This document shows positions 1 through 64,000 of a stretch of 64,000 nt of DNA, in pieces. Below the pieces are notes generated by a model. The model saw only the letters and a program-made list of their open reading frames with translations. It did no database searches and was not told where the DNA came from. Source of the DNA: Bacteroidales bacterium (lineage in GTDB: Bacteria; Bacteroidota; Bacteroidia; Bacteroidales; UBA932); contig JAFZOK010000013.1 of NCBI GenBank assembly GCA_017550655.1, forward strand, positions 372,001 to 436,000, in the 5' to 3' direction. Every line of letters begins with the position of its first letter. Positions within the stretch are counted from its first letter, which is position 1. Position numbers and translations under genes: made by a program.

Positions 1-310
1 CCTGGCTGTATCCGGCAAGCTTTCCAAAACTGTTTCCAAGATACATCGCTGCCGGTACTTTCTTGCGGAAAATGTTTCCGGAGTGAGGAAGGATAGCAGT
101 CACTCCCGTGCGCATATCATCAGTTTCCTTGAGCGTAACCTGTCCTACCGTTACCCCGGAAACGTCCGTAATGGCGTTATACTGTCCTGTTTTGAAAATA
201 CCGTAAGAAAGACCGTAATCTCTCATTCTTTTCTTCTGTGCAGAAGATTCTGTCAAGCTTCCCATAATGATTGAAAGAGCTAAGATCAAAAACAATGATT
301 TGCGTGCCAT
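1..310 (-). CDS. P1 family (S58, DmpA-like) aminopeptidase, N-terminal part
   Basis: Reading the minus strand from the ATG at 308-310 gives an open frame of 103 codons that runs off the left edge. It begins with a signal peptide (MARKSLFLILALSIIMGS, cleavage probably near SSAQ) followed by RDYGLSYGIFKTGQYNAITD, VSGVTVGQVTLKE and GNSFGKLAGYSQ. The RDYG..G....G..NAITDV.GV.VG..T pattern is typical of the S58/P1 family of N-terminal-nucleophile aminopeptidases (DmpA, L-aminopeptidase/D-esterase), which self-cleave further downstream; that site lies outside the window. The signal peptide implies export. It is divergent from hflX, and a promoter element lies at 330-337. The family call rests on the N-terminal third only. 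Confidence 0.75.
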   Translation of the reverse strand, partial: MARKSLFLILALSIIMGSLTESSAQKKRMRDYGLSYGIFKTGQYNAITDVSGVTVGQVTLKETDDMRTGVTAILPHSGNIFRKKVPAAMYLGNSFGKLAGYSQ

Positions 311-329
311 AGTCTGCGTGTTGAATATG

Positions 330-337
330 CAAATATA
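330..337 (-). promoter_or_regulatory. Bacteroidota -7 promoter element for the P1 peptidase
   Basis: The minus strand reads TATATTTG, matching TAnnTTTG, 19 bases upstream of the start codon at 310. It is back to back with the hflX element at 347-354. Confidence 0.6.
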
Positions 338-346
338 AAAAATAAG

Positions 347-354
347 TAACTTTG
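347..354 (+). promoter_or_regulatory. -7 promoter element for hflX
   Basis: TAACTTTG matches TAnnTTTG and ends 21 bases before the hflX ATG. Confidence 0.6.
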
Positions 355-375
355 CGCCCTAATTGATTCTCAGCG

Positions 376-1599
376 ATGGAGAAAGCTATACTGATAAGCG
401 CGGTCACTCCGGACATTACGGAACTTCAGGCAAACGAATACCTGGACGAGCTGGAATTCCTGGCCACCACCGCATCCATAGAGGGAGTGAAAAGGTTTAT
501 GCAGAGGCTGGACAGGCCCCTGTCGAGCACATACGTGGGTAAGGGAAAGCTTCAGGAAATCAAGGAATATGTCGCTGAGAACGAGATACATCTGGCAGTG
601 TTCGACGACGAGCTCACGGGTGCCCAGGTGAGAAATCTGGAAAAAGAACTCGGATGCTCCATTCTGGACCGCACAAGCCTGATTCTGGACATATTCGCAA
701 TGAGGGCAAAGACCGCCTACGCCAAAACCCAGGTGGAACTTGCACGCTACCAATACATACTCCCAAGGCTGACCGGAATGTGGAGCCACCTTGAAAGGCA
801 GAGGGGAGGACGCGGAACCAGAGGCGGTGCCGGAGAAAAGCAGCTGGAAACAGACCGCCGAATCGTAATGGACAAGATTTCCCAGCTCAAGGACCAGCTC
901 AAGAAGATAGACCGCCAGATGGCAACCCAAAGGTCCAACCGCGGAAAGATGGTCAGGGTATCACTCGTTGGCTACACCAACGTTGGCAAGAGCACCATAA
1001 TGAACCTTCTTTCCAAGAGCAATGTCTTTGCGGAAAACAAACTCTTTGCAACTCTGGATACCACTGTAAGAAAGGTAGTTATAGACAACACTCCTTTCCT
1101 CCTCAGCGATACTGTAGGATTCATCAGGAAACTTCCTCACCAGCTTGTGGAATCATTCAAGAGCACTCTGGACGAGGTAAGGGAAGCCGATATCCTGCTT
1201 CACGTTGTTGACGTGTCCCATCCTAACTTTGAAGACCAGATCAAGGTTGTAAAGCACACCCTTGAGGAAATCGGGGCGGGCAACAAGCCGGTATTCATGG
1301 TATTCAACAAAATCGACGCCTACAAATTCACCCCTAAGAGCGAATTCGACCTCAGCGAAGACCGTCCTGGAAAAATATCGCTGAGACAGCTTGAAGAATC
1401 CTGGGTGGCAAAGGAAAATTCCCCGGCAATCTTCATCTCCGCCAAGGAAAAGATCGGGATAGACAAATTAAGAAACGACCTCTATAAGATGGTTGGTGAA
1501 ACCATTAGAGGCCGTTACCCGTTTACCGGATTTCTCTGGCAGAACTTCGATGAAGAAGATCTTACTTCTTGCACCAGCCCTTCAGGAACTCGCGGTTAA
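376..1599 (+). CDS. hflX: Ribosome-associated GTPase HflX
   Basis: 407 residues, close to the E. coli length of 426. The N-terminal HflX domain includes VGKGKLQEI and the glycine-rich [16 protein letters not shown] linker, followed by a helical segment and a TRAFAC-class G domain. G1 is G199YTNVGKST207, G3 is DTVGF at 245-249 and G4 is NKID at 311-314. HflX binds the large ribosomal subunit and in known cases splits stalled or heat-damaged 70S ribosomes in the cytoplasm. The ATG at 376 shares bases with a CTCAGCGAT word (369-377). The 3' end overlaps the convergent frdB by 38 bases, so the last 12 codons are antisense to frdB codons. Confidence 0.95.
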
Positions 1600-2392
1600 G
1601 TCTTGCGATGTGGCTTACTGATACGTGCTTAGGGCACTCCATCTCGCAAGCCCTTGTGTTGGTGCAAGTTCCGAATCCAAGCTCGTCCATCTTGGCTATC
1701 ATGTTCATAGCCCTTCTGGTGCTCTCTACCTTGCCCTGAGGAAGCAGAGCCAGTGAGCTGACCCTTGCTCCGATGAACAACATAGCGGATCCGTTCTTGC
1801 AGGTTGCAACGCATGCGCCGCATCCGATGCAGCTGGCTGCGTCCATACTCTCATCTGCCTTCTCCTTTGGAATAGGGATGTTGTTGGCGTCCTGAGCGGC
1901 ACCTGTACGGACATCCACAAATCCTCCGGCCTGCATAATCTTGTCAAGAGCGCTGCGGTCTACCACAAGGTCCTTGATTACAGGGAAGGCTGCGCTTCTC
2001 CAAGGCTCGATTGTGATAGTGCTGCCGTCCTTGAACTTACGCATGAACAGCTGGCAGGTAGTAACCTCGTTCTCCGGTCCGTGAGCCCTACCGTTGATGT
2101 ACAGGGAGCAAGCTCCGCAGATACCCTCGCGGCAGTCGTGGTCAAAGCTGATAGGAAGAGCCTTTCCAGCAGCCTTTGCCTCCTTGTATTTCTCGCCTGA
2201 GCAGGCCTCGCCGCCTTCGCATCCCTTGCTGAATGCAACAGGATCTGAGTTCTGGTGAACCAGCTGGTCGTTGAGAATATCAAGCATCTCAAGGAAAGAA
2301 GAATCAGGACTTATGTTGTCAACCTTATAAGTCTCGAAATGCCCCTTTGTCTTGGCATTTTTCTGTCTCCAAACTTTTATAGTGAATTTCAT
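1562..2392 (-). CDS. frdB: Fumarate reductase/succinate dehydrogenase iron-sulfur subunit (type B)
   Basis: 276 residues. The [2Fe-2S] domain has C87REGICGAC95 with a later Cys at 113. The C-terminal ferredoxin domain has [11 protein letters not shown] and [13 protein letters not shown] for the [4Fe-4S] and [3Fe-4S] clusters. The subunit passes electrons between FrdA and the membrane quinone site in fumarate respiration. The usual Bacteroidales protein, as I recall it, runs almost directly from the LNEQL helix to FDHDCREG; here roughly 28 extra residues (about 47-80, with Cys58, Cys64 and a lysine-rich helix) intervene. The gene starts 3 bases after the frdA stop, so the two are co-transcribed. 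SdhB is an equivalent name. Confidence 0.93.
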
Positions 2393-2395
2393 AGA

Positions 2396-4345
2396 CTAGT
2401 CTTTATAATTTCTGGTTGCTACTTTAATTCCTTCATATACAAGAGGTTCCTTGTGGAGTTCAGGCTCCTGGCCCTCTCCCTTGTATTCCCATGCGGAAAC
2501 ATACATGAAGTTCTCGTCGTCACGCTTGGCCTCGCCTTCCTCGGTCTGCATTTCCTCTCTGAAGTGGCCTCCGCAGCTCTCCCTTCTGTTGAGGGCATCG
2601 CGAGCCATAAGGTCTCCGATCTCGAAGAAGTCCGCAAGTCTCATAGCCTTCTCGAGCTCCTGGTTAAACTCTCCGTTTTCACCGGAAACGTAAACGTTCT
2701 TCCAGAATTCTTCCTTCAGGCGCTTGATTTCAACGATAGCTTTCTTGAGGCCTTCCTCTGTACGGCCCATTCCGACATATTCCCACATGATGTTGCCGAG
2801 TTCCTTGTGGATTTCGTCAGGAGATTTCTTTCCCTTGATTGCAAAGAGTTTTGCAATGCGGTCCTTGACAGCCTTCTCTGCCTCGTCGAACTCAGGGGCG
2901 TTGATGTCTGTCTTAGGCTCCTGGATCTTCTTTGCCAGATATCCGCCGATTGTGTAAGGCAGGATGAAATATCCGTCTGCCAGACCCTGCATAAGAGCGG
3001 ATGCTCCGAGGCGGTTTCCGCCGTGGTCTGAGAAGTTCGCCTCTCCGATTGCAAACAGGCCAGGAATGGTTGTCTGCAGATCGTAGTCAACCCAGAGTCC
3101 ACCCATTGTGTAGTGGATGGCAGGATATATCATCATCGGCTCCTTGTAGGCGTTAACATCGGTGATTTCCTCATACATCTGGAAGAGGTTGCCGTATCTC
3201 TCCCTGATCTTGTCTTCTCCAAGGCGTTCGATAGCGGTCTTGAAGTCCAGGAACACGGCCTTTCCGGTCTCGTTCACGCCATAGCCGGCGTCGCATCTTT
3301 CCTTAGCAGCGCGTGAAGCAATATCACGAGGAACAAGGTTTCCGAATGCAGGATATCTTCTTTCCAGATAATAGTCTCTGTCCTCTTCAGGAATCTGGGA
3401 TGCCTTGATCTCTCCCTTGCGGAGTTTGAGCACGTCTTCCATCTTCTTTGGAACCCAGATACGGCCATCATTTCTCAGCGATTCGCTCATAAGGGTGAGT
3501 TTGCACTGCTGAGTGCCGTGAACCGGTATACAGGTAGGGTGGATCTGGGCAAAGCAAGGGTTTCCGAAGTATGCTCCCTTCTTGTAGCACTGCCAAGCGG
3601 CTGAACCATTGGAGTTCATTGCGTTGGTAGAGAGGAAGTAAACGTTTCCGTAGCCGCCGGTTGCTATTACAACCGCATGGGCTCCGAATCTTTCGATTTC
3701 TCCGGTTGCGATATTACGTGCAATGATACCCTTTGCCTGGCCATTGATAAGTACCAGGTCTAGCATCTCGTGCCTTGGATAGCTCTTTACGCTTCCGTTC
3801 TTGATTTCCTTGTTCAGGGATGCGTATGCACCCAGAAGGAGCTGCTGTCCGGTCTGGCCCCTTGCGTAGAAGGTACGGCTAACCTGTGCGCCACCGAATG
3901 AACGGTTGGCAAGCAGTCCGCCGTATTCCCTTGCGAAAGGAACTCCCTGTGCAACGCAGTGGTCTATGATGAGGTTGCTCACCTCGGCAAGACGGTATAC
4001 GTTTGCCTCGCGGCTGCGGAAGTCTCCTCCCTTTACCGTATCAACGAACAGGCGATAGATGGAATCGTTGTCGTTCTGGTAGTTCTTTGCTGCATTGATA
4101 CCTCCCTGAGCTGCAATGGAATGCGCTCTTCTTGGGGAATCGCTGATGCAGAAGATTTTTACATTGTAACCCATCTCTCCGAGAGAGGCTGCGGCGGATG
4201 CTCCGGCAAGTCCCGTTCCCACAACAATGATCTCGAGTTTTCTCTTGTTGGCAGGGCTTACAACCTTGATTTCCGCCTTACGCTTCTTCCATTTTTCCGA
4301 CAGAGGACCGTCTGGAATATGGGATATAAGTTTTGTATCTGACAT
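2396..4345 (-). CDS. frdA: Fumarate reductase/succinate dehydrogenase flavoprotein subunit (type B)
   Basis: 649 residues from the ATG at 4343-4345; an upstream in-frame TTG at 4369 would add eight residues unlike the family, so the ATG is preferred. The FAD-binding Rossmann motif [19 protein letters not shown] is at about 41-59, the FAD-linking histidine is in HSIAAQGG (His75), the substrate region has QIHPTCIPV, and the C-terminal FAD motif is [17 protein letters not shown]. It reduces fumarate to succinate, or the reverse, at the inner face of the cytoplasmic membrane. Bacteroidales normally have the diheme cytochrome b gene just upstream. Here the upstream neighbour is a divergent DUF4251 gene, so the membrane anchor must be encoded elsewhere. 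Confidence 0.95.
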
Positions 4346-4427
4346 TTGTTTTAGATTAATAATTTGCAATCTTTGAAAACATCTACAATTTTAACCACTT
4401 TTTCCGTGATTTCAAAAGTTTAATCGC

Positions 4428-4435
4428 TATATTTG
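4428..4435 (+). promoter_or_regulatory. -7 promoter element for the DUF4251 pair
   Basis: TATATTTG matches TAnnTTTG and lies 72 bases before the ATG at 4508, implying a 5' leader of about 65 bases. I see no riboswitch-like fold in that leader. Confidence 0.5.
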
Positions 4436-4507
4436 TTTCGGGAGCAATTTTTGCAACCCGAAAAGGCGTTAATTCAAAGAAAACAAAGAAATAAAACATT
4501 TTCTGCC

Positions 4508-5107
4508 ATGAAAAAGATTTTCACCATCGCGATGTGCCTTCTGGCGGCCGTCCTGATATGCGTTCCTTCCTATTCGCAGAAGAAAAAAAAGGAATCCAGC
4601 AAGGAGAGAAAAGAGCGTATCGCCAAGATTACCAACGACGGGGCTGCCAAGAAAGATCTTTTCATCTTTATCACCAGAAGTTTCAACAAGAACAACAACT
4701 TCAACTTTAACTACAACACCATCAGTGCCGCTACCGCTGAATTTTATGTTGACCTGAAAAGAGACCGCATTTCCTGCTGCCTTCCGTTCACAGGCCTTTC
4801 AGACAGCAAGTCCAGACAGGCTTACAGCCTTGCCAACACCGATATCAGTATCATAGCCAACAACCAGATTACCACCATATTCGGAGGATGGAGCGAGAAG
4901 CAGAAAAGCTATATGTTCCAGAGCATTTTCTGGAACAATGATTCCGATACAGACTCCCAGGCCATCCAGATTACAATGACCCTTCAGGTATATCCTTCCG
5001 GCAAGGTTTACATTATGGTTGAAGTTCCGGGATTCGAGTCTGTATCCTACGAGGGAGAGGTTGACAACAGGCCATATCCGGATGATCCAAATCCTCTGAC
5101 AGAATAA
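4508..5107 (+). CDS. DUF4251 domain exported protein
   Basis: 199 residues. The ATG at 4508 starts a clear signal peptide (KKIFTIAMCLLAAVLICVPSYSQ); a TTG at 4433 in frame would put a long charged stretch before it and is rejected. After a lysine-rich linker comes the DUF4251 pattern: YNTISAATAEFYVDLKRDR, ISCCLPFTG, a middle strand block and a C-terminal beta pair (YPSGKVYIMVEVPGFESVSY). The family is largely confined to Bacteroidota, predicted periplasmic, of unknown function. A second member follows 11 bases downstream, so the two are probably one transcript. Confidence 0.8.
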   Translation: MKKIFTIAMCLLAAVLICVPSYSQKKKKESSKERKERIAKITNDGAAKKDLFIFITRSFNKNNNFNFNYNTISAATAEFYVDLKRDRISCCLPFTGLSDSKSRQAYSLANTDISIIANNQITTIFGGWSEKQKSYMFQSIFWNNDSDTDSQAIQITMTLQVYPSGKVYIMVEVPGFESVSYEGEVDNRPYPDDPNPLTE

Positions 5108-5118
5108 AGAAAAACAAT

Positions 5119-5649
5119 ATGAAAACTTTCAGGACAACATTTCTGGCTCTGATTGCAACCGCTTTCGTATTAGCCGGTTGCGGAGCCTTTACCCAGACTC
5201 CTCAGGAAAAGGAGGAAGCCGCAAATCTTGTTGCAAATGCCATTGAACTCGGAGACATCTACATTGTGATTGACCGTATCCAGCCACGTTCCTTCCCTCA
5301 GAAGGAAACAATGGACGGTTACAGCCTCTCCATCAAGGATGGACGGCTCAAGTGCTATCTTCCTTATATGGGAAGAGTGGAAACTACTTTCCCTAACGAA
5401 GACGCCATTGCCGTTGATGCGGACAATGTTCCGGTAACCGTAAAGACAACGATGAATCCAAGGGGAAGGAAATGCTACGCTCTTCTGGAATTCCCCTTCC
5501 AGAACCGTTACAATTCCGAGATTTTCTACGTTACAATAGAAACCTACACAAACGGCACGGCTTACATTAAGGTAGACAGCCAGTTCCGTGATTTCATCAA
5601 CTACACCGGCCACTTTGAACAGAGGCCAGTAAAGAAAGAAAAGAAATAG
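5119..5649 (+). CDS. DUF4251 domain lipoprotein
   Basis: 176 residues. A lipoprotein signal peptide ends in the lipobox LAGC with the modified cysteine at about 21. The rest aligns by pattern with the preceding gene: MDGYSLSIKDGRLKCYLPYM, a FPNEDAIAVDADNVPV segment, and ALLEFPFQNRYNSEIFYVTI near the C terminus. The pair looks like a tandem duplication in which one copy became membrane-anchored by lipid and the other remained soluble in the periplasm. Function unknown. Confidence 0.75.
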   Translation: MKTFRTTFLALIATAFVLAGCGAFTQTPQEKEEAANLVANAIELGDIYIVIDRIQPRSFPQKETMDGYSLSIKDGRLKCYLPYMGRVETTFPNEDAIAVDADNVPVTVKTTMNPRGRKCYALLEFPFQNRYNSEIFYVTIETYTNGTAYIKVDSQFRDFINYTGHFEQRPVKKEKK

Positions 5650-5677
5650 TTTTCAATTTTTATCGCGACAGATATCT

Positions 5678-8089
5678 ATGCTCTCCAGACGGTTAATCAC
5701 ATCAATCGCCATTGCGGCCGCATTGCTTGCTCCGCAGCTTCTTTCCGCCCAGAAAACGGTAAACAAGTTTGATAAAAACAATCCATACACACACCTCATA
5801 CCCCAGCCCAAGGAAGTAATCTGCAACCTGGATGCAAACCCGTTCGTCCTGCAGAAAAACATAAAGATTGTTACCAATGTTCCTTATTTGTCCGGTTATC
5901 TTGCAAACCACCTGAAGAACCTGACAGGAGAAGACATAGGCATTATCTGGTGGGATAACTGGAAAGGCATTAAAAAAGCGGCAAAGAAAGGTCCGATAAT
6001 TCTCTTTCTGATAGCCGATAACGCTACCATTACCGGTAATGAATATAAGTTAAGGGTTCACGAGAACGAAATAGAACTTTACAGCAACGGTTACGAGGGT
6101 GCTATGTGCGGTATTCAGACCCTGTTTCAGCTGTTTCCTCCACAGGTCTATAATTTTGATAACAGGGATTATTCTACAATATGCTCCATTCCGGAAGGAA
6201 TCATAGACGATAAACCGGAGTTTTCCTACAGGGGTTTTGAACTGGATGTTTCAAGGACCTGGAGACCGGCTGAGGATATCTACAAGGTGCTGGACTGGAT
6301 GGCCTATCACAAGCTCAACAAGTTCCATTGGCATCTTACGGATGACCAGGGCTGGAGAGTGGAGATAAAGTCTCTTCCGCTGCTTACGGAAAAAGGTGCG
6401 TGGAGAGGACCGGAAGAAGTGATTCCTTCAAGTTTCGGAAGCGGGAACAAAAGATATGGAGGCTTTTATACCCAGCAGGAAATCAAGGATATAGTAAAGT
6501 ATGCCGAGGAAAGGGCCATCGAGATAATTCCTGAAATAGAAACTCCGGGGCACAGTGCAGCCGTTGCGGCAAGTTATCCTGAAATCCTCTGCGATTTTCC
6601 TGAAGACACATCGGTGAACAATACAGGATACAGCCGTGAAATCTGGTGTGTGGCAAAGGAAAGCAATTACGAGTTTATCGAGAAGATTATAAAGGAAATG
6701 TCCGAGATGTTTCCTTCCGGAATCATCAATATGGGAGGAGACGAAGTCAACCGCTTCAACTGGGAAAAATGTCCGGACTGCCAGGCGCTGATGAAAAAGA
6801 TGGGAATGACAAATTCCGAGCAGCTGCATTTCTATTTCGTGTCCAGGGTTAACCAGATAGCAAAGAAATACGGGAAGAAGATTGCCGGATGGGAAGAAAT
6901 AATGTATTCAGAAGACATAAAGGACAACTCTCTCATCTATGTATGGCACAGCAAGAAATGGGGTCCGATGGCCGTGCAGAACGGATTCGACTGCGTGATG
7001 CAGGCCGCGGAATATGTCTATCTGGATATGCAGCAGTCTCCACTGGAGAGAGGCCATAACTGGGCAAGAGTTATACCTCTGGATGTTATGTATTCATACG
7101 ATCCTATCGCCCTTGCTGCAGCTGGAAAAGACAGCGGAAAAGCAGCGTCCAACCTTGAACTTGCAAAGAAACATGTTAAGGGAGTGCAAGCCGGACTATG
7201 GGAAGAACTCGGAAACCGTCCGGAGAATTTTGTGGAATACCAGATGTTCCCAAGGCTTTGTGCCCTGGCGGAAACAGGATGGGGAACTTCCAGGACAATC
7301 GCAGACAGCGCAGCAAACTACAAGTATTTCTATGATAGGCTCTCGCAGGCTCATTTTGCAAGGCTTATGAATATGGGAATCCGCTTCAGGGTTCCATATC
7401 CGGAAGTGAAGGCGGAACGTGTTGCCTATACAAAAACGGATGTGCTCCGGGACGAGTCTTATATGCGCCCTTACAAGATCACTGTTACTCCACCGTATGA
7501 AGGAGCGGTTGTAAAGTACGCCATTGTTTCTCCGCAGACAGCAACGGACGGAATCAGGGGCCAGAAGGATACAACCAATTATAAGTATGTTTATACCGAG
7601 CCTATAATTACCAAGAATATAGCAAATTACAGGTTTGCTACTTTTGCCTCGGACACTCTCCATTCCATTGGAGTTGCAGTTTCAAACGTGCCGCTTCAGC
7701 CATTTGTAATCCAGCCTAAGATGTCTATCGAGACTAACATGAGATCATCGGAGAAAAACCTCAGCATTCTCAAGGAATATCAGGAAAACAAATACTGCAG
7801 GTTTGAAGGAAGGGCAAAGGCAGGAGACTATATCACATTCATATTCGACGAACCTGTGGAATGCTCTGTAATTGACATTCTGACAGGAAGGTCAAACGTG
7901 GATTTCTATGGTCTTACAGAAGGTTATGCTGAATACTCTGAAGATGGAGTAAACTACAAGGGCAAGACAGAAGTGGACTGCAGCCGCATAGTCCTGACTC
8001 CAAACACTAAAGTCAAGAGCGTAAGGATAACCGTGACAGGAGAAAGCGATGCCCAGAACTTCTTCCTTCCGCCACTGAAAATATACTAG
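5678..8089 (+). CDS. Beta-N-acetylhexosaminidase, glycoside hydrolase family 20
   Basis: 803 residues with a signal peptide (LITSIAIAAALLAPQLLSAQ). An N-terminal GH20b domain covers about 35-165. The TIM barrel carries GFELDVSRTWRP, FHWHLTDDQGWRVEIKS and PEIETPGHS, and the catalytic pair is D355-E356 in MGGDE. These enzymes remove terminal GlcNAc or GalNAc by substrate-assisted catalysis. About 230 residues of beta-rich sequence follow the barrel, probably a chitobiase C-terminal domain and a discoidin-like carbohydrate-binding domain. It follows the DUF4251 pair by 28 bases without a clear terminator. Exported, acting in the periplasm or at the cell surface on host or microbial glycans. Confidence 0.93.
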   Translation: MLSRRLITSIAIAAALLAPQLLSAQKTVNKFDKNNPYTHLIPQPKEVICNLDANPFVLQKNIKIVTNVPYLSGYLANHLKNLTGEDIGIIWWDNWKGIKKAAKKGPIILFLIADNATITGNEYKLRVHENEIELYSNGYEGAMCGIQTLFQLFPPQVYNFDNRDYSTICSIPEGIIDDKPEFSYRGFELDVSRTWRPAEDIYKVLDWMAYHKLNKFHWHLTDDQGWRVEIKSLPLLTEKGAWRGPEEVIPSSFGSGNKRYGGFYTQQEIKDIVKYAEERAIEIIPEIETPGHSAAVAASYPEILCDFPEDTSVNNTGYSREIWCVAKESNYEFIEKIIKEMSEMFPSGIINMGGDEVNRFNWEKCPDCQALMKKMGMTNSEQLHFYFVSRVNQIAKKYGKKIAGWEEIMYSEDIKDNSLIYVWHSKKWGPMAVQNGFDCVMQAAEYVYLDMQQSPLERGHNWARVIPLDVMYSYDPIALAAAGKDSGKAASNLELAKKHVKGVQAGLWEELGNRPENFVEYQMFPRLCALAETGWGTSRTIADSAANYKYFYDRLSQAHFARLMNMGIRFRVPYPEVKAERVAYTKTDVLRDESYMRPYKITVTPPYEGAVVKYAIVSPQTATDGIRGQKDTTNYKYVYTEPIITKNIANYRFATFASDTLHSIGVAVSNVPLQPFVIQPKMSIETNMRSSEKNLSILKEYQENKYCRFEGRAKAGDYITFIFDEPVECSVIDILTGRSNVDFYGLTEGYAEYSEDGVNYKGKTEVDCSRIVLTPNTKVKSVRITVTGESDAQNFFLPPLKIY

Positions 8090-8219
8090 AAACAGATTCA
8101 GGGTAGAGTATTTTGTGTAAAAATTCCAAGATTGTACATTACAATTCTAAGATTCACAATATTTTCAACGCAAAACAATTATTTTTTCCGAATAGCATAC
8201 ATCTTTTGGATCCTTACAC

Positions 8220-8227
8220 TATATTTG
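8220..8227 (+). promoter_or_regulatory. -7 promoter element of the AT-rich island
   Basis: TATATTTG matches TAnnTTTG and ends 26 bases before the ATG at 8254. The region 8090-8219 is very AT-rich with no gene in it. Confidence 0.55.
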
Positions 8228-8253
8228 CAAAGAACTGAACTGAAACAGGTGTT

Positions 8254-8499
8254 ATGGAAAGTATGTTAAAAAAAGACTTTGATTTCTTTCTTAACAATCA
8301 AAATGAATTGGTTAAGAAATATAACAATCAATATTTAGTGATTGTTAATCAGGTAGTGGTAGGTGCATATAATTCATTTGAAGAAGCGTTGAAAGAATCT
8401 GTCAAGGATCATGAAATAGGTACTTTCTTAATTCAAAAATGCACTTCTGGAGTGAGCGCTTATACCCAAACATTCCATTCAAGGGTTTCTTTTATCTAA
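8254..8499 (+). CDS. Small protein of unknown function, partner of the downstream protease
   Basis: 81 residues, no signal peptide and no membrane segment, so probably cytoplasmic. The pattern FFLNNQNELVKKYNNQYLVI, VNQVVVGAYNSFEEALKES and GTFLIQKCTSG suggests a small alpha/beta fold: a helix, two strands with a turn, a helix, then a strand. It is reminiscent of DUF5678-like proteins ('Y.G.yv.i.dgkvig...s..eA...'), but I cannot confirm this. Base composition is clearly lower in G+C than the flanking genes, as in the next gene, which starts 14 bases downstream; the two are one operon. Composition and isolation suggest horizontal acquisition as a unit. Confidence 0.65.
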   Translation: MESMLKKDFDFFLNNQNELVKKYNNQYLVIVNQVVVGAYNSFEEALKESVKDHEIGTFLIQKCTSGVSAYTQTFHSRVSFI

Positions 8500-8513
8500 G
8501 GCCGTAATTAAAT

Positions 8514-9065
8514 ATGGACAATAAAGTCAAGGCGTTGACTTACCACGGCAGGGGTATAGTCAATTGTATAGTATCTCCAGCTACGGTAAAGGATCCATTT
8601 TCTACAAAAAGCACTAATATATTGGGTATTTGGGATACTGGAGCAACTAACTCAGTCATAACTAAAGAGGTTGCAAAAGAACTCAATCTGAAGCCTATCG
8701 GCATGACCAAAGTCCGTGGAGTTCACGGAATAAAAGATGTTAACATATACTATGTAAATATTACTCTTAACAACAAAGATATTACTCTTAACACACAGGT
8801 TACTGAATGTGATGAGCTTTCTGATGACAATAAAGTTGGATTACTTATTGGTATGAACATTATCACACAAGGTGACTTTTCAATAACAAATTTCGGGGGT
8901 AATACTACTATGTCGTTCAGAGTTCCGTCTCTTCAGACTATAGATTATGTATCAGGACTTAAGAGCGGTTATCAGATTGTGAAAGACAAAGTTCCGGGAA
9001 GAAATGATCCATGTCCTTGCGGGAGTGGAAAAAAGTTTAAGCATTGCCACGGAAAGAATCTTTAA
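8514..9065 (+). CDS. Retropepsin-like aspartic protease with C-terminal SEC-C zinc motif
   Basis: 183 residues, no signal peptide. Residues about 12-140 form one retropepsin-type half-barrel: catalytic motif D41TGAT45, a hydrophobic strand, and the second-half signature GLLIGMNII at 109-117. A single D-T-G means it would act as a homodimer, as retroviral proteases do. After a short linker comes a SEC-C motif, [19 protein letters not shown], with Cys167, Cys169, Cys178 and His179 as zinc ligands; the same motif ends SecA and mediates contacts with partner proteins. A cytoplasmic protease with a docking zinc finger suggests regulated cleavage of a specific partner. It is AT-rich like its upstream neighbour. 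The domain calls are firm; the role is unknown. Confidence 0.85.
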
Positions 9066-9085
9066 TCGTGGCTAAAAGCTTCCAT

Positions 9086-9115
9086 ACCATATTTGGGCAT
9101 AATATGGTTATTTTT
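9086..9115 (+). terminator. Intrinsic terminator of the protease island
   Basis: ACCATATT (9086-9093) pairs perfectly with AATATGGT (9101-9108) around a 7-base loop, and a T run follows to 9115. It lies 20 bases after the protease stop codon and just before the end of the convergent gene at 9120. Confidence 0.7.
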
Positions 9116-9119
9116 CTCC

Positions 9120-10337
9120 TCATTGTTTAAGTCCCTGATAGGCGGAGCGGAGAACTTCGTCTATGTATTTGTTGAAAAGGTTCAGGTGCTTTTTGTCAAG
9201 GGTGCCTTTACGGAGGTCTTCTATTATCTGCTCTGATTCTTCAAGTATCTTGTCTTCTGCCACTTTAAGTTTCTGGCCATAGCCGGTTCCTTCATTATTA
9301 TAGAGGATTCCGTAGTGGAAATACTTGCTGCCGTTGCCTCTTGTGATAGGGAAAAGCTCCTTTTTCAGATTCAATACCTGGTCACAAACCCAGCAGTTGT
9401 TCTTCTTCACCTTGGATGAGCCCTTGACAAGAGTGGAAGGAATCATCTTAGGATATTTCATAAACACCGGAACCATTACTGCAAGAGGGCCGTAACCCAT
9501 TCCGCACCAATAGATTGTATTGGCTGCATCTTCTCCTTCCTTTACTCCCTGGAAGATGGAAATGGCACTAGTGGATTTCCTTGGAATGAAGTCCTGGTCC
9601 ATAAACCATCCGTTTGTTTTCTCGGCGATGTCGGAGTTTCTAAGATCTGCCTTGAGAACGGAATGGTAGAAAGATCTTGAAAGCTGGTCCATTATCCATT
9701 CAGGGGTAAACTTTACTCCTTCCTTGTATGCCTTGTCCACAATGTCCGTTGCATTGCCCCATCTGACATAACCCATACCCTTGTCTTCCTTTCCGCTTCT
9801 GGAATAGTTAGTCCAGATAAGATATCCTTCAGGAGCAAGCTTCTCATCGTTGGCGTCGAATTTTACCCAAGTCCTTGTATTTACCTCATAGTAAGCGGCT
9901 CCGCCTTCTGCATCAATCACTCCAAAATTTGCTTCAACGGCAAGTGGCTTTCTGATAGTGTCCAGAAGTGTCTCGAAATCCTTGAGCGTTTTGCAAAGTG
10001 CCAGAGCCTTGTACATAAGCACTCCTTCTCCATCCTGAAGATCCTTTTCTTCCGGAATTGCAAGGTTGTAGCTGGCGGTGTTCATTATGCAGAATCCGAC
10101 TTCGTTGCTTCCTGCCCATACTTCTCCGCCTTTATGCGGGGAATTCACAAGTCCCACAAAGCCGTACTTTTTTCCCTTGATGTATTCAAGACGGTTATTG
10201 AGCTCTCCGGTATCGCGGTTTTTCCACATCAGAGGTCTTCCGTCTTTAGTGCATTTGCCTGTGAATATCGCTGAGGTGCAGGCAAATACATCTACACTTA
10301 GCATAGATATAAGGATAATTGCAAGAAGCTTTTTCAT
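9120..10337 (-). CDS. Secreted Ntn-hydrolase of the C45/acyltransferase type
   Basis: 405 residues. The signal peptide KKLLAIILISMLSVDVFA is followed directly by C20TSAIFTGKCTKDGRPLMWK and NRDT. A cysteine exposed at the new N terminus and followed by such a segment is the hallmark of the Ntn-hydrolases of peptidase family C45 (isopenicillin-N acyltransferase and carcinine hydrolase relatives). Cys20 would be the nucleophile, acting on an amide or peptide bond in the periplasm. Later segments include GSNEVGFCIMNTASYN and GGAAYYEVNTRTWVKFDAND. Choloylglycine hydrolase (C59) is the alternative but fits less well. It follows ruvB by 28 bases and could be read through from it. Confidence 0.7.
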   Translation of the reverse strand: MKKLLAIILISMLSVDVFACTSAIFTGKCTKDGRPLMWKNRDTGELNNRLEYIKGKKYGFVGLVNSPHKGGEVWAGSNEVGFCIMNTASYNLAIPEEKDLQDGEGVLMYKALALCKTLKDFETLLDTIRKPLAVEANFGVIDAEGGAAYYEVNTRTWVKFDANDEKLAPEGYLIWTNYSRSGKEDKGMGYVRWGNATDIVDKAYKEGVKFTPEWIMDQLSRSFYHSVLKADLRNSDIAEKTNGWFMDQDFIPRKSTSAISIFQGVKEGEDAANTIYWCGMGYGPLAVMVPVFMKYPKMIPSTLVKGSSKVKKNNCWVCDQVLNLKKELFPITRGNGSKYFHYGILYNNEGTGYGQKLKVAEDKILEESEQIIEDLRKGTLDKKHLNLFNKYIDEVLRSAYQGLKQ

Positions 10338-10365
10338 AATTGTATATGATTTTGGATTCTGTTTT

Positions 10366-11388
10366 CTAGAAAAGTGAAAGGTCGTTTCTGTACATATCTA
10401 TTCCGAGATGCTTGTAGCTTAGCTCGGTTACTTCTCTTCCTCTCGGAGTTCTTCTTATGAAACCTTCCTGGATGAGGAACGGTTCATATACTTCCTCTAT
10501 GGTTCCGGCATCTTCTCCAACTGCTGTTGCAATGGTGGTAATACCCACAGGACCGCCCTTGAATTTGGATATGATGGTTGAAAGTATCTTGTTGTCCATC
10601 TGGTCAAGTCCCCTCTTGTCTATGTTAAGGGCATCCAGGGAATATCTGGTAATTTCAAGATCCACGTCTCCGCTGCCTTTGACCTGGGCAAAATCCCTTA
10701 CTCTTCTGAGCAGGGAGTTGGCTATACGTGGAGTTCCGCGGCTTCGGCAGGCAATTTCCTTTGCAGCCTGATCATCTATGTCTATATCCAGAATTCCGGC
10801 GGAACGCTTTACAATCTTCTTTAGAGTATCAGTGTTGTAATATTCAAGGTGACAGTTGATTCCGAACCTTGCCCTGAGCGGGGCGGAAAGAAGTCCGCTG
10901 CGTGTAGTGGCTCCTACAAGGGTGAAAGGATTGAGGGTAATCTGGACGCTACGCGCTCCCGGACCCTTGTCTATCATAATGTCTATGCGGAAATCCTCCA
11001 TCGCCGAATAAAGATATTCCTCAACGATTTTCGGAAGGCGGTGGATCTCGTCTATGAAAAGCACGTCTCCGGTTTCAAGAGAAGTCAGAAGACCGGCAAG
11101 GTCTCCGGGCTTGTCCAGAATAGGTCCGGAAGTGACCTTCATATCCACTCCCATCTCGTTGGCGATTATGTTTGCAAGGGTTGTCTTTCCAAGGCCAGGA
11201 GGACCGAACAGCAGGGTATGGTCCAGACTCTCGCCCCTCATCTTGGCCGCCTTCACGAATACCTTCAGGTTCTCCACCACCTTCTCCTGGCCGGAAAAGT
11301 CCTGGAATTCCCTAGGCCGCACCAAAGACTCCACTTCCCTGTCTGACGTAGGCTCGATTTCCCTCGGATTGAATGTTTCTTCTGTCAT
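10366..11388 (-). CDS. ruvB: Holliday junction branch-migration ATPase RuvB
   Basis: 340 residues, normal family length. AAA+ domain with Walker A G62PPGLGKTT70, Walker B DEIH at 113-116 and sensor 1 VGATTRSG; the winged-helix DNA-binding domain ends with [16 protein letters not shown]. RuvB hexamers pump DNA through RuvA-bound junctions during recombinational repair. The N terminus [18 protein letters not shown] is characteristic. A promoter element lies only 7 bases upstream of the start codon. ruvA and ruvC are not in the window. Confidence 0.97.
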
Positions 11389-11395
11389 AGTAAGG

Positions 11396-11403
11396 CAAAG
11401 ATA
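11396..11403 (-). promoter_or_regulatory. -7 promoter element for ruvB
   Basis: The minus strand reads TATCTTTG, matching TAnnTTTG, with only 7 bases between it and the ATG at 11388; the transcript would have almost no leader. Confidence 0.6.
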
Positions 11404-11473
11404 CCTTTTTTACACAAGCTATACTATAACAATACTTAATTTTTAAAAAGAATTTTTGTTGGTGATTATATGC

Positions 11474-11645
11474 TGTGGATATTGTTGATAACCTTGGCAA
11501 ATGTGGTCTGGAGCATATTCTGAAGGGGATTTTCCGCTTCAAAAAATGTTGACAGGATTTTGATAAGCCTGTTGGGTAAATGCCAGTTTTTCCACCTGAT
11601 TTTTTCTCCTCCCTTTTTTAACAAAGTTATCAACATATTTAGGAA
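11474..11645. other. AT-rich intergenic region with DnaA-box-like words
   Basis: The 280-base gap between divergent ruvB and mfd holds no convincing gene. It contains TGTGGATAT at 11474-11482 directly followed by TGTTGATAA at 11483-11491, and the inverse word TTATCAACA at 11637-11645. TTATCCACA is the E. coli DnaA box; each word differs from it, or from its complement, by one base. A looser match, TGTTGACAG, lies at 11547-11555. This could be an origin, a DnaA-regulated promoter region, or chance in AT-rich DNA. Confidence 0.35.
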
Positions 11646-11652
11646 CATATTT

Positions 11653-11660
11653 TAACTTTG
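11653..11660 (+). promoter_or_regulatory. -7 promoter element for mfd
   Basis: TAACTTTG matches TAnnTTTG, 8 bases before the first ATG (11669) and 17 before the next in-frame ATG (11678). Confidence 0.6.
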
Positions 11661-11668
11661 CAGTCCTG

Positions 11669-14600
11669 ATGGGAAAGATGGAGGGCATAGCGGCAAAATT
11701 CAGTGACCTGGAGGCTGTCCGCAAAGTTTCTTCCTTTATAGACGGGAATTCTTTCTCTCTTTGCATAAAGGGACTTTACGGATCTTCCAAGGGGATACTG
11801 TTGTCTTCCGCGATGGAGTTGTGCTTTTATTCCTTTATTCACCTTGTAATTTCGGATACCAAAGACGCTGCTGAAAATCTTTGCAGCGATCTTTACTCCA
11901 CTTTTTCCGGTCAGGTTCTGTATTTCCCCTGCAGTGCTTCTTCTACCTCAAAGATAGTCACGATAAAGGATTCTTCCAATAAGGTCCAGAGGAGCATCAC
12001 TCTCAGCGCAATAAATGGATTTAATCCGGAGAGTGGTGATATTGTGATAGTTACATATCCGGATGCTGTTAAGGAACTGTGTGTAGTGCGTCAGGCGGTG
12101 AGTGAAAGTATTCTTTGCCTTACGGAAGGTGAAGAAACGGATTTCGAAGCTTTGAAAGAAAAGCTTTTCGAAGCGGGATTCGAGAAAGTGGACTTTGTGG
12201 CGGAACCAGGGCAGTTTGCCATTCGCGGAGGAATAGTTGACATATTCTCATATTCGGACAATGTTCCATACAGGATAGATTTCTTCGGAAATGAAGTGGA
12301 GTCCATAAGCAGGTTTGATGTTTCCAGCCAGAGATCTACTGAAAAGGTGAAAAAGGTGGAGATATTTCCGGATATGCAGAAGCCTTCTTCCGTAATGGCA
12401 CTTGGAGGCCAGACGCTGCTGGACTATATAGGAAAGGAAAACTGCATTGTCTGGTCAGATACCTTTGAAGATTTCTCTGCGATGTGGGAAGGGTTCAGGG
12501 TAATATCTCTGAACGGAAGAAGCGTAAAGAGAGTTACTCCTTCTTCTGAAGAAAGTGTCAGCGTGCAGTGTCTTCCGCAGCCTTCCTTCAACAAGAACTT
12601 CGAGCTTCTGGCAGATGATATAAGAAAGAGAAACTCAGAAGGTTATACTGTTTACATAAGTTCCCGCAGCCAGGACCAGGCAGAAAGGATCAGGAACATT
12701 TTCAGGGATTCTTCCAGGATTTCCAAAGGAGAATATCCGGAGTTTGAACACCTGGAATGTTCTCCTTGCGAAGGGTTCATCTGCCCGGATGCGAAGATCT
12801 GCATTTACACGGACCATCAGATTTTTGAAAGATACCACAGGGTAAAGCTCCGCCGCCAGGTAGAACGCAGCGAAAGGCTTGCCATAGAAGACCTCAACGG
12901 TTATCACGTGGGAGATTTCATCGTGCACATAGACCACGGAGTGGGAGTGTTCGGCGGACTGGTGAAGACCAACATTGGAGGAAGAGTGCAGGAAGCGGTA
13001 AAGATTATGTATCGCGATGGAGACGTGATATTCGTTTCCGTGCATAGTCTGCACAAGATCTCCAAGTACAAGTCAAAGGACGGAATACCTCCGAAAATCT
13101 ACAAGCTTGGTAGCGGTGCATGGACCAAGCTGAAGACTTCCACCAAGGCTAAAATCAAGGATATAGCAAAGGAACTCATAGCCCTTTATTCCGAGAGGAA
13201 GCAAAGCCGGGGTTTTGCGTTTTCAGGCGATACCTATATGCAAAGCGAGCTGGAAGCGTCCTTTATGTTTGAGGACACTCCTGACCAGGTTTCGGCAACC
13301 AAGGCAGTGAAGGCGGATATGGAAAGTCCAAACCCTATGGACCGCCTGATCTGCGGAGATGTGGGATTCGGAAAGACGGAAGTTGCCATAAGGGCAGCCT
13401 TCAAGGCAGTATGCGACAGCAAGCAGGTATGCGTCCTGGTTCCGACCACAATACTTGCCCTGCAGCACTACAAGACATTTACGGAAAGGCTGGAAAAGTT
13501 CCCTGTGAGGATAGACTATATCAGCCGCCTGCGCACGGCAAGGGAAATCAGGGAAGCTGTGGATTCCCTGAAAGAAGGCCGTACGGATATCATCATAGGA
13601 ACCCATCGCCTTTTGAACAAGAAAATAGAATTCAAGGACCTTGGACTTCTGATAATAGACGAGGAGCAGAAGTTTGGAGTAGCGGCAAAGGAGCGTCTCC
13701 GCCAGTTGAAAGTAGAGGTTGATACACTGACACTTACAGCAACGCCTATTCCGCGTACTCTCCAGTTCTCGCTTCTTGGAGCAAGGGATCTTTCCATAAT
13801 AAACACTCCTCCGCCAAACCGTCTTCCGGTTCAGACAGAGATAATTGATTTCAACGAAGACCTTATCCGCGATGCCATAATGAACGAGGTCAATCGCGGA
13901 GGACAGGTATTCTTCGTGCACAACAGAGTTGAAGATATAGGAGCGGTGGAGCAGATGATAAGGAGAGTGTGTCCGCAAGTGCGTACGGTAACGGGACACG
14001 GGCAGATGGAGCCGTCAAAGCTGGAAGAAAGGATGCTGGATTTCATCCGCGGAGACTATGACGTTTTAATATCCACCACAATCATAGAGAACGGCATAGA
14101 CATTCCGAATGCCAACACTATGATAATCAACCAGGCGCAGATGTTCGGCCTCAGCGATCTGCATCAGCTCAGGGGTAGGGTGGGAAGAAGCACTGTCAAG
14201 GCATACTGCTATATGATAGTGCCTCCAATGTCATCGCTGAGTGAAGATGCGAAAAGGAGAATTAAGGCTATCGAGGCCTTCAGCGAGCTTGGCAGCGGCT
14301 TCAACATCGCGATGCAGGATCTGGACATAAGGGGAGCAGGCAACCTTCTGGGAGGGGAGCAGAGCGGTTTCATCGCCGATATGGGATTCGAGACCTACCA
14401 GAGAATACTCAATGAGGCCTTTATGGAACTCAATTCCCAGAGAGAGGATATTTCTGCCACGGAGGCGGAAGACATGCAGTTTGTGGCAGACTGCACGCTG
14501 GATACAGACCTGGAACTTTACATTCCGGACGATTACGTTTCCCAGACCACGGAGAAGATAAGGCTTTACAGGGAACTGGATTCCCTGAAGGACGACAGGC

Positions 14601-14941
14601 AGATAGAATTGTTCCTGGCGGCTCTCCAGGACAGGTTCGGTCCTCCGCCGGAGCAGGTGAAGGAACTTTCCTACGTGGTCAGGCTCAGGAACCTGGCTAT
14701 GGATCTCGGTTTTGAGAAGATAGTTCTCAAGCAGGGAGTGATGCTTCTGTATTTCATATCGAATCCGCAGTCTGCCTATTTCAGGACCGACAAGTTCCAG
14801 AAGCTCATAAACAGGATTTCCGCCTCCAACCAGGGCAAACTCTGCAGCAATCCGGAACATAATAGATATTGGCTCAAGCTTTCCGGGGTAGACTCCATAA
14901 AGCAGGCTTATGACAAATTGCTAATTTATCACTATATTTGA
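11669..14941 (+). CDS. mfd: Transcription-repair coupling factor Mfd
   Basis: 1090 residues. Order: UvrB-homology region (about 30-330), RNA polymerase interaction domain (about 400-480, with YHVGDFIVHIDHGVGVF), RecG-like superfamily 2 translocase (Walker A G563DVGFGKT570, Walker B D664EEQ667, and motifs ATPIPRTLQF and ENGIDIPNAN), and the C-terminal TRCF domain. Mfd removes RNA polymerase stalled at DNA lesions and recruits UvrA. The start may be the ATG at 11678, because the promoter element ends 8 bases before 11669. The stop codon overlaps the promoter element of coaX. Confidence 0.96.
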   Translation: MGKMEGIAAKFSDLEAVRKVSSFIDGNSFSLCIKGLYGSSKGILLSSAMELCFYSFIHLVISDTKDAAENLCSDLYSTFSGQVLYFPCSASSTSKIVTIKDSSNKVQRSITLSAINGFNPESGDIVIVTYPDAVKELCVVRQAVSESILCLTEGEETDFEALKEKLFEAGFEKVDFVAEPGQFAIRGGIVDIFSYSDNVPYRIDFFGNEVESISRFDVSSQRSTEKVKKVEIFPDMQKPSSVMALGGQTLLDYIGKENCIVWSDTFEDFSAMWEGFRVISLNGRSVKRVTPSSEESVSVQCLPQPSFNKNFELLADDIRKRNSEGYTVYISSRSQDQAERIRNIFRDSSRISKGEYPEFEHLECSPCEGFICPDAKICIYTDHQIFERYHRVKLRRQVERSERLAIEDLNGYHVGDFIVHIDHGVGVFGGLVKTNIGGRVQEAVKIMYRDGDVIFVSVHSLHKISKYKSKDGIPPKIYKLGSGAWTKLKTSTKAKIKDIAKELIALYSERKQSRGFAFSGDTYMQSELEASFMFEDTPDQVSATKAVKADMESPNPMDRLICGDVGFGKTEVAIRAAFKAVCDSKQVCVLVPTTILALQHYKTFTERLEKFPVRIDYISRLRTAREIREAVDSLKEGRTDIIIGTHRLLNKKIEFKDLGLLIIDEEQKFGVAAKERLRQLKVEVDTLTLTATPIPRTLQFSLLGARDLSIINTPPPNRLPVQTEIIDFNEDLIRDAIMNEVNRGGQVFFVHNRVEDIGAVEQMIRRVCPQVRTVTGHGQMEPSKLEERMLDFIRGDYDVLISTTIIENGIDIPNANTMIINQAQMFGLSDLHQLRGRVGRSTVKAYCYMIVPPMSSLSEDAKRRIKAIEAFSELGSGFNIAMQDLDIRGAGNLLGGEQSGFIADMGFETYQRILNEAFMELNSQREDISATEAEDMQFVADCTLDTDLELYIPDDYVSQTTEKIRLYRELDSLKDDRQIELFLAALQDRFGPPPEQVKELSYVVRLRNLAMDLGFEKIVLKQGVMLLYFISNPQSAYFRTDKFQKLINRISASNQGKLCSNPEHNRYWLKLSGVDSIKQAYDKLLIYHYI
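14933..14940 (+). promoter_or_regulatory. -7 promoter element for coaX inside the mfd stop
   Basis: TATATTTG matches TAnnTTTG and shares bases with the mfd TGA at 14939-14941; the coaX ATG follows 14 bases later. Confidence 0.55.
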
Positions 14942-14954
14942 CGTCTGTATATTT

Positions 14955-15701
14955 ATGGAAACAAATCTTCTGATAGACATTGGAAACACCAACTGCAAGG
15001 TGGTGTTCTACTATAACGGAACTATGGGCAGACTTCGCCGCTCTTCCGAAAGGGATGCCGTGAAGTTTATAAAAAGCGTTATAGAATCCGGTGAGTATGA
15101 AATAGATACAATGGTGGTCAGCAATGTCCGCACCGCCAATGCTCCTGTGGAGGAAGCCTTGAAGCCGTTGTGCCGCAGGCTTATAATGCTGGATTTCAAG
15201 ACGGAACTTCCGGTAAACCTGGATTATGGATTCGACGCTACCGAGCTTGGAGCGGACCGCATAGCGGCGGCCGTGGCCGTAGCCTGCATGTTCAAGGGTC
15301 AGGACTGCATAAAGTTCGATTTCGGAACAGCTATGACCATAGATTTCATAGACCGCAACGGCCGTTATCTGGGAGGAAACATTTCCCTTGGAATGCGCAG
15401 CCGTTTCCGTGCGCTGAACGAGTTCACCGGCCTTCTTCCGTTCATAACTCCGGACGAGGAATTTCCTCCTGTTGGAGTTACCACCACCGGTGCAATGAGC
15501 GCAGGAGTGGTATTCGGTCTGATATTTGAAGTTGAAGGATATATAAAGAGATATCCGCAGCATACGATAATATTTACCGGCGGAGACTCTTTCTATTTTG
15601 CACACAAGATAAAGAACACGGTCTTTGCCACCCAGGACATGGTGCTGCAGGGGCTCGCGTTCATAGCTGATTATTACAAGAACAAGAAGGATGAAAGCTA
15701 G
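14955..15701 (+). CDS. coaX: Type III pantothenate kinase
   Basis: 248 residues. ASKHA-fold motifs are clear: LLIDIGNTNCKVVFY at the N terminus (phosphate 1, Asp8), GADRIAAAVA in the middle, DFGTAMTIDFID (phosphate 2), and a C-terminal IIFTGGDS adenosine motif. It phosphorylates pantothenate, the first step of coenzyme A synthesis, in the cytoplasm. The next gene begins 11 bases before its stop, so they are translationally coupled. It leads a conserved Bacteroidales envelope cluster. Confidence 0.95.
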   Translation: METNLLIDIGNTNCKVVFYYNGTMGRLRRSSERDAVKFIKSVIESGEYEIDTMVVSNVRTANAPVEEALKPLCRRLIMLDFKTELPVNLDYGFDATELGADRIAAAVAVACMFKGQDCIKFDFGTAMTIDFIDRNGRYLGGNISLGMRSRFRALNEFTGLLPFITPDEEFPPVGVTTTGAMSAGVVFGLIFEVEGYIKRYPQHTIIFTGGDSFYFAHKIKNTVFATQDMVLQGLAFIADYYKNKKDES

Positions 15702-16977
15702 AAAATCCATATTGCTTGCCATTGTGGCGCTGCTTAGTTTCCAGAGTGTTTCCGCCCAGGAAATAGACGCCTTGGGAACCTTTACCCCATACTCCCTTTT
15801 TGGAGTGGGAGACCTTCACGGATCCAACTCGGCGATAACTCTGGGAATGGGTGGCATCGGAATGGGAGTCCGCAATCCGGCCTACATAAACTTCAAGAAC
15901 ATTGCATCCCTGACAGAGAGGGATACTCTGGCCTTTATGTTTGACCTGGGAGTCCATTCCAAGAACATGTACCTTAAGGACCAGAACACCAAGTCTGCCT
16001 ACAACACGGTCAATATCAATAACTTCGTGTTCAGTTTCCCTGTTTATGACAAGCACGCTATGGTGGTTGGAATAATGCCGTATTCCAATATGGGCTACAA
16101 GTTCACCACAGATGAAACCGATCCTGTCCTTATATCCAAATACGGAAATATCCAGTATTTCAAATACGGAACCGGAAGCATCAACCAGGCTTTTGTGGGA
16201 GGTGCCGTAAAGATTAACAAATATCTGTCTGCCGGACTGAAGGGAATCTATTATTTCGGTTCCCAGACAACCCATAGCGACGTATATTTTTACGGCGGAT
16301 CTATGCGTACAATGGAAACCGGATGGAAGTTTTCCCCTCACGGATTTTCTCTGGAGGCCGCGCTTCAGGGAACTTACAAGCCTGCAGAGGATTACACCAT
16401 TACAGCCGGTGCGGTTTACAGGACAAAGAACAAGCTTAACGGATCCACTACCAGATACGCGTTTGTGTATGACTCCGAGGTAAGGGATACCGTAGCTTTC
16501 AACAAGACTGTCAGCAACATTTACATTCCTTCCGCCCTTTCCTTAGGAGTATCGCTGAGGAAGGGAGAAAAGTGGATGGCAGGAATAGACTACGAGAGGC
16601 AGGACTGGACAAAAGCAGAGTTTAAGAACACGGTTGGCGTTGGCTACAAGGCTCAGGCAGCGCAATCTATAAGGACTGGAATAGAATTTGTACCTAACCG
16701 TTACGACATCAGGTACTATTATAAAAGGATGACATACAGAGCCGGCTTCCACTACGACAAGACGTATGTGAACCTGGACGGCAAGAGCATAAACCAGATT
16801 GGTTTCACTCTCGGAGTTTCTCTCCCGGTATATCGTCTGAACAATTCGTTCAACATTGCCGTGGATTTCGGACAGAGAGGCTCGGCCACAGGCAACCTTG
16901 TAAAGGAAAATTACGTCAACTTCATCTTCAGCCTGAGCCTGCACGATATATGGTTCGTGAAACCTAAGTATCAATAA
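15691..16977 (+). CDS. Outer-membrane beta-barrel protein of the coaX cluster
   Basis: 428 residues with a signal peptide (SILLAIVALLSFQSVSAQ). The mature part begins with TFTPYSLFGVGDLHG and SAITLGMGGIGMGVR and continues with alternating amphipathic strands (GIMPYSNMGYKFTTD, YLSAGLKGIYYFGSQ, YTITAGAVYRTKNKL, RYDIRYYYKRMTYRAGFHYD), ending in LHDIWFVKPKYQ. This resembles the FadL/PorV-like barrels of Bacteroidota, but I cannot name a substrate. It overlaps coaX by 11 bases. Possible roles are transport or structural support of the outer membrane; undetermined. Confidence 0.75.
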   Translation: MKARKSILLAIVALLSFQSVSAQEIDALGTFTPYSLFGVGDLHGSNSAITLGMGGIGMGVRNPAYINFKNIASLTERDTLAFMFDLGVHSKNMYLKDQNTKSAYNTVNINNFVFSFPVYDKHAMVVGIMPYSNMGYKFTTDETDPVLISKYGNIQYFKYGTGSINQAFVGGAVKINKYLSAGLKGIYYFGSQTTHSDVYFYGGSMRTMETGWKFSPHGFSLEAALQGTYKPAEDYTITAGAVYRTKNKLNGSTTRYAFVYDSEVRDTVAFNKTVSNIYIPSALSLGVSLRKGEKWMAGIDYERQDWTKAEFKNTVGVGYKAQAAQSIRTGIEFVPNRYDIRYYYKRMTYRAGFHYDKTYVNLDGKSINQIGFTLGVSLPVYRLNNSFNIAVDFGQRGSATGNLVKENYVNFIFSLSLHDIWFVKPKYQ

Positions 16978-16990
16978 ATACGGAAAATTA

Positions 16991-16998
16991 TAAATTTG
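16991..16998 (+). promoter_or_regulatory. -7 promoter element for the TPR gene
   Basis: TAAATTTG matches TAnnTTTG, 17 bases before the ATG at 17016, giving the envelope genes a second promoter downstream of coaX. Confidence 0.5.
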
Positions 16999-17015
16999 TA
17001 AAAATATTCGCTACT

Positions 17016-18341
17016 ATGAAAAAATTAAGATTTGCACTTTATCTTTTGGCAGCAGCCTTATTTATCCTTCCGGGTGAAACTTTTGCCCAGGGCCGTTTCG
17101 GAAAGGATAGCGCCGAGTGTGTGAATAACCTTAATTTCTACCAGGATTACCTAAAGCAGGGTAATATGGACGAGGCTTATTCATACTGGAAAGACGCTAT
17201 GAAATTCTGTCCGCCTAGAGTTTCCCAGAACCTTTATATCAACGGAAGGAAAATAATGCTTTCCCGTCTGAACAAGGCTACAGATTCTGCAGTAAGAGAA
17301 AGCATAATGGATTCCATTCTCAATTTGGCGGAGACCAGGGCCTCCTTGTTTTCAAAGACAGCAAAGAAAACAAAGGAAGGAAGGTTGTCAGACATTATGG
17401 TGTTCTACGGTCAGAATCCGCAGAAGGCAAAGATGATATTTGACAATCTGGACGCTTATGCAACCGAGTTTGGAGCCGAGGCAGATCACGAACTGGTAGT
17501 GAATGCAATGATAAAGGCTACTGAACTTTTCACAGCCGGACAGAAGACGGAAGAGGACATTATGAACCTCTACTCGAAATACAACGACATTTTTGAGGCT
17601 CGTCGCGCAGCTATGCCTGAGGACACCACGATAGACGCAGCCGAGGCAATGCTACAGAACGCGTTCATCAACTCTGGAGTTGCAACCTGCGACAACCTGA
17701 TCAAGGTGTTCACCCCGAGATTCGAACAGAACCAGGAGGATATGGCTCAGCTTAAGACTATCTCCTCCCTGCTGAACAGCAACGAATGTACTGAGAGCGA
17801 CCTCTTTTCAAAGGTTGTGGCACAGATGTACAAGCTGGAGCCTTCCGCAGGAACGGCTTACTACCTGTACAGGTTCTTCAACTCAAAGGGAGACAAGGCA
17901 ACGGCCCTCAACTACCTGAAGGAGGCCACAAACGTAGCAACCGGAGTTGACAAGGGTACTTATCTGTACGAGCTTGCAACCATCCAGTACAGCAACCATC
18001 AGTATGGTGCAGCGGTTTCCACCGCCCGCCAGGCTGCAGACCTCAATCCTAAGTACGCCGGCAAGGCAGAGATGCTGATCGGAACCATCTGGGCAGCCAC
18101 CCCTTGCGCCGGAGACGAGATTGCAAAGAGGGCAAAGTTCTGGGTAGCAACAGACTATATGCAGAGGGCAAAGGCAAAGGATCCTTCACTTGCAGGAGAG
18201 GCAGACAGGAATATTGCAAGATACCGCAACTATTTCCCTACCGCACAGGATGCCTTTATGTATGACCTTACAGACGGCAAGGGATATTCCATCTCCTGCG
18301 GCGGAATGAGCGCTTCCACAACCGTTAGGACACTCAAGTAA
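17016..18341 (+). CDS. Periplasmic tetratricopeptide-repeat protein
   Basis: 441 residues with a signal peptide (KLRFALYLLAAALFILPGETFAQ). Helical throughout, with TPR-like pairs: YQDYLKQGNMDEAYSYWKDA near the N terminus, and AYYLYRFFNSKGDKATALNY, YLYELATIQYSNHQYGAAV and STARQAADLNPKYAGKAEML in the C-terminal half. TPR arrays act as protein-binding scaffolds. Its position between an outer-membrane barrel and lptC suggests a role in envelope assembly. A last motif, AKFWVATDYMQRAKAKDPSL, is followed by a non-repeat C terminus ending in SCGGMSASTTVRTLK. Confidence 0.75.
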   Translation: MKKLRFALYLLAAALFILPGETFAQGRFGKDSAECVNNLNFYQDYLKQGNMDEAYSYWKDAMKFCPPRVSQNLYINGRKIMLSRLNKATDSAVRESIMDSILNLAETRASLFSKTAKKTKEGRLSDIMVFYGQNPQKAKMIFDNLDAYATEFGAEADHELVVNAMIKATELFTAGQKTEEDIMNLYSKYNDIFEARRAAMPEDTTIDAAEAMLQNAFINSGVATCDNLIKVFTPRFEQNQEDMAQLKTISSLLNSNECTESDLFSKVVAQMYKLEPSAGTAYYLYRFFNSKGDKATALNYLKEATNVATGVDKGTYLYELATIQYSNHQYGAAVSTARQAADLNPKYAGKAEMLIGTIWAATPCAGDEIAKRAKFWVATDYMQRAKAKDPSLAGEADRNIARYRNYFPTAQDAFMYDLTDGKGYSISCGGMSASTTVRTLK

Positions 18342-18357
18342 ACCGTCTCTGGGATTT

Positions 18358-19032
18358 ATGTCAAGGAATCTCCGTCATATAGCGGAAAAGGCAGCGGCGC
18401 TCATCTGGGTTGCTGCTGCTTTCTCTTTTTTGCAAGGTTGCAGCACCAGGACGGAGGTTACGGACCAGATAGATATGAAAACCGCTCCGCGCCAGGTGGG
18501 AGACAGCATACTTGCCTACCAGAGCGTGAACGGGGAACAGACGCTGAGGGTGGAGGCTCCGAGAATGGAAAAGTATGAAATGGACAGTCTTTCATACGAG
18601 CTGTTCCCTTCCGGCTTCTACGTTTTTTCATACAACAACGGCAATCTGGAAACCAGCATAACCGCCAAGAAGGCCCGCCACTCTGTGCTAAAGGACAAGT
18701 CTGAAGAATGGGAAGTCTTCGGCGATGTGGTTATAATCAACTATATCAACGGTCAGACAATGAAGACCGATACCCTCTACTGGGATCGCTACAATCACAA
18801 AATATTTACGGATTGCTTTGTGGAAATGGCTTCTCCCCAGGGATTTATGCAGGGTTATGGACTGGAGAGCGACGAGCAGGCCCGCAACGCCGAGATCCGC
18901 CGACCGTTTGATTCCTTTACCAGGATAGCGGAGGACTCCCTGTATGTGGATACCGCCAATTTCATAGGCCCGATACTTGACCCGGCCAAGATAGGGGCGG
19001 ACCTGAAAGTCAAGGGTAAAGACAGCAAATAA
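18358..19032 (+). CDS. lptC: LPS export protein LptC-like lipoprotein
   Basis: 224 residues. The N terminus has a lipoprotein-type signal with FLQGC (Cys about 28), unlike the membrane-anchored E. coli LptC but common in Bacteroidota. The beta-jellyroll LptC pattern follows: LRVEAPRMEKYE, YELFPSGFYVFSYNNGNLE, SITAKKARHSVLKDKSEEWE and VFGDVVIINYINGQTMKTDT, with TLYWDRYNHKIFTD. It would pass lipopolysaccharide from LptBFG to the LptA-like bridge. It begins 16 bases after the TPR gene and its stop overlaps the next start (TAATG). Confidence 0.85.
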   Translation: MSRNLRHIAEKAAALIWVAAAFSFLQGCSTRTEVTDQIDMKTAPRQVGDSILAYQSVNGEQTLRVEAPRMEKYEMDSLSYELFPSGFYVFSYNNGNLETSITAKKARHSVLKDKSEEWEVFGDVVIINYINGQTMKTDTLYWDRYNHKIFTDCFVEMASPQGFMQGYGLESDEQARNAEIRRPFDSFTRIAEDSLYVDTANFIGPILDPAKIGADLKVKGKDSK

Positions 19033-20294
19033 TGATATACAACATAATCATTGTCATAGTAGCGCTTTGCTTCTGCGCCCTTTTTTCCGGGTACGAGATG
19101 GCTTTCCTCCACTGCAACCGCCTCAAGGTTGCCCTGGACAAGAAAGAAGGAAAGAGATACGCCATCGCGATGGACCGTTTCGTCCGCAACGAGAACGATC
19201 TTATCTCCGCCCTTCTTATGGGCAACAACATTTTTGTTGTAATCTACAGTATCGCGGCCGCCAACTTGCTGAATCCGTTCCTCAGGGCACATATAACAAA
19301 TTCCACATCGCTGATTATAATCATTGAAACCGTTGTGGCAACCGCCATTGTGATGATTACGGCGGAATATCTTCCAAAGGCCCTCTGCCTGCTGAACGCC
19401 AACAAGGTTTTCTCTTCGCTTTACAGGGTTATTCTCTTCTTCTACTGGCTGTTCTGGCCTTTGACTTGGCTGACTAACCGCCTTTCCTGCCTTATTATCG
19501 GAAAGAAGCCGAAGACTCTCCAGGCAACAGGACAGCAGTATGGAAAATTCGATACGGAAGACCTTCTCAATCTCAGCGAGGAAGTTGAGGACGCCCAGGG
19601 GGATGACGTGCCTTCAGACATTGAGATTTTCCAGAACGCTATGGATTTTTCTTCTACCAAGATCAAGGAATGCCTCATCCCGAGAACGGAAATCGTTGCC
19701 ATAGACATAGAAGACAGCATTGACGAGCTTCTAAGCCTTTTTGTTGATACCGGCTATTCCAGAATCGTTGTCTACAGGGAAACTATGGACGACATTATCG
19801 GCTATGTTCTTTCCAAGGATCTGCTGCAGGGAAAGAAGAACTCCATTTCAGAAATTCTGCGTCCTATAACCCACGTGCCTATGGATATGGACGCCCGCAC
19901 CCTTCTGGAAAAAATGACCTCCAGAAAGGAGAACATTGTTGTTGTCAACGACGAATACGGCGGAACCGAGGGCATTATAACCCTCGAAGACCTTATAGAG
20001 GAAATTTTCGGCGAGATAGAAGACGAGCTGGACCGCAACGAATTTGTGGAAAAGAAAATCTCAGACAGGGAATGGGTGTTCTCAGCCCGTCTGGATGTCA
20101 AGGACATCAACCGCCGCCACGAGCTTTCCCTTCCGGAAGACGATGCATACGAGACTTTGGCGGGCCTGATTCTCTACAACATAGGCTGTATTCCAAAAGA
20201 AAAGGAGACATTCCGCATAGGGAACATCTCCTTCACCGTCCTCAAGACCTCCAAGAAGAGGATAGAAACTGTCTGTGTTAAAATCCTGAACTAG
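19032..20294 (+). CDS. CNNM/CBS-domain transporter-like protein (HlyC/CorC family)
   Basis: 420 residues. An N-terminal CNNM domain of about 150 residues has membrane segments (IIIVIVALCFCALFSGYEMA, the ALLMGNNIFVVIYSIAAANL region, IIETVVATAIVMITAEYLP, VILFFYWLFWPLTWL). It is followed by paired CBS domains (about 205-330, with ECLIPRTEIVAIDIED and VVNDEYGGTEGIITLEDLIE) and a CorC_HlyC domain. Relatives transport or sense Mg2+/Co2+; in gliding Bacteroidota the related GldE lies near gliding genes, but no gliding genes are here. Translation is coupled to lptC by a one-base overlap. It converges on ppiD with 4 bases between stops. Confidence 0.88.
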   Translation: MIYNIIIVIVALCFCALFSGYEMAFLHCNRLKVALDKKEGKRYAIAMDRFVRNENDLISALLMGNNIFVVIYSIAAANLLNPFLRAHITNSTSLIIIIETVVATAIVMITAEYLPKALCLLNANKVFSSLYRVILFFYWLFWPLTWLTNRLSCLIIGKKPKTLQATGQQYGKFDTEDLLNLSEEVEDAQGDDVPSDIEIFQNAMDFSSTKIKECLIPRTEIVAIDIEDSIDELLSLFVDTGYSRIVVYRETMDDIIGYVLSKDLLQGKKNSISEILRPITHVPMDMDARTLLEKMTSRKENIVVVNDEYGGTEGIITLEDLIEEIFGEIEDELDRNEFVEKKISDREWVFSARLDVKDINRRHELSLPEDDAYETLAGLILYNIGCIPKEKETFRIGNISFTVLKTSKKRIETVCVKILN

Positions 20295-20298
20295 AATC

Positions 20299-22407
20299 CT
20301 AGTAGAACTTGTAGCGCTGGTCAACCACGTCAGCGTCGTTGCACATTACCTGTGGAAGGACGTTGAGGATTGAATAGACAGCGTTGTCCGCCTTGTTCTG
20401 GGCATCGCTCTCAGTGTAGAAAGCGCCAATCTTGCTGTCGCGGATCTGGAAGTAGTAAACTCCTAGAGATCCGATGGCAGGTCCCACGATGTTCCTGTTG
20501 CCCTCTGCGCCGGCCTTTGCAATCTGTCCTATAAGCATAGGATCAAGCTGCTGTCCGGAGTTCAGGGAGGAGAAGGTAACATCGCTGATGTTGCTTACAG
20601 TGGTGTTGAGCCTTTCTGCCACAACCTCAAGATCTGTAACTTCTCCTACATTTGCCTTGCAGTCCTGAGCCATCTTCTCGATGGTCTTCTTTACGGTCAG
20701 GTACTCTTTCAGCTGAGAAGCCATATCTTCCATGGAAGCATATCCGGCAGGATGTATCTTTTTCAGGGCAGCTATTGCATAATACTTGTTCTGAATAGAG
20801 ATAATCTCCGATATCTCGCCTTCCTTGGCGTCAAACAGCCAGCGGGTTACTTCCTTCATGTTGTCATAGCTTCCAATGTTCTTGAGGCCTCCGATCAAGC
20901 CGTTTGCAGGAACAACGTCAAGATGGTTTGCAAAAGCATAGTCTTCCATCTTGGCAATGTCCTTTGCGGCTGCGTCCAGAACCTTTCCGGCCTCAGCGTA
21001 AACATTGGAGAATGTCTCCTGGCTTGGGGTGGCGTTCCTGGAAAGAACAGCAACCTTAACCTTTCTTATAGGCTTGGTCTGCTTGTCAACCTTTGCAATT
21101 ACAGGGGCTCCGTTTACGTCAACGGTAAACAGATCTCCGGCTTTTGCGGCAAAGGCCTGCATAAAGCCCTGTGGGAGATTTGCATAGAGGACAGGCTCGG
21201 TAATCCATCCGATATCGCCAGGCACGCCGCCTCTTTGCGCAGGAATATACTGTGCAGCCAAAGCGGTGAAGTCTGCTCCACCCTTAATAACAGAGATGAG
21301 GCTGTCTGCCATCTTCTCGTCTGCTACAGGGATGTATTTCAGAAATACGGAATCCGGTCTGGAAGCAACCTCCAGAATCTTTGCGGATACGAACTGATTG
21401 TCATAGTGCTGAATGTCAAGAAAATCTCCAGCCTTCTTCTCTGCCGCGAAATCGGCAAGAATGGCGGAAACGTCCCTCAGCTCGTCGCTCTTGAAGAAAA
21501 GATCGTTGAAAGGAGTGTCTGAATTCCTTGCAATGAAGGCCTTCATGTCGGCATCAGGAAGAGTCTGGAATTCCTCATAGAGTTTCTCAATCTCTGTCTT
21601 GGCTGCCTCCACGTCTTTTTCAGAAGGCTCGATTGGAAGAACTATAACCTCTCCGTCTCTGGTCTCAACCTTTTTGAGAGCCGGACGAATCTGCTCGTAA
21701 TATTTCTTGATTTCCTCGTTGGAAACCCTGATTGTGGTGTCTCTTTCATAAGACAGTGGGAGAATCACAAAATCAACATCGTAGGAGTTGTTGTTCTCTG
21801 CGATTTCACGCCTTACCTGAAGCTTGTTGGCAACAGATCCCTTTGCGATCATTGCAGCGTACTTGGTGAACATTCTCTCTTGCATCATGTTGTTTTCCAG
21901 ATAGTCCCAGTAAGCGGCAAGCTGTCCGGTAGCATCCTCGTCTATACTCTGGATGAAATTCTGGAACTGTTCCTTGCTGAACATTCCGTTTTCGTCCACA
22001 AAAGCCCTCTCGCTTCTGAGCACAGGGGAAATGTCCACTCCACCGCACATATCCTCTATTTCAGCCTCGCCGATTTTGATGCCGGCTCTCTCGCAGGCAG
22101 GAACCAGGACATTGTCTGCAACGTAGCTGTTCCAGGCCTCGCTGTTTGCCCTTTCGCTTTCCTCCTCGCTGTTTCCTGCGCTGGCGCCCGTAAGCTTGGC
22201 GATGTTGTTGTAATATTCTACTCTCTTGCTGAATTCCTGCTGATTTATACTCTTTCCGGCGATCTTTCCAACATCATACTTGGAAGAGAACATGGACATC
22301 ACCCTCTGCAGATCGTCCGGATTAACAATGAATGCCAGCAACGCAATCGCGATAACGATGGAAATGAAAACTCCCATCTTTTTACGCATTTTCTCAAGAA
22401 CTGCCAT
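20299..22407 (-). CDS. ppiD: Membrane-anchored peptidyl-prolyl isomerase PpiD-like
   Basis: 702 residues. One N-terminal membrane anchor (MGVFISIVIAIALLAFIV, about 11-28) is followed by a SurA-N-like chaperone domain (VGKIAGKSINQQEFSKRVEY) and parvulin-type segments around 345-450 (LKYIPVADEKMADSLISVIK, GGADFTALAAQYIPAQRGGV, PGDIGWITEPVLYANLPQGF). PpiD helps newly secreted outer-membrane proteins fold at the periplasmic face of the inner membrane. The anchor contains an ATCGCGAT word (22346-22353). It has its own promoter element at 22467-22474. Confidence 0.9.
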   Translation of the reverse strand: MAVLEKMRKKMGVFISIVIAIALLAFIVNPDDLQRVMSMFSSKYDVGKIAGKSINQQEFSKRVEYYNNIAKLTGASAGNSEEESERANSEAWNSYVADNVLVPACERAGIKIGEAEIEDMCGGVDISPVLRSERAFVDENGMFSKEQFQNFIQSIDEDATGQLAAYWDYLENNMMQERMFTKYAAMIAKGSVANKLQVRREIAENNNSYDVDFVILPLSYERDTTIRVSNEEIKKYYEQIRPALKKVETRDGEVIVLPIEPSEKDVEAAKTEIEKLYEEFQTLPDADMKAFIARNSDTPFNDLFFKSDELRDVSAILADFAAEKKAGDFLDIQHYDNQFVSAKILEVASRPDSVFLKYIPVADEKMADSLISVIKGGADFTALAAQYIPAQRGGVPGDIGWITEPVLYANLPQGFMQAFAAKAGDLFTVDVNGAPVIAKVDKQTKPIRKVKVAVLSRNATPSQETFSNVYAEAGKVLDAAAKDIAKMEDYAFANHLDVVPANGLIGGLKNIGSYDNMKEVTRWLFDAKEGEISEIISIQNKYYAIAALKKIHPAGYASMEDMASQLKEYLTVKKTIEKMAQDCKANVGEVTDLEVVAERLNTTVSNISDVTFSSLNSGQQLDPMLIGQIAKAGAEGNRNIVGPAIGSLGVYYFQIRDSKIGAFYTESDAQNKADNAVYSILNVLPQVMCNDADVVDQRYKFY

Positions 22408-22442
22408 ATATAAAAAATTAAAATTTATCTAATAATGTTCCC

Positions 22443-22455
22443 GCGCCTATGGCGC
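22443..22455. other. GC hairpin in the ppiD leader
   Basis: GCGCC (22443-22447), a 3-base loop, then GGCGC (22451-22455). It lies between the ppiD promoter element and start codon, on an otherwise AT-rich leader. It could be a weak ychF terminator or an mRNA 5' structure; it has no clear T run. Confidence 0.3.
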
Positions 22456-22466
22456 ACAAAGGGCTA

Positions 22467-22474
22467 CAAAAGTA
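22467..22474 (-). promoter_or_regulatory. -7 promoter element for ppiD
   Basis: The minus strand reads TACTTTTG, matching TAnnTTTG, 59 bases before the ppiD start. Confidence 0.45.
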
Positions 22475-22484
22475 TAAAAAAAAC

Positions 22485-23588
22485 CTAAACGTTGAACAGG
22501 AAGTGCATAATATCGCCATCCTGGACCACATATTCCTTGCCTTCCGTGGCCAATTTTCCGGCTGCGCGGCAGGCGCTCTCGCTTCCGTACTTTACAAAAT
22601 CGTCGAACTTTATAACCTCGGCCCTGATGAATCCCTTCTCGAAATCCGAGTGGATCACTCCGGCTGCCTGAGGCGCCTTGTCGCCCTTCCTGAAGGTCCA
22701 GGCGCGCACCTCCGGTTCTCCCTGAGTAAAGTAAGTCTGAAGCCCGAGCAGCCTGTAGGCGCTCTGGACCAGACGTACGATTCCGCTTTCCTGAAGCCCA
22801 AGGTCCTGCAGGAACATCATCTTGTCCTCGTATGATTCCATCTCGGCGATATCTGACTCTATCTTTGCCGCAAGCACCAGAATTTCAGCCCCTTCGTCCT
22901 TAACCGCCCCTCTTACGGCATCGACGTATGCGTTTCCCCTGGCTGCGCTTGCCTCGTCCACGTTGCAGACATACATCACGGGCTTAGCCGTAAGCAGGAA
23001 GAGGCTCTTGGCGAGCTTTATGTCATCCGGCTTGTCAAAAGTTACGCTGCGGGCATTCTCTCCCCGCTCCAGCACTTCCTTGTACCTCTCCAGTACATTG
23101 CAGAGTTTCTGGGCTTCCTTGTCCGCTCCCATCTTTGCCTGCTTTCCCACTTTTGCCAGACGGTTTTCCACGGTCTCAAGGTCTTTCAGCTGAAGTTCTG
23201 TGTCAATGACCTCCTTGTCACGGACAGGATCCACGCTTCCGTCCACGTGGGCGATGTTAGGATCGTCAAAGCAGCGCAGCACGTGCAGAATGGCATCTGT
23301 TTCCCTGATATTTGCAAGGAACTGGTTTCCAAGACCTTCTCCGCGGCTTGCTCCTTTTACCAAACCAGCGATGTCCACAATTTCCACAGTTGCAGGAACC
23401 ACATTCCTCGGATGCACCATCTCTACCAGAGTTTCCAGCCTCTTGTCCGGAACAGCTGTAGATCCTATCTGCGGATTGATGGTGCAGAACGGAAAATTGG
23501 CCGCCTCCGCCTTTGCTGAACTTATGCAATTGAAAAGCGTACTCTTCCCAACATTCGGAAGACCCACTATGCCACATTTTACAGACAT
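22485..23588 (-). CDS. ychF: Redox-responsive ATPase YchF (OLA1 family)
   Basis: 367 residues. P-loop G9LPNVGKS16, switch region DIAGLVKGASRGEGLGNQFL, and the family's altered nucleotide-specificity motif (NVDE in place of NKxD), which gives ATP rather than GTP preference. A coiled coil occupies about 125-205 and the C-terminal TGS-like domain ends with ALVDG-type residues (EYVVQDGDIMHFLFNV). YchF binds ribosomes and modulates stress and translation responses in the cytoplasm. Divergent from the endonuclease-like gene at 23730. Confidence 0.96.
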   Translation of the reverse strand: MSVKCGIVGLPNVGKSTLFNCISSAKAEAANFPFCTINPQIGSTAVPDKRLETLVEMVHPRNVVPATVEIVDIAGLVKGASRGEGLGNQFLANIRETDAILHVLRCFDDPNIAHVDGSVDPVRDKEVIDTELQLKDLETVENRLAKVGKQAKMGADKEAQKLCNVLERYKEVLERGENARSVTFDKPDDIKLAKSLFLLTAKPVMYVCNVDEASAARGNAYVDAVRGAVKDEGAEILVLAAKIESDIAEMESYEDKMMFLQDLGLQESGIVRLVQSAYRLLGLQTYFTQGEPEVRAWTFRKGDKAPQAAGVIHSDFEKGFIRAEVIKFDDFVKYGSESACRAAGKLATEGKEYVVQDGDIMHFLFNV

Positions 23589-23610
23589 TTCATTCTCGTT
23601 TAAAACCTTG

Positions 23611-23618
23611 CAAATTTA
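23611..23618 (-). promoter_or_regulatory. -7 promoter element for ychF
   Basis: The minus strand reads TAAATTTG, matching TAnnTTTG, 22 bases before the ychF start. Confidence 0.6.
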
Positions 23619-23648
23619 GCAAAAAGAGCCTCAAAGGAAAAACCAGGG

Positions 23649-23686
23649 GGGCGGACATAGTCAATTTTACCGTTTGGCATCCGCCC
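23649..23686 (+). other. Inverted repeat upstream of the EEP hydrolase gene
   Basis: GGGCGGA (23649-23655) and TCCGCCC (23680-23686) form a 7-base-pair stem with a 24-base loop in the 141-base ychF/EEP intergenic region. It could be an operator, a leader structure or a remnant; there is no T run directly after it. Confidence 0.3.
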
Positions 23687-23729
23687 AAAAGCCAGACCGC
23701 CTATTTTTAGCCACTTTAATCAAAGCGTT

Positions 23730-24623
23730 ATGGAAAAACTTGCAGGCCTCGTAACCTTTCTGATAATGTTCTGGAACCTTGAAAACTTCTTTTATCCCCA
23801 GAAAGGAGAAACCATTCAGGAAAATACCAAGACAGTTACCTGGAAACGCTTCCGTGCAAAACGGGATCTCATTTCCAAAACTATCATCGCGATAAAGGAT
23901 CAGGAAGGGGACTATCCTTCAGTCATCGGCCTCTGCGAAGTGGAGAATCTCAAAACCCTTAAAAACCTGATTTATGACACTCCTCTTGCAAGGCTCAACT
24001 ACGGCATAATTCACAAGGACTCACCGGATTCCAGGGGAATAGACGTGGCGCTTCTGTATCGCAGAGAAGAAATCAAAATCCTTGATACCGCCTTCCTCAG
24101 AATACGGTCTTTCAAAACAAGAGACATACTTTACGCAAAGCTTTATTCACAAGTTACCAACGATACTGTTCATATCTATGTTAATCACTGGCCCTCCAAG
24201 CTCGGCGGAGAGAAAAAATCCGCTCCCAAAAGACAGAAAGCCGCACTCCTTCTCGACAGTCACGTTGATTCGATTCAAGCCTCAAACCCGCAAGCCAAGA
24301 TTATTGCAATGGGAGATTTCAACGACAGCCCCTTTCCACACCAATCCCTTGAAAACCTCTCGCTGAGACTAAAGGATTCCCTGAAAAGAGCAAAGGCTCC
24401 AATCACCGGAACCCACAAATACAAAGGGCATTGGGAGATGCTTGACCAGTTCCTTGTGTCAAGGGGAGTCACTGGAAATGTCCGGATACTTGCTTTTGGG
24501 CATCTTCTCCAGACCGACAAAAAATACCTCGGTGAAAAAACAAAAAGAACATTCATCGGACCACGCTTCAATGCTGGCGCCAGTGACCACCTCCCCATTC
24601 TGCTTAGGATTACATCTTTTTGA
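23730..24623 (+). CDS. Endonuclease/exonuclease/phosphatase-fold protein
   Basis: 297 residues. EEP superfamily motifs in order: [11 protein letters not shown] (metal-binding Asn), [16 protein letters not shown] (metal-binding Glu), [14 protein letters not shown] (catalytic His region), [10 protein letters not shown] (Asp/Asn pair), and [10 protein letters not shown] (C-terminal catalytic Asp-His). The N terminus [15 protein letters not shown] is hydrophobic but short, without a convincing signal cleavage site. Substrate unknown; relatives hydrolyse DNA, phosphoinositides or nucleotides. Its stop (24621-24623) is directly followed by the thyA promoter element. Confidence 0.88.
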
Positions 24624-24624
24624 G

Positions 24625-24632
24625 TAAATTTG
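24625..24632 (+). promoter_or_regulatory. -7 promoter element for thyA
   Basis: TAAATTTG matches TAnnTTTG and is 5 bases before the thyA ATG at 24638, so the transcript should start close to the start codon. Confidence 0.6.
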
Positions 24633-24637
24633 TGCGT

Positions 24638-25432
24638 ATGAAGCAATATTTGGATTTACTCAGGAAGATAATGGATGAGGGGGTGGTCAAGAAAGACCGC
24701 ACCGGAGTGGGGACAAAGAGCATCTTCGGCCATCAGATGAGGTTTAACCTCAAAGATGGGTTTCCTCTGCTCACTACAAAGAAAGTCCATTTGAAATCAA
24801 TCATATACGAGCTTTTGTGGTTTATCAACGGAGATACCAACATCAAGTATCTCAAGGATCACGGCGTAAGCATCTGGGACGAGTGGGCTGACGAGAACGG
24901 AGAACTCGGTCCTGTTTACGGTGCGCAGTGGAGAAGATGGGACTGCGGAAACGGACAGACCATAGACCAGCTGCAGAACATAATGGACATGCTGAAGAAC
25001 AATCCGGATTCGCGCCGCATCATTATCTCTTCCTGGAATGTTGCGCAGATAGACAAGATGGCTCTTCCGCCTTGCCATTCTCTCTTCCAGTTTTACGTTG
25101 CGGATAACAGGCTTTCCTGTCAGCTGTATCAGAGAAGCGCGGACACTTTCCTGGGGGTTCCGTTCAACATTGCATCATACGCTCTTCTTACAATGATGAT
25201 TGCAAAAGTGATGCATTTTGAGCTTGGAGATTTCATCCACACTACCGGAGACACCCACATCTATCTCAATCATTTCGAGCAGGTTAAAGAGCAACTTTCC
25301 AGAACTCCGCTCCCTCTTCCAAAGATGCTGATTCACGGAGACCAGAAAGATATCTTCTCCTTCAAATACGAAGATTTTGAACTAGTGGGATATGATCCTT
25401 ATCCTGCAATTAAAGCTCCGGTTGCCGTATGA
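24638..25432 (+). CDS. thyA: Thymidylate synthase
   Basis: 264 residues from the ATG at 24638, exactly the E. coli length; an upstream TTG at 24620 overlaps the promoter and the previous gene and is rejected. [15 protein letters not shown], the folate/dUMP-binding motifs [17 protein letters not shown] and [15 protein letters not shown], catalytic Cys146 in [15 protein letters not shown], and the C-terminal IKAPVAV are all present. It methylates dUMP to dTMP using methylene-tetrahydrofolate. The ATGA overlap with folA couples it to the enzyme that regenerates tetrahydrofolate. Confidence 0.98.
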
Positions 25433-25929
25433 TTTCAGTTATTGCAGCGGTGGCGGATGGCGGTGCCATAGGACGGAAAAACTCTCTTCTCTGGCATATC
25501 GGCGAAGACTTGAAATATTTCAAGAAGATCACGATGGGCCATCCTGTGATAATGGGAAGAAAAACCTTCGAGAGCATAGGCCGTCCGCTTCCTGGAAGAA
25601 AGAATATCGTGGTTTCAAAATCCGCTAGTTTCAACAATCCAAATGTTGAAAAGGCGGAAGATCTTGACGGGCTTCTCAAATCGCTGAGGAGAAAAAGAAA
25701 GGAAGAATACTTTGTAATAGGAGGTGCCAGCATTTATGCCTCGGCGATGCAATATGCTCATAAATTGTATATTACAAGGATCTATTCCAAGGCGGAAGGA
25801 GCAGATGCCTTCTTCCCGGAAATAGATGAAAAGGCCTGGACCGTTATCGAGAAATCATCCGTCCTTCACGACGAAGAAAACAACATAGATTTTCAGTTTA
25901 TAGTTTATGGCAGAAAAGCAAAGAGATAG
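25429..25929 (+). CDS. folA: Dihydrofolate reductase
   Basis: 166 residues. [36 protein letters not shown] (active-site acidic residue at about Glu26), [20 protein letters not shown] and the NADPH-binding FVIGGASIY are standard. It reduces the dihydrofolate made by ThyA. The start overlaps the thyA stop by 4 bases (ATGA), and the following transporter gene begins 23 bases before its end, so thyA-folA-transporter form one operon. Confidence 0.97.
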
Positions 25930-27256
25930 TTTCAGGACCAATCTGGGTGTCATTCTGGCTCTGGTAGGTTCCGCTATCGGACTGGGCAACCTGTGGAGGT
26001 TCCCGTACCTGGTAGGAACAAACGGAGGCGCCGCCTTCATCATCATATATCTTCTGTGTATTGTTTTTCTGTGCATGCCGATTATGGTGTGCGAGTTCGT
26101 GATAGGAAGACGAAGCCAGGCAAATACCTTCGGGGCATTTAAGAAACTGGCACCGGGTACGGCGTGGAAACACACTGGAACACTGGCTGTTATCACCTGT
26201 GTGATACTGCTTTCTTTCTATGTTGTCGTAGGCGGTTGGACAATAGACTACTTCATAAAATCAGTCGGGATGGTGTTTACATCCACCACTGATTTTTCCG
26301 CCGAATTCAACAAGATGGTTTCTTCTCCAACGGAGAATGTCTTTTTCACCGTGCTGTTCCTCTTATGTACCGCCGGAGTCATAGTTGCCGGAGTAAGAAA
26401 CGGCATAGAGAAAACAAACAAATATCTTATGAGCGCCCTTGCGGTCCTGATAGTTTTCATTATGATCTATGCAATGACACTTCCGGGGGCAAAACAGGGC
26501 TTGAACTTTCTCTTCAAGCCGGATTTTTCAAAGGTTACTTTCAGGACTGTACTCAGTGCCCTCGGCCAGGGATTCTTGAGCCTTAGCATTGGCTGCGGAG
26601 CAATTATCACATACGCATCATACGCTAACAGGAAAGACAACTTGCTGAAAACCACCACAGTTACAACATTGTCCGATACGATGTTCGCCCTGATAGCCGG
26701 TATGGCCATACTGCCGGCCGTCTTCTCTGCAGGAATGAATCCGAGCGAGGGTGCGGGGCTGGCTTTCATTTCACTTCCGTATATTTTTGAAGGCATGGCC
26801 ATCGGCAAGGTGCTGTCGATTTTCTTCTATTTCATTCTCTTTGCCGCAGCACTTTCATCATCCATTTCCCTGATGGAAACTGTTGTTGCATTCCTCAAGG
26901 AAGAATTCAAGAGCAGCCGCTTCAAGGCAATGCTTATCACCCTGGGCGTTACCATAGTATTTGCCGTATTCTGTGCCCTGAGCTTCGGCGTCCTTTCCGG
27001 CTTCAAGATTCTGGGATTCACATTCTTTGACTTGTTTGACTACGTTTCTTCCAACATCTGCCTGGCTACTTGCGCCCTTCTGGTATCAATCTTTGCCGGA
27101 TGGAAAATCAGGAAGGAAGATTTCTACGACGAGATCACCAGCGGCGGCAAATACAAAATCCCGAAGTGGCTTCTTTGCACACTCCGGGTGTTTGTAAGAT
27201 ATATCGCTCCAATTATTGTCGCGATAATTATTGTCAACTCCCTGATAGGACTTTAG
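25907..27256 (+). CDS. Sodium-dependent transporter, NSS (SNF) family
   Basis: 449 residues with eleven or twelve predicted membrane segments. The N-terminal signature GSAIGLGNLWRFPYLVG and the unwound TM1 region (NGGAAF) are diagnostic of the neurotransmitter:sodium symporter family (LeuT, MhsT), which import amino acids with Na+. TM6 carries the SLSIGCGAIITYASY segment. The substrate cannot be read from sequence. It overlaps folA by 23 bases; no metabolic link between the two is obvious. Its stop shares TTAG with the stop of the convergent YfhO gene. Confidence 0.94.
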   Translation: MAEKQRDSFRTNLGVILALVGSAIGLGNLWRFPYLVGTNGGAAFIIIYLLCIVFLCMPIMVCEFVIGRRSQANTFGAFKKLAPGTAWKHTGTLAVITCVILLSFYVVVGGWTIDYFIKSVGMVFTSTTDFSAEFNKMVSSPTENVFFTVLFLLCTAGVIVAGVRNGIEKTNKYLMSALAVLIVFIMIYAMTLPGAKQGLNFLFKPDFSKVTFRTVLSALGQGFLSLSIGCGAIITYASYANRKDNLLKTTTVTTLSDTMFALIAGMAILPAVFSAGMNPSEGAGLAFISLPYIFEGMAIGKVLSIFFYFILFAAALSSSISLMETVVAFLKEEFKSSRFKAMLITLGVTIVFAVFCALSFGVLSGFKILGFTFFDLFDYVSSNICLATCALLVSIFAGWKIRKEDFYDEITSGGKYKIPKWLLCTLRVFVRYIAPIIVAIIIVNSLIGL

Positions 27257-29775
27257 TTTTCCCGCTTCTTTCTCAGCGACAGCACAACTGCCGCAACCAG
27301 CAGCAGGACAAGCAGTATGGAGGCTATCAGAGAGTATTTCTCTCCCTTGACAAAGCTTTCCGGCTGGAATGTAAACGTTATGTCTCCGTCTCCCGCAGGA
27401 AGAAGTACTCCTCTCAAAATCCAGTTGGCGCGGAAGATATCCAGTTCCTGTCCGTTCAGCGTTGCTTTCCATCCAGGGTAGTAAACTTCAGAGAATATAG
27501 CAGCCTGCGGAGTCGCTGAGCTATAATGGTATACAAGTTTGTTCGGAGCGTAGCTTGTCAGGTTGATTGAAGCAAAATCATATGCGACACTCATCACCGT
27601 TGTAGAATCCATCTTCATTTCTCCGCGATGAATGCCTTTCAGTCCAGGATTCTTTTCAATGAAATCCTTGCTTACAACAGCCTGTTGCCTCGGATCAATG
27701 TCCTTGAGTTTTGCAATTTCATCATCCGCGTTTTCTGCTTCCACTATATTGCTTGCAAACCAGCAGTTACCTTGTGCATAAGGATTTACAAGCGGAGCCA
27801 TATCCGGGTTGAATATGAAGTAGCGGGTGTTCAGCATACTCAGGACAGGATGATAGGTTATCGCCGAGGATGCTTCCTCGTAAGTTTCCTCGCCCTTGAT
27901 ATCGTTTATCACTCCGCTCATTTCCGGACGGATGTAACGGTCTATAAGATCCTGGTATCTCTGCATCTTTGCAGGAGAATATCCGCCGATGGTCTTGTGG
28001 TGGTAACTGATGTACGCGTTGTTGAAAGGATCTACTGTAAGATCCAGTACGCGGAAATCCGGATCCTTGTCATACTCGTGAATGTACTGGTCTGCAAATC
28101 TTTCATTTAGAACAGCGGTGAATTCCTTGTCTGTGACAAAATCCTTCTCTGATAGATAACGCTTGTCTATTGTCCAGAGGTCTACCAGTCCGAGAACAAT
28201 CAGAGAAGCATACAGCCATCCTTTCTTTATTTTCTTTGATACGGCAAGCAGCAATGCTCCTGCAGCCAGAAGAACAAATACCAGACTTCTGAAAGCATCG
28301 CCTCTAAGCAGGCTTGCCCTGTCGGCCTGTAAAGATGATGCAATCTCTCCCGGCATCTGTCCGTCATAAGGGCTGGAGAAGCTTCCCGCAAGAGAAGGAA
28401 GAAGTGCAAACAAAGCGGCAAATCCACCGGTGATAATTGTTGCCCACATCAGTCCTTTTTTAGCCCTTTCCTTATCCATATTCACAAGGCGGTCAACAGC
28501 CAGGATTCCGAGCACCGGAACGGTCACCTGAAGTATGACCAGAATCATGGAAACCGTCCTGAATTTATTGTACATCGGAGCGTACTCGAAGAAGAGCTTT
28601 GTAGGGGCCATGAAATGGTATCCCCAGGACAGTATAATTGCCAGTGCGCTTACCCCCACAAGCCACCATTTGAGACCACCCTTTACGGTGAACAATCCGA
28701 GCACGAAAAGGAAGATGAAAACAGCACCCATATACATAGGTCCGGCGGTGAATGCCTGAGGCCCCCAGTACAGCGGAAGGTTCTGTACGGTTTGCAGCGC
28801 CTGAGGTGCCGGATAGTTGTACTTTTGGGTGAGTGTTTTGTATGTCTGGGAGGATGATGTCAGCGGTGCGCTGGAGGCTCCGCCGTTGAAGTCCGGGATG
28901 AAAAGGTTTGGAGTTTCCTCAATTCCGTAAGACCACTGGGTAGCATACTCAATGTCCAGACCTTCACGGGTTTTGGTGCTGTTGTCCGCCCCCTTGTCCG
29001 CCCCCGCGGACAGCTCTGTTCCACCCCTCATGGTATGCTGGCCGTACTCGTATGTTGGCCAAAGATGGTTGGTGTTGGCGGCTATTCCCAGCAGCCCGGC
29101 CACCAGTACCGCAACGGAAGTTTTCAGGAACTTTCCGAAGGATTTTTCCCTGATTGCCTTGCAGAATTGCCATATCGCAAAGCCCAGAACAATCAGCGCC
29201 AGATAGTATGTAATCTGGGGGTGGTTTGCCTTGATCTGGAAGCTCAGGGCAAGGCCGAAAAATGCGGCCCCGAGAAGCCAGTTTATACGGTATGCAAAAA
29301 CTAGCGAAGCGATCACCCAAGGCATGAACGCGATGGCCACCATTTTGGTGTTGTGTCCCACCTGGATTATCTGCATATTGTAGGAGCAGAAAGCAACCCC
29401 GATAGCACCCAGAATCGCGAGCCAGATATTGACTCCAAAAGCAAGGAACATCAGGAACGCTCCAACCATGCAAATGATGAGATAACTTGCCGGTCTCTGC
29501 CCTACAAAAAGAGCATCGTAAATATACTTTGTAATGTCTCCGTGATAGATGACGGAAATCGTTGTCGCGGGCATTCCGGAAAACATGGAATTTGTCCAGT
29601 ATGTAGGATCATCCGGATGCTTTTCGTTCCAATCTACAATCTCGTGGCTCATTCCCTTCCAGGAAGAAATGTCGCTCTGGTTAACAACCTTTCCGCTCAA
29701 AGTATATGGCGCGTATGCGTAACCAATGATTATAAACGCCACAATGGCAAGTATATACGGGAGTAGTTTTTTCAT
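27253..29775 (-). CDS. YfhO-family polytopic membrane protein
   Basis: 840 residues. Many membrane segments (about 12) in the first 520 residues, starting with LLPYILAIVAFIIIGYAYA, then a soluble C-terminal domain of about 260 residues with YAPNKLVYHYSSATPQAAIF and SEVYYPGWKATLNGQE, and a final membrane helix. The VY.pgW.a.vdG motif and overall layout match the YfhO family, GT-C-like proteins implicated in transfer of lipid-linked sugars to envelope polymers. In the same operon as a glycosyltransferase one base upstream, so a role in glycan modification is likely. The acceptor is unknown. Confidence 0.85.
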   Translation of the reverse strand: MKKLLPYILAIVAFIIIGYAYAPYTLSGKVVNQSDISSWKGMSHEIVDWNEKHPDDPTYWTNSMFSGMPATTISVIYHGDITKYIYDALFVGQRPASYLIICMVGAFLMFLAFGVNIWLAILGAIGVAFCSYNMQIIQVGHNTKMVAIAFMPWVIASLVFAYRINWLLGAAFFGLALSFQIKANHPQITYYLALIVLGFAIWQFCKAIREKSFGKFLKTSVAVLVAGLLGIAANTNHLWPTYEYGQHTMRGGTELSAGADKGADNSTKTREGLDIEYATQWSYGIEETPNLFIPDFNGGASSAPLTSSSQTYKTLTQKYNYPAPQALQTVQNLPLYWGPQAFTAGPMYMGAVFIFLFVLGLFTVKGGLKWWLVGVSALAIILSWGYHFMAPTKLFFEYAPMYNKFRTVSMILVILQVTVPVLGILAVDRLVNMDKERAKKGLMWATIITGGFAALFALLPSLAGSFSSPYDGQMPGEIASSLQADRASLLRGDAFRSLVFVLLAAGALLLAVSKKIKKGWLYASLIVLGLVDLWTIDKRYLSEKDFVTDKEFTAVLNERFADQYIHEYDKDPDFRVLDLTVDPFNNAYISYHHKTIGGYSPAKMQRYQDLIDRYIRPEMSGVINDIKGEETYEEASSAITYHPVLSMLNTRYFIFNPDMAPLVNPYAQGNCWFASNIVEAENADDEIAKLKDIDPRQQAVVSKDFIEKNPGLKGIHRGEMKMDSTTVMSVAYDFASINLTSYAPNKLVYHYSSATPQAAIFSEVYYPGWKATLNGQELDIFRANWILRGVLLPAGDGDITFTFQPESFVKGEKYSLIASILLVLLLVAAVVLSLRKKREN

Positions 29776-29776
29776 T

Positions 29777-31126
29777 CTACTTGGATTTTAAAATTATTTC
29801 ATCAAGCATTTTTGCAAAGTCTTCAGATGCTTTTACTCTGGAGAATTTGCTATGTGTGTTCGTCTTATTTTCTTTTACGCCTCCAAAATCTGCCCGGATT
29901 TTTTCAACAGATTTTCTTATACCGTTTTCATCTTCGAATTCGCAGATAATTCCGCTTCCGGTAGTCTTTAATTCTTCCGCAAGATTTCCGTCCACAGGAC
30001 CGAATGCAAGTATCCTGTTTCCCGTTGCCAGATATTCAAAGAATTTGCCTGTAAGAATAGCCCTGGATTCCTTTTCCTTTCTTAGCGGAAGCAGAAGGAG
30101 ATCCGCTCTCTTCATCCATGCAATGCTCGTTGTATGAGGAACATACCCAAGATCAACATAATTGTCAGAAAGCCCGTTCTCCGCAATTTCTTCTTTCACG
30201 CATCCATCGGTTTGGCCCATCACGGCAATCAAAAGTTTTTGCCTGAAATCCGCATCTTTTTTGGCAATATCGCCGAGTATATTCCAAAGCTTGTCAGGGT
30301 CTGCACTTTTAGGCAAAAGACCTGTGTGCGCAACAACAAATTTTCCCGCTGTTTTCTCCGCGATTTCTTTTTCTGCAGAGGCGAGTTCCGGATTCTTTTC
30401 AGTTGAAAAATCATCCGGATCATAGCCGTTTGGAATCATGGAAACCTTGTTGGCAAAAGTGGTGTATTCTCCAGTGGAAAACTCGGTTTTCATCTGCTCT
30501 GAAACCACGATGATTCTGTCCGCCTCCTCAAGCACACTCCTTTCAAGAGACTTGTGTTTTCTCAGCGATTTTTCACTCAAGCCAAGATGCTTGAAATAGA
30601 AAATATTTGTCCATGGATCCCTGAAATCAGCAATCCACGTAATGTTGAAAACTCTGTGGATTTCTCTTGCAATCAGGTGCATAGAGTGTGGCGGTCCGGT
30701 GCTTATGATTGCATCAACATTGTTTTGTCCAATATATTTTTTCAGGAATTTAATGGAAGGTTTTACCCACCATACTCTAGGATCCGGAATAAACCAGTTG
30801 GCTCGGATGTAACCCGAAAGTTTTTGGATAAAACCCTTCTTTTTTCCCGAGACAATATTTGCCTGAATATGTTCTCCCTTCTTCTTTCCGGTAAGGAATT
30901 TATAAGCTGCGTAGGGCTCCCGGATTTTTCTCTTGATGACTTCAAGATCCGGGGAAATGTCTTTAAGCAAAGACTCGTCAACAGAATTCACGTCCGGATT
31001 TTCCGGTGTGTAAATTACAGGCGTCCATCCGTACTTCGGAAGATACTTGGAAGTTTTCAGCCATCGCTGAACTCCGCTGCCTCCACTAGGTGGCCAGTAA
31101 TATGTGATGACGAGAACTTTCCTCAT
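29777..31126 (-). CDS. Glycosyltransferase, GT4-like (GT-B fold)
   Basis: 449 residues. The N terminus MRKVLVITYYWPPSGGSGVQ has the glycine-rich loop of GT-B enzymes; ISTGPPHSMHLIAREIHR and WIADFRDPWTN sit in the acceptor domain, and VVAHTGLLPKSADPDKLW and FFEYLATGNRILAFGP (donor-site EYLA.G) in the donor domain. It would transfer a sugar from a nucleotide-sugar on the cytoplasmic side. It lies between a beta-lactamase-fold gene (3 bases) and yfhO-like (1 base). Composition is somewhat AT-richer than the neighbouring housekeeping genes, usual for surface-glycan genes. Confidence 0.88.
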   Translation of the reverse strand: MRKVLVITYYWPPSGGSGVQRWLKTSKYLPKYGWTPVIYTPENPDVNSVDESLLKDISPDLEVIKRKIREPYAAYKFLTGKKKGEHIQANIVSGKKKGFIQKLSGYIRANWFIPDPRVWWVKPSIKFLKKYIGQNNVDAIISTGPPHSMHLIAREIHRVFNITWIADFRDPWTNIFYFKHLGLSEKSLRKHKSLERSVLEEADRIIVVSEQMKTEFSTGEYTTFANKVSMIPNGYDPDDFSTEKNPELASAEKEIAEKTAGKFVVAHTGLLPKSADPDKLWNILGDIAKKDADFRQKLLIAVMGQTDGCVKEEIAENGLSDNYVDLGYVPHTTSIAWMKRADLLLLPLRKEKESRAILTGKFFEYLATGNRILAFGPVDGNLAEELKTTGSGIICEFEDENGIRKSVEKIRADFGGVKENKTNTHSKFSRVKASEDFAKMLDEIILKSK

Positions 31127-31129
31127 TTT

Positions 31130-32368
31130 CTATTTATCAGCTTCCGTGCCCTTGATAAGGTTCTGGTACAGGCAGTTGGCAACCCTGTTGTGCATTGCCT
31201 GGAAGCCGTTCTCGTATTTGCTCTTGCAGCCGTTTGTCATCAGCACGATGCCGAAGGTGCGCTCCTTGTTCCAGGTCATGAGGGTGTATACTCCGTATGC
31301 TCCGCCGGTGTGGCCCACCATTGTCTTTCCCGGAATCAGATCCTTGTTGTTCCACAAGGCGAATCCGTAGTAAACGGGATTTCCTCCCTTGAAGCCTTCT
31401 TCTCCGTTGGTTTCCGTAAAGCGGCTCTGCATCAGGAGAGCACTCTCTGAAGACATAATCTTCACGCCTTCTGGAGATGTTCCCAGTCCCATGTGCATCA
31501 TCATAACCTTTGCAAGTCCTACAGGATTGATCTTAAGTCCTCCTGTCGGGGAGAAAATAGGGGTTGAGTATCCGAACTTGTAGTTTGCAATCTCCTGTGT
31601 TCTTGGAGCGTATGCTTCAGGCTGCTCTTTCCACACACCGTCCTTGTCCTTCTGGTACAGGGAAACAAACTTGCTCTGGTCCAGGCTCTCTACCCAATAA
31701 CCGGCATAGTCGAGTCCGAGAGGTGCCAGAACGTTACCCACAACATACTGGTCAAATCTTATGTGGCTGATTCTTTCCAGGATGGTTCCAAGCGTATTGT
31801 AGTTAAGGTTGCAATACTCGTATCTTGTTCCCGGACGGTAGTCATTATATGCCTTCTCCCAGTTAGGATTCTTTGACGGGTCAAACACATCCATCTTGAA
31901 ATAGCCCTCGCTATCGTTCAGGGAAGAGGTATGGCTCAGCAGCATTGCGGGAGTAATCTTTACATCCGGCCACTTTGGATTCCTTACCTTGAATCCCACC
32001 AGGTCAGACACATCTGCATCAAGATCTATGAGTCCTCTTTCTGCTAACTGCATTATTGATGTTGCGGTGAAAGACTTTGATATAGAGGCGATTCTGAAAA
32101 TATCATCCTCTGCCAGCGGAGTCTTGGTTTCCAGATTCTTGTAACCCCAGCTGTTCTTGTATATGATTTTTCCGTTGGCTACGACTGCAACACCCAGACC
32201 TATAGCGTCCAGGTCTTTCATAATCTTCTCGATGTTCTTGTCTATGCCCCCCGAATAATCCCCAACGGGAACCTGGGCCAAAGAAACTGTGCTGAACGCA
32301 GCACATAAAAAAGCAGCAGCAATAATCATTGCGCCCTTCCTGATAGAATTGAAAACAGACTTTTTCAT
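31130..32368 (-). CDS. Serine hydrolase of the beta-lactamase/AmpC-like fold
   Basis: 412 residues with a signal peptide (GAMIIAAAFLCAAFSTVSLAQ). Catalytic motifs: S95ISK98 (SxxK), YCN in RYEYCNLNYNTLG, and HTGG in MVGHTGGAYGVYTL replacing KTG. The family (class C beta-lactamases, D-Ala-D-Ala carboxypeptidase R61, EstB-type esterases) includes peptidases and esterases; resistance cannot be inferred. It is periplasmic and first gene of a three-gene transcript with a glycosyltransferase and a YfhO-like protein. Confidence 0.88.
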   Translation of the reverse strand: MKKSVFNSIRKGAMIIAAAFLCAAFSTVSLAQVPVGDYSGGIDKNIEKIMKDLDAIGLGVAVVANGKIIYKNSWGYKNLETKTPLAEDDIFRIASISKSFTATSIMQLAERGLIDLDADVSDLVGFKVRNPKWPDVKITPAMLLSHTSSLNDSEGYFKMDVFDPSKNPNWEKAYNDYRPGTRYEYCNLNYNTLGTILERISHIRFDQYVVGNVLAPLGLDYAGYWVESLDQSKFVSLYQKDKDGVWKEQPEAYAPRTQEIANYKFGYSTPIFSPTGGLKINPVGLAKVMMMHMGLGTSPEGVKIMSSESALLMQSRFTETNGEEGFKGGNPVYYGFALWNNKDLIPGKTMVGHTGGAYGVYTLMTWNKERTFGIVLMTNGCKSKYENGFQAMHNRVANCLYQNLIKGTEADK

Positions 32369-32402
32369 TGTATCTAATACTTATAATCGCCGATTAATAC
32401 TT

Positions 32403-32410
32403 CAAAGATA
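32403..32410 (-). promoter_or_regulatory. -7 promoter element for the beta-lactamase-fold operon
   Basis: The minus strand reads TATCTTTG, matching TAnnTTTG, 34 bases before the start at 32368. Confidence 0.55.
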
Positions 32411-32433
32411 ATGCAAATTAGCAACACCTTCTA

Positions 32434-33123
32434 TTAATTAATTGGTATGAAATATTCGTTTAAATTTAAATGATTTATGTGTTTGAACTTTCCGGAGAGT
32501 TTGTGAATCTTTCCGTCCCGGCTTTTAAATTTTATGTTAAAGTCAACATCGAAAAAATAACCCTTTTTTATTTTGGTTGTCATTCTTAAGTCCAACTCCT
32601 CATATGCGATTTCTTTGGCGTTAGTTATTTTACAATCACCCTCCAGGTGGATCCACTCTTGCCCGTCAGCGTCTTTTCCCCAGTAACATAACTTGCAAGG
32701 GGCATCAATAACAGGATAATTCCATACATCAAGATCATAATAATCTTTATCGAAAATAACTTCGTATTGCCCATCTTGTGGCAGGTTATTTACAGGAAGC
32801 ATAATGGACAGGAGGCTGCCATCGTCCAGAAACCTTTTGGGGTCTGTAGTGCTGTTCGTGGCATTTTCTTTTTTGACCTGCCTGGTAATAAGTGCATATA
32901 CTCTGTATCCCGTTTCAAAAGAGCCGGTTAAAATCCGATAAAACAACTTTTCTTCACTAATATTTTTGTCTTTGAAGAAAATTACCTTACCGTCAAGTGT
33001 TATTTTCGCCTCTGATTTAGGAAAACTCTTATATACATCCTTTTCTGCATCTTCTTTTGAACAACTGCAGAAAATGGCGGATACGAAAGCTAAAACCACA
33101 AAGAAAGAAACATGGAATCTCAT
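32434..33123 (-). CDS. AT-rich lipoprotein of unknown function
   Basis: 229 residues. Lipoprotein signal RFHVSFFVVLAFVSAIFCSC with two candidate lipidation cysteines (19 and 21). The mature part looks beta-rich (ITLDGKVIFFKDKNISEEKL, YRVYALITRQVKKEN, QYEVIFDKDYYDLDVW, GYFFDVDFNIKFKSRDGKIH) and resembles small Bacteroidota lipoproteins with a lipocalin- or Ig-like fold, but no family is recognised. G+C is visibly lower than in the flanks, suggesting recent arrival. No exact promoter element was found upstream. Confidence 0.6.
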   Translation of the reverse strand: MRFHVSFFVVLAFVSAIFCSCSKEDAEKDVYKSFPKSEAKITLDGKVIFFKDKNISEEKLFYRILTGSFETGYRVYALITRQVKKENATNSTTDPKRFLDDGSLLSIMLPVNNLPQDGQYEVIFDKDYYDLDVWNYPVIDAPCKLCYWGKDADGQEWIHLEGDCKITNAKEIAYEELDLRMTTKIKKGYFFDVDFNIKFKSRDGKIHKLSGKFKHINHLNLNEYFIPIN

Positions 33124-33178
33124 AATGTTGATTAGTCTATTAGGCGTAAAGATAGTATAAATGTCCGGATTTAAATGC

Positions 33179-33186
33179 TAAATTTG
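33179..33186 (+). promoter_or_regulatory. -7 promoter element for mutS
   Basis: TAAATTTG matches TAnnTTTG with only 4 bases before the ATG at 33191, the tightest spacing in the window. Confidence 0.55.
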
Positions 33187-33190
33187 CGGT

Positions 33191-35854
33191 ATGGGAGAAA
33201 GGAATCTGAACACCCCGATGATGAAGCAATATGTGCAGTTCAAGGCACAGTACCCCCAGGCGGTCCTGCTGATGAGGGTTGGGGATTTCTATGAGGCGTA
33301 TGGAGATGATGCCATTACCGTAAGCAAGGTGCTTGGGATTGTACTCACAAAGCGCAGCAATGGAGTTCCTTCTTCCGTGGAACTTTGCGGATTCCCGCAT
33401 CATAGCCTGCAGACCTATCTTCCAAAGCTTGTCCGCTCCGGATACAAGGTTGCAGTATGCGACCAGCTGGAAGACCCCAAGATGACCAAGACTCTGGTCA
33501 AGAGGGGCGTAACGGAACTCGTGACGCCGGGAGTTGCGTACAATGACGATATCCTTGACCGCACATCCAATAACTATCTTGCGGCTTTTGCCTTTGATGG
33601 GCAGGAATGCGGAGCGGCTTTCCTTGACGTGTCTACCGGAACATTCAAGGTAGCTCAGGGAAAGCTGGACTTTATGGATGTATTGCTCAGCGATATGTCT
33701 CCTAAGGAAGTGCTGCTGAAGAAGGGTTACGAGGACGGTTTCCGCAAGCAGTTTGGAGATGGCTGGTACATTACTCCGATGGATGAATGGGCGTTTGTGG
33801 AAGAGGCCTGTGCAGACAAGCTGGAGAAGCAGTTCGGGGCAATGGCTCTCAAGGGCTTCGGCATAGAGAAGATGGCTCTTGCAAAGACTGCCGCCGGAGC
33901 GGTGCTTTTCTATCTGGAGCAGAACCGCATCTCCAACCTTGCAAGTTTTGATGCGGTAACAATCAAAGGCCAGAGCGGAACATTCCACATAAATTCCATT
34001 TCCAGAATAGACCGCGGAAATTTCGTTTGGCTGGACAGGTTCACCGTTAAGAATCTGGAGATATTCAACTCCTTCTCCACGGACGGAGTTTCCCTGATGG
34101 ATGTGGTGGACAAGACGGTTTCCCCGATGGGGGCCCGCCTGCTGCGTTCCTGGATTGCGCTGCCTCTTCTGGATCCCGAAAATATAGAGCAGAGATATGA
34201 TGCCGTGGAGTTTTTCCTCCAGCATCAGGAAACCTCTGATGCTATAAGGCAATGCCTTGAAAATACGGGAGATATGGAAAGGATTCTTTCCCGCGCATCC
34301 ACAGGAAAGATTACCCCGAGGGAGATGGTGATGCTTCACCGTTCACTCGCCCAGACAAAGCCGGTCGCCGAGGAACTTGACAAGGCTGAAGGCAGAAAAG
34401 GCATAGAGAAGATTATTCCTTCTGCAAGTGTTTTCTATCGCGACCTGGAAAAATACGAGGCTCTGGATGCTTTGATTTCACGCACGATTAAAGAAGATGC
34501 GGCATCGGTTTTTGGCAAGGGTGAAATCATTGCCGCTGGAGTTGATGCTGAGCTGGATGAACTCAGGAAAATCTCTACAGACAGCAAGGATTATCTTCTG
34601 AAGATGCAGCAGAGGGAAAGCGAGAGAACGGGTATTCCATCGCTGAAGATTAGCTACAACAATGTCTTCGGATATTACCTGGAAGTAAGGAACACTTACA
34701 AGTCAAGCGTTCCGCAGGAATGGATTAGAAAGCAGACGCTTGTAAATGCGGAAAGATACATTACTCCGGAACTCAAGGAATACGAGGAAAAGATTCTTGG
34801 CGCTGAGGAGAAAATCATATCCATAGAGCAGCGCATATTCCTTTCCCTTGTTGTTGAAATCCAGAAGAATATACCGGCCGTTCAGGGGTGCTGCCACTTC
34901 ATTTCCGAAGTGGACTGCCTGCTTGGTTTTGCCCGCTTGGCTCAGGAGAGAAACTATTGCCGTCCGAGCGTTGACAATTCCCTTAAGATTGAGATAGAGA
35001 AGGGCCGCCATCCTGTACTGGAAACCCGCATGGAGCCAGGACAGGAATATGTTGCAAACGATCTCCTTCTTGACAATGAAAACCAGCAGATCATCATCCT
35101 CACCGGACCAAACATGTCTGGTAAGTCTGCCTTGCTGAGACAAACCGCGCTAATCGTTCTGCTCGCCCAGTGCGGAAGCTTTGTCCCGGCCAAGAGCGCC
35201 AAGATTGGAATAGTTGACAAGATATTCACAAGAGTCGGTGCTTCGGACAACATCTCCCAGGGAGAATCCACCTTTATGGTAGAGATGCTGGAAACCTCGG
35301 CGATTCTCCACAATATCACAGACAAGAGCCTCGTGCTTCTGGATGAGATCGGAAGGGGAACCTCCACCTTCGATGGAATGAGCATCGCGTGGGCGATTGT
35401 AGAGTACCTGCACCAGAACAGGACCGGTCATCCGAAGACCATCTTTGCAACTCATTATCACGAGCTTAACGAGCTTGAGGAAATCTATCCGAGAGTCAAG
35501 AACTTCCACATAGAAGTCAAGGAATCCGGCAAGGAAATCATCTTCCTCCGACATCTTAAACCGGGCGGAGTTGCCCACAGTTTCGGTATCCACGTGGCAA
35601 GGCTTGCCGGTATGCCGGAACCTCTTCTCGATTCTGCGGAAAAGATGCTGTCAAAACTGGAGAAACAGGAAAAGGAAAACGCCAAAAAATCGCTGAGAAA
35701 ACAGGATGATCCTATGCAGCTCTCTTTTTTCCAGCTGGACGATCCAACCCTTTCCGCAATCAAGACAAAACTCGAGGAGTCAGACCTTAACAACATGACT
35801 CCACTCCAGGCCTTCGACCTCCTCCGCTCCCTCCAATCCGAACTCGGCCTATAA
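33191..35854 (+). CDS. mutS: DNA mismatch repair protein MutS
   Basis: 887 residues, MutS1 type. The mismatch-reading motif F33YE35 is in the N-terminal domain (MRVGDFYEAYGDDA), followed by connector, lever and clamp, and the ATPase domain with Walker A G639PNMSGKS646, Walker B LVLLDEIGRGTSTFDG and ATHYHEL. It recognises mismatches and recruits MutL. Because the promoter element ends 4 bases before this ATG, the mRNA may be leaderless or translation may begin at ATG 33218 or 33221 (MMKQYVQFK); the family's usual N terminus is compatible with either. It abuts the convergent permease gene with no spacer. Confidence 0.97.
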   Translation: MGERNLNTPMMKQYVQFKAQYPQAVLLMRVGDFYEAYGDDAITVSKVLGIVLTKRSNGVPSSVELCGFPHHSLQTYLPKLVRSGYKVAVCDQLEDPKMTKTLVKRGVTELVTPGVAYNDDILDRTSNNYLAAFAFDGQECGAAFLDVSTGTFKVAQGKLDFMDVLLSDMSPKEVLLKKGYEDGFRKQFGDGWYITPMDEWAFVEEACADKLEKQFGAMALKGFGIEKMALAKTAAGAVLFYLEQNRISNLASFDAVTIKGQSGTFHINSISRIDRGNFVWLDRFTVKNLEIFNSFSTDGVSLMDVVDKTVSPMGARLLRSWIALPLLDPENIEQRYDAVEFFLQHQETSDAIRQCLENTGDMERILSRASTGKITPREMVMLHRSLAQTKPVAEELDKAEGRKGIEKIIPSASVFYRDLEKYEALDALISRTIKEDAASVFGKGEIIAAGVDAELDELRKISTDSKDYLLKMQQRESERTGIPSLKISYNNVFGYYLEVRNTYKSSVPQEWIRKQTLVNAERYITPELKEYEEKILGAEEKIISIEQRIFLSLVVEIQKNIPAVQGCCHFISEVDCLLGFARLAQERNYCRPSVDNSLKIEIEKGRHPVLETRMEPGQEYVANDLLLDNENQQIIILTGPNMSGKSALLRQTALIVLLAQCGSFVPAKSAKIGIVDKIFTRVGASDNISQGESTFMVEMLETSAILHNITDKSLVLLDEIGRGTSTFDGMSIAWAIVEYLHQNRTGHPKTIFATHYHELNELEEIYPRVKNFHIEVKESGKEIIFLRHLKPGGVAHSFGIHVARLAGMPEPLLDSAEKMLSKLEKQEKENAKKSLRKQDDPMQLSFFQLDDPTLSAIKTKLEESDLNNMTPLQAFDLLRSLQSELGL

Positions 35855-37168
35855 TCATTTGGAGTTGATGGCGTCTACTGGATTCAGGCGGGCGGCGCTC
35901 CAGGCTGGGAGCAGTCCGCTGAGGATTCCGATTACAGATGCTATGGCGACTCCGGAAAGGATGTTTCCGAAGGTCAGGTGAACGTCATATTCGGCAGGGA
36001 TTGGAGCAATCCACAGTATAAGGGCCACAATAAGAATACCCACCAAAGCTCCCGCCACAGCAAGTATGAGGGCTTCCGCAAGGAACTGGGTCATAATGAA
36101 GTAGCGCTTGGCACCAAGGGCTTTCTGGATGCCTATGATCTTGGTCCTCTCCTTAACGGAAACGAACATAATGTTTGCAATGCCGAAGCCTCCGATAAGA
36201 AGGGAGAATGCTGCGATGATCCATCCTACAGTTCTGATGACGCCAAGTATTTTGTCCAGCATATCTGTGAGGGTGGAAAACTCGTTGATGGAAAAGTCGT
36301 TTTTCTGCCCCGGGCGGATTCTTCTGGCCTGGCGCATAAGAACGCGGAGTTCCTGTGTTAGCTCCGCACTGGTTACGCCCTCTTTCGGAATGGCGTCAAG
36401 TTCTCCGTCCGGTTCTCTCAGGCCGAAGACCATTTTGCCGGCAAGGTATGGGATATAGACCGCATTGTCAAAATCGGTAAAGTTGGTTATGCTTTCTCCC
36501 TGCTTTTCCATAACACCCACAACAGTAACGGAATAGCCCTTAATCTTTATGGATTTTCCAATAGGGTCCTCTTCCTGGAACAGGGATGTTGCAACAGCGT
36601 TTCCGAGAAGGGCAACAAGATTGCCGCCGTCAAATTCCGCCCTGGTAATCATTCTGCCCTTGTCGATATTGATCTTGAGAACTTTTTCCAGCGCGTTTGT
36701 GGAGCACCCTACACTTACGTTGCTTGCTGTATTGCGGCCGTATTTGATGCTGCAGGAAGAACCGTATGTGAAAAGAAAATCTTCCGCCAGCTTTGAGTTT
36801 GCCTTCAGGAACTTGAAATGGTTATATGTAATATCCGGCCTTTTCATATAGTCCCACCAGCGGTATTCCGTAAAACCGCCGCTTTCCATCTGGATATTGC
36901 CGTCTTCGTCTTCCGGGCCCATTGGCCATTTGGAAACCTGCACCAGGTTGCTTGAGAAAGACTCAAACCCTTTCTTGACATTGGATTTGAGAGCGTCAAC
37001 TGCCGTGAAAATCGCTACAATCGTGAAGATGCCGATACTAACTCCAAGCAAAGACAAGAATGTGCGGAACTTGTTGTTCTTAAGTTCGTTCCAGGTAAAG
37101 ACAACACCCTCCTTGAGCTGTATCAGGACAACTCTTCCCTTCTTTATCAGTCTCTTCAATCCTTCCAT
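35855..37168 (-). CDS. MacB/FtsX-like ABC transporter permease
   Basis: 437 residues. An N-terminal TM helix (FLSLLGVSIGIFTIVAIFTA), a periplasmic MacB_PCD domain of about 225 residues, then three TM helices of the FtsX domain with ALGAKRYFIMTQFLAEALIL and a C-terminal ARLNPVDAI. This is the MacB/LolE-type mechanotransmission topology. No ATPase gene lies beside it; the LolD-like ATPase at 47775 is 10 kb away. Relatives extrude lipoproteins, peptides or siderophores. It follows rsmA by 19 bases on the same strand. Confidence 0.9.
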   Translation of the reverse strand: MEGLKRLIKKGRVVLIQLKEGVVFTWNELKNNKFRTFLSLLGVSIGIFTIVAIFTAVDALKSNVKKGFESFSSNLVQVSKWPMGPEDEDGNIQMESGGFTEYRWWDYMKRPDITYNHFKFLKANSKLAEDFLFTYGSSCSIKYGRNTASNVSVGCSTNALEKVLKINIDKGRMITRAEFDGGNLVALLGNAVATSLFQEEDPIGKSIKIKGYSVTVVGVMEKQGESITNFTDFDNAVYIPYLAGKMVFGLREPDGELDAIPKEGVTSAELTQELRVLMRQARRIRPGQKNDFSINEFSTLTDMLDKILGVIRTVGWIIAAFSLLIGGFGIANIMFVSVKERTKIIGIQKALGAKRYFIMTQFLAEALILAVAGALVGILIVALILWIAPIPAEYDVHLTFGNILSGVAIASVIGILSGLLPAWSAARLNPVDAINSK

Positions 37169-37187
37169 AAGCTCAAATGTTTTACTG

Positions 37188-38087
37188 TTATTGATTCTTG
37201 TTTTCCTCAGCGATTAAAGCAAGGTTAATGAAATCTTCCACACCCAACTGCTCCGGTCTTTTGTCCAGAAGCGGAGCGCCTTCTTCATACTGTGAAATGA
37301 TATCCGGAGAAATTATCTGGCGTATCGAATTTCTCAGAGTCTTCCTTCTCTGTCCGAATGTGGTTTTGATGATGTTCTTGTACACATCCCAATTGCATTC
37401 CAGTTCTTCCCGGGTGTTTCTCCAAAGCCTTATCACTCCGCTCTTTACCTTTGGCGGTGGAACAAACGCACTCTCGTCTACGGTAAAGAGATATTCGATA
37501 TCGTACCAGGTCTGGAGCAGCACGGAAAGTATGCCGTAGTCTCTTCCCCCGGGACCAGAAGCCAGCCTTTCTGCAACCTCTTTCTGAAGCATGCACACAA
37601 CCTGTGAAACCCTGTCTTTTTCTTCCAGAATCTTGAAGAAAATCTGCGATGAAATGTTGTACGGGAAATTGCCGATAACGTATACTTCGTTGCCGTTGGT
37701 TCCGGGCTTTATGTCGGAAGTTGATGGGAAAACTTCTTCAAGTTCCGTCTGCAGAAAATCTCTTGGCTGAAGAGTGTAGAGGAACTGCGGGAAGCGGTCT
37801 CGGAGCTTGTCTATAGATTCCGTATCTATTTCGCAGAGCTGGAGGTTAATCCTCTTGTCCATCAGCAGGAACTTGGTGAGCACACCCGTTCCCGGGCCTA
37901 TCTCCAGGACATTTACCCCGCCCTCAATGGTAGGGCTTTCATCCAGCCCGCTTTCCGGAATCAGCAGAGAGTCCACAATCTCTATGGCAATATCCTCGTC
38001 GCTGAGGAAATGCTGCCCCAGAGCCTTCTTGGCCCTTACGCCCTCAAACCTCGGGCCCATTTTCCTATGTGCGGAGTTTCTTCTCAT
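37188..38087 (-). CDS. rsmA: 16S rRNA dimethyladenosine transferase RsmA (KsgA)
   Basis: 299 residues from the ATG at 38085-38087; a TTG further upstream would place translation across the promoter element. Motifs: KKALGQHFLSDEDIA, SAM-binding VLEIGPGTGVLTKF, LCEIDTES, and the adenine-pocket NFPYNISSQIFFKI (NFPY replacing the more common NLPY). It dimethylates two adjacent adenines in the 3' helix of 16S rRNA during 30S maturation. A small insertion (PESGLDESPTIEGG) precedes the SAM motif. Divergent from aspS. Confidence 0.95.
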   Translation of the reverse strand: MRRNSAHRKMGPRFEGVRAKKALGQHFLSDEDIAIEIVDSLLIPESGLDESPTIEGGVNVLEIGPGTGVLTKFLLMDKRINLQLCEIDTESIDKLRDRFPQFLYTLQPRDFLQTELEEVFPSTSDIKPGTNGNEVYVIGNFPYNISSQIFFKILEEKDRVSQVVCMLQKEVAERLASGPGGRDYGILSVLLQTWYDIEYLFTVDESAFVPPPKVKSGVIRLWRNTREELECNWDVYKNIIKTTFGQRRKTLRNSIRQIISPDIISQYEEGAPLLDKRPEQLGVEDFINLALIAEENKNQ

Positions 38088-38094
38088 TACCGCA

Positions 38095-38102
38095 CAAAAA
38101 TA
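38095..38102 (-). promoter_or_regulatory. -7 promoter element for rsmA
   Basis: The minus strand reads TATTTTTG, matching TAnnTTTG, 7 bases from the rsmA ATG. Confidence 0.55.
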
Positions 38103-38114
38103 GAAAAATAACAG

Positions 38115-38122
38115 TAACTTTG
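38115..38122 (+). promoter_or_regulatory. -7 promoter element for aspS
   Basis: TAACTTTG matches TAnnTTTG, 26 bases before the aspS ATG and 12 bases from the opposing rsmA element. Confidence 0.6.
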
Positions 38123-38148
38123 GGGCTGTCAAAAAACACTTTGAATTT

Positions 38149-39921
38149 ATGTACAGGACAAATACTTGCGGAGAGCTTAGGCTCAGCGATGCCGGAAAGA
38201 AGGTAACTCTGGCCGGATGGGTTCAGAGAATAAGGAAGATGGGAAGCCTCAACTTTGTTGATCTGAGGGACCGTTACGGAATCACACAGCTTGTGGCAGA
38301 TGACAATGCAGACGCTGCTGTTCTCGAGACTCTGAATTCTCTTGGAAGAGAATATGTTATTCAGGCAATCGGAATGGTTAGGGAGCGCCAGAGCAAGAAC
38401 CCTAAGATGCCTACGGGAGACATTGAAATAGAACTGGAGAAGATAAACATTCTGAACGCTGCCGTAACCCCTCCGTTCACGATCGAGGAGCAGAGCGACG
38501 GCGGAGAAGACCTCCGTGCAAAATACCGCTATCTGGATCTTAGAAGGGGCCCGCTGCAGAGAGCCCTCAAGCTCCGTCACCAGATGGCCATCGAGACAAG
38601 AAAATATCTGGACAGTCAGGACTTTATGGAGATAGAGACTCCGTTCCTTATCAAGAGTACCCCGGAGGGAGCCAGGGACTTTGTGGTTCCTTCCAGAATG
38701 AATCCGGGAGAGTTCTACGCCCTGCCTCAGAGTCCGCAGACATTCAAGCAGCTGCTGATGGTTTCCGGATTTGACCGCTACTGCCAGATTGTAAGATGCT
38801 TCAGGGATGAGGACCTTAGGGCCGACCGCCAGCCGGAATTCACCCAGATAGACTGCGAGATGAGCTTCGTTGAAAGGGAAGATGTGCTGCAGATGTTCGA
38901 AGGTCTGTTAAAGCACCTGTTCAAGGCTGTCAAGGGTATTGAATTCAACGAGCCGTTCGAGAGAATCACATACGACGAGGCGATGAATTATTTCGGTAGC
39001 GACAAGCCGGACCTCAGGTTCGGAATGCAGATGCACGACATCACTTCCACCGTTCAGGGCCACGGCTTCTCCGTGTTCGACAGCGCAGAGTATGTCGGAG
39101 CTATCGCCGTTCCGGGATGCGCAGGCTATTCCCGCAAGCAGACCGACGAGCTCACCGAGTGGGTAAAGCGCCCGCAGGTTGGAGCCAAGGGCCTGGTATT
39201 CATCAAGCTCGGCGATGAAGTAAAGTCTTCAATCGACAAGTTCTACACTCCTGAGCAGATACGGGAAATCGCAGCCAAGTGCGATGCAAACAAGGGAGAC
39301 CTCATACTGATTCTCTGCGGTCCTAAACACAAGACTCAGGTTGCACTGGGAACCCTGCGTCTGGAGATGGGAGCAAGGTTGGGCCTCAGGAAGGGCGACG
39401 TGTTCAAGCCGCTTTGGGTTACGGACTTCCCTCTTCTGGAATGGGACGACGAGACTCAGAGATTCTACGCTATGCACCATCCGTTCACATCTCCTAAGCC
39501 GGAGGATCTGGACAAGTTCTTCTCCAACGACAAGGAGGGCCTTGCGGCAGTTAAGGCGAACGCATACGATATTGTGCTCAACGGCAACGAGATAGGAGGA
39601 GGTTCCATCCGTATCCACGACCGCAAGGTTCAGGAGAGGATGTTCGAGATCCTGGGCTTTACCCACGAGCAGGCGGAATACCGCTTCGGCTTCCTGATGA
39701 ACGCCTTCAAGTATGGAGCTCCGCCTCACGGAGGACTTGCATTCGGATTCGATAGGCTTTGCGCCCTGTTCGGAGGCCAGGAGACCATCCGCGACTACAT
39801 TGCATTCCCGAAGAACAATATGGGAAGAGATGTTATGGCTGAGGCTCCGTCCGTAATCGACGACGCCCAGATGGATGAGCTCTTCCTCAAGAGCACTTAC
39901 AATAAAGAAGCAAACAAGTAA
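38149..39921 (+). CDS. aspS: Aspartyl-tRNA synthetase
   Basis: 590 residues, bacterial type. An OB-fold anticodon domain (about 1-110, [20 protein letters not shown]) is followed by the class II catalytic core: motif 2 region [20 protein letters not shown], the GAD insertion domain typical of bacterial enzymes, and motif 3 [16 protein letters not shown]. It charges tRNA-Asp; whether it is discriminating or also charges tRNA-Asn is not decidable here. yqeY and rnhB follow at 11 and 1 bases. Confidence 0.97.
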
Positions 39922-39932
39922 AACAGAAAGTT

Positions 39933-40400
39933 ATGTCACTCGAAAAACAGATACAGGAAGGCATCAAGCAGGCGATGATTGCAAAGGACAAGACCCGCCT
40001 GGAAAGTCTCAGGGCAATCAAGTCCCAGATCCTTCTGGCTAAGACCGCAGAAGGAGCAAAGCTGGAGGAAGACGGAAGCCTCTCGGACGACCAGATCCTC
40101 AAGCTCATACAGAAGCTTGTAAAGCAGCATCAGGAGAGCGCTGACCTCTACACCCAGAACAACCGTCCGGAACTTGCCGATGCAGAAATCGCAGAGGCAA
40201 AGGTTATGGAAGCGTTTCTTCCGAAGCAGATGACTGCTGAAGAACTTGCAGCGGAAATCAAGAACATCATCGCTGAGGTTGGAGCAACATCAATGAAGGA
40301 AATGGGCAAGGTTATGGGCGTCGCTTCCAAGAAGTTGGCTGGAAAGGCCGAGGGCAAGGCCATCGCCGATGCTGTGAAAGCCGCTCTTTCCGCCCTTTAA
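39933..40400 (+). CDS. yqeY: GatB/YqeY domain protein
   Basis: 155 residues, almost wholly helical. SLEKQIQEGIKQAMIAKDKT, RLESLRAIKSQILLA and AKVMEAFLPKQMTAEELAAE match the YqeY family, which shares the C-terminal tRNA-binding domain of GatB, the amidotransferase subunit. Located right after aspS, a tRNA-related role is plausible, though the family's function is unproven. Confidence 0.92.
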   Translation: MSLEKQIQEGIKQAMIAKDKTRLESLRAIKSQILLAKTAEGAKLEEDGSLSDDQILKLIQKLVKQHQESADLYTQNNRPELADAEIAEAKVMEAFLPKQMTAEELAAEIKNIIAEVGATSMKEMGKVMGVASKKLAGKAEGKAIADAVKAALSAL

Positions 40401-40401
40401 A

Positions 40402-41058
40402 ATGCTGCTTCCATTCTATCAGGAGGGAGTCTTTGAAGCCGGCACGGACGAGGCCGGAAGGGGACCATTGGCCGGACCTGTCGTTGCGGCTGCCGTAATC
40501 CTTCCGCTGGACGATAAGGACAATCCGCTCTTTACACATCCGCATCTTACGGATTCCAAGAAACTTACGGAGAAACAGAGGGAAGAACTCCGCCCGATGA
40601 TAATGGAACACGCTCTTGCCTACGGGATTGCAAGGGTTGAGGCGGATGAGATAGACAGGATAAACATTCTTAACGCCTCTATTCTGGCAATGCATAAAGC
40701 CATCGCCGAGGCGGAGAAAATGCTAAGGAAAAAGAACAGGAAATTCCTTCTCCATCACATCATTTCAGACGGCAACAAGTTCCATCCCTATACATCAAAG
40801 ATCCAGAAGAAAGCCATCCCCCACAAGACCATTGTTAAGGGAGACGCCACCTACATTTCAATAGCAGCGGCATCTATTCTTGCAAAAACAGAGAGAGACC
40901 ATATAATGGACTCCCTCTCTGAAACTTATCCTCAATACAACTGGAAGAAAAACAAGGCTTATCCCACCAAAGACCATCGCGATGCCATCGCCAAATACGG
41001 CCCCACTCCATACCACAGAATGTCTTTCCGCCTGCTTCCCGATCCTACGCTTTTTTAG
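40402..41058 (+). CDS. rnhB: Ribonuclease HII
   Basis: 218 residues. D16EAGRG21 opens the RNase H fold; other acidic residues appear in LTDSKKLTEKQREEL, ISDGNKFHPY and TYISIAAASILAKTERD. It removes misincorporated ribonucleotides and RNA from RNA/DNA hybrids. The ATG follows the yqeY stop by one base. The stop TAG shares TTAG with the stop of the convergent Mrp gene. Confidence 0.96.
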   Translation: MLLPFYQEGVFEAGTDEAGRGPLAGPVVAAAVILPLDDKDNPLFTHPHLTDSKKLTEKQREELRPMIMEHALAYGIARVEADEIDRINILNASILAMHKAIAEAEKMLRKKNRKFLLHHIISDGNKFHPYTSKIQKKAIPHKTIVKGDATYISIAAASILAKTERDHIMDSLSETYPQYNWKKNKAYPTKDHRDAIAKYGPTPYHRMSFRLLPDPTLF

Positions 41059-42149
41059 GTTAATTGCTCGGCGAGGCGGTGGAAGCAGTCTTTTACGATT
41101 CCGTCGTCAAGTGCGGCCGGATGGCCGAAGTCTCCGCCTTCCATAATGCCCATCACCACAGGTATCTGGCCGAGCAGCGGAACATTGTATTTTTCCGCCA
41201 TGGTTTCTCCGCCGTTTCTTCCGAAGATGTAATACTTGTGGTCAGGAAGTTCTTCCGGGGTAAACCAGCTCATGTTTTCAACAATTCCGAGGATTGGAGT
41301 GTGGACATCCTTGTTGCGGAACATGTTGATTCCCTTCTCGACATCGGCGAGAGCAATCTTCTGAGGGGTGGTCACGATGATTGCCCCGTTAAGCGGAATC
41401 TCCTGGATCATAGTGATGTGTATGTCCCCGGTTCCAGGAGGAAGGTCTATCAGGAGATAGTCCAGTTCTCCCCACATCACCTCGTATGAAAGCTGCTTGA
41501 GGGCTCCGCAGGCCATAGGGCCCCTCCAGATGAGTGCCTGCTCCGGCTTGGCGAAGTAGCCGATACTCATCCATTTTACCCCGAACTTTTCAATAGGAAC
41601 TATGAGATCCTTTTCCTGTCCGTTTCTTTCCGCTTTTGTGATAGGAGGAACCTCGTCTTCAGTGCCCGTCATCTTCGGAACGGAAGGGCCATAGACATCC
41701 GCATCCAGAAGGCCGACCTTATAACCCATCTGGGCAAGGGCGATTGCAAGGTTAACGGCAACGGAGGATTTGCCCACGCCGCCTTTTCCAGACGCTATTG
41801 CGATGATATTCTGTACGTTTGAAAGCTCCTGCTTGTCAAGGTCTCCCCTTCCAAGTTCGCCCTTTTTGTGGCCGGTGGCGTTCTTGGTGTCCACGAGGAC
41901 CAGGATTTTGGTCTTGGCATTTGGAAAGGCTCTTTTCAAAGTCTTTTCACAGGCTTCCTTTATAGCGTTTGCCATCGGGTCGCTGCGATGGAAAACAAGC
42001 CGGAAACTTATGGTTCCGGCATTGTCTTCATCGTTTGGATCCGTCTTGTATTCGAGGTTCTGGACAAGGCTTAATTCTATTACGGAACGTTCATATTCCG
42101 GATGGAAAACCGAGTTCAGAGCCTCTTCAATATCAGACAGTTGAATCAT
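41055..42149 (-). CDS. apbC: Mrp/NBP35-family iron-sulfur carrier ATPase (ApbC)
   Basis: 364 residues. An N-terminal MIP18/DUF59 domain (about 5-90) is followed by a deviant Walker A P-loop G121KGGVGKS128 (signature Lys122), switch DADVYGPSVPKMTG, and LPPGTGDIHITMIQ. The C-terminal CxxC that bridges the cluster in E. coli ApbC is absent: the corresponding region reads IVENMSWFTPEELPDHKYYI. It would carry or insert Fe-S clusters in the cytoplasm. It lies 5 bases downstream of the S46 peptidase gene. Confidence 0.92.
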   Translation of the reverse strand: MIQLSDIEEALNSVFHPEYERSVIELSLVQNLEYKTDPNDEDNAGTISFRLVFHRSDPMANAIKEACEKTLKRAFPNAKTKILVLVDTKNATGHKKGELGRGDLDKQELSNVQNIIAIASGKGGVGKSSVAVNLAIALAQMGYKVGLLDADVYGPSVPKMTGTEDEVPPITKAERNGQEKDLIVPIEKFGVKWMSIGYFAKPEQALIWRGPMACGALKQLSYEVMWGELDYLLIDLPPGTGDIHITMIQEIPLNGAIIVTTPQKIALADVEKGINMFRNKDVHTPILGIVENMSWFTPEELPDHKYYIFGRNGGETMAEKYNVPLLGQIPVVMGIMEGGDFGHPAALDDGIVKDCFHRLAEQLT

Positions 42150-42154
42150 TACTG

Positions 42155-44281
42155 CTATTTCTTTATATCCATTTCGTTAAGGAGATATCCGGCACCGCCG
42201 AACTTGTCGATGATGAACAGCACATAGCGGATATCAACATTGATGCATCGCTGAAGATTAGGCTCAAAGATGATGTCTCCGCTCATTGCCTCCCAGTTGC
42301 CGTCAAATGCAAGGCCGATGAGTTCTCCCTTGGCGTTGAGAACGTCACTACCGGAGTTACCGCCGGTGATGTCGTTGTTGGTAAGGAAGCAGCAAGGCAT
42401 TTCTCCGTTAGGCATAGCATACTGTCCATAGTCCTTTGCAAGGTAGAGTTCCTTAAGTTTTGCAGGAACTACAAACTCAGGATCGTCCGGATTCTCCTTC
42501 TGCATAACTCCCTCAAGGGTAGTGTAGTACTTGTACTCAACAGCATCCTTTGGAGCATATCCGCCAACCTTTCCGTAGGTAAGCCTCATAGTGAAGTTTG
42601 CATCCGGATAGATTGGATTGTCGCCGTTCATTTCCATAAGGCCCTTCATATAGGCTTTCTTTGCCTTTGCAAATTCCTCGGAATCCTTGTTGACCTCTTC
42701 CATCATAGGACGGTAGGAAGTGGAGAACTCCATAAGATACTGTACGGCAGGATCGTTTCTCAGATCGTATGTTGTGTCAGAGAAAGACTTGATAGCCTTT
42801 TCCTGATCGGTGAAGACAGTATTATCGAAAATGTTGTCGACATACTTGTCGATATCTCCGCCGAACTTCTCGTCTATTGTCTTGTAGCACTGAGGAATGT
42901 ATGAAGGCTCGGTGACATTTTCCTTGAAGGTCTTGAGCAGAACCTTGCTGGTCTTGCGGTCAAGTTCAGGAGAATAGTCCTTGTAGAAGTTTTCCGTCTG
43001 TTTCTTGAAGTTCTCGATATCGGCTTCGCTTCTTACCCTCAGGGCTCTTGAAGCCGGCTGGAGAATCTCCACGTTGTTGAGTGTTTCCATCAGATATACG
43101 AGAGCGGCGTATGGCTTGCTTCTCTTTGCAACGGCGTTGTTGATAACCTCAACGCAGTTACCGTATTCTGCCTGACGTGCAGGATCCTGCGCAACCCAAT
43201 CGTTGAAGACTTTCTCTTCCTCTGCCCTTCTTTCTGCGGTGTTGAGTTTTGCAAAGGTCTCGTTCATTCCGATGGAGTTCTTGCGGTAGTTGGAAGAAGA
43301 GGCAAACTTACTGGCATACTGGATGTTGGTCTTCTGGTCTGCCCTCATTGCGGCTCTCCAGACATCCTCCTTGGCAGTTCTTGCAACGATTCTTGGCTCG
43401 TTAGCCGCATCTCTGCGGTCTATAACCTCCTGGCTTGTCAGATAGCGGTTGGTGCTTCCAGGGAAGCCGAGGATCATTGCAAAGTCCCCGGGCTTGTAGC
43501 CCTTGAGTGAAATGCTCAGGAACTTTTTCGGAGTGTAAGGAACGTTATCTTCGGAATACTCTGCAGGATTGTTGTCCTTGTCTGCGTAGATTCTGAAAAC
43601 GGAGAAGTCTCCGGTATGTCTAGGCCACTCCCAGTTGTCGGTCTCGCCGCCGAACTTTCCGATTGAGGAAGGCGGTGCGCCCACAAAGCGGATGTCCTTA
43701 AAGGTCTTGGAAACAACAATATAGTAAGCATTGCCCTCGTAGAAGGAAACTACTCTTGCGGTCAGATACTTGTCTTCTCCAACGGCATCCTTTGTAAGGG
43801 AATCGCGGAATTTGCGGAGAAAATCGTCTCCCTTCTTTCCGCCCATCTCCTCAGACTTCTTCTCTGCGGCCAGCATAACGTCTGTAACATCGATGAAGCG
43901 GTCTATAAATGTTACGCTGAGGCCAGGAGCGGAGAGTTCCTGGTCGCGGCTCATTGCCCAGAATCCGTCTCTGAGATAATCGTGGTCTGTGCTGGAAAGT
44001 TTCTGGATGCTGCCGTATCCGCAGTGGTGGTTGGTGAAAACCAGACCCTGGCCGGAAACCACCTCAGCGGTACATCCGCCGCCGAAAATCATGATGGCGT
44101 CCTTGAGGGAAGAGTTGTTGATGTCGTAGATCTGTTTTGCGGTAAGCTTGCAGCCGTTCTGCTTCATTACCTTGATGTTCATCTTCTCAAGAAGAGGAAG
44201 CAGCCACATTCCTTCGTCTGCGGATGCCGAAACCGGAACAATCAGCATCAGCGCAATGGCTAAGAGTTTGAATTTTTTCAT
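42155..44281 (-). CDS. Dipeptidyl peptidase of family S46 (DPP7/DPP11)
   Basis: 708 residues with a signal peptide (FKLLAIALMLIVPVSASA). Chymotrypsin-like fold with a helical insertion: His in VFTNHHCGYG (85-86), Asp in TDNWEWPRHTGDF, and Ser in GGNSGSDVLNA. Family S46 enzymes release dipeptides from peptide N termini in the periplasm of asaccharolytic and gut Bacteroidales. In LIGLAFDGNWEAMSGD a Gly occupies the place where, as I recall, DPP11 has an S1 Arg for acidic P1 residues; this points to the DPP7 type with hydrophobic preference, tentatively. Confidence 0.93.
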   Translation of the reverse strand: MKKFKLLAIALMLIVPVSASADEGMWLLPLLEKMNIKVMKQNGCKLTAKQIYDINNSSLKDAIMIFGGGCTAEVVSGQGLVFTNHHCGYGSIQKLSSTDHDYLRDGFWAMSRDQELSAPGLSVTFIDRFIDVTDVMLAAEKKSEEMGGKKGDDFLRKFRDSLTKDAVGEDKYLTARVVSFYEGNAYYIVVSKTFKDIRFVGAPPSSIGKFGGETDNWEWPRHTGDFSVFRIYADKDNNPAEYSEDNVPYTPKKFLSISLKGYKPGDFAMILGFPGSTNRYLTSQEVIDRRDAANEPRIVARTAKEDVWRAAMRADQKTNIQYASKFASSSNYRKNSIGMNETFAKLNTAERRAEEEKVFNDWVAQDPARQAEYGNCVEVINNAVAKRSKPYAALVYLMETLNNVEILQPASRALRVRSEADIENFKKQTENFYKDYSPELDRKTSKVLLKTFKENVTEPSYIPQCYKTIDEKFGGDIDKYVDNIFDNTVFTDQEKAIKSFSDTTYDLRNDPAVQYLMEFSTSYRPMMEEVNKDSEEFAKAKKAYMKGLMEMNGDNPIYPDANFTMRLTYGKVGGYAPKDAVEYKYYTTLEGVMQKENPDDPEFVVPAKLKELYLAKDYGQYAMPNGEMPCCFLTNNDITGGNSGSDVLNAKGELIGLAFDGNWEAMSGDIIFEPNLQRCINVDIRYVLFIIDKFGGAGYLLNEMDIKK

Positions 44282-44307
44282 ATTGAATTTGTTTTGTGTT
44301 TATTTCA

Positions 44308-44315
44308 TAACTTTG
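44308..44315 (+). promoter_or_regulatory. -7 promoter element for the glycerate kinase
   Basis: TAACTTTG matches TAnnTTTG, 30 bases before the ATG at 44346. Confidence 0.55.
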
Positions 44316-44345
44316 GCTTGCAAAGTGTAAAAATAGTCAAAAAAA

Positions 44346-45554
44346 ATGAACCGTATAGGGAAAGTCTTCATTTGCCCGGACAAGTTCAAGGGAGGTCTGT
44401 CTTCAGATAAAGTCGCCTCGGCGATAAGGGAAGGTCTTGAGCGATATTTTCCCTCTCCGGTTGAAATCCTGACCGTGGAAATGGCTGATGGGGGAGACGG
44501 CAGCGCAGCCCTTTTCCAGAAGCTTTCCGGAGCCCAAAAAATAGAGCTTTCCGCCTGCGGGCCCTTGGGAGATAACGTGGAAACTTCCTATATGTTCTGC
44601 GACAATCCTTCTGCACTCTCGTCCGGCCCTGCGGCATTTATAGAATGTGCCAGAATCTGCGGCATGGAGATGGTTCCGAAAGGCCTTCGCAATCCGCTAA
44701 AAACCACAACGTTCGGTCTTGGACAGCTTGTTCTGGATGCCGTCAGCAGGGGAGCGGAAACAGTTTGCGTAGGGCTTGGGGGCAGCGCCACTAACGACTG
44801 CGGAACCGGAATGCTTCAGGGAATGGGATTCCGCCTCGGGCTTCCGGCTGGAGTCAAGGCAACGGGCGGCACGCTTTCTCAAATTGTCTCCATTGAAGAA
44901 ATGGATGATGAGGGTCTGAAACAGAAACTTTCCCGAACAAGATTCATTATAATCAACGATGTGGACAATCCTCTCCTCGGCCCGCTTGGTGCAACATACG
45001 TCTATTCCGGGCAGAAAGGTGCAAGCCGCGAAGCTATGGACAGGATGGAAAAGGACATGGAGGGACTTCTTGGGCGGATGGGAAACAGTTTCCTCTCCAA
45101 GGCATCTGCCGGGGAAGATGCGCTTTGTCCCGGAGCCGGTGCAGCAGGAGGACTTGGCTTTGCCTTCCGCCATTTTCTTGGAGCGGACTCGGTGTCCGGT
45201 TTTGACTTCTTCGGAGAAAAACTCCAGGGGCTTTCTTCAAAAATCGCCGAGGCTGATATTGTCATAACGGGAGAGGGCAGTGTGGATTCGCAGAGCCTTA
45301 TGGGCAAGGTTGTGGGTGGGTGCTGCTCCTGCCTTTCAAAGTGTCCTGACGTTTCCGGCAAGCGAATTTGGCTTGTTTGCGGAAAGAGCAGTCTGGATGT
45401 GGAGGAAGTTGCCGAAAGATGCGGAACGTCCAATGTTGGCATATATCAACTTTCAGATATTGAGCCGGATATAAACATCAGGATAAAGAACGAATTTCCT
45501 CTTCTTGTCCGCCTGGCATATAGCGCGGCAAAGGAATTGGACACTACTCTATAG
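44346..45554 (+). CDS. Glycerate kinase (GarK/GlxK family)
   Basis: 402 residues. FICPDKFKGGLSSDKVASAI at the N terminus, VEMADGGDGS, VCVGLGGSATNDCGTGML, and the C-terminal ADIVITGEGSVDSQSLMGKV are the signatures of the two-domain glycerate kinase family. It phosphorylates D-glycerate to 2-phosphoglycerate (3- in some members). A single gene flanked by its own promoter element and that of fusA2; no glyoxylate or galactarate genes lie nearby. Confidence 0.94.
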   Translation: MNRIGKVFICPDKFKGGLSSDKVASAIREGLERYFPSPVEILTVEMADGGDGSAALFQKLSGAQKIELSACGPLGDNVETSYMFCDNPSALSSGPAAFIECARICGMEMVPKGLRNPLKTTTFGLGQLVLDAVSRGAETVCVGLGGSATNDCGTGMLQGMGFRLGLPAGVKATGGTLSQIVSIEEMDDEGLKQKLSRTRFIIINDVDNPLLGPLGATYVYSGQKGASREAMDRMEKDMEGLLGRMGNSFLSKASAGEDALCPGAGAAGGLGFAFRHFLGADSVSGFDFFGEKLQGLSSKIAEADIVITGEGSVDSQSLMGKVVGGCCSCLSKCPDVSGKRIWLVCGKSSLDVEEVAERCGTSNVGIYQLSDIEPDINIRIKNEFPLLVRLAYSAAKELDTTL

Positions 45555-45574
45555 GAAGAGGGCGTTTTTTTTCG

Positions 45575-45582
45575 TACATTTG
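45575..45582 (+). promoter_or_regulatory. -7 promoter element for fusA2
   Basis: TACATTTG matches TAnnTTTG, 42 bases before the ATG at 45625. Confidence 0.5.
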
Positions 45583-45624
45583 GCGTCTTGAATTTGAAAT
45601 AATAAGCAATCAAAATCAATAACA

Positions 45625-47775
45625 ATGAAGACATACGAAACCAAAAACGTAAGGAATGTCGTTCTGCTGGGTAGTCCGAAATCAGGAAAGACCACCTTTG
45701 CGGAAAGTATGATGTTCGAGGGCAAGGTCATCGACCGCCGTGGCTCTATCGAGGCCAAAAACACAATGAGTGACAACACCGAGATAGAGCAGATATATCA
45801 GAGATCGATTTACTCCACACTCCTTTACACGGAGTATCTCGACACCAAGTTCAACATCATAGACACTCCGGGTTCCGATGACTTTGTCGGTGGAGTTTAT
45901 TCTGCCTTTACAGTTTGCGACAGCGGCATCGTTCTGGTTAACGCAACCCAGGGCGTCGAGGTTGGAACCGAGCTTTTCATCCGTCAGGCACAGAAAGCCG
46001 GCAAGCCAATCGTTATCGCTGTAAACCAGCTGGATAGCGACAAGGCAGACTGGCATCAGGCAATCGAGAGCCTCAAGGGAGTATATGGAGGAAAGATCCT
46101 TCCTATACAGTTCCCCGTTGCAGTAGGTGCAGATTTCAACGCCTTTGTAGATGTTCTCAAGATGAAGATGTACCGTTTCAAGGACGAGAACGGCACACGC
46201 GAGGAGCTCGATATTCCTGCAGACCTTCTGGACGAGGCTCAGACTCTCCAGCAGGAACTGATAGAGAAGGCCGCCGAGAATGACGAGCAGCTTATGGAGA
46301 TTTTCTTCGACAAGGGTTCCCTTACCGAGGACGAGATCCGTTCAGGCCTCAGGGCCGGAATGCTCGCAGACGAGATCTTCCCAGTATTCTGCCTCTCCGC
46401 AAAGAAAGACATCGGCGTAAAGAGAGTTATGGAGTTTGTAATCAACACCCTTCCTAATCCCGGGGAGCACGACAACGAGCTCAAGGATGGCGGAAAGGTT
46501 AAGGTTGACGCTTCTGCTCCAACCGCTCTCTATTTCTACAAGACCGCTCTGGAGCAGCACCTTGGAGATGTTGCTTACTTCAAGGTAATGAGCGGCACCC
46601 TTAAGGAGGGTATGGACCTCGTAAACCCTGAGACAGGAGACAAGGAAAGAGTTTCCATTATCTACGCTGCCGCAGGAAAGAAGAGGGAGAAGGTTTCCGA
46701 GATGAAGGCCGGAGACATTGGCTGCACCGTTAAGCTCAAGAGCGTTAAGGCAGGCCAGACTCTGTGCAACGGTTGCGAGTATGTATTTGCTCCAACCCGT
46801 TTCCCTGATCCTAAGTTCCGTACAGCCATCAAGGCTAAGGAGGAGAAGGACGAGGAGAAACTCGGAGAAATCCTCAACCGCGCTTCTGCAGAGGACCCTA
46901 CAATCGTTGTAGAGTACTCCAAGGAGCTCAAGCAGACCATCCTTTCCGGACAGGGCGAGCACCATATCAACATCCTCAAGTGGAAGATCAACAACGTGGA
47001 TAAGCTGGAGATCGAGCTTATGGCTCCAAAGATCCCTTATCGCGAGACCATTACCAAGGTTGCAAGAGCAGACTACCGTCACAAGAAGCAGTCCGGTGGA
47101 GCCGGCCAGTTCGGTGAGGTTCACCTGCTTATCGAGCCTTACTATGAGGGCAAGCCTGAGAACAACAAGTTCAAGGTAGACAACCAGGAGATGGTTCTCA
47201 ACGTAAAGGGCAAGGAGGAATATCCTCTGGAGTGGGGCGGAAAGCTCGAGTACTACAACTGCGTTGTGGGTGGTGCAATCGATGCCCGCTTTATGCCGGC
47301 TATCCTCAAGGGTATCATGGAGAAAATGACCGAAGGTCCTCTTACCGGATCTTACGCACGCGATATCCGCGTTTACGTTTATGACGGTAAGATGCACCCG
47401 GTTGACTCCAACGAGCTCTCCTTCAAGCTTGCCGCAAGAAACGCCTTCAAGGAGGCCTTCAAGAAGGCAGGTCCAAAGATTATGGAACCTATCTACAACA
47501 TCGAGGTAATGGTTCCGTCAGATGCTATGGGAGATGTCATGAGCGACCTCCAGAACCGCCGCGCCCTCATCGAGGGAATGCAGAGCGAGAATGGATTCGA
47601 GGTTATCAAGGCTAGAATCCCTCTTGCAGAACTCTACAGATATTCAACCACACTCAGCTCCCTTACTTCAGGCCGCGCAACCTTCACCCAGAAGTTCGCA
47701 GAGTACCAGCAGGTTCCTGCAGACGTTCAGGAGAAGCTGCTCAAGGCTTACGAAGAGAGCGAAAAGGAAGAATAA
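45625..47775 (+). CDS. fusA2: Elongation factor G paralogue EF-G2
   Basis: 716 residues with the five-domain EF-G layout. G1 is G16SPKSGKTT24. G3 is D80TPGSDDF: the catalytic histidine of canonical DTPGHVDF is replaced by Ser84. G4 is N134QLD137 in place of NKMD. The C-terminal domains IV-V (KPENNKFKVDN onward, EVMVPSDAMGDVMSDLQNRR) are intact. In Bacteroides thetaiotaomicron an EF-G2 of this kind, lacking ribosome-dependent GTPase activity, supports translation during carbon starvation and gut colonisation; the missing histidine here fits. It is co-transcribed with lolD and trmN6 through TAATG overlaps. Confidence 0.92.
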   Translation: MKTYETKNVRNVVLLGSPKSGKTTFAESMMFEGKVIDRRGSIEAKNTMSDNTEIEQIYQRSIYSTLLYTEYLDTKFNIIDTPGSDDFVGGVYSAFTVCDSGIVLVNATQGVEVGTELFIRQAQKAGKPIVIAVNQLDSDKADWHQAIESLKGVYGGKILPIQFPVAVGADFNAFVDVLKMKMYRFKDENGTREELDIPADLLDEAQTLQQELIEKAAENDEQLMEIFFDKGSLTEDEIRSGLRAGMLADEIFPVFCLSAKKDIGVKRVMEFVINTLPNPGEHDNELKDGGKVKVDASAPTALYFYKTALEQHLGDVAYFKVMSGTLKEGMDLVNPETGDKERVSIIYAAAGKKREKVSEMKAGDIGCTVKLKSVKAGQTLCNGCEYVFAPTRFPDPKFRTAIKAKEEKDEEKLGEILNRASAEDPTIVVEYSKELKQTILSGQGEHHINILKWKINNVDKLEIELMAPKIPYRETITKVARADYRHKKQSGGAGQFGEVHLLIEPYYEGKPENNKFKVDNQEMVLNVKGKEEYPLEWGGKLEYYNCVVGGAIDARFMPAILKGIMEKMTEGPLTGSYARDIRVYVYDGKMHPVDSNELSFKLAARNAFKEAFKKAGPKIMEPIYNIEVMVPSDAMGDVMSDLQNRRALIEGMQSENGFEVIKARIPLAELYRYSTTLSSLTSGRATFTQKFAEYQQVPADVQEKLLKAYEESEKEE

Positions 47776-48452
47776 TGATCATCGAGTGCAAGAACATCAC
47801 CAAGGCCTTTGGGAATCAGCAGGTTCTCAAAGGCCTTAGTTTTAATGCCAGGGAAGGGGAGATCCTCTCCATCGTTGGCGCAAGCGGTGCGGGAAAGACC
47901 ACCCTTCTGCAGATTCTGGGAACAATACTTGTTCCCGACAGCGGAACGGTTCTGATAGATTCCACCGATGTTTTCAGCCTGAGTCAGAAGGCTCTTTCCG
48001 CATTCCGCAACCAGAAAATAGGTTTCGTGTTCCAGTTCCACCATCTGCTCCCGGAGTTTACCGCAGTGGAGAACGTAATGCTTCCTGCACTTATCGGAAG
48101 ATATGAGGGATCTTCCGCAGAGAAACTGACGGACAGGCAGATACGCACACGTGCGGAAGAGATGCTCGCCGAACTTGGCCTTAAGGGAAAGGAGCAGAGC
48201 CGCCCTTCCCAGCTTAGCGGTGGAGAGCAGCAGAGGGTTGCCATCGCAAGGGCAATGATCAACTCTCCAAAGATCCTGTTCGCCGACGAGCCTAGCGGCA
48301 ATCTGGACAGCGCAACAAAGCAGGAACTCCACGACCTTTTCTTCAGGATGAGAGACTCTCACGGCCAGACTATTGTAATCGTAACTCACGACGAGGCCCT
48401 GGCAACCCGATGCGACCGCTGCCTCACACTCAAAGACGGAGTTTTTGTCTAA
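47775..48452 (+). CDS. lolD: LolD-like ABC transporter ATPase
   Basis: 225 residues. Walker A G35ASGAGKT42, Q-loop VFQFHHLLPEFTAVENV, signature LSGGEQQR, Walker B ILFADEP and the switch His in VTHDEA. The FQFHHLLPEFTA.ENV segment is typical of LolD, which with LolC/E extracts lipoproteins from the inner membrane. The start overlaps the fusA2 stop by one base; its permease partner is not adjacent. MacB-type ATPase is the alternative. Confidence 0.9.
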   Translation: MIIECKNITKAFGNQQVLKGLSFNAREGEILSIVGASGAGKTTLLQILGTILVPDSGTVLIDSTDVFSLSQKALSAFRNQKIGFVFQFHHLLPEFTAVENVMLPALIGRYEGSSAEKLTDRQIRTRAEEMLAELGLKGKEQSRPSQLSGGEQQRVAIARAMINSPKILFADEPSGNLDSATKQELHDLFFRMRDSHGQTIVIVTHDEALATRCDRCLTLKDGVFV

Positions 48453-49198
48453 TGGCGGGAAACGCATATTTTAAGTTCAAGCAATTTACCGTATACCAGG
48501 AAGATGTATCTATGAGGGTAAATACGGACGGCGTCCTTTTGGGCGCCTGGTGCCGAATGCCGGAAAACAACGGCGCAAAGATTCTGGACATTGGAACAGG
48601 AACCGGAGTTATTGCCCTCATGGCGGCACAGAGGATGTCTGCGAATTTTTCTGATTTTGAAGTTGGTGCCGTTGAGCCGGATAGCCCCTCCTGCATCCAG
48701 GCCGTTCAGAATTTCAAGGCTTCCCCGTGGAGGCGGAATCTCAAGATATTCATGACTGATTTCCAGCAGTTTGTTCCCCTCTGCCAGGACAGGTATGGCC
48801 TCATAGTTTCCAACCCTCCGTACTTTGTGGACTCCCTCAAGAATCCGTCAATTTCCAAAAGGCTTTCGCGCCACACGGATAATCTTCCGTATGAAGACAT
48901 CATCGCCGGAGCAAAAAAGATTCTCGCCGCCGGCGGAAGGCTTTCCGTTATCCTTCCGTATGAAGAATCAAAGCTTTTTATCTCCATCGCCGAGGAAAAC
49001 GGTTTTTCAAAAGCAAGAATCTGCCGGGTATTTGCAAAGGAAGGAGATGAACTTCCCAAAAGGATGATGATCGAGTTTTCGCTCGGCGACAACAAAAAAG
49101 CAGAGGTCCCTTCTGATGACCTCTGCATAATGGATTCAAATCTCGAGTTTACATCAGCCTACAAGGCTCTTACAGGAGATTTTTACCTTAAGTTTTAG
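48452..49198 (+). CDS. trmN6: tRNA1(Val) adenine-N6 methyltransferase TrmN6-like
   Basis: 248 residues starting at the ATG that overlaps the lolD stop (TAATG); an in-frame ATG 42 bases upstream lies within lolD. Class I methyltransferase: FKFKQFTVYQEDVSMRVNTD at the N terminus, SAM motif D46IGTGTG52, and the N6-adenine motif N121PPY124. The family methylates A37 of tRNA-Val; YfiC-like relatives are easily confused, but the position after a translation factor fits. Its TAG shares TTAG with the stop of the convergent Spy-like gene. Confidence 0.9.
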   Translation: MAGNAYFKFKQFTVYQEDVSMRVNTDGVLLGAWCRMPENNGAKILDIGTGTGVIALMAAQRMSANFSDFEVGAVEPDSPSCIQAVQNFKASPWRRNLKIFMTDFQQFVPLCQDRYGLIVSNPPYFVDSLKNPSISKRLSRHTDNLPYEDIIAGAKKILAAGGRLSVILPYEESKLFISIAEENGFSKARICRVFAKEGDELPKRMMIEFSLGDNKKAEVPSDDLCIMDSNLEFTSAYKALTGDFYLKF

Positions 49199-49704
49199 CG
49201 CTGCTGCTGCGGCTTGTCCGGCCTCGGTTTTTGAACCGGCTTTTTCCACTCGCGGATAAGGCTGTTCATAAACCTTTCCTCCACCATCCTTACCATAGCG
49301 GCCTTCTTGACAGGCAGCACTTTCTGGTATTCGTAATAGTGAAGTTTCTGCATAGAGGAAACCCTTTCCACGTTCTCATAGTAAGTGTCTGCCAGAGAGA
49401 GGATTTCCTCATCGCTTCTACCTTCCGTGCAAGCATCCTGGAGAGCCTTGGCACTCTTGCGCAGTTCTCTGCGGGCGGTGTTCATCTCCCCCTCGCACTT
49501 GTCATAGACAGGCCAGAATACCTTTGCCTCTTCGCTGCTCAAATCAAGCGCTTTTGTAAAGAAAGCTATCTTGCGGCTCTGGATTTCCTCCATAGCCTTT
49601 TCCATATTTGGCCTGCGGTTGTTTTTTGCACCTTCGTTTTCTTTCTGTGCGGATGCTATGCCGCAGAAAGAAAGAGCCAGGATCAGAAACAAAATCTTTT
49701 TCAT
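49195..49704 (-). CDS. Spy/CpxP-like periplasmic protein
   Basis: 169 residues with a signal peptide (KKILFLILALSFCGIASAQ). All-helical and charged, with EIQSRKIAFFTKALDLSSEE, AKVFWPVYDKCEGEMNTARR and KVLPVKKAAMVRMVEERFMN. The 'LDLS.EEA..FWP.Y' motif recurs in Bacteroidota proteins that follow an ECF sigma factor and its anti-sigma factor, and resembles the LTxxQ chaperone/sensors Spy and CpxP. Likely an envelope-stress effector or sensor. A proline/glutamine-rich tail ends the protein. Last gene of a five-gene run. Confidence 0.7.
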   Translation of the reverse strand: MKKILFLILALSFCGIASAQKENEGAKNNRRPNMEKAMEEIQSRKIAFFTKALDLSSEEAKVFWPVYDKCEGEMNTARRELRKSAKALQDACTEGRSDEEILSLADTYYENVERVSSMQKLHYYEYQKVLPVKKAAMVRMVEERFMNSLIREWKKPVQKPRPDKPQQQR

Positions 49705-49718
49705 CTTTATTTGTAATA

Positions 49719-50189
49719 TCAGTTAGATAATTCTTCCGCCAGGAGTCCCGGGAAAGACGGTGCCATCAGTGTTATATATTCTTCCAGCGCGTCTGTTTCA
49801 TCAGAGTCTTCAAAGTCCTGAAGATCATCAGAAACATCCTCATAATCAGCATATAGGCGGTTGACTTCAATTGCCCCGAAGTCTTTGACAAGACTATCCA
49901 GCATCTGCCCTTCTTCAGTGTTCTCGGCATTCTGGGCCAGGTCTCCCCGGGCGGTCTGGGTAAGACGCATAACGCCCCATCCGAGCCCCGCCACTATAAG
50001 GAAAGAGGCTGCCAGGCCTGCCGCCGGCTTGAGAATCTTGCCAAGAGAAGTCCACCATCCCTTCTTTTCAGAAGGAAATACCTTCTCGGCAATCCTCTCC
50101 TCCAGACTCTCGAAATAATTATCGGGAGTGGTGAAAGGAATCTGCTTCATCCTCTCTTCTTCAAGTATATCCAATCTGTTCTTTTCCAT
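49719..50189 (-). CDS. Probable anti-sigma factor, single-pass membrane protein
   Basis: 156 residues. The cytosolic N-terminal 60 residues (DILEEERMKQIPFTTPDNYF, ESLEERIAEKVFP) have the 'pF..P..YF..l...i' motif common in Bacteroidota proteins encoded after ECF sigma factors. One TM helix (PAAGLAASFLIVAGLGWGV, about 55-73) follows, then an acidic periplasmic part. Located between the sigma factor and the Spy-like protein, the predicted role is holding the sigma factor inactive. No zinc-binding HxxxCxxC motif is present. Confidence 0.65.
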   Translation of the reverse strand: MEKNRLDILEEERMKQIPFTTPDNYFESLEERIAEKVFPSEKKGWWTSLGKILKPAAGLAASFLIVAGLGWGVMRLTQTARGDLAQNAENTEEGQMLDSLVKDFGAIEVNRLYADYEDVSDDLQDFEDSDETDALEEYITLMAPSFPGLLAEELSN

Positions 50190-50250
50190 TTTCTCTCAAA
50201 TTGTCTGCTATTTAGATATCGCGGAGGCCGAAAAGTAAAATTGTTGGTTT

Positions 50251-50790
50251 TTATCCCTGCCGGATATTCTTGGTAATTTTTTTATACGCTAGTGAGTAAG
50301 AGGCTTTTACCGCATCCGGATTGCTATCCAGAACGGTGGCGATATCCGAATATTCCATATCCTGGAAATACCTCATGGAGAATATTGCCCTCTGCTTGTC
50401 CGGAAGTTTGCTAACCTCATACTGCAGCAGCATTTGAATGGCTTCACCGCGGAAATACGGGTCGTCCGTTATCTTGTTGGCCAGCCTGGTTTCAAACGGA
50501 GTCATGGAGAATTTGCTGTAAATCCTTTCCTTTTTCAGAAAAGTGAAAGCCTCGTTGGTTGCAATCCTGTAAAGCCAGGTGTAGAGGCTGCTTTCCCAGC
50601 GGAACGAAGGAAGGGATTTCCAGGCCTTCAGGAAAGTGTTCTGAAGAAGGTCATCGGCATCCTCGTGGCTAAACACCAGTTCCCTCAAATGCCAGTAGAG
50701 CCTCTTGGAATACTCTCTGACAATGAGGTTAAAGGCCTGGGTATGCCCGCCTTCTCCCTTGTATATTTCCTGAATCTCCCTATCGGTCAT
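50251..50790 (-). CDS. ECF-type RNA polymerase sigma factor
   Basis: 179 residues. Region 2 spans FNLIVREYSKRLYWHLRELV to DADDLLQNTFLKAWKSLPSF with WLYRIATNEAF; region 4 has LPDKQRAIFSMRYFQDMEYS and the helix-turn-helix YSDIATVLDSNPDAVKASYS. It would direct transcription of an envelope-stress regulon in concert with the following membrane protein. It starts 21 bases after the transketolase gene with no visible promoter of its own, so basal transcription probably comes from the tkt promoter. Confidence 0.95.
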   Translation of the reverse strand: MTDREIQEIYKGEGGHTQAFNLIVREYSKRLYWHLRELVFSHEDADDLLQNTFLKAWKSLPSFRWESSLYTWLYRIATNEAFTFLKKERIYSKFSMTPFETRLANKITDDPYFRGEAIQMLLQYEVSKLPDKQRAIFSMRYFQDMEYSDIATVLDSNPDAVKASYSLAYKKITKNIRQG

Positions 50791-50811
50791 GTGGTGCGGG
50801 GGATACGTCCT

Positions 50812-51765
50812 TTATTTACGAACTATTGCTCTTCTTGCTGCGGCTACAATATGTTCCGCATCCAGTCCGTAAGCCTTCATCAGCTCGGAAGGTGTTCCGC
50901 TCTGCCCAAACTTGTCTGCAATAGCCACAAACTCCAGCGGAGCAGGAAGGTGAGAAGCCAGAAGTCCGGCTATCATTTCTCCCATTCCTCCAAAGATGAA
51001 GTGCTCTTCTGCTGTTACGACACATCCCGTCTTTTTTATAGACTCCAGAATGGTGTCATAGTCAAGCGGCTTGATGGTGGCAACGTTGATAACATCTGCC
51101 GTCACGCCCTCTTTTTCAAGTTCTTCGGCCGCCAGCAGGGCCTCCCATACAAGATGTCCGCAGGCAAGGATAGTCACATCCTTTCCATCGTTGAGCTTAT
51201 AGGCCTTTCCGATTTCAAAAGCCTCGTTTTCCGGAGTGAAGTTAGGTACGCTCGGCCTTCCGAACCTGAGATATACCGGACCGTTCCATTTTGCCGCGGC
51301 TATGGTGGCGTTCTTTGTCTGGTTAAAGTCGCAAGGAACCACAACGCTCATTCCTGGAAGCATTCTCATAAGGCCGATGTCTTCCAGAATCTGGTGGGTG
51401 GCCCCGTCTTCTCCGAGGGTGATTCCCGCGTGCGAGGCGGCAATCTTGACGTTGGTTTCAGAATAGCAGACGGCCATCCTCACCTGGTCGTAAACCCTAC
51501 CGGCGGCAAAGGCCGCAAACGTGCCCACAAACGGAATCTTTCCGTTGAGGGAAAGTCCTGCCGCTACATTTATCATATTTGCCTCGGCGATGCCGCACTG
51601 GAAAAACCTCTCCGGGAATTCCTTGGCAAAGCCGTCCATCTTGACGGAGCCCTTGAGGTCTGCCGCAAGAGCAACCACATCCTTGCATTCACGCCCGATG
51701 GCGAGCAGTCCCTCGCCAAATCCTGAGCGCGTATCCTTGTTTCCTGTATTTGTGTACTTTGTCAT
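50812..51765 (-). CDS. tktB: Transketolase, C-terminal subunit (split enzyme)
   Basis: 317 residues covering the pyrimidine-binding domain (RSGFGEGLLAIGRECKDVVA, FFQCGIAEANMINVAAGLSL, PFVGTFAAFAAGRVYDQVRM) and the C-terminal domain (LACGHLVWEALLAAEELEKE, TAEEHFIFGGMGEMIAGLL). It completes the enzyme encoded by the next gene upstream. Transketolase moves two-carbon ketol groups in the pentose phosphate pathway; in Bacteroidales it supplies pentoses. 18 bases separate it from the N-terminal subunit. Confidence 0.94.
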   Translation of the reverse strand: MTKYTNTGNKDTRSGFGEGLLAIGRECKDVVALAADLKGSVKMDGFAKEFPERFFQCGIAEANMINVAAGLSLNGKIPFVGTFAAFAAGRVYDQVRMAVCYSETNVKIAASHAGITLGEDGATHQILEDIGLMRMLPGMSVVVPCDFNQTKNATIAAAKWNGPVYLRFGRPSVPNFTPENEAFEIGKAYKLNDGKDVTILACGHLVWEALLAAEELEKEGVTADVINVATIKPLDYDTILESIKKTGCVVTAEEHFIFGGMGEMIAGLLASHLPAPLEFVAIADKFGQSGTPSELMKAYGLDAEHIVAAARRAIVRK

Positions 51766-51783
51766 TTTCTGGAATTTTAAGGG

Positions 51784-52635
51784 TTAAAAATCTCCGAGGG
51801 TTTCGGGAATCTGCTTGAGGGCCGCCTCGCATTCCTCCGGTTTCGGGGCCTTGCCGTGCCACTTGCAGGTGCCTTCCATAAAGTCCACGCCCTTGCCCAT
51901 AACGGTCTTGAGCATAATCATAACCGGTTTTGGTTCAATGGTCTGGAGTTCTTCGGCAAGCTTAAGGGCCGAGAGAATGTCCTCAATGCTGTTGCCGTCT
52001 TCGGCGATTACAACATTCCATCCGAAGGCCTTCCATCTCTGGTCCAGATGGTCAGGACCAATGACTTCTTCCGTGGTTCCGTCTATCTGCTGGCCGTTCC
52101 AGTCCGTGAAGGCTATCAGATTGTCTATCTTATGGTGAGACGCAAACTGTGCGGCTTCCCAGATCTGGCCCTCCTGGCTTTCCCCGTCACCCACAAGGCA
52201 ATATACTTTATGGGGATCTCCCTCCAGTTTCTTTCCAAGGGCGGCCCCTACGGCTACGCTGAGGCCTTGTCCAAGGGATCCGCTGGCTTCAAATACTCCC
52301 GGAAGATCCGTGTCCGTTGCCGGATGGCCCTGCAGGCGGCTTCCTATCTTGCGGAACGTGGCAAGTTCCTTAACAGGAAAATATCCGCTTCTTGCAAGTG
52401 CGCTGTAAAGCAGCGGAGACTCGTGTCCGCAGGAAAGGAAGAACATATCTGCGCCTTTTCCGCTGCGGTTCCAGTTCTTTGGATCGTGCTGCATTTGCTT
52501 GAAAAACAGCACCGTTACAACATCTGTAGAGCTGAGGCTTCCTCCCGGATGCCCGCTCTTTGCCAGAGTCACCATCCTAAGGATATCCCTTCGAATCTGA
52601 CAGGCAATATCTTTCAGTCTTTGAATCTCAGACAT
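51784..52635 (-). CDS. tktA: Transketolase, N-terminal subunit (split enzyme)
   Basis: 283 residues from the ATG at 52633-52635; a TTG 6 bases upstream is less likely. The thiamine pyrophosphate domain has LAKSGHPGGSLSSTDVVTVL, GHPATDTDLPGVFEASGSLG, and the GDGESQEGQIWEAAQFASHH motif binding Mg-TPP, followed by DWNGQQIDGTTEEV. This subunit arrangement is a fission of the roughly 670-residue single-chain enzyme, common in archaea and some anaerobes. Divergent from lepA. Confidence 0.94.
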   Translation of the reverse strand: MSEIQRLKDIACQIRRDILRMVTLAKSGHPGGSLSSTDVVTVLFFKQMQHDPKNWNRSGKGADMFFLSCGHESPLLYSALARSGYFPVKELATFRKIGSRLQGHPATDTDLPGVFEASGSLGQGLSVAVGAALGKKLEGDPHKVYCLVGDGESQEGQIWEAAQFASHHKIDNLIAFTDWNGQQIDGTTEEVIGPDHLDQRWKAFGWNVVIAEDGNSIEDILSALKLAEELQTIEPKPVMIMLKTVMGKGVDFMEGTCKWHGKAPKPEECEAALKQIPETLGDF

Positions 52636-52666
52636 AATCAAGAGTTAATCGGTTTTATACTGATTT

Positions 52667-52674
52667 CAAATTTA
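52667..52674 (-). promoter_or_regulatory. -7 promoter element for the tkt operon
   Basis: The minus strand reads TAAATTTG, matching TAnnTTTG, 31 bases before the tktA start and 2 bases from the opposing lepA element. Confidence 0.6.
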
Positions 52675-52676
52675 GT

Positions 52677-52684
52677 TATTTTTG
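52677..52684 (+). promoter_or_regulatory. -7 promoter element for lepA
   Basis: TATTTTTG matches TAnnTTTG, 7 bases before the lepA ATG; the intervening bases belong to an ATCGCGAT palindrome (52686-52693) that includes the first bases of the start codon. Confidence 0.55.
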
Positions 52685-52691
52685 CATCGCG

Positions 52692-54476
52692 ATGAAAAAT
52701 ATCAGGAACTTTTGCATTATTGCACATATAGATCACGGCAAATCCACACTTGCGGACAGGATGCTTGAGGTGACGAATACCGTTACAAGCCGCGAGATGG
52801 AGGCTCAGGTGCTGGATTCGATGGATCTGGAGAAGGAGAAGGGCATCACAATCAAGAGCCACGCCGTCCAGATGAAATACACCAAGGACGCCCAGGAATA
52901 TACCCTCAATCTTCTGGACACTCCGGGACACGTGGATTTCTCTTACGAGGTTTCCCGTTCCATTGCGTCTTCAGAAGGGGCTCTTCTGGTTGTGGATGCC
53001 ACCCAGGGCATCCAGGCCCAGACCATCTCCAACCTTTATCTTGCTCTGGACCACGACCTTACGATTATCCCGGTGCTCAACAAGATAGACATGGAGGCTG
53101 CCGAGCCCGAGCTTGTAAGGGACCAGGTCTGCGACCTTCTTGGTTGCGACCAGAGCGAGGTTCTTATGTGCAGCGCAAAGACCGGAGAGGGCGTTCCGGC
53201 AATTCTGGATGCCATTGTAGACAGGATTCCTGCTCCGGTGGGAGATCCTGACGCTCCGCTCCAGGCCCTGATATTCGACTCTGTCTTCAATCCGTTCCGC
53301 GGCATCATCGCATACTTCAAGGTGGAAGCCGGAAGCATCCACAAGGGAGAGAAGGTAAAGTTCTTCAACACCGGGATGGAATACACTGCAGACGAGGTTG
53401 GAACCATGGGCCTAAAACTGAATCCGAAACCTGAAATCGGCTGCGGCAACGTGGGCTACATCATAAGCGGAATCAAGAGTGCCGTTGAGGTAAAGGTTGG
53501 CGATACCATTACTTCCGTCCAGAATCCTTGCAAGGAGGCAATCGCCGGATTCGAGGAGGTTAAGCCAATGGTCTTTGCCGGCGTATATCCCGTTGAGACA
53601 GACGAATACGACCAGCTGAAAGTTTCCCTTGAAAAGCTTCAGCTCAACGATGCTTCCCTGGTGTTCGAGCCAGAAAGCTCCATGGCCCTTGGCTTCGGAT
53701 TCCGCTGCGGCTTCCTCGGCCTTCTGCATCTGGAGATTGTCCAGGAAAGGCTCTACAGGGAGTTCGACATGGACTGCATCACCACGGTTCCGAACGTTTC
53801 CTTCAAGGTCTATACTACAGACGGCCAGTGCCTGGATGTCCATAACCCTTCCGGACTTCCGGAGGTTACGATGATAGACCATATTGAGGAGCCTTATATC
53901 AGGGCCCAGGTTATCTCTAAGGCAGATTTCTTCGGTCCAATTATGAAGCTCTGCCTGGACAAGAGGGGCGCCCTCGTAAGCCAGCACTATATCACCACAG
54001 ACCGTGTAGAGCTGAACTTCGACCTTCCGCTCAGCGAGATAGTATTTGATTTCTATGACAAGCTCAAGAGCATTTCCAAGGGTTACGCTTCCTTCGATTA
54101 TCACATCACGGACTACCGTCCGGCACAGCTTGTGAAACTGGATATCCTCCTTAACGGAGAACAGGTGGACGCCCTTTCATCGCTGATCCATAGAGATCAC
54201 GCGTACGACTTCGGAAGGCGTATGTGCGAAAAACTCAAGGACCTTATTCCAAGACAGCAGTTTGATATTGCTATCCAGGCTGCAATAGGTGCAAAGATCA
54301 TCGCCAGGGAAACCGTCCGCCAGGTAAGAAAAGACGTTACTGCCAAGTGCTACGGAGGTGATATCTCAAGAAAGCGCAAACTCCTTGAAAAGCAGAAGAA
54401 GGGAAAGAAACGCATGCGCCAGGTAGGCCAGGTCCAGGTGCCTCAGAGTGCCTTCATGGCCGTCCTCAAACTCTAA
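52692..54476 (+). CDS. lepA: Translation factor LepA (EF4)
   Basis: 594 residues. G1 A11HIDHGKST19, G3 D76TPGH80, G4 NKIDM, with the canonical histidine present, unlike fusA2. Domain layout is that of EF4, with the LepA-specific C-terminal domain ([40 protein letters not shown]). It acts on ribosomes, with roles reported in back-translocation and 30S biogenesis. A short gap of 20 bases follows to the acyltransferase gene, perhaps one transcript. Confidence 0.97.
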
Positions 54477-54496
54477 AAAGGTTATTTTATTTTGCA

Positions 54497-55540
54497 ATGA
54501 AGAAGAATCTTCCGGCATATGCATCAGACACTATCAAGTATTTGAGGTTTGTTCTGATCATTATGGTTGTTTATAGTCATAGCATGCCGAATGCTGACAG
54601 CTCTTTTAAGGCATTCTATATGGTTCACGACATAGTTGTGGTCAATTTGTTCAGCGTTGCCGTTCCCTTGTTTTTCTTTTTTAGCGGATATCTGTTTTTC
54701 TTAGGCGTGGAAAGATTTGGTTTCGGCGTATATAAATCAAAGCTCAAGAAACGGGCGAAAACATTGCTTCTGCCATATATAATCTGGTCGCTGGCAATAA
54801 TCGCATTGCTGTTTGTTTTTCAGAAACTGTTTCCTGGTCTTTTTTCCGGAACGTTTCAGAACATTTCGGAATTTGGCATACGGGATTTCTGGAACGCCCT
54901 GTGGGTTGCCCCCATAGAGTATCAGTTCTGGTTCCTTAGAGATCTGTTCATAGCCATACTGCTGACCCCCATAATCTGGCTTCTGATAAAATATCTTCAC
55001 ATACTGCCGATTTTGGCTCTCTGCGCCCTGTATCTTTTGCGCATAATTATTCCGATATCCGGCTTTGGTGTCGTATGCCTCTTCTTCTTCTCTTTGGGAG
55101 CGTTTTTCTCGATTCACAAGATTGATTTCTTCGGGTTCTGTGACAGATGTTTTTATGTGCTTATGGCCCTTTCTATTGTTTTGTTTGCAGCCAGCGTGGC
55201 CATAAAAGAGGGCAATCCGTATGATGTCTTTATCCATCGTATGAGCGTTATTGCCGGAGTGTTCTTTATGATATCGGCAGGCTTGAGGTTGAGGCGGTTG
55301 TTAAGCAGGCTTCCGGAAGTGTTCTATGATTCCACATTCTTTATCTACGCATTTCACGCAATTCCTATAGTCTTGTTTATGAGAATATTGGAGAAGGCGG
55401 GATTCTTGTCTTGCGAGAGGAATACCATTATTGCCTTTTTTGTGGTGCCGGTTGTCATTATCGCGATAAGCATATTGCTGTACCATATTCTTAGAAAGAT
55501 ATTTCCACGTTTCACCAGCCTCATTACAGGAGGAAGATAG
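54497..55540 (+). CDS. Acyltransferase family 3 membrane protein
   Basis: 347 residues with about ten membrane helices. The N-terminal motif YLRFVLIIMVVYSHS and the second-loop FFFFSGYLFF with following LPYIIWS, WFLRDLFIAI and FFIYAFHAIPIVL match the acyltransferase 3 family (OafA/WecH type), which acetylates or otherwise acylates sugars in envelope glycans; the active histidine would be His28 in YSHS. The target is unknown; nearby kdsB and glycosyltransferases fit a role in surface polysaccharide. Confidence 0.87.
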   Translation: MKKNLPAYASDTIKYLRFVLIIMVVYSHSMPNADSSFKAFYMVHDIVVVNLFSVAVPLFFFFSGYLFFLGVERFGFGVYKSKLKKRAKTLLLPYIIWSLAIIALLFVFQKLFPGLFSGTFQNISEFGIRDFWNALWVAPIEYQFWFLRDLFIAILLTPIIWLLIKYLHILPILALCALYLLRIIIPISGFGVVCLFFFSLGAFFSIHKIDFFGFCDRCFYVLMALSIVLFAASVAIKEGNPYDVFIHRMSVIAGVFFMISAGLRLRRLLSRLPEVFYDSTFFIYAFHAIPIVLFMRILEKAGFLSCERNTIIAFFVVPVVIIAISILLYHILRKIFPRFTSLITGGR

Positions 55541-55564
55541 TCTTAACTTCGACGATTCAAAATT

Positions 55565-56512
55565 ATGAAAAGACATTTTATTACCCTGATATTGTTTTCT
55601 GTGCTCTGCCTGTTTTGCGCAGAGTCCTGCAAGTTTATCAACAAGGGAGAAAAGGATGCCCATGACGATGAATATTCGGAGGCTCAGGTGGAAATTGACG
55701 ATGATGCAATTGAGATTGACTGTGGAGACGACGGGCTTGCAGTATTGGGAAAAATAGCGGTTGCGCTGGACAAGCTGGGCAAGAAGGCGGTGGAAAACGG
55801 GTGGATAGATACGTCAAAGAAAGAAAAGGTTGCTGTGCAAACGGTTGAGGAAGAAGAAAATCCGAAGCCGAAGGAACCGGACGCCTGGTATGGGAAAGAC
55901 TTCTCTGTTACCGTGGAATACAAGATGTATGTGAATTATAGCAAAAGGGTTCCGGAGGGAGACAAAACCTTCCTGATTACACGAGTCGGAAACAAGGCTT
56001 GGATCAGAACACAGAAACAGGGAATAACGCAGGATGTCAAGGTTTTTGAATATGCTGACGGAGGAACAACGGAAAAGATTTACAAGGGAGGAAAACTGAC
56101 CTGGACTTCTCCTCCTGCCGAAATCTCTCTTGGCGGAACCCTTGCCCAAAGACTTGTTTCCGGAAAGGAGTTTGCCATAGCAGGCAACAACACAAAGGTA
56201 AACACGGCGGGGGCAAAGGAAATCACTTATTGCGGAAGACCTTGCCTGATTGTGACAAAGGAGATTGATTCCCTGGTTTCCGGAATAAGCCTTCATATTA
56301 ATCAAACGCTATACCTGGACAAGGAATACGGGTTTGCCTACAAGAACATTGCAAAGGGTTCCGCATCCAATGGAATGAAGATAGACATGTCTCCGCTTGA
56401 GGTTACTTCCTTCACGGACAAGCCAACGCAAAAAGACGTTCCGTCCATAAATACCGAAGACCCGAGAGCAGCCCTTAAGAAAAAGGCCCTGAAAGCGGCT
56501 GGATTGAAATAA
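55565..56512 (+). CDS. Exported protein of unknown function with acidic N-terminal region
   Basis: 315 residues. The N terminus RHFITLILFSVLCLFCAESC looks like a lipoprotein or secretory signal, with Cys22 as a candidate lipidation site though AESC is a weak lipobox. A strongly acidic region (about 30-60) is followed by a charged linker and a beta-rich domain (DFSVTVEYKMYVNYSKRVP, KTFLITRVGNKAWIRTQKQG, YLDKEYGFAYKNIAKGS). The latter half recalls DUF4412/LolA-like lipid-binding proteins, but I cannot place it. The tail EDPRAALKKKALKAAGLK is a lysine-rich helix. Confidence 0.55.
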   Translation: MKRHFITLILFSVLCLFCAESCKFINKGEKDAHDDEYSEAQVEIDDDAIEIDCGDDGLAVLGKIAVALDKLGKKAVENGWIDTSKKEKVAVQTVEEEENPKPKEPDAWYGKDFSVTVEYKMYVNYSKRVPEGDKTFLITRVGNKAWIRTQKQGITQDVKVFEYADGGTTEKIYKGGKLTWTSPPAEISLGGTLAQRLVSGKEFAIAGNNTKVNTAGAKEITYCGRPCLIVTKEIDSLVSGISLHINQTLYLDKEYGFAYKNIAKGSASNGMKIDMSPLEVTSFTDKPTQKDVPSINTEDPRAALKKKALKAAGLK

Positions 56513-56549
56513 ATCAGACTACTCTACGCAAATTCGACATATTTTGATT

Positions 56550-57722
56550 ATGAAAAGATTTTTGCTTTTGGGCCTCGCCACTTTGTTCTGCCTGCAAATC
56601 TTTGGGCAGGGAAACACGTCCAATATCAATTACTACGGCCATATTTACGTGCAGTCAGAGATAAACGGCCAGCCTGCAAATCTTGCGTTTGACACCGGCT
56701 CTCCTTACACCTGCCTCGACAGCACCTTCTTTGCCGGATGCACTTACAAATACAAAAACATGGGCAAGGCACAGATGGGCGGCACCGGGAATAAAAAGGA
56801 ATTTGTCCGCATCATCATCGGAGAGCTTACATATACCGCCGGTGGAAAAGAATATACAAGCAAAGTCTCTCCAATCTTTCAGCTTAAGCCAATTATCGGC
56901 GATTATGCAGACGGGCTGCTGGGCATTTCGGATTTTGGCGGAAAGATTATTTCCATAGATTACAGGAACGAGAAGATGACCTTTCTTGATAAGCTGGATA
57001 AAACTGACATAGAGGGATTTACCAAGATCGCTATCAGATATGCAAACAACAGGATCTATGTTCCTGTAACCGTTACCGTGAGCAAGGATAAGGTCATAAC
57101 CGGGGAAGCTCTCGTAGATCTTGGAAGCGGGGGAACCGTTACCTTCACAGCCGCGGTTGCAAAACAGCATTCCCTTAAAGACATCTCCCCTGTTTTGTTT
57201 TATGAAATGGGGCACGGAGGTGTTGGTGGAGAGGCGGCTGGATGCTATTTCCGGGCAGAAAAGGCAAGCGTCGGCCCTTTCAGCCTCAGCGATATCCTTA
57301 TGGATTACAGCCTGAATACCGGCGGAGCGCTTGCCGCTAGTGAATATATCGGCATTGTAGGAAACGATTTCTGGGAACGGTTTGACATAATAATGGACCT
57401 GCCGGGCAAATCCCTGTATCTCAGGCCTAACCAAGACTACGGAAAGCCGTTTAAATGCCCGGTCGAAGGCTTTGCCTTTACAGACCGCAGCAAGACTCTC
57501 GGATGCTGGGTAGTCAACTGCATCATCAAAGATTCCAACGCGGAAAGGGCCGGTCTTAAAAACAAGGACCAGATTCTGACAATCAACGGAAGAGATGTAA
57601 AGACAATAAGTCTTGACGAGCAGAAGACCCTCTTCGATGAAATGACATCCGCAACCCTTACAATCCGTCGCGGAGACTCAACTCAAACCATCTCCTTCGA
57701 CTTCGACGAACCAAAACTGTAA
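56550..57722 (+). CDS. Exported aspartyl protease with PDZ domain
   Basis: 390 residues from the ATG at 56550; a TTG 6 bases upstream is rejected. A signal peptide (KRFLLLGLATLFCLQIFGQ) is followed by two retropepsin-like half domains fused in tandem. The first has LAFDTGSP with the catalytic Asp; the second has ALVDLGSGGTVTF, where the canonical T of D-T-G is Leu. A PDZ domain (about 305-385, WVVNCIIKDSNAERAGLKNK and DQILTINGRDVKT) ends the protein. This architecture occurs widely in Bacteroidota and is predicted periplasmic. Whether the DLG half is active is uncertain. Confidence 0.85.
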   Translation: MKRFLLLGLATLFCLQIFGQGNTSNINYYGHIYVQSEINGQPANLAFDTGSPYTCLDSTFFAGCTYKYKNMGKAQMGGTGNKKEFVRIIIGELTYTAGGKEYTSKVSPIFQLKPIIGDYADGLLGISDFGGKIISIDYRNEKMTFLDKLDKTDIEGFTKIAIRYANNRIYVPVTVTVSKDKVITGEALVDLGSGGTVTFTAAVAKQHSLKDISPVLFYEMGHGGVGGEAAGCYFRAEKASVGPFSLSDILMDYSLNTGGALAASEYIGIVGNDFWERFDIIMDLPGKSLYLRPNQDYGKPFKCPVEGFAFTDRSKTLGCWVVNCIIKDSNAERAGLKNKDQILTINGRDVKTISLDEQKTLFDEMTSATLTIRRGDSTQTISFDFDEPKL

Positions 57723-57727
57723 TTTCT

Positions 57728-59041
57728 TTACACTCCAATTAGTTCTTCTGCAAAGCGGGTGTAGTTGGTCTGTGCATCCCATTCTTCCTTCCAGTTGATG
57801 TAGCAGTTCTGCTTCATCTGGGTGTGGATTTCCCCCGGAAGGAGGATATATTCAACGATTTGGTTTTTAAGATTTTCTGCGGTTATGTCCGCATCAACGA
57901 TATAACCTACCGGGCAGTTGCGGAAGAGTTCCTTAACGCCGCCCACGTTGGTTGCGATAACAGGAATACCGTAGCTCATGGCCTCCATAATTGAAACCGG
58001 AATGCCTTCGCTTCTGCTAGCAAGAATGAACAGGTCCGCCCCTTCATTCTTGTAGAATTCCAGGATTTCATCGTGAGGTTTTGAGCCCTTGAATTCTATG
58101 TCTGGATCTTTTGCCTCTTCCTTAAGCCGGGTTAGCATATTGCCGCCGCCAAAATGGGTGTAGGTTATCCTGTCAAAGCCCCGTTGCCTGATTTTATCCA
58201 TTGCGGATTTGTCTTCTTTAATCAGCTGTATGGCTTTGATAACCAGGTCTATTCTCTTGAGCGGAATGGTGTTGGCGCAGCCAACGATTCTGAAGGTTCT
58301 GTTTTCCTCAGCGATTGCATTATGGAAGTTTTCATCGTGATGCGTGGAGCCAAGATGCCAGACCTCGATGATTTTAGGGCAAGGATTGTAGTTCTTCTTG
58401 ATGTAGTTCATTCCGTCGTATGAAACGGGAATGGCATAATCTGTATGCTCCATTATCATATCGCGGAAAGGAAGATATCCCTTTGCCTCCTCGTAAAGGT
58501 CAGAGCCGTGAAATCTGGCGCAGAACATAGGCATTATTTCCACATTCGGTCTTACGAGTTTCTTCAGGAACGGGATGAGCATTGCGCTTTTGTCCCCCCA
58601 GTAGAAATAGATCTTGTCGGCGAAGCTGCATTCCCTTACAACTTCTTCCATCAGCTTTTTGTTTCCCAGTATTGTCCTGAGCATCAGGAAGTAATTGAAG
58701 AAGATATGAAGGCGCTTGCCAATACCTGCCTTCTTGTTTCTCTTTCCGAATACGGCACGGAAAAACTCCTTTGTGGCAAAGAAGAACGGGGCCGTGTTGA
58801 AGAGGCCTTTTCTTATTAATCCCTTTTTGTCCTTGTGGTCAAACGGAAGAAGCGGAGTTGCAATGTCCACGCTTGAGGGATGAGACCTCATTTCCCCGTC
58901 CGGGCGGTAGAGGGGAAAGACGGTTATCCTGTGGAACTGTTCTGCGAGATATGGAACCTCGTCCGCAAGGAAAGTCTCGCCCCCTCCAAACGGATATGTG
59001 TTGGAGAAAAGGACGAGCTTAACTCTGTGCGGATCGTGCAT
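57728..59041 (-). CDS. Glycosyltransferase, GT4 family
   Basis: 437 residues from the ATG at 59039-59041, chosen because a longer frame would run into the upstream gene. KLVLFSNTYPFGGGETF is the N-terminal Rossmann glycine loop; the donor domain carries RIVGCANTIPLKRIDLVIKA, ILASRSEGIPVSIMEAMSYG with the EX7E donor motif, and VIATNVGGVKELF. It transfers sugars from nucleotide donors with retention. It lies 11 bases after the OmpA-TPR gene and 5 bases from the convergent protease stop. Confidence 0.92.
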   Translation of the reverse strand: MHDPHRVKLVLFSNTYPFGGGETFLADEVPYLAEQFHRITVFPLYRPDGEMRSHPSSVDIATPLLPFDHKDKKGLIRKGLFNTAPFFFATKEFFRAVFGKRNKKAGIGKRLHIFFNYFLMLRTILGNKKLMEEVVRECSFADKIYFYWGDKSAMLIPFLKKLVRPNVEIMPMFCARFHGSDLYEEAKGYLPFRDMIMEHTDYAIPVSYDGMNYIKKNYNPCPKIIEVWHLGSTHHDENFHNAIAEENRTFRIVGCANTIPLKRIDLVIKAIQLIKEDKSAMDKIRQRGFDRITYTHFGGGNMLTRLKEEAKDPDIEFKGSKPHDEILEFYKNEGADLFILASRSEGIPVSIMEAMSYGIPVIATNVGGVKELFRNCPVGYIVDADITAENLKNQIVEYILLPGEIHTQMKQNCYINWKEEWDAQTNYTRFAEELIGV

Positions 59042-59052
59042 TTCCGAGTTGT

Positions 59053-60729
59053 TTACTGCAGGGTGGCGAACTCCCTGTCGTTGTCTATGCGCTCTTCGTA
59101 AGACATCTTCTCGAAAGACTTGACGAGTTCGTTTTCGCAAGTGGTCACATCTCCCTTTCTGGCGGCAATGATTGCCCTGAGGTAGGACTCATCCGGATCG
59201 TATTCCTTCTTGAGGACTTTCAGGGCTTCATCGTTTCTTCCCTTAAGGAGAAGTGCAAGTCCGTGGGTGAAACCATCCGTTCCGTCGAGAACCTCGAGGG
59301 CTCCGTCATAGTCTCCGTCCTGGATAAGGAGGGATCCCAGATTTTCCTTGGCGGCGGATATCATTTCTCCATTTTCTCCCTGAGCCATGTAGAAGTATTC
59401 AGCCGCTTTGTCCGCATTGCCCTTCTGGAGTTCTACAACTCCAAGGTTGTTGTAATAGCCTGCGGTCTTGTCGGTTATCCTGTTAAGGAAGTTAAGGGCC
59501 TCGGCCGGCTTGTTCTGCTGAAGGGCAAGGGCCGCAAGGTTGTTGAGAGCCCTCTGGCTGTTGAATCTCTTTACTGCCTGGTTGTAGATGGAAGCCTTCT
59601 TTGCGGCATCCTCAAACAGGTTGGCGCTGTAGAGCAGGCCTTCTTCGGTGAGGCGGTCGTCAGAAGTCTCGATCATCTGCTTGAGCTCGTCGTCTGTGAA
59701 GTTCTTCTTGTCTATCTCGGCGACTATGCGGCTGCGCCTTAACTGAGGGAGAACCTTGTTGTTGAGGGTCTGGAAAACCTGGGACATATTTCTGATTTCC
59801 CTCTCCCTTACAACTGGATCTGAATACATTGAAAGAACCCTGATTATGAGATCCTTATCCTCGATGTTGGACTCTTCCACAAGCTTCTTGAATCCTTCCC
59901 AGTCTTCTCCCTTCTCCTCAACGGTAACGTCCATATCAACGTCCGCCCTCTTGGAGATGGTCTTGTCGTAAGCGGCCTTGGCGCTCTTGGCTCTCTGGAC
60001 GGAAAGCTTGTTGTTGTTGTCTTCAGGTCCTTCAGGGGAAGCGTATCCTATGATCTTTCCCTTCTTTACGGTTTTCTTAGAGTCTTTCTTGGCATCGCTG
60101 AGGAATTTTTCAAAAGCCTTTACCTCATCGGAATTCAGGCGTGCGGCCTTTACATCAGCCTTGTTGACATCGTAGAGAATTTGCGTTTCCACAGTCTCCG
60201 TGCTTTCCATTTCGTAGTTATCTTTTTCGAAGAAAGGAATGCCATTGGTCTGTGCAAGCATTGAAGTGCATATTGTTCCCTCGGCGATCTTGAATGGCAG
60301 AGGGTATTCCCAACTCTTGGATTTGCTTGCGTTATAGATGGTTACGGCAAGCTGGAGAACAGCCTTCTCCATTCCCGGCTTGTACTGGAAAACCACGTCG
60401 CGCTTTACGGCACTGGCGCTCTTGTAAGGAATGGCGGTGTAGTTGTCCCTGATCTTTTCTCCCTGCATCCAGAAATCCGGTGCGTTTTCGGTTATTCCGT
60501 TGTAAACCAGCTGAGGCGTAATCTTCAGATATGCGTTTGGCACAAAATAATTGGCCGGAAAACTAATAGTATAGGTGGCCTTGATCTGTCCGGCTTTGCA
60601 CTCCAGGATTTTTGGAGTGCAGTCTGTCTTTACCATTGACGCGAGTTTTGCCATCTGCTGAGGGTTTGCGCAGAAAGCTGCGATTACGGCCGTTGCCGCA
60701 ATGAGAGTGGTTTTGAAAAATCTCTTCAT
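59053..60729 (-). CDS. OmpA-like domain and TPR periplasmic protein
   Basis: 558 residues with a signal peptide (RFFKTTLIAATAVIAAFCA; a Cys-type lipobox is not clear). An N-terminal beta-rich region (about 30-170) precedes an OmpA-like peptidoglycan-binding motif (GKIIGYASPEGPEDNNNKLS, VQRAKSAKAAYDK) interrupted by a charged linker, then TPR units in the C-terminal 170 residues (YYNNLGVVELQKGNADKAAE, YFYMAQGENGEMISAAKENL). Such proteins tie peptidoglycan to outer-membrane assemblies. Between kdsB (13 bases) and the glycosyltransferase. Confidence 0.75.
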   Translation of the reverse strand: MKRFFKTTLIAATAVIAAFCANPQQMAKLASMVKTDCTPKILECKAGQIKATYTISFPANYFVPNAYLKITPQLVYNGITENAPDFWMQGEKIRDNYTAIPYKSASAVKRDVVFQYKPGMEKAVLQLAVTIYNASKSKSWEYPLPFKIAEGTICTSMLAQTNGIPFFEKDNYEMESTETVETQILYDVNKADVKAARLNSDEVKAFEKFLSDAKKDSKKTVKKGKIIGYASPEGPEDNNNKLSVQRAKSAKAAYDKTISKRADVDMDVTVEEKGEDWEGFKKLVEESNIEDKDLIIRVLSMYSDPVVREREIRNMSQVFQTLNNKVLPQLRRSRIVAEIDKKNFTDDELKQMIETSDDRLTEEGLLYSANLFEDAAKKASIYNQAVKRFNSQRALNNLAALALQQNKPAEALNFLNRITDKTAGYYNNLGVVELQKGNADKAAEYFYMAQGENGEMISAAKENLGSLLIQDGDYDGALEVLDGTDGFTHGLALLLKGRNDEALKVLKKEYDPDESYLRAIIAARKGDVTTCENELVKSFEKMSYEERIDNDREFATLQ

Positions 60730-60742
60730 ATAGTTTTAGTTC

Positions 60743-61504
60743 TTATATTTCTTTGAAATCCATTTTGTTGATTCTTTCCAGGTCTTCCGGAGTGTCAATG
60801 CCGAAAGACGGAGTGTTGCACTCTGCGACCTTGATCCTCAGGCCGTTTTCCAGCCAGCGCAGCTGCTCCAGCTTCTCGCATTTTTCCAGGAAGCTTTCCT
60901 CCATGGCGCATATCTTTTCCAGGGCGTAAGCGCGGTAGCCGTAAAGCCCCACGTGAAGATAATATGGAAGGCTGCCCAGCATCTCGTCCGTCAGAGCCTC
61001 TCCCCTGTGGAAAGGAATCAGGCTGCGGGAAAAGTAGAGGGCGTTCATATCCTTGTCCACAACAACTTTCGGGCGGTTGGCGTCTTCCAGGGCGGAAACG
61101 CTATCGGCACGCTTTACTATGGTGGCGATATCAACACCGTCTTTCATAAGCGTGTGCGCAAGGGTTTCCATCTGGAGGGTGGAAATGAATGGCTCGTCTC
61201 CCTGGACGTTAATTACGCCATCGAAAGATTTTCCGCTTTGGGAGGTATATGTATGCAGAGCTTCCAGGCAACGGTCCGTTCCGCTGCGGTGAGAGGAGGA
61301 GGTCATAACGGCCCGTCCGCCGTTTTCGGTAACGGTCCGGAAAATCCTCTCGTCGTCCGTGGCCACGCACACGTCTGAAAAGACCTTTGCGGCCTGGCGG
61401 AATGTGCGGACTACCATAGGAACACCGTGAACGAGGGCCAGCGGCTTTCCCGGGAACCTCGTGGAGGCGTATCTGGAAGGAATGATTGCAAGTATTTTTT
61501 CCAT
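60743..61504 (-). CDS. kdsB: 3-deoxy-manno-octulosonate cytidylyltransferase
   Basis: 253 residues. IIPSRYASTRFPGKPLALVH, the ATDDERI and INVQGDEPFISTLQM motifs and HVGLYGYRAYALEKIC match KdsB, which makes CMP-Kdo for the inner core of lipopolysaccharide. The start codon is embedded in an ATCGCGAT palindrome (61503-61510). It leads an operon with the OmpA-TPR and glycosyltransferase genes. Confidence 0.97.
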   Translation of the reverse strand: MEKILAIIPSRYASTRFPGKPLALVHGVPMVVRTFRQAAKVFSDVCVATDDERIFRTVTENGGRAVMTSSSHRSGTDRCLEALHTYTSQSGKSFDGVINVQGDEPFISTLQMETLAHTLMKDGVDIATIVKRADSVSALEDANRPKVVVDKDMNALYFSRSLIPFHRGEALTDEMLGSLPYYLHVGLYGYRAYALEKICAMEESFLEKCEKLEQLRWLENGLRIKVAECNTPSFGIDTPEDLERINKMDFKEI

Positions 61505-61554
61505 CGCGATGAAAATGATACAAAAATCGGGCAGAAGTCCTTTCTGCCATCATA

Positions 61555-61562
61555 CAAAAATA
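61555..61562 (-). promoter_or_regulatory. -7 promoter element for kdsB
   Basis: The minus strand reads TATTTTTG, matching TAnnTTTG, 50 bases before the kdsB start; it overlaps the left arm of the inverted repeat at 61557-61583. Confidence 0.5.
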
Positions 61563-61583
61563 CTGAAAAAATGTCAGTATTTT
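61557..61583. promoter_or_regulatory. Candidate operator between kdsB and the sigma-54 activator
   Basis: AAAATACTGA (61557-61566) and TCAGTATTTT (61574-61583) form a perfect 10-base inverted repeat with a 7-base spacer. It overlaps the kdsB promoter element and ends just before the activator's promoter element, a position suited to control both. Confidence 0.45.
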
Positions 61584-61585
61584 CT

Positions 61586-61593
61586 TAACTTTG
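61586..61593 (+). promoter_or_regulatory. -7 promoter element for the sigma-54 activator operon
   Basis: TAACTTTG matches TAnnTTTG, 29 bases before the ATG at 61623. Confidence 0.55.
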
Positions 61594-61622
61594 CCTTTTG
61601 AGCAAGAAAAATATATTAGGAA

Positions 61623-62807
61623 ATGGAGTTGCAGAGTTTAAAAAACCGCTTTGACCTGATAGGAGACGACCCTCAGTTTCTGCGCGCCCTTGCGGTGGCG
61701 GAGCAGGTTGCCTCTACGGATATGTCCGTGCTGGTAATGGGAGAGAGCGGAGTGGGAAAGGAATCCATACCTCAGATAATCCACAGCAACAGCCCGAGAA
61801 AACACCATAAATACATAGCCGTAAACTGCGGAGCCATTCCGGAGGGAACGATGGAAAGCGAGCTTTTCGGCCATATCAAAGGCTCCTTTACCGGAGCCAA
61901 CGAGAACCGTAAGGGATATTTTGAGGTTGCTGACGGCGGAACGATATTCCTTGACGAGGTGGGAGAACTGAGCGCGGAGTCCCAGAAGAGGCTTCTCAGG
62001 GTGCTGGAAAGCGGAGAGTTCTACAAGGTTGGATCTTCCACCGTCCAGAAAACGGACGTGAGGGTGATAGCTGCCACAAACGTGGACCTTATGGAGGCCA
62101 TCCGTCAGAAGAAATTCAGGGAAGACCTTTACTACAGGCTTAACCAGATACCGATAACCCTTCCTCCACTAAGGGAAAGGCGCGGGGACATCTTCCTGCT
62201 TTTCAGGAAGTTTGCGGTAGATTGCGCAGACCGTTACAACATGCCGCCGGTTTCCCTGACAAGAGATGCCCAGGCGGTACTGCTGTCATACAGATGGCCG
62301 GGCAACATCCGTCAGCTTAAAAATATCGTTGAACAGATAACGGTTCTTGAAACTTCCCGGGAAATAGATGCGGCGAAGCTGAAATCCTATATACCTCAGA
62401 ACGAAGACCTTCATCCGGTTATCAGCATTCCGGGGCAGGACGGCGGTTTCATCAACGACAAGGAAGTGATCTACAAGATGATCTATTCCCTAAAGCAAGA
62501 AGTTGACGCCATCAAGCAGAAGATGTCCGCCGGAGGACTTCCGGTTCCGCCGCAGAACATACAGGTTGAGCCGGACAATCCTTCGCCCTCCAATTCCGCG
62601 CCTAAGGTAATAGTGGTTGAGCAGACGCCGGAAGAGGAACCGAAAGACCTGTCCATAGAATCTATGTACAAGGAGAGGATAATCGAGGTTCTGAAAAAGT
62701 ATCCGCGCAACCGCAAGGCTGCCGCTGAAGAGCTTGGAATATCCGAAAGAACCCTTTACCGCAAAATCAAGGAGTACGGAATAGACCTGAAAAAGAAAAA
62801 GAAATGA
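61623..62807 (+). CDS. Sigma-54-dependent transcription activator without receiver domain
   Basis: 394 residues. The AAA+ domain begins almost at the N terminus: Walker A G40ESGVGKE47, the sigma-54 contact loop GSFTGA at 87-92, Walker B FLDE at 109-112, and the RFREDLYYRLN-type FREDLYYRLNQIPITLPPL. A proline-rich linker leads to a C-terminal Fis-type helix-turn-helix (RNRKAAAEELGISERTLYRK). No receiver, GAF or PAS domain precedes it, so regulation must be by partner protein, expression level or operator. In Bacteroidales this gene is commonly linked to lptE and secG, suggesting envelope-related targets. It overlaps lptE by 4 bases. Confidence 0.92.
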   Translation: MELQSLKNRFDLIGDDPQFLRALAVAEQVASTDMSVLVMGESGVGKESIPQIIHSNSPRKHHKYIAVNCGAIPEGTMESELFGHIKGSFTGANENRKGYFEVADGGTIFLDEVGELSAESQKRLLRVLESGEFYKVGSSTVQKTDVRVIAATNVDLMEAIRQKKFREDLYYRLNQIPITLPPLRERRGDIFLLFRKFAVDCADRYNMPPVSLTRDAQAVLLSYRWPGNIRQLKNIVEQITVLETSREIDAAKLKSYIPQNEDLHPVISIPGQDGGFINDKEVIYKMIYSLKQEVDAIKQKMSAGGLPVPPQNIQVEPDNPSPSNSAPKVIVVEQTPEEEPKDLSIESMYKERIIEVLKKYPRNRKAAAEELGISERTLYRKIKEYGIDLKKKKK

Positions 62808-63319
62808 GAAACCTGCTGAAGATATTTACGGCAATATTTGCGATGGCCGTTTTGGGAGGATGCGGAATCTATTCGTTCTCCGGAACTAGTCTGCAGCCTG
62901 ACATCAAGACGATTATGGTGGCTAATCTGGAGAACAAGGCGATGATTATCAACCCTACGCTGGCCAGTCAGCTGACGGAAGCTCTCCAGGACAAGTACCG
63001 CCGCCTTACCAAGCTGGAAATGGTTTATGACGATCCAGATCTGGAAGTATCCGGATACATAACAGGCTATGAGGTTACGCCTACCGCCGTGACAGCGGAT
63101 GAAGTTGCATCCCGCAACCGTCTTACAATAACGGTGAGGATTTTCTACAAGAACAACAAGTATCCGGATGAGGCCTTCCCTAACGGAAAAAGTTTTGCCG
63201 CATACCAGGACTATGACTCCACCAACTCTCTGGATTCCGTACAGGATGCACTGTGCCAGCAGATTATAGAAACTCTGGTGGAAGATATATTCAACGCTAC
63301 GGTTGCCGAATGGAGATAG
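62804..63319 (+). CDS. lptE: LPS assembly lipoprotein LptE-like
   Basis: 171 residues. A lipoprotein signal ends at LGGC (Cys20). The mature domain has GIYSFSGTSLQPDIKTIMVA, NPTLASQLTEALQDKYRRLT and SGYITGYEVTPTAVTADEVA, matching the small alpha/beta LptE plug protein of the LptD pore, divergent in Bacteroidota. It overlaps the activator by ATGA and the following TPR gene by 10 bases. Confidence 0.88.
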   Translation: MRNLLKIFTAIFAMAVLGGCGIYSFSGTSLQPDIKTIMVANLENKAMIINPTLASQLTEALQDKYRRLTKLEMVYDDPDLEVSGYITGYEVTPTAVTADEVASRNRLTITVRIFYKNNKYPDEAFPNGKSFAAYQDYDSTNSLDSVQDALCQQIIETLVEDIFNATVAEWR

Positions 63320-63975
63320 GGGAAATTAAATATTCCGACGTTCAGTCTCTGGACCTTATGGAGCTGGAGGCGGCCCTGAAGGAGAGCCCGTGGTTTTCCT
63401 ATCTGAGGGAAATCATGCTGGAGCGGCTATACCGCAAGGACAAGGAGGCTTTTTTCCAGACACTTTCCAAAAGCGCCGTTTTCCTGTCTTCCAGAAAGAC
63501 GCTTTACGACAGGATAAATTCTCCGGCGGAGGAGGAAACTGCAGAGGAAAAACAGAGTGTGGCAGAAGAAAAGCCGCAGCCTCAGGAAGAGCCTCTTCAC
63601 CGTCCGAGAGTGATTGTGGCAGGCGGAGACTTTTTCTCCAAGGAAGATCTCAAGACTATTGATCCTGAGGAAGATATGGAACTCAAGCTGAAGGGCAGCC
63701 CGTTCTACCGCCCCGCACCGGAGCCAGCCGCGGAGTCAAAGGAAAAACAGGATGTTTCAAAGCCGAGGGAGAAGAGAACTACCCTGCTTAAGGATGACGG
63801 AAGCGTCAATTTCGACGACCTTGCATTCTGCACGGAAACCCTTGGCCATATCTATGCCCAGCAGGGATTTTACGACAAGGCAATAGAGGTTTTCTCCAAA
63901 CTTATTTTGCTATATCCGCAAAAAAGTGCTTACTTTGCAACCCTTGTAAACGAAATGAAGAAAAATACAGATTGA
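63310..63975 (+). CDS. TPR-containing protein of unknown function
   Basis: 221 residues from the ATG at 63310, within the end of lptE; a GTG 57 bases upstream would overlap lptE more deeply. The N-terminal part (MEIGEIKYSDVQSLDLMELE) and a long glutamate/proline-rich central linker precede a single TPR near the C terminus (LGHIYAQQGFYDKAIEVFSK). No signal peptide, so probably cytoplasmic or membrane-associated. Its place between lptE and secG is conserved in Bacteroidales. Confidence 0.7.
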   Translation: MEIGEIKYSDVQSLDLMELEAALKESPWFSYLREIMLERLYRKDKEAFFQTLSKSAVFLSSRKTLYDRINSPAEEETAEEKQSVAEEKPQPQEEPLHRPRVIVAGGDFFSKEDLKTIDPEEDMELKLKGSPFYRPAPEPAAESKEKQDVSKPREKRTTLLKDDGSVNFDDLAFCTETLGHIYAQQGFYDKAIEVFSKLILLYPQKSAYFATLVNEMKKNTD

Positions 63976-63976
63976 T

Positions 63977-64000
63977 ATGTACGGATTTTTTGTAGTAATA
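63977..64000 (+). CDS. secG: Probable SecG, first eight codons
   Basis: An ATG at 63977, one base after the preceding stop, opens a frame reading MYGFFVVI to the window edge. A hydrophobic start of this type and the activator-lptE-TPR context match the SecG subunit of the SecYEG translocon in Bacteroidales. The call rests mainly on gene order. Confidence 0.5.

Follow-up and report, generated by a model that had tools for sequence, protein, structure and literature searches.

A 64,000-nucleotide stretch of a Bacteroidales genome, here called the window, carries one nine-base word, CTCAGCGAT, many times on both strands, which raises the question of what maintains the word and what reads it.

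The word in the window and in the genome

An exact search returned 18 copies of CTCAGCGAT between 369 and 60102, ten on the plus and eight on the minus strand, the same count as in an earlier note on this DNA. Over 100 dinucleotide shuffles of the window the mean was 0.66 and the maximum 3, and the order-3 Markov expectation is 0.41; the enrichment is thus about 27 fold by the first measure and 44 fold by the second, a range that includes the approximately 37-fold excess previously claimed. The sites are listed below together with motif variants and a palindromic companion; the strand is that on which CTCNGCGAT reads.

369..377, +, CTCAGCGAT, exact match; overlaps start codon of ORF 376-1599
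1102..1110, +, CTCAGCGAT, exact match
1377..1385, -, CTCAGCGAT, exact match
3474..3482, +, CTCAGCGAT, exact match
10267..10275, -, CTCAGCGAT, exact match
14150..14158, +, CTCAGCGAT, exact match
14233..14241, -, CTCAGCGAT, exact match
16551..16559, -, CTCAGCGAT, exact match
25680..25688, -, CTCAGCGAT, exact match
30561..30569, +, CTCAGCGAT, exact match
33686..33694, +, CTCAGCGAT, exact match; in mutS
35689..35697, -, CTCAGCGAT, exact match; in mutS
37206..37214, +, CTCAGCGAT, exact match
38182..38190, +, CTCAGCGAT, exact match
40269..40277, -, CTCAGCGAT, exact match
57285..57293, +, CTCAGCGAT, exact match
58307..58315, +, CTCAGCGAT, exact match
60094..60102, -, CTCAGCGAT, exact match
6587..6595, +, CTCTGCGAT, motif variant
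9621..9629, +, CTCGGCGAT, motif variant
12475..12483, +, CTCTGCGAT, motif variant
13893..13901, -, CTCCGCGAT, motif variant
15828..15836, +, CTCGGCGAT, motif variant
21796..21804, +, CTCTGCGAT, motif variant
22842..22850, +, CTCGGCGAT, motif variant
24058..24066, -, CTCTGCGAT, motif variant
25740..25748, +, CTCGGCGAT, motif variant
27621..27629, +, CTCCGCGAT, motif variant
27860..27868, -, CTCGGCGAT, motif variant
30269..30277, -, CTCGGCGAT, motif variant
30356..30364, +, CTCCGCGAT, motif variant
35296..35304, +, CTCGGCGAT, motif variant
39208..39216, +, CTCGGCGAT, motif variant
40188..40196, -, CTCTGCGAT, motif variant
40702..40710, -, CTCGGCGAT, motif variant
44417..44425, +, CTCGGCGAT, motif variant
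45243..45251, -, CTCGGCGAT, motif variant
48986..48994, -, CTCGGCGAT, motif variant
50218..50226, -, CTCCGCGAT, motif variant
51583..51591, +, CTCGGCGAT, motif variant
60280..60288, +, CTCGGCGAT, motif variant
4526..4533,., ATCGCGAT, palindromic companion
13011..13018,., ATCGCGAT, palindromic companion
14306..14313,., ATCGCGAT, palindromic companion
19164..19171,., ATCGCGAT, palindromic companion
22346..22353,., ATCGCGAT, palindromic companion
23886..23893,., ATCGCGAT, palindromic companion
40976..40983,., ATCGCGAT, palindromic companion
52686..52693,., ATCGCGAT, palindromic companion
55460..55467,., ATCGCGAT, palindromic companion
61503..61510,., ATCGCGAT, palindromic companion

The copy placed earlier at the start of hflX, at 369-377, does overlap a start codon: the gene whose ATG lies at 376 encodes HflX-type GTPase domains. 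Near copies are also present, seven rather than the six reported before, in which TCAGCGAT carries another first base (4139, 19307, 20581, 31063, 34639, 42247 and 54179). When ten window proteins were compared with Pfam, seven of the names given from the sequence agreed (hflX-like GTPase, fumarate reductase flavoprotein, mfd-like, dihydrofolate reductase, MutS, class II D/K/N tRNA synthetase and YqeY), and three proteins had no family at 1e-10.

The excess extends to the whole 2.26-Mb genome, where CTCAGCGAT occurs 407 times (207 forward, 200 reverse) and the same word read backwards twice (1 + 1). The full motif is longer and degenerate, consisting of ATCGCNGAG and an A-rich tract; CTCAGCGAT is its most frequent form, and ATCGCNGAG has 1,045 copies genome-wide versus 21 for its control. 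Mismatches to ATCGCTGAG cluster at its two end positions and at the middle one, TCG and GA being almost invariant. The tract lies downstream of the core in two dialects, ATCGCNGAG and YTRTCGNGA; in genome G000, copies read with the gene have an A fraction of 0.50 downstream and 0.31 upstream, and in copies read against the gene the tract is weak (0.36 and 0.30). Outside the A-tract the flanks of the window copies are dissimilar, and a repeat or mobile-element origin was rejected. The palindrome ATCGCGAT is a minor enriched companion of the main motif, and CTGTCGCGACAG of G034, a single-contig relative, is palindromic as well.

Placement relative to genes and strands

The occurrence of the word on both strands and in several frames had been taken as a sign of selection on DNA. 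In sampled genes of the source genome, the coding strand has 105 copies of ATCGCNGAG and the opposite strand 95, in phases 0, 2 and 1 with counts of 63, 29 and 13 on the former and 54, 25 and 16 on the latter; all three phases are used on both strands, with phase 0 favoured, so that enrichment is not confined to a single frame. The excess persists against a codon-aware expectation, the 77 copies of CTCAGCGAT in coding DNA comparing with a mean of 6.3 (sd 2.3, maximum 13) over 100 codon shuffles. For the motif, codon shuffling likewise gave 26.9 versus 200 observed in G000 (about 7 times) and 14.3 versus 234 in G034. Density is higher outside called genes than within them: 24 of 152 copies of ATCGCYGAG in G000 lie in the 9.3% of the DNA outside called genes, and 89 of 323 in G034 lie in the corresponding 11.4%.

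The motif is neutral to the replication strand, with 164 copies on the G-rich strand of G034 versus 159 on the other, and to gene orientation (122 vs 112). Along genes divided into deciles its frequency is even in both G000 and G034, without a bias towards gene ends, and spacing is near-random to even (variance/mean 1.07 in G000 and 0.78 in G034). Copies at most 120 bp apart number 19 versus 12.4 at random in G000 and 26 versus 23.2 in G034; most such pairs are inverted (14 of 19 and 24 of 26, the latter becoming 14 of 16 once ten self-overlapping palindromes are removed). Terminator-like pairs were considered on these counts and set aside. Occurrence on both strands and in all frames, the codon-shuffle excess and the additional conservation described below support selection or drive acting on the DNA itself.

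Conservation and dialects in sister species

Seven sister species share the motif, and in five of them its copies survive at about twice the rate of matched control words: in G020, 28 of 41 copies are intact versus 34% of controls; in G028, 23 of 34 versus 37%; in G032, 21 of 41 versus 21%; in G016, 18 of 30 versus 25%; and in G026, 15 of 41 versus 21%. The excess is borderline in G003 (10 of 36 vs 16%, p 0.051) and not significant in G004 (12 of 41 vs 20%). The comparison of related genomes suggested earlier thus bears out excess retention, which does not appear in three motif-rare species, G036, G018 and G061 (1 of 29, 1 of 32 and 1 of 29 vs 5-9% of controls).

Among 39 genomes of the genus, ten contain 592-1,058 copies of ATCGCNGAG, the dialect of one clade, twelve others contain 626-1,612 copies of YTRTCGNGA with an A-tract, and a few contain little of either. 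The phylogenetic framework is a mutS tree of 30 of the 39 genomes, without G005, G008, G011, G013, G025, G027, G031, G035 and G062. Motif-poor stretches are only partly foreign: in G034 an O-antigen-type locus (L241) has 3 copies versus a mean of 13.5 per 20 kb, and motif-poor L209 contains, by inspection, ordinary and Sus-like genes. In other Bacteroidales, the only enriched words in single loci of at least 12 kb are unclear ones, for example GCATATGC (L036) and ATCGGCC (L048, L086).

A possible DNA uptake signal

The chances are about even, in our estimate, that ATCGCNGAG with its A-tract is a genome-wide self-DNA signal working like the uptake sequences of Neisseria and Haemophilus. Its abundance, degenerate core with an A-tract, strand neutrality, conservation and dialects match the make-up of DNA uptake sequences better than that of Chi, FtsK sites or palindromes linked to methyltransferases. 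The earlier note's list of candidates is partly supported: the uptake type fits best, Chi-like and segregation sites are not supported in view of the strand neutrality, and a methylation site is not supported as far as the C5 and N6/N4 methyltransferase families go. DNA import or exchange would be the cause of the motif, and a cell-surface receptor its reader, we infer. A DNA-binding part of the import or exchange route would prefer motif-bearing DNA, and motif alleles would make up more than their share of the DNA that recombines into cells of the species; copies would therefore build up wherever sequence constraint permits. As the specificity of the binder drifted, the genome would slowly be rewritten, giving dialects in sister species.

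Known USS and DUS systems use pili, and uptake-type sequences with dialects are to our knowledge limited to Pasteurellaceae and Neisseriaceae, both of them users of type IV pili. The type II/IV secretion and pilus ATPase PF00437 was above the family cut-off in none of the 39 genomes, with weaker matches in 31; because the type IV pilus ATPase was not found, we do not class the motif with pilus-based systems. ComEC (38 of 39 genomes; only 357 aa in G000) and HHH_3 proteins (39 of 39) occur also in genomes without a clear motif and, being present in nearly all, are uninformative. A full-text search of the open-access PMC literature found no uptake sequence in Bacteroidota, and none of four motif spellings, searched as whole words, is printed in open-access PMC papers.

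The Neisseriaceae DUS, as described in PMC3630211, occur in hundreds to thousands of short copies with dialects that follow phylogeny, and thus resemble the present motif in copy number class and species dialects; they differ in sequence, in phylum and in that here the pilus ATPase was not found and uptake is proposed by analogy. Parts of PMC7811141 give 1,465 USS cores for H. influenzae, with AT-tracts that aid uptake; the Pasteurellaceae USS share with our motif a 9-bp core, similar copy number and an AT-rich tract, but have two tracts where the motif here has one main tract. PMC2346458 reports a bias of Pasteurellaceae uptake sequences towards gene ends, unlike the flat distribution in G000 and G034, and PMC12616744 gives a minor pilin as the proposed USS receptor. 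The enriched palindromic companion ATCGCGAT is a further difference from known uptake sequences.

A candidate surface operon

A five-gene surface operon encodes a BACON lipoprotein, two secreted nucleases, a putative outer-membrane protein and a DUF5689 lipoprotein. Its 980-aa protein is present in 15 of the 39 genomes. Every genome with 359 or more copies of ATCGCNGAG, 11 in all, is among them, and none of the 24 genomes without the protein exceeds 134 copies; four carriers (G018, G029, G061 and G062) have only 83-170. The operon is absent from all 12 YTRTCGNGA genomes and so is not a general reader of the motif. Its candidacy as a receptor complex extends only to the ATCGCNGAG dialect. On the mutS tree the association between operon and motif is not significant, amounting to about one independent contrast. 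PDB sequence searches with the 980-aa protein and the lipoprotein yielded nothing useful.

By domain, the operon pairs a CarboxypepD_reg protein with the DUF5689 lipoprotein, and according to parts of PMC8459023 two adjacent genes of Riemerella anatipestifer with these domains (RS04915/RS04920) are essential for transformation, a likeness by domain only. G010, a YTRTCGNGA genome, has a distant homologue of the outer-membrane protein that, judging from neighbour lengths and first residues, lies outside any nuclease operon; longer DUF5689 proteins occur in six operon-less genomes, two of them YTRTCGNGA genomes (G011 and G017).

It is equally easy to believe or to doubt that the operon is unrelated to the motif and scavenges extracellular DNA as food, an unknown gene reading the motif, an explanation compatible with the others considered here. 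Two nucleases and surface lipoproteins fit such a role, as does the existence of the YTRTCGNGA dialect without the operon, but the operon is found in all 11 strongest ATCGCNGAG genomes, and G036 and G033, without operon and without strong motif, lie in a well-supported clade with eight strong genomes. That Bacteroidales possess a pilus-independent, sequence-specific system of DNA recognition and import, with a species-specific signal of nine bases recognized by the surface lipoprotein, outer-membrane protein and nucleases, is an unlikely proposal.

Signals read inside the cell and methylation sites

A role in chromosome maintenance, with the motif recognized within the cell as a Chi-like site, as an FtsK polarity site or by a nucleoid or replication protein, is improbable, though the likeliest of the competing explanations for the motif itself. 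Abundance, even spread and conservation would fit it, and a dimeric DNA-binding protein would go well with palindromes and with close pairs in inverted orientation. E. coli Chi has a similar length and number, and the motif shares with Chi the character of a short, oriented, over-represented word; Chi and FtsK sites are polar, however, and both were rejected on the absence of bias on replication or gene strands, KOPS-type polarity towards the terminus being absent from the G034 strand counts. The motif is moreover too numerous and evenly spread for parS- or matS-like sites, and its specificity changes within one genus, unlike that of an essential chromosome signal.

Somewhat more doubtful still is a HIP1-type iterated sequence, that is, a methyltransferase site that methylation-directed repair, or a related mutational ratchet, spreads and maintains without any part in uptake. 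Cyanobacterial HIP sites, according to parts of PMC4390886, occur about once per kb, as here, with alternates replacing HIP1 in some relatives; the palindromes ATCGCGAT and CTGTCGCGACAG and the clustering of mismatches at the outer and middle positions would also agree. HIPs are palindromic and methyltransferase-tied, and HIP1 extensions preserve the palindrome, whereas the dominant form here is non-palindromic with a mainly one-sided A-tract. Nor does either tested methyltransferase family track the motif: PF00145 (C5; 13 of 39 genomes) was not found in motif-rich G016, G028, G031, G027, G003 and G034, and PF01555 (N6/N4; above cut-off in 16 of 39) was not found in motif-rich G034, G020, G028, G031, G026 and G003, all 80-96% complete bins.

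That codon or amino-acid usage, or nucleotide composition, gives rise to the motif as a by-product, as its phase 0 preference within genes might suggest, has practically no standing, since the window shuffles, the chance-level count of the reversed word and synonymous shuffling rule out chance, codon usage and composition, and the motif is denser outside genes and nearly missing from many species of the same genus.

Implications

If ATCGCNGAG and its A-tract are indeed an uptake signal, rumen and gut Bacteroidales, in which no pilus ATPase was found, would have evolved self-specific DNA exchange independently and with different machinery. Pilus-independent import, if true, would create barriers between species to the exchange of genes in the gut, along a route that has nothing to do with pilin receptors. 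Across the 39 genomes the dialects are strong, changed, weak or absent, which makes uptake drive versus selection as the cause of such motifs testable by comparison, and a known self-signal could aid genetic access to intractable gut species.

Motif abundance and spelling

The nine-base word CTCAGCGAT, which an earlier note had reported 18 times in the window, about 37 times the random expectation, is indeed present there in 18 exact copies (10 plus, 8 minus; 0.66 in dinucleotide shuffles) and occurs 207 + 200 times in its whole genome, G000 (assembly of 2.256 Mb, 42 contigs, 88% complete), compared with 1 + 1 for the word read backwards. Counting words in the window and across 464 kb of G000, the window among them, shows CTCAGCGAT to be one spelling of the degenerate motif ATCGCNGAG, of which the window holds 41 copies (CTCAGCGAT 18, CTCGGCGAT 14, CTCTGCGAT 5, CTCCGCGAT 4) and all of G000 505 + 540 (reversed control, 8 + 13). 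Among single-base variants of the motif, TCG and GA are almost invariant and the middle base is free; an iterated weight matrix, with random matches held to at most 15%, yielded cATCGCtGAKgaaaa at 626 sites in the 464 kb. The palindromic companion ATCGCGAT is also enriched, with 10 in the window and 68 in the sampled genes versus 12.0 after codon shuffling, each palindrome being counted twice in both figures.

Synonymous shuffling of 370 called genes gave 6.3 copies of CTCAGCGAT against the 77 observed, and 26.9 of ATCGCNGAG (maximum 40 in 100 shuffles) against 200, which lie on both gene strands (105/95). The 9.3% of the DNA that lies outside called genes holds 24 of the 152 copies of the form ATCGCYGAG, a higher density than inside them. 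These copies are followed by a tract of four A-rich positions, with 43–48% A versus a background of 26%. This tract is clear in copies read with the gene (A 0.50) or outside genes (0.49) and weak in those read against it (0.36).

Dialects within the genus

Copies of CTCAGCGAT range from 1 to 625 across 36 same-genus relatives and from 0 to 39 across 24 genomes belonging to the order's other families; in stretches of 23 species including G000, several that lack the word have another one. ATCGCNGAG reaches 592–1,058 copies (controls, 11–36) in ten genomes of the genus (G000, G032, G027, G031, G020, G028, G016, G026, G004, G003) and 359 in G013, and a second dialect, YTRTCGNGA, at least 626 in twelve genomes outside this strong ATCGCNGAG set.

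Copies of YTRTCGNGA per genome (reversed control in brackets)
G034 1,612 (278); G010 1,495 (166); G009 1,074 (224)
G024 998 (174); G007 978 (235); G001 919 (137)
G015 914 (151); G006 830 (178); G011 755 (277)
G022 731 (216); G012 682 (192); G017 626 (187)

In 24 stretches (480 kb) of G034, CTRTCGNGA occurs in both orientations relative to genes (122 and 112), with 89 of 323 copies outside called genes, in 11.4% of the DNA; after this core come two bases of little conservation and then an A-tract (A 55–72% across five positions in 156 copies of CTGTCGGGA). Short gaps between co-directional genes of this genome hold long palindromes such as ATATCTGTCGCGACAGATAT, and motif density is 2.8 per kb in these gaps versus 0.56 in genes. 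The G029 sample prefers CTCCGCGATA and ACTATCGGGA, those of G018 and G061 show chiefly ATCGCGAT, and 80 kb each of G014, G019 and G002 showed no clear motif. A mutS tree covering 30 of the 39 genomes needs a single change to account for strong ATCGCNGAG (300 copies or more) and four for strong YTRTCGNGA (2.5 or more times control). YTRTCGNGA is about 2.5-fold below its reversed control in G008 and G035 (77 vs 197; 82 vs 204), as if avoided. The enriched words GCATATGC and ATCGGCC in three other Bacteroidales loci (L036, L048, L086) may either be iterated sequences too or result from codon effects.

Conservation in sister species

The window was aligned to sister species, and intactness of ATCGCNGAG was compared with that of control words of like composition and, more strictly, of words with TCG in place.

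Intact ATCGCNGAG copies (control; stricter control)
G028: 23/34 (37%; 45%)
G020: 28/41 (34%; 38%)
G032: 21/41 (21%; 24%)
G016: 18/30 (25%; 32%)
G026: 15/41 (21%; 27%), p 0.019
G003: 10/36 (16%; 20%), p 0.051, excess not significant
G004: 12/41 (20%; 24%), p 0.1, excess not significant

Motif-poor relatives showed no extra conservation: G036 1/29 (control 5%), G018 1/32 (8%) and G061 1/29 (9%).

Mechanism and candidate machinery

The likeliest mechanism, to which we give roughly an even chance, is sequence-biased DNA uptake or exchange, since copy number, a core with an AT-tract, strand neutrality and dialects all match uptake sequences. The motif resembles the USS of Haemophilus influenzae, for which PMC7811141 gives 1,465 cores and uptake aided by their AT-tracts, in copy number and in its core plus AT-tract, and the DUS of Neisseriaceae, described in PMC3630211 as eight variants tracking phylogeny, in having dialects among related species.

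A methyltransferase-linked iterated sequence is a less likely alternative: C5 (PF00145) enzymes were found in 13 and N6/N4 (PF01555) enzymes, above the cut-off, in 16 of the 39 incomplete genomes, and neither of these two families in G034, G028, G031 or G003, as assembled. An intracellular chromosome signal is likewise a less likely alternative. Chi-like or FtsK-like polarity is disfavored, because in the single contig of G034, along which GC skew switches sign, CTRTCGNGA falls evenly on the G-rich (164) and the other strand (159; 24 stretches, 480 kb, ten self-overlapping palindromes counted on both strands). Copies are spaced almost at random or a little more evenly than that, with a variance/mean ratio per 5 kb of 1.07 in G000 and 0.78 in G034. 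Close pairs (within 120 bp) are mostly inverted, 14 of 19 in G000 and 14 of 16 in G034 excluding self-overlapping palindromes. One G034 stretch (L241, G034:C1:1320001-1340000), an O-antigen type locus of low GC (0.364) with an O-antigen ligase, glycosyltransferases and MBOAT, has 3 copies versus a mean of ~13.5 per 20 kb.

As for machinery that might serve uptake or exchange, ComEC is present in 38 of the 39 genomes and HHH_3 proteins in all 39. The G000 ComEC (L271 5463-6536, minus strand) has just 357 aa, largely the Competence domain, and relatives also have short open frames at this position. A candidate receptor for the ATCGCNGAG dialect is an operon-like run of five genes on contig 21 of G000 (locus L267):

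gene 1, BACON protein, 846 aa, lipoprotein-like start
gene 2, BACON + Endonuclease_NS protein, 390 aa
gene 3, endonuclease/exonuclease/phosphatase, 365 aa
gene 4 (7041-9983), 980-aa protein with a CarboxypepD_reg domain, taken to be a putative outer-membrane protein
gene 5, DUF5689 protein, 336 aa, weakly matching the NCBIfam 'M949_1556 family lipoprotein' (66 bits, cut-off 475)

G029 shares this gene order, judged by length and first residues. Fifteen of the 39 genomes encode an orthologue of the 980-aa protein (at least 66% identity), and it is exactly these that also have a short (332–360 aa) DUF5689 frame. These carriers include all 11 genomes with at least 359 ATCGCNGAG; the remaining four have 104 (G018), 170 (G029), 141 (G061) and 83 (G062) copies, and the 24 non-carriers 6–134. 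G036 (whose sample is also lower in GC, 0.39) and G033, with 120 and 98 copies, are without the operon and group together with eight strong genomes in one clade (support 100/99, internal order unresolved). On the mutS tree the operon–motif association gave one concordant contrast of two and is not significant. The operon is absent from all 12 YTRTCGNGA genomes, where another reader would therefore be needed if the model of uptake or exchange holds. Between G000 and G020 the 980-aa protein shares 91% identity, between G000 and G028 just 78%, the opposite of MutS (94% and 97%), a mismatch that points to fast or mosaic evolution.

The motif behaves like an uptake sequence, yet we do not class it with pilus-based systems because a search for their ATPase, covering those of type II/IV secretion and of pili, gave nothing above the family cut-off in the 39 genomes. 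It is a real DNA signal, genome-wide and fast-changing between species.
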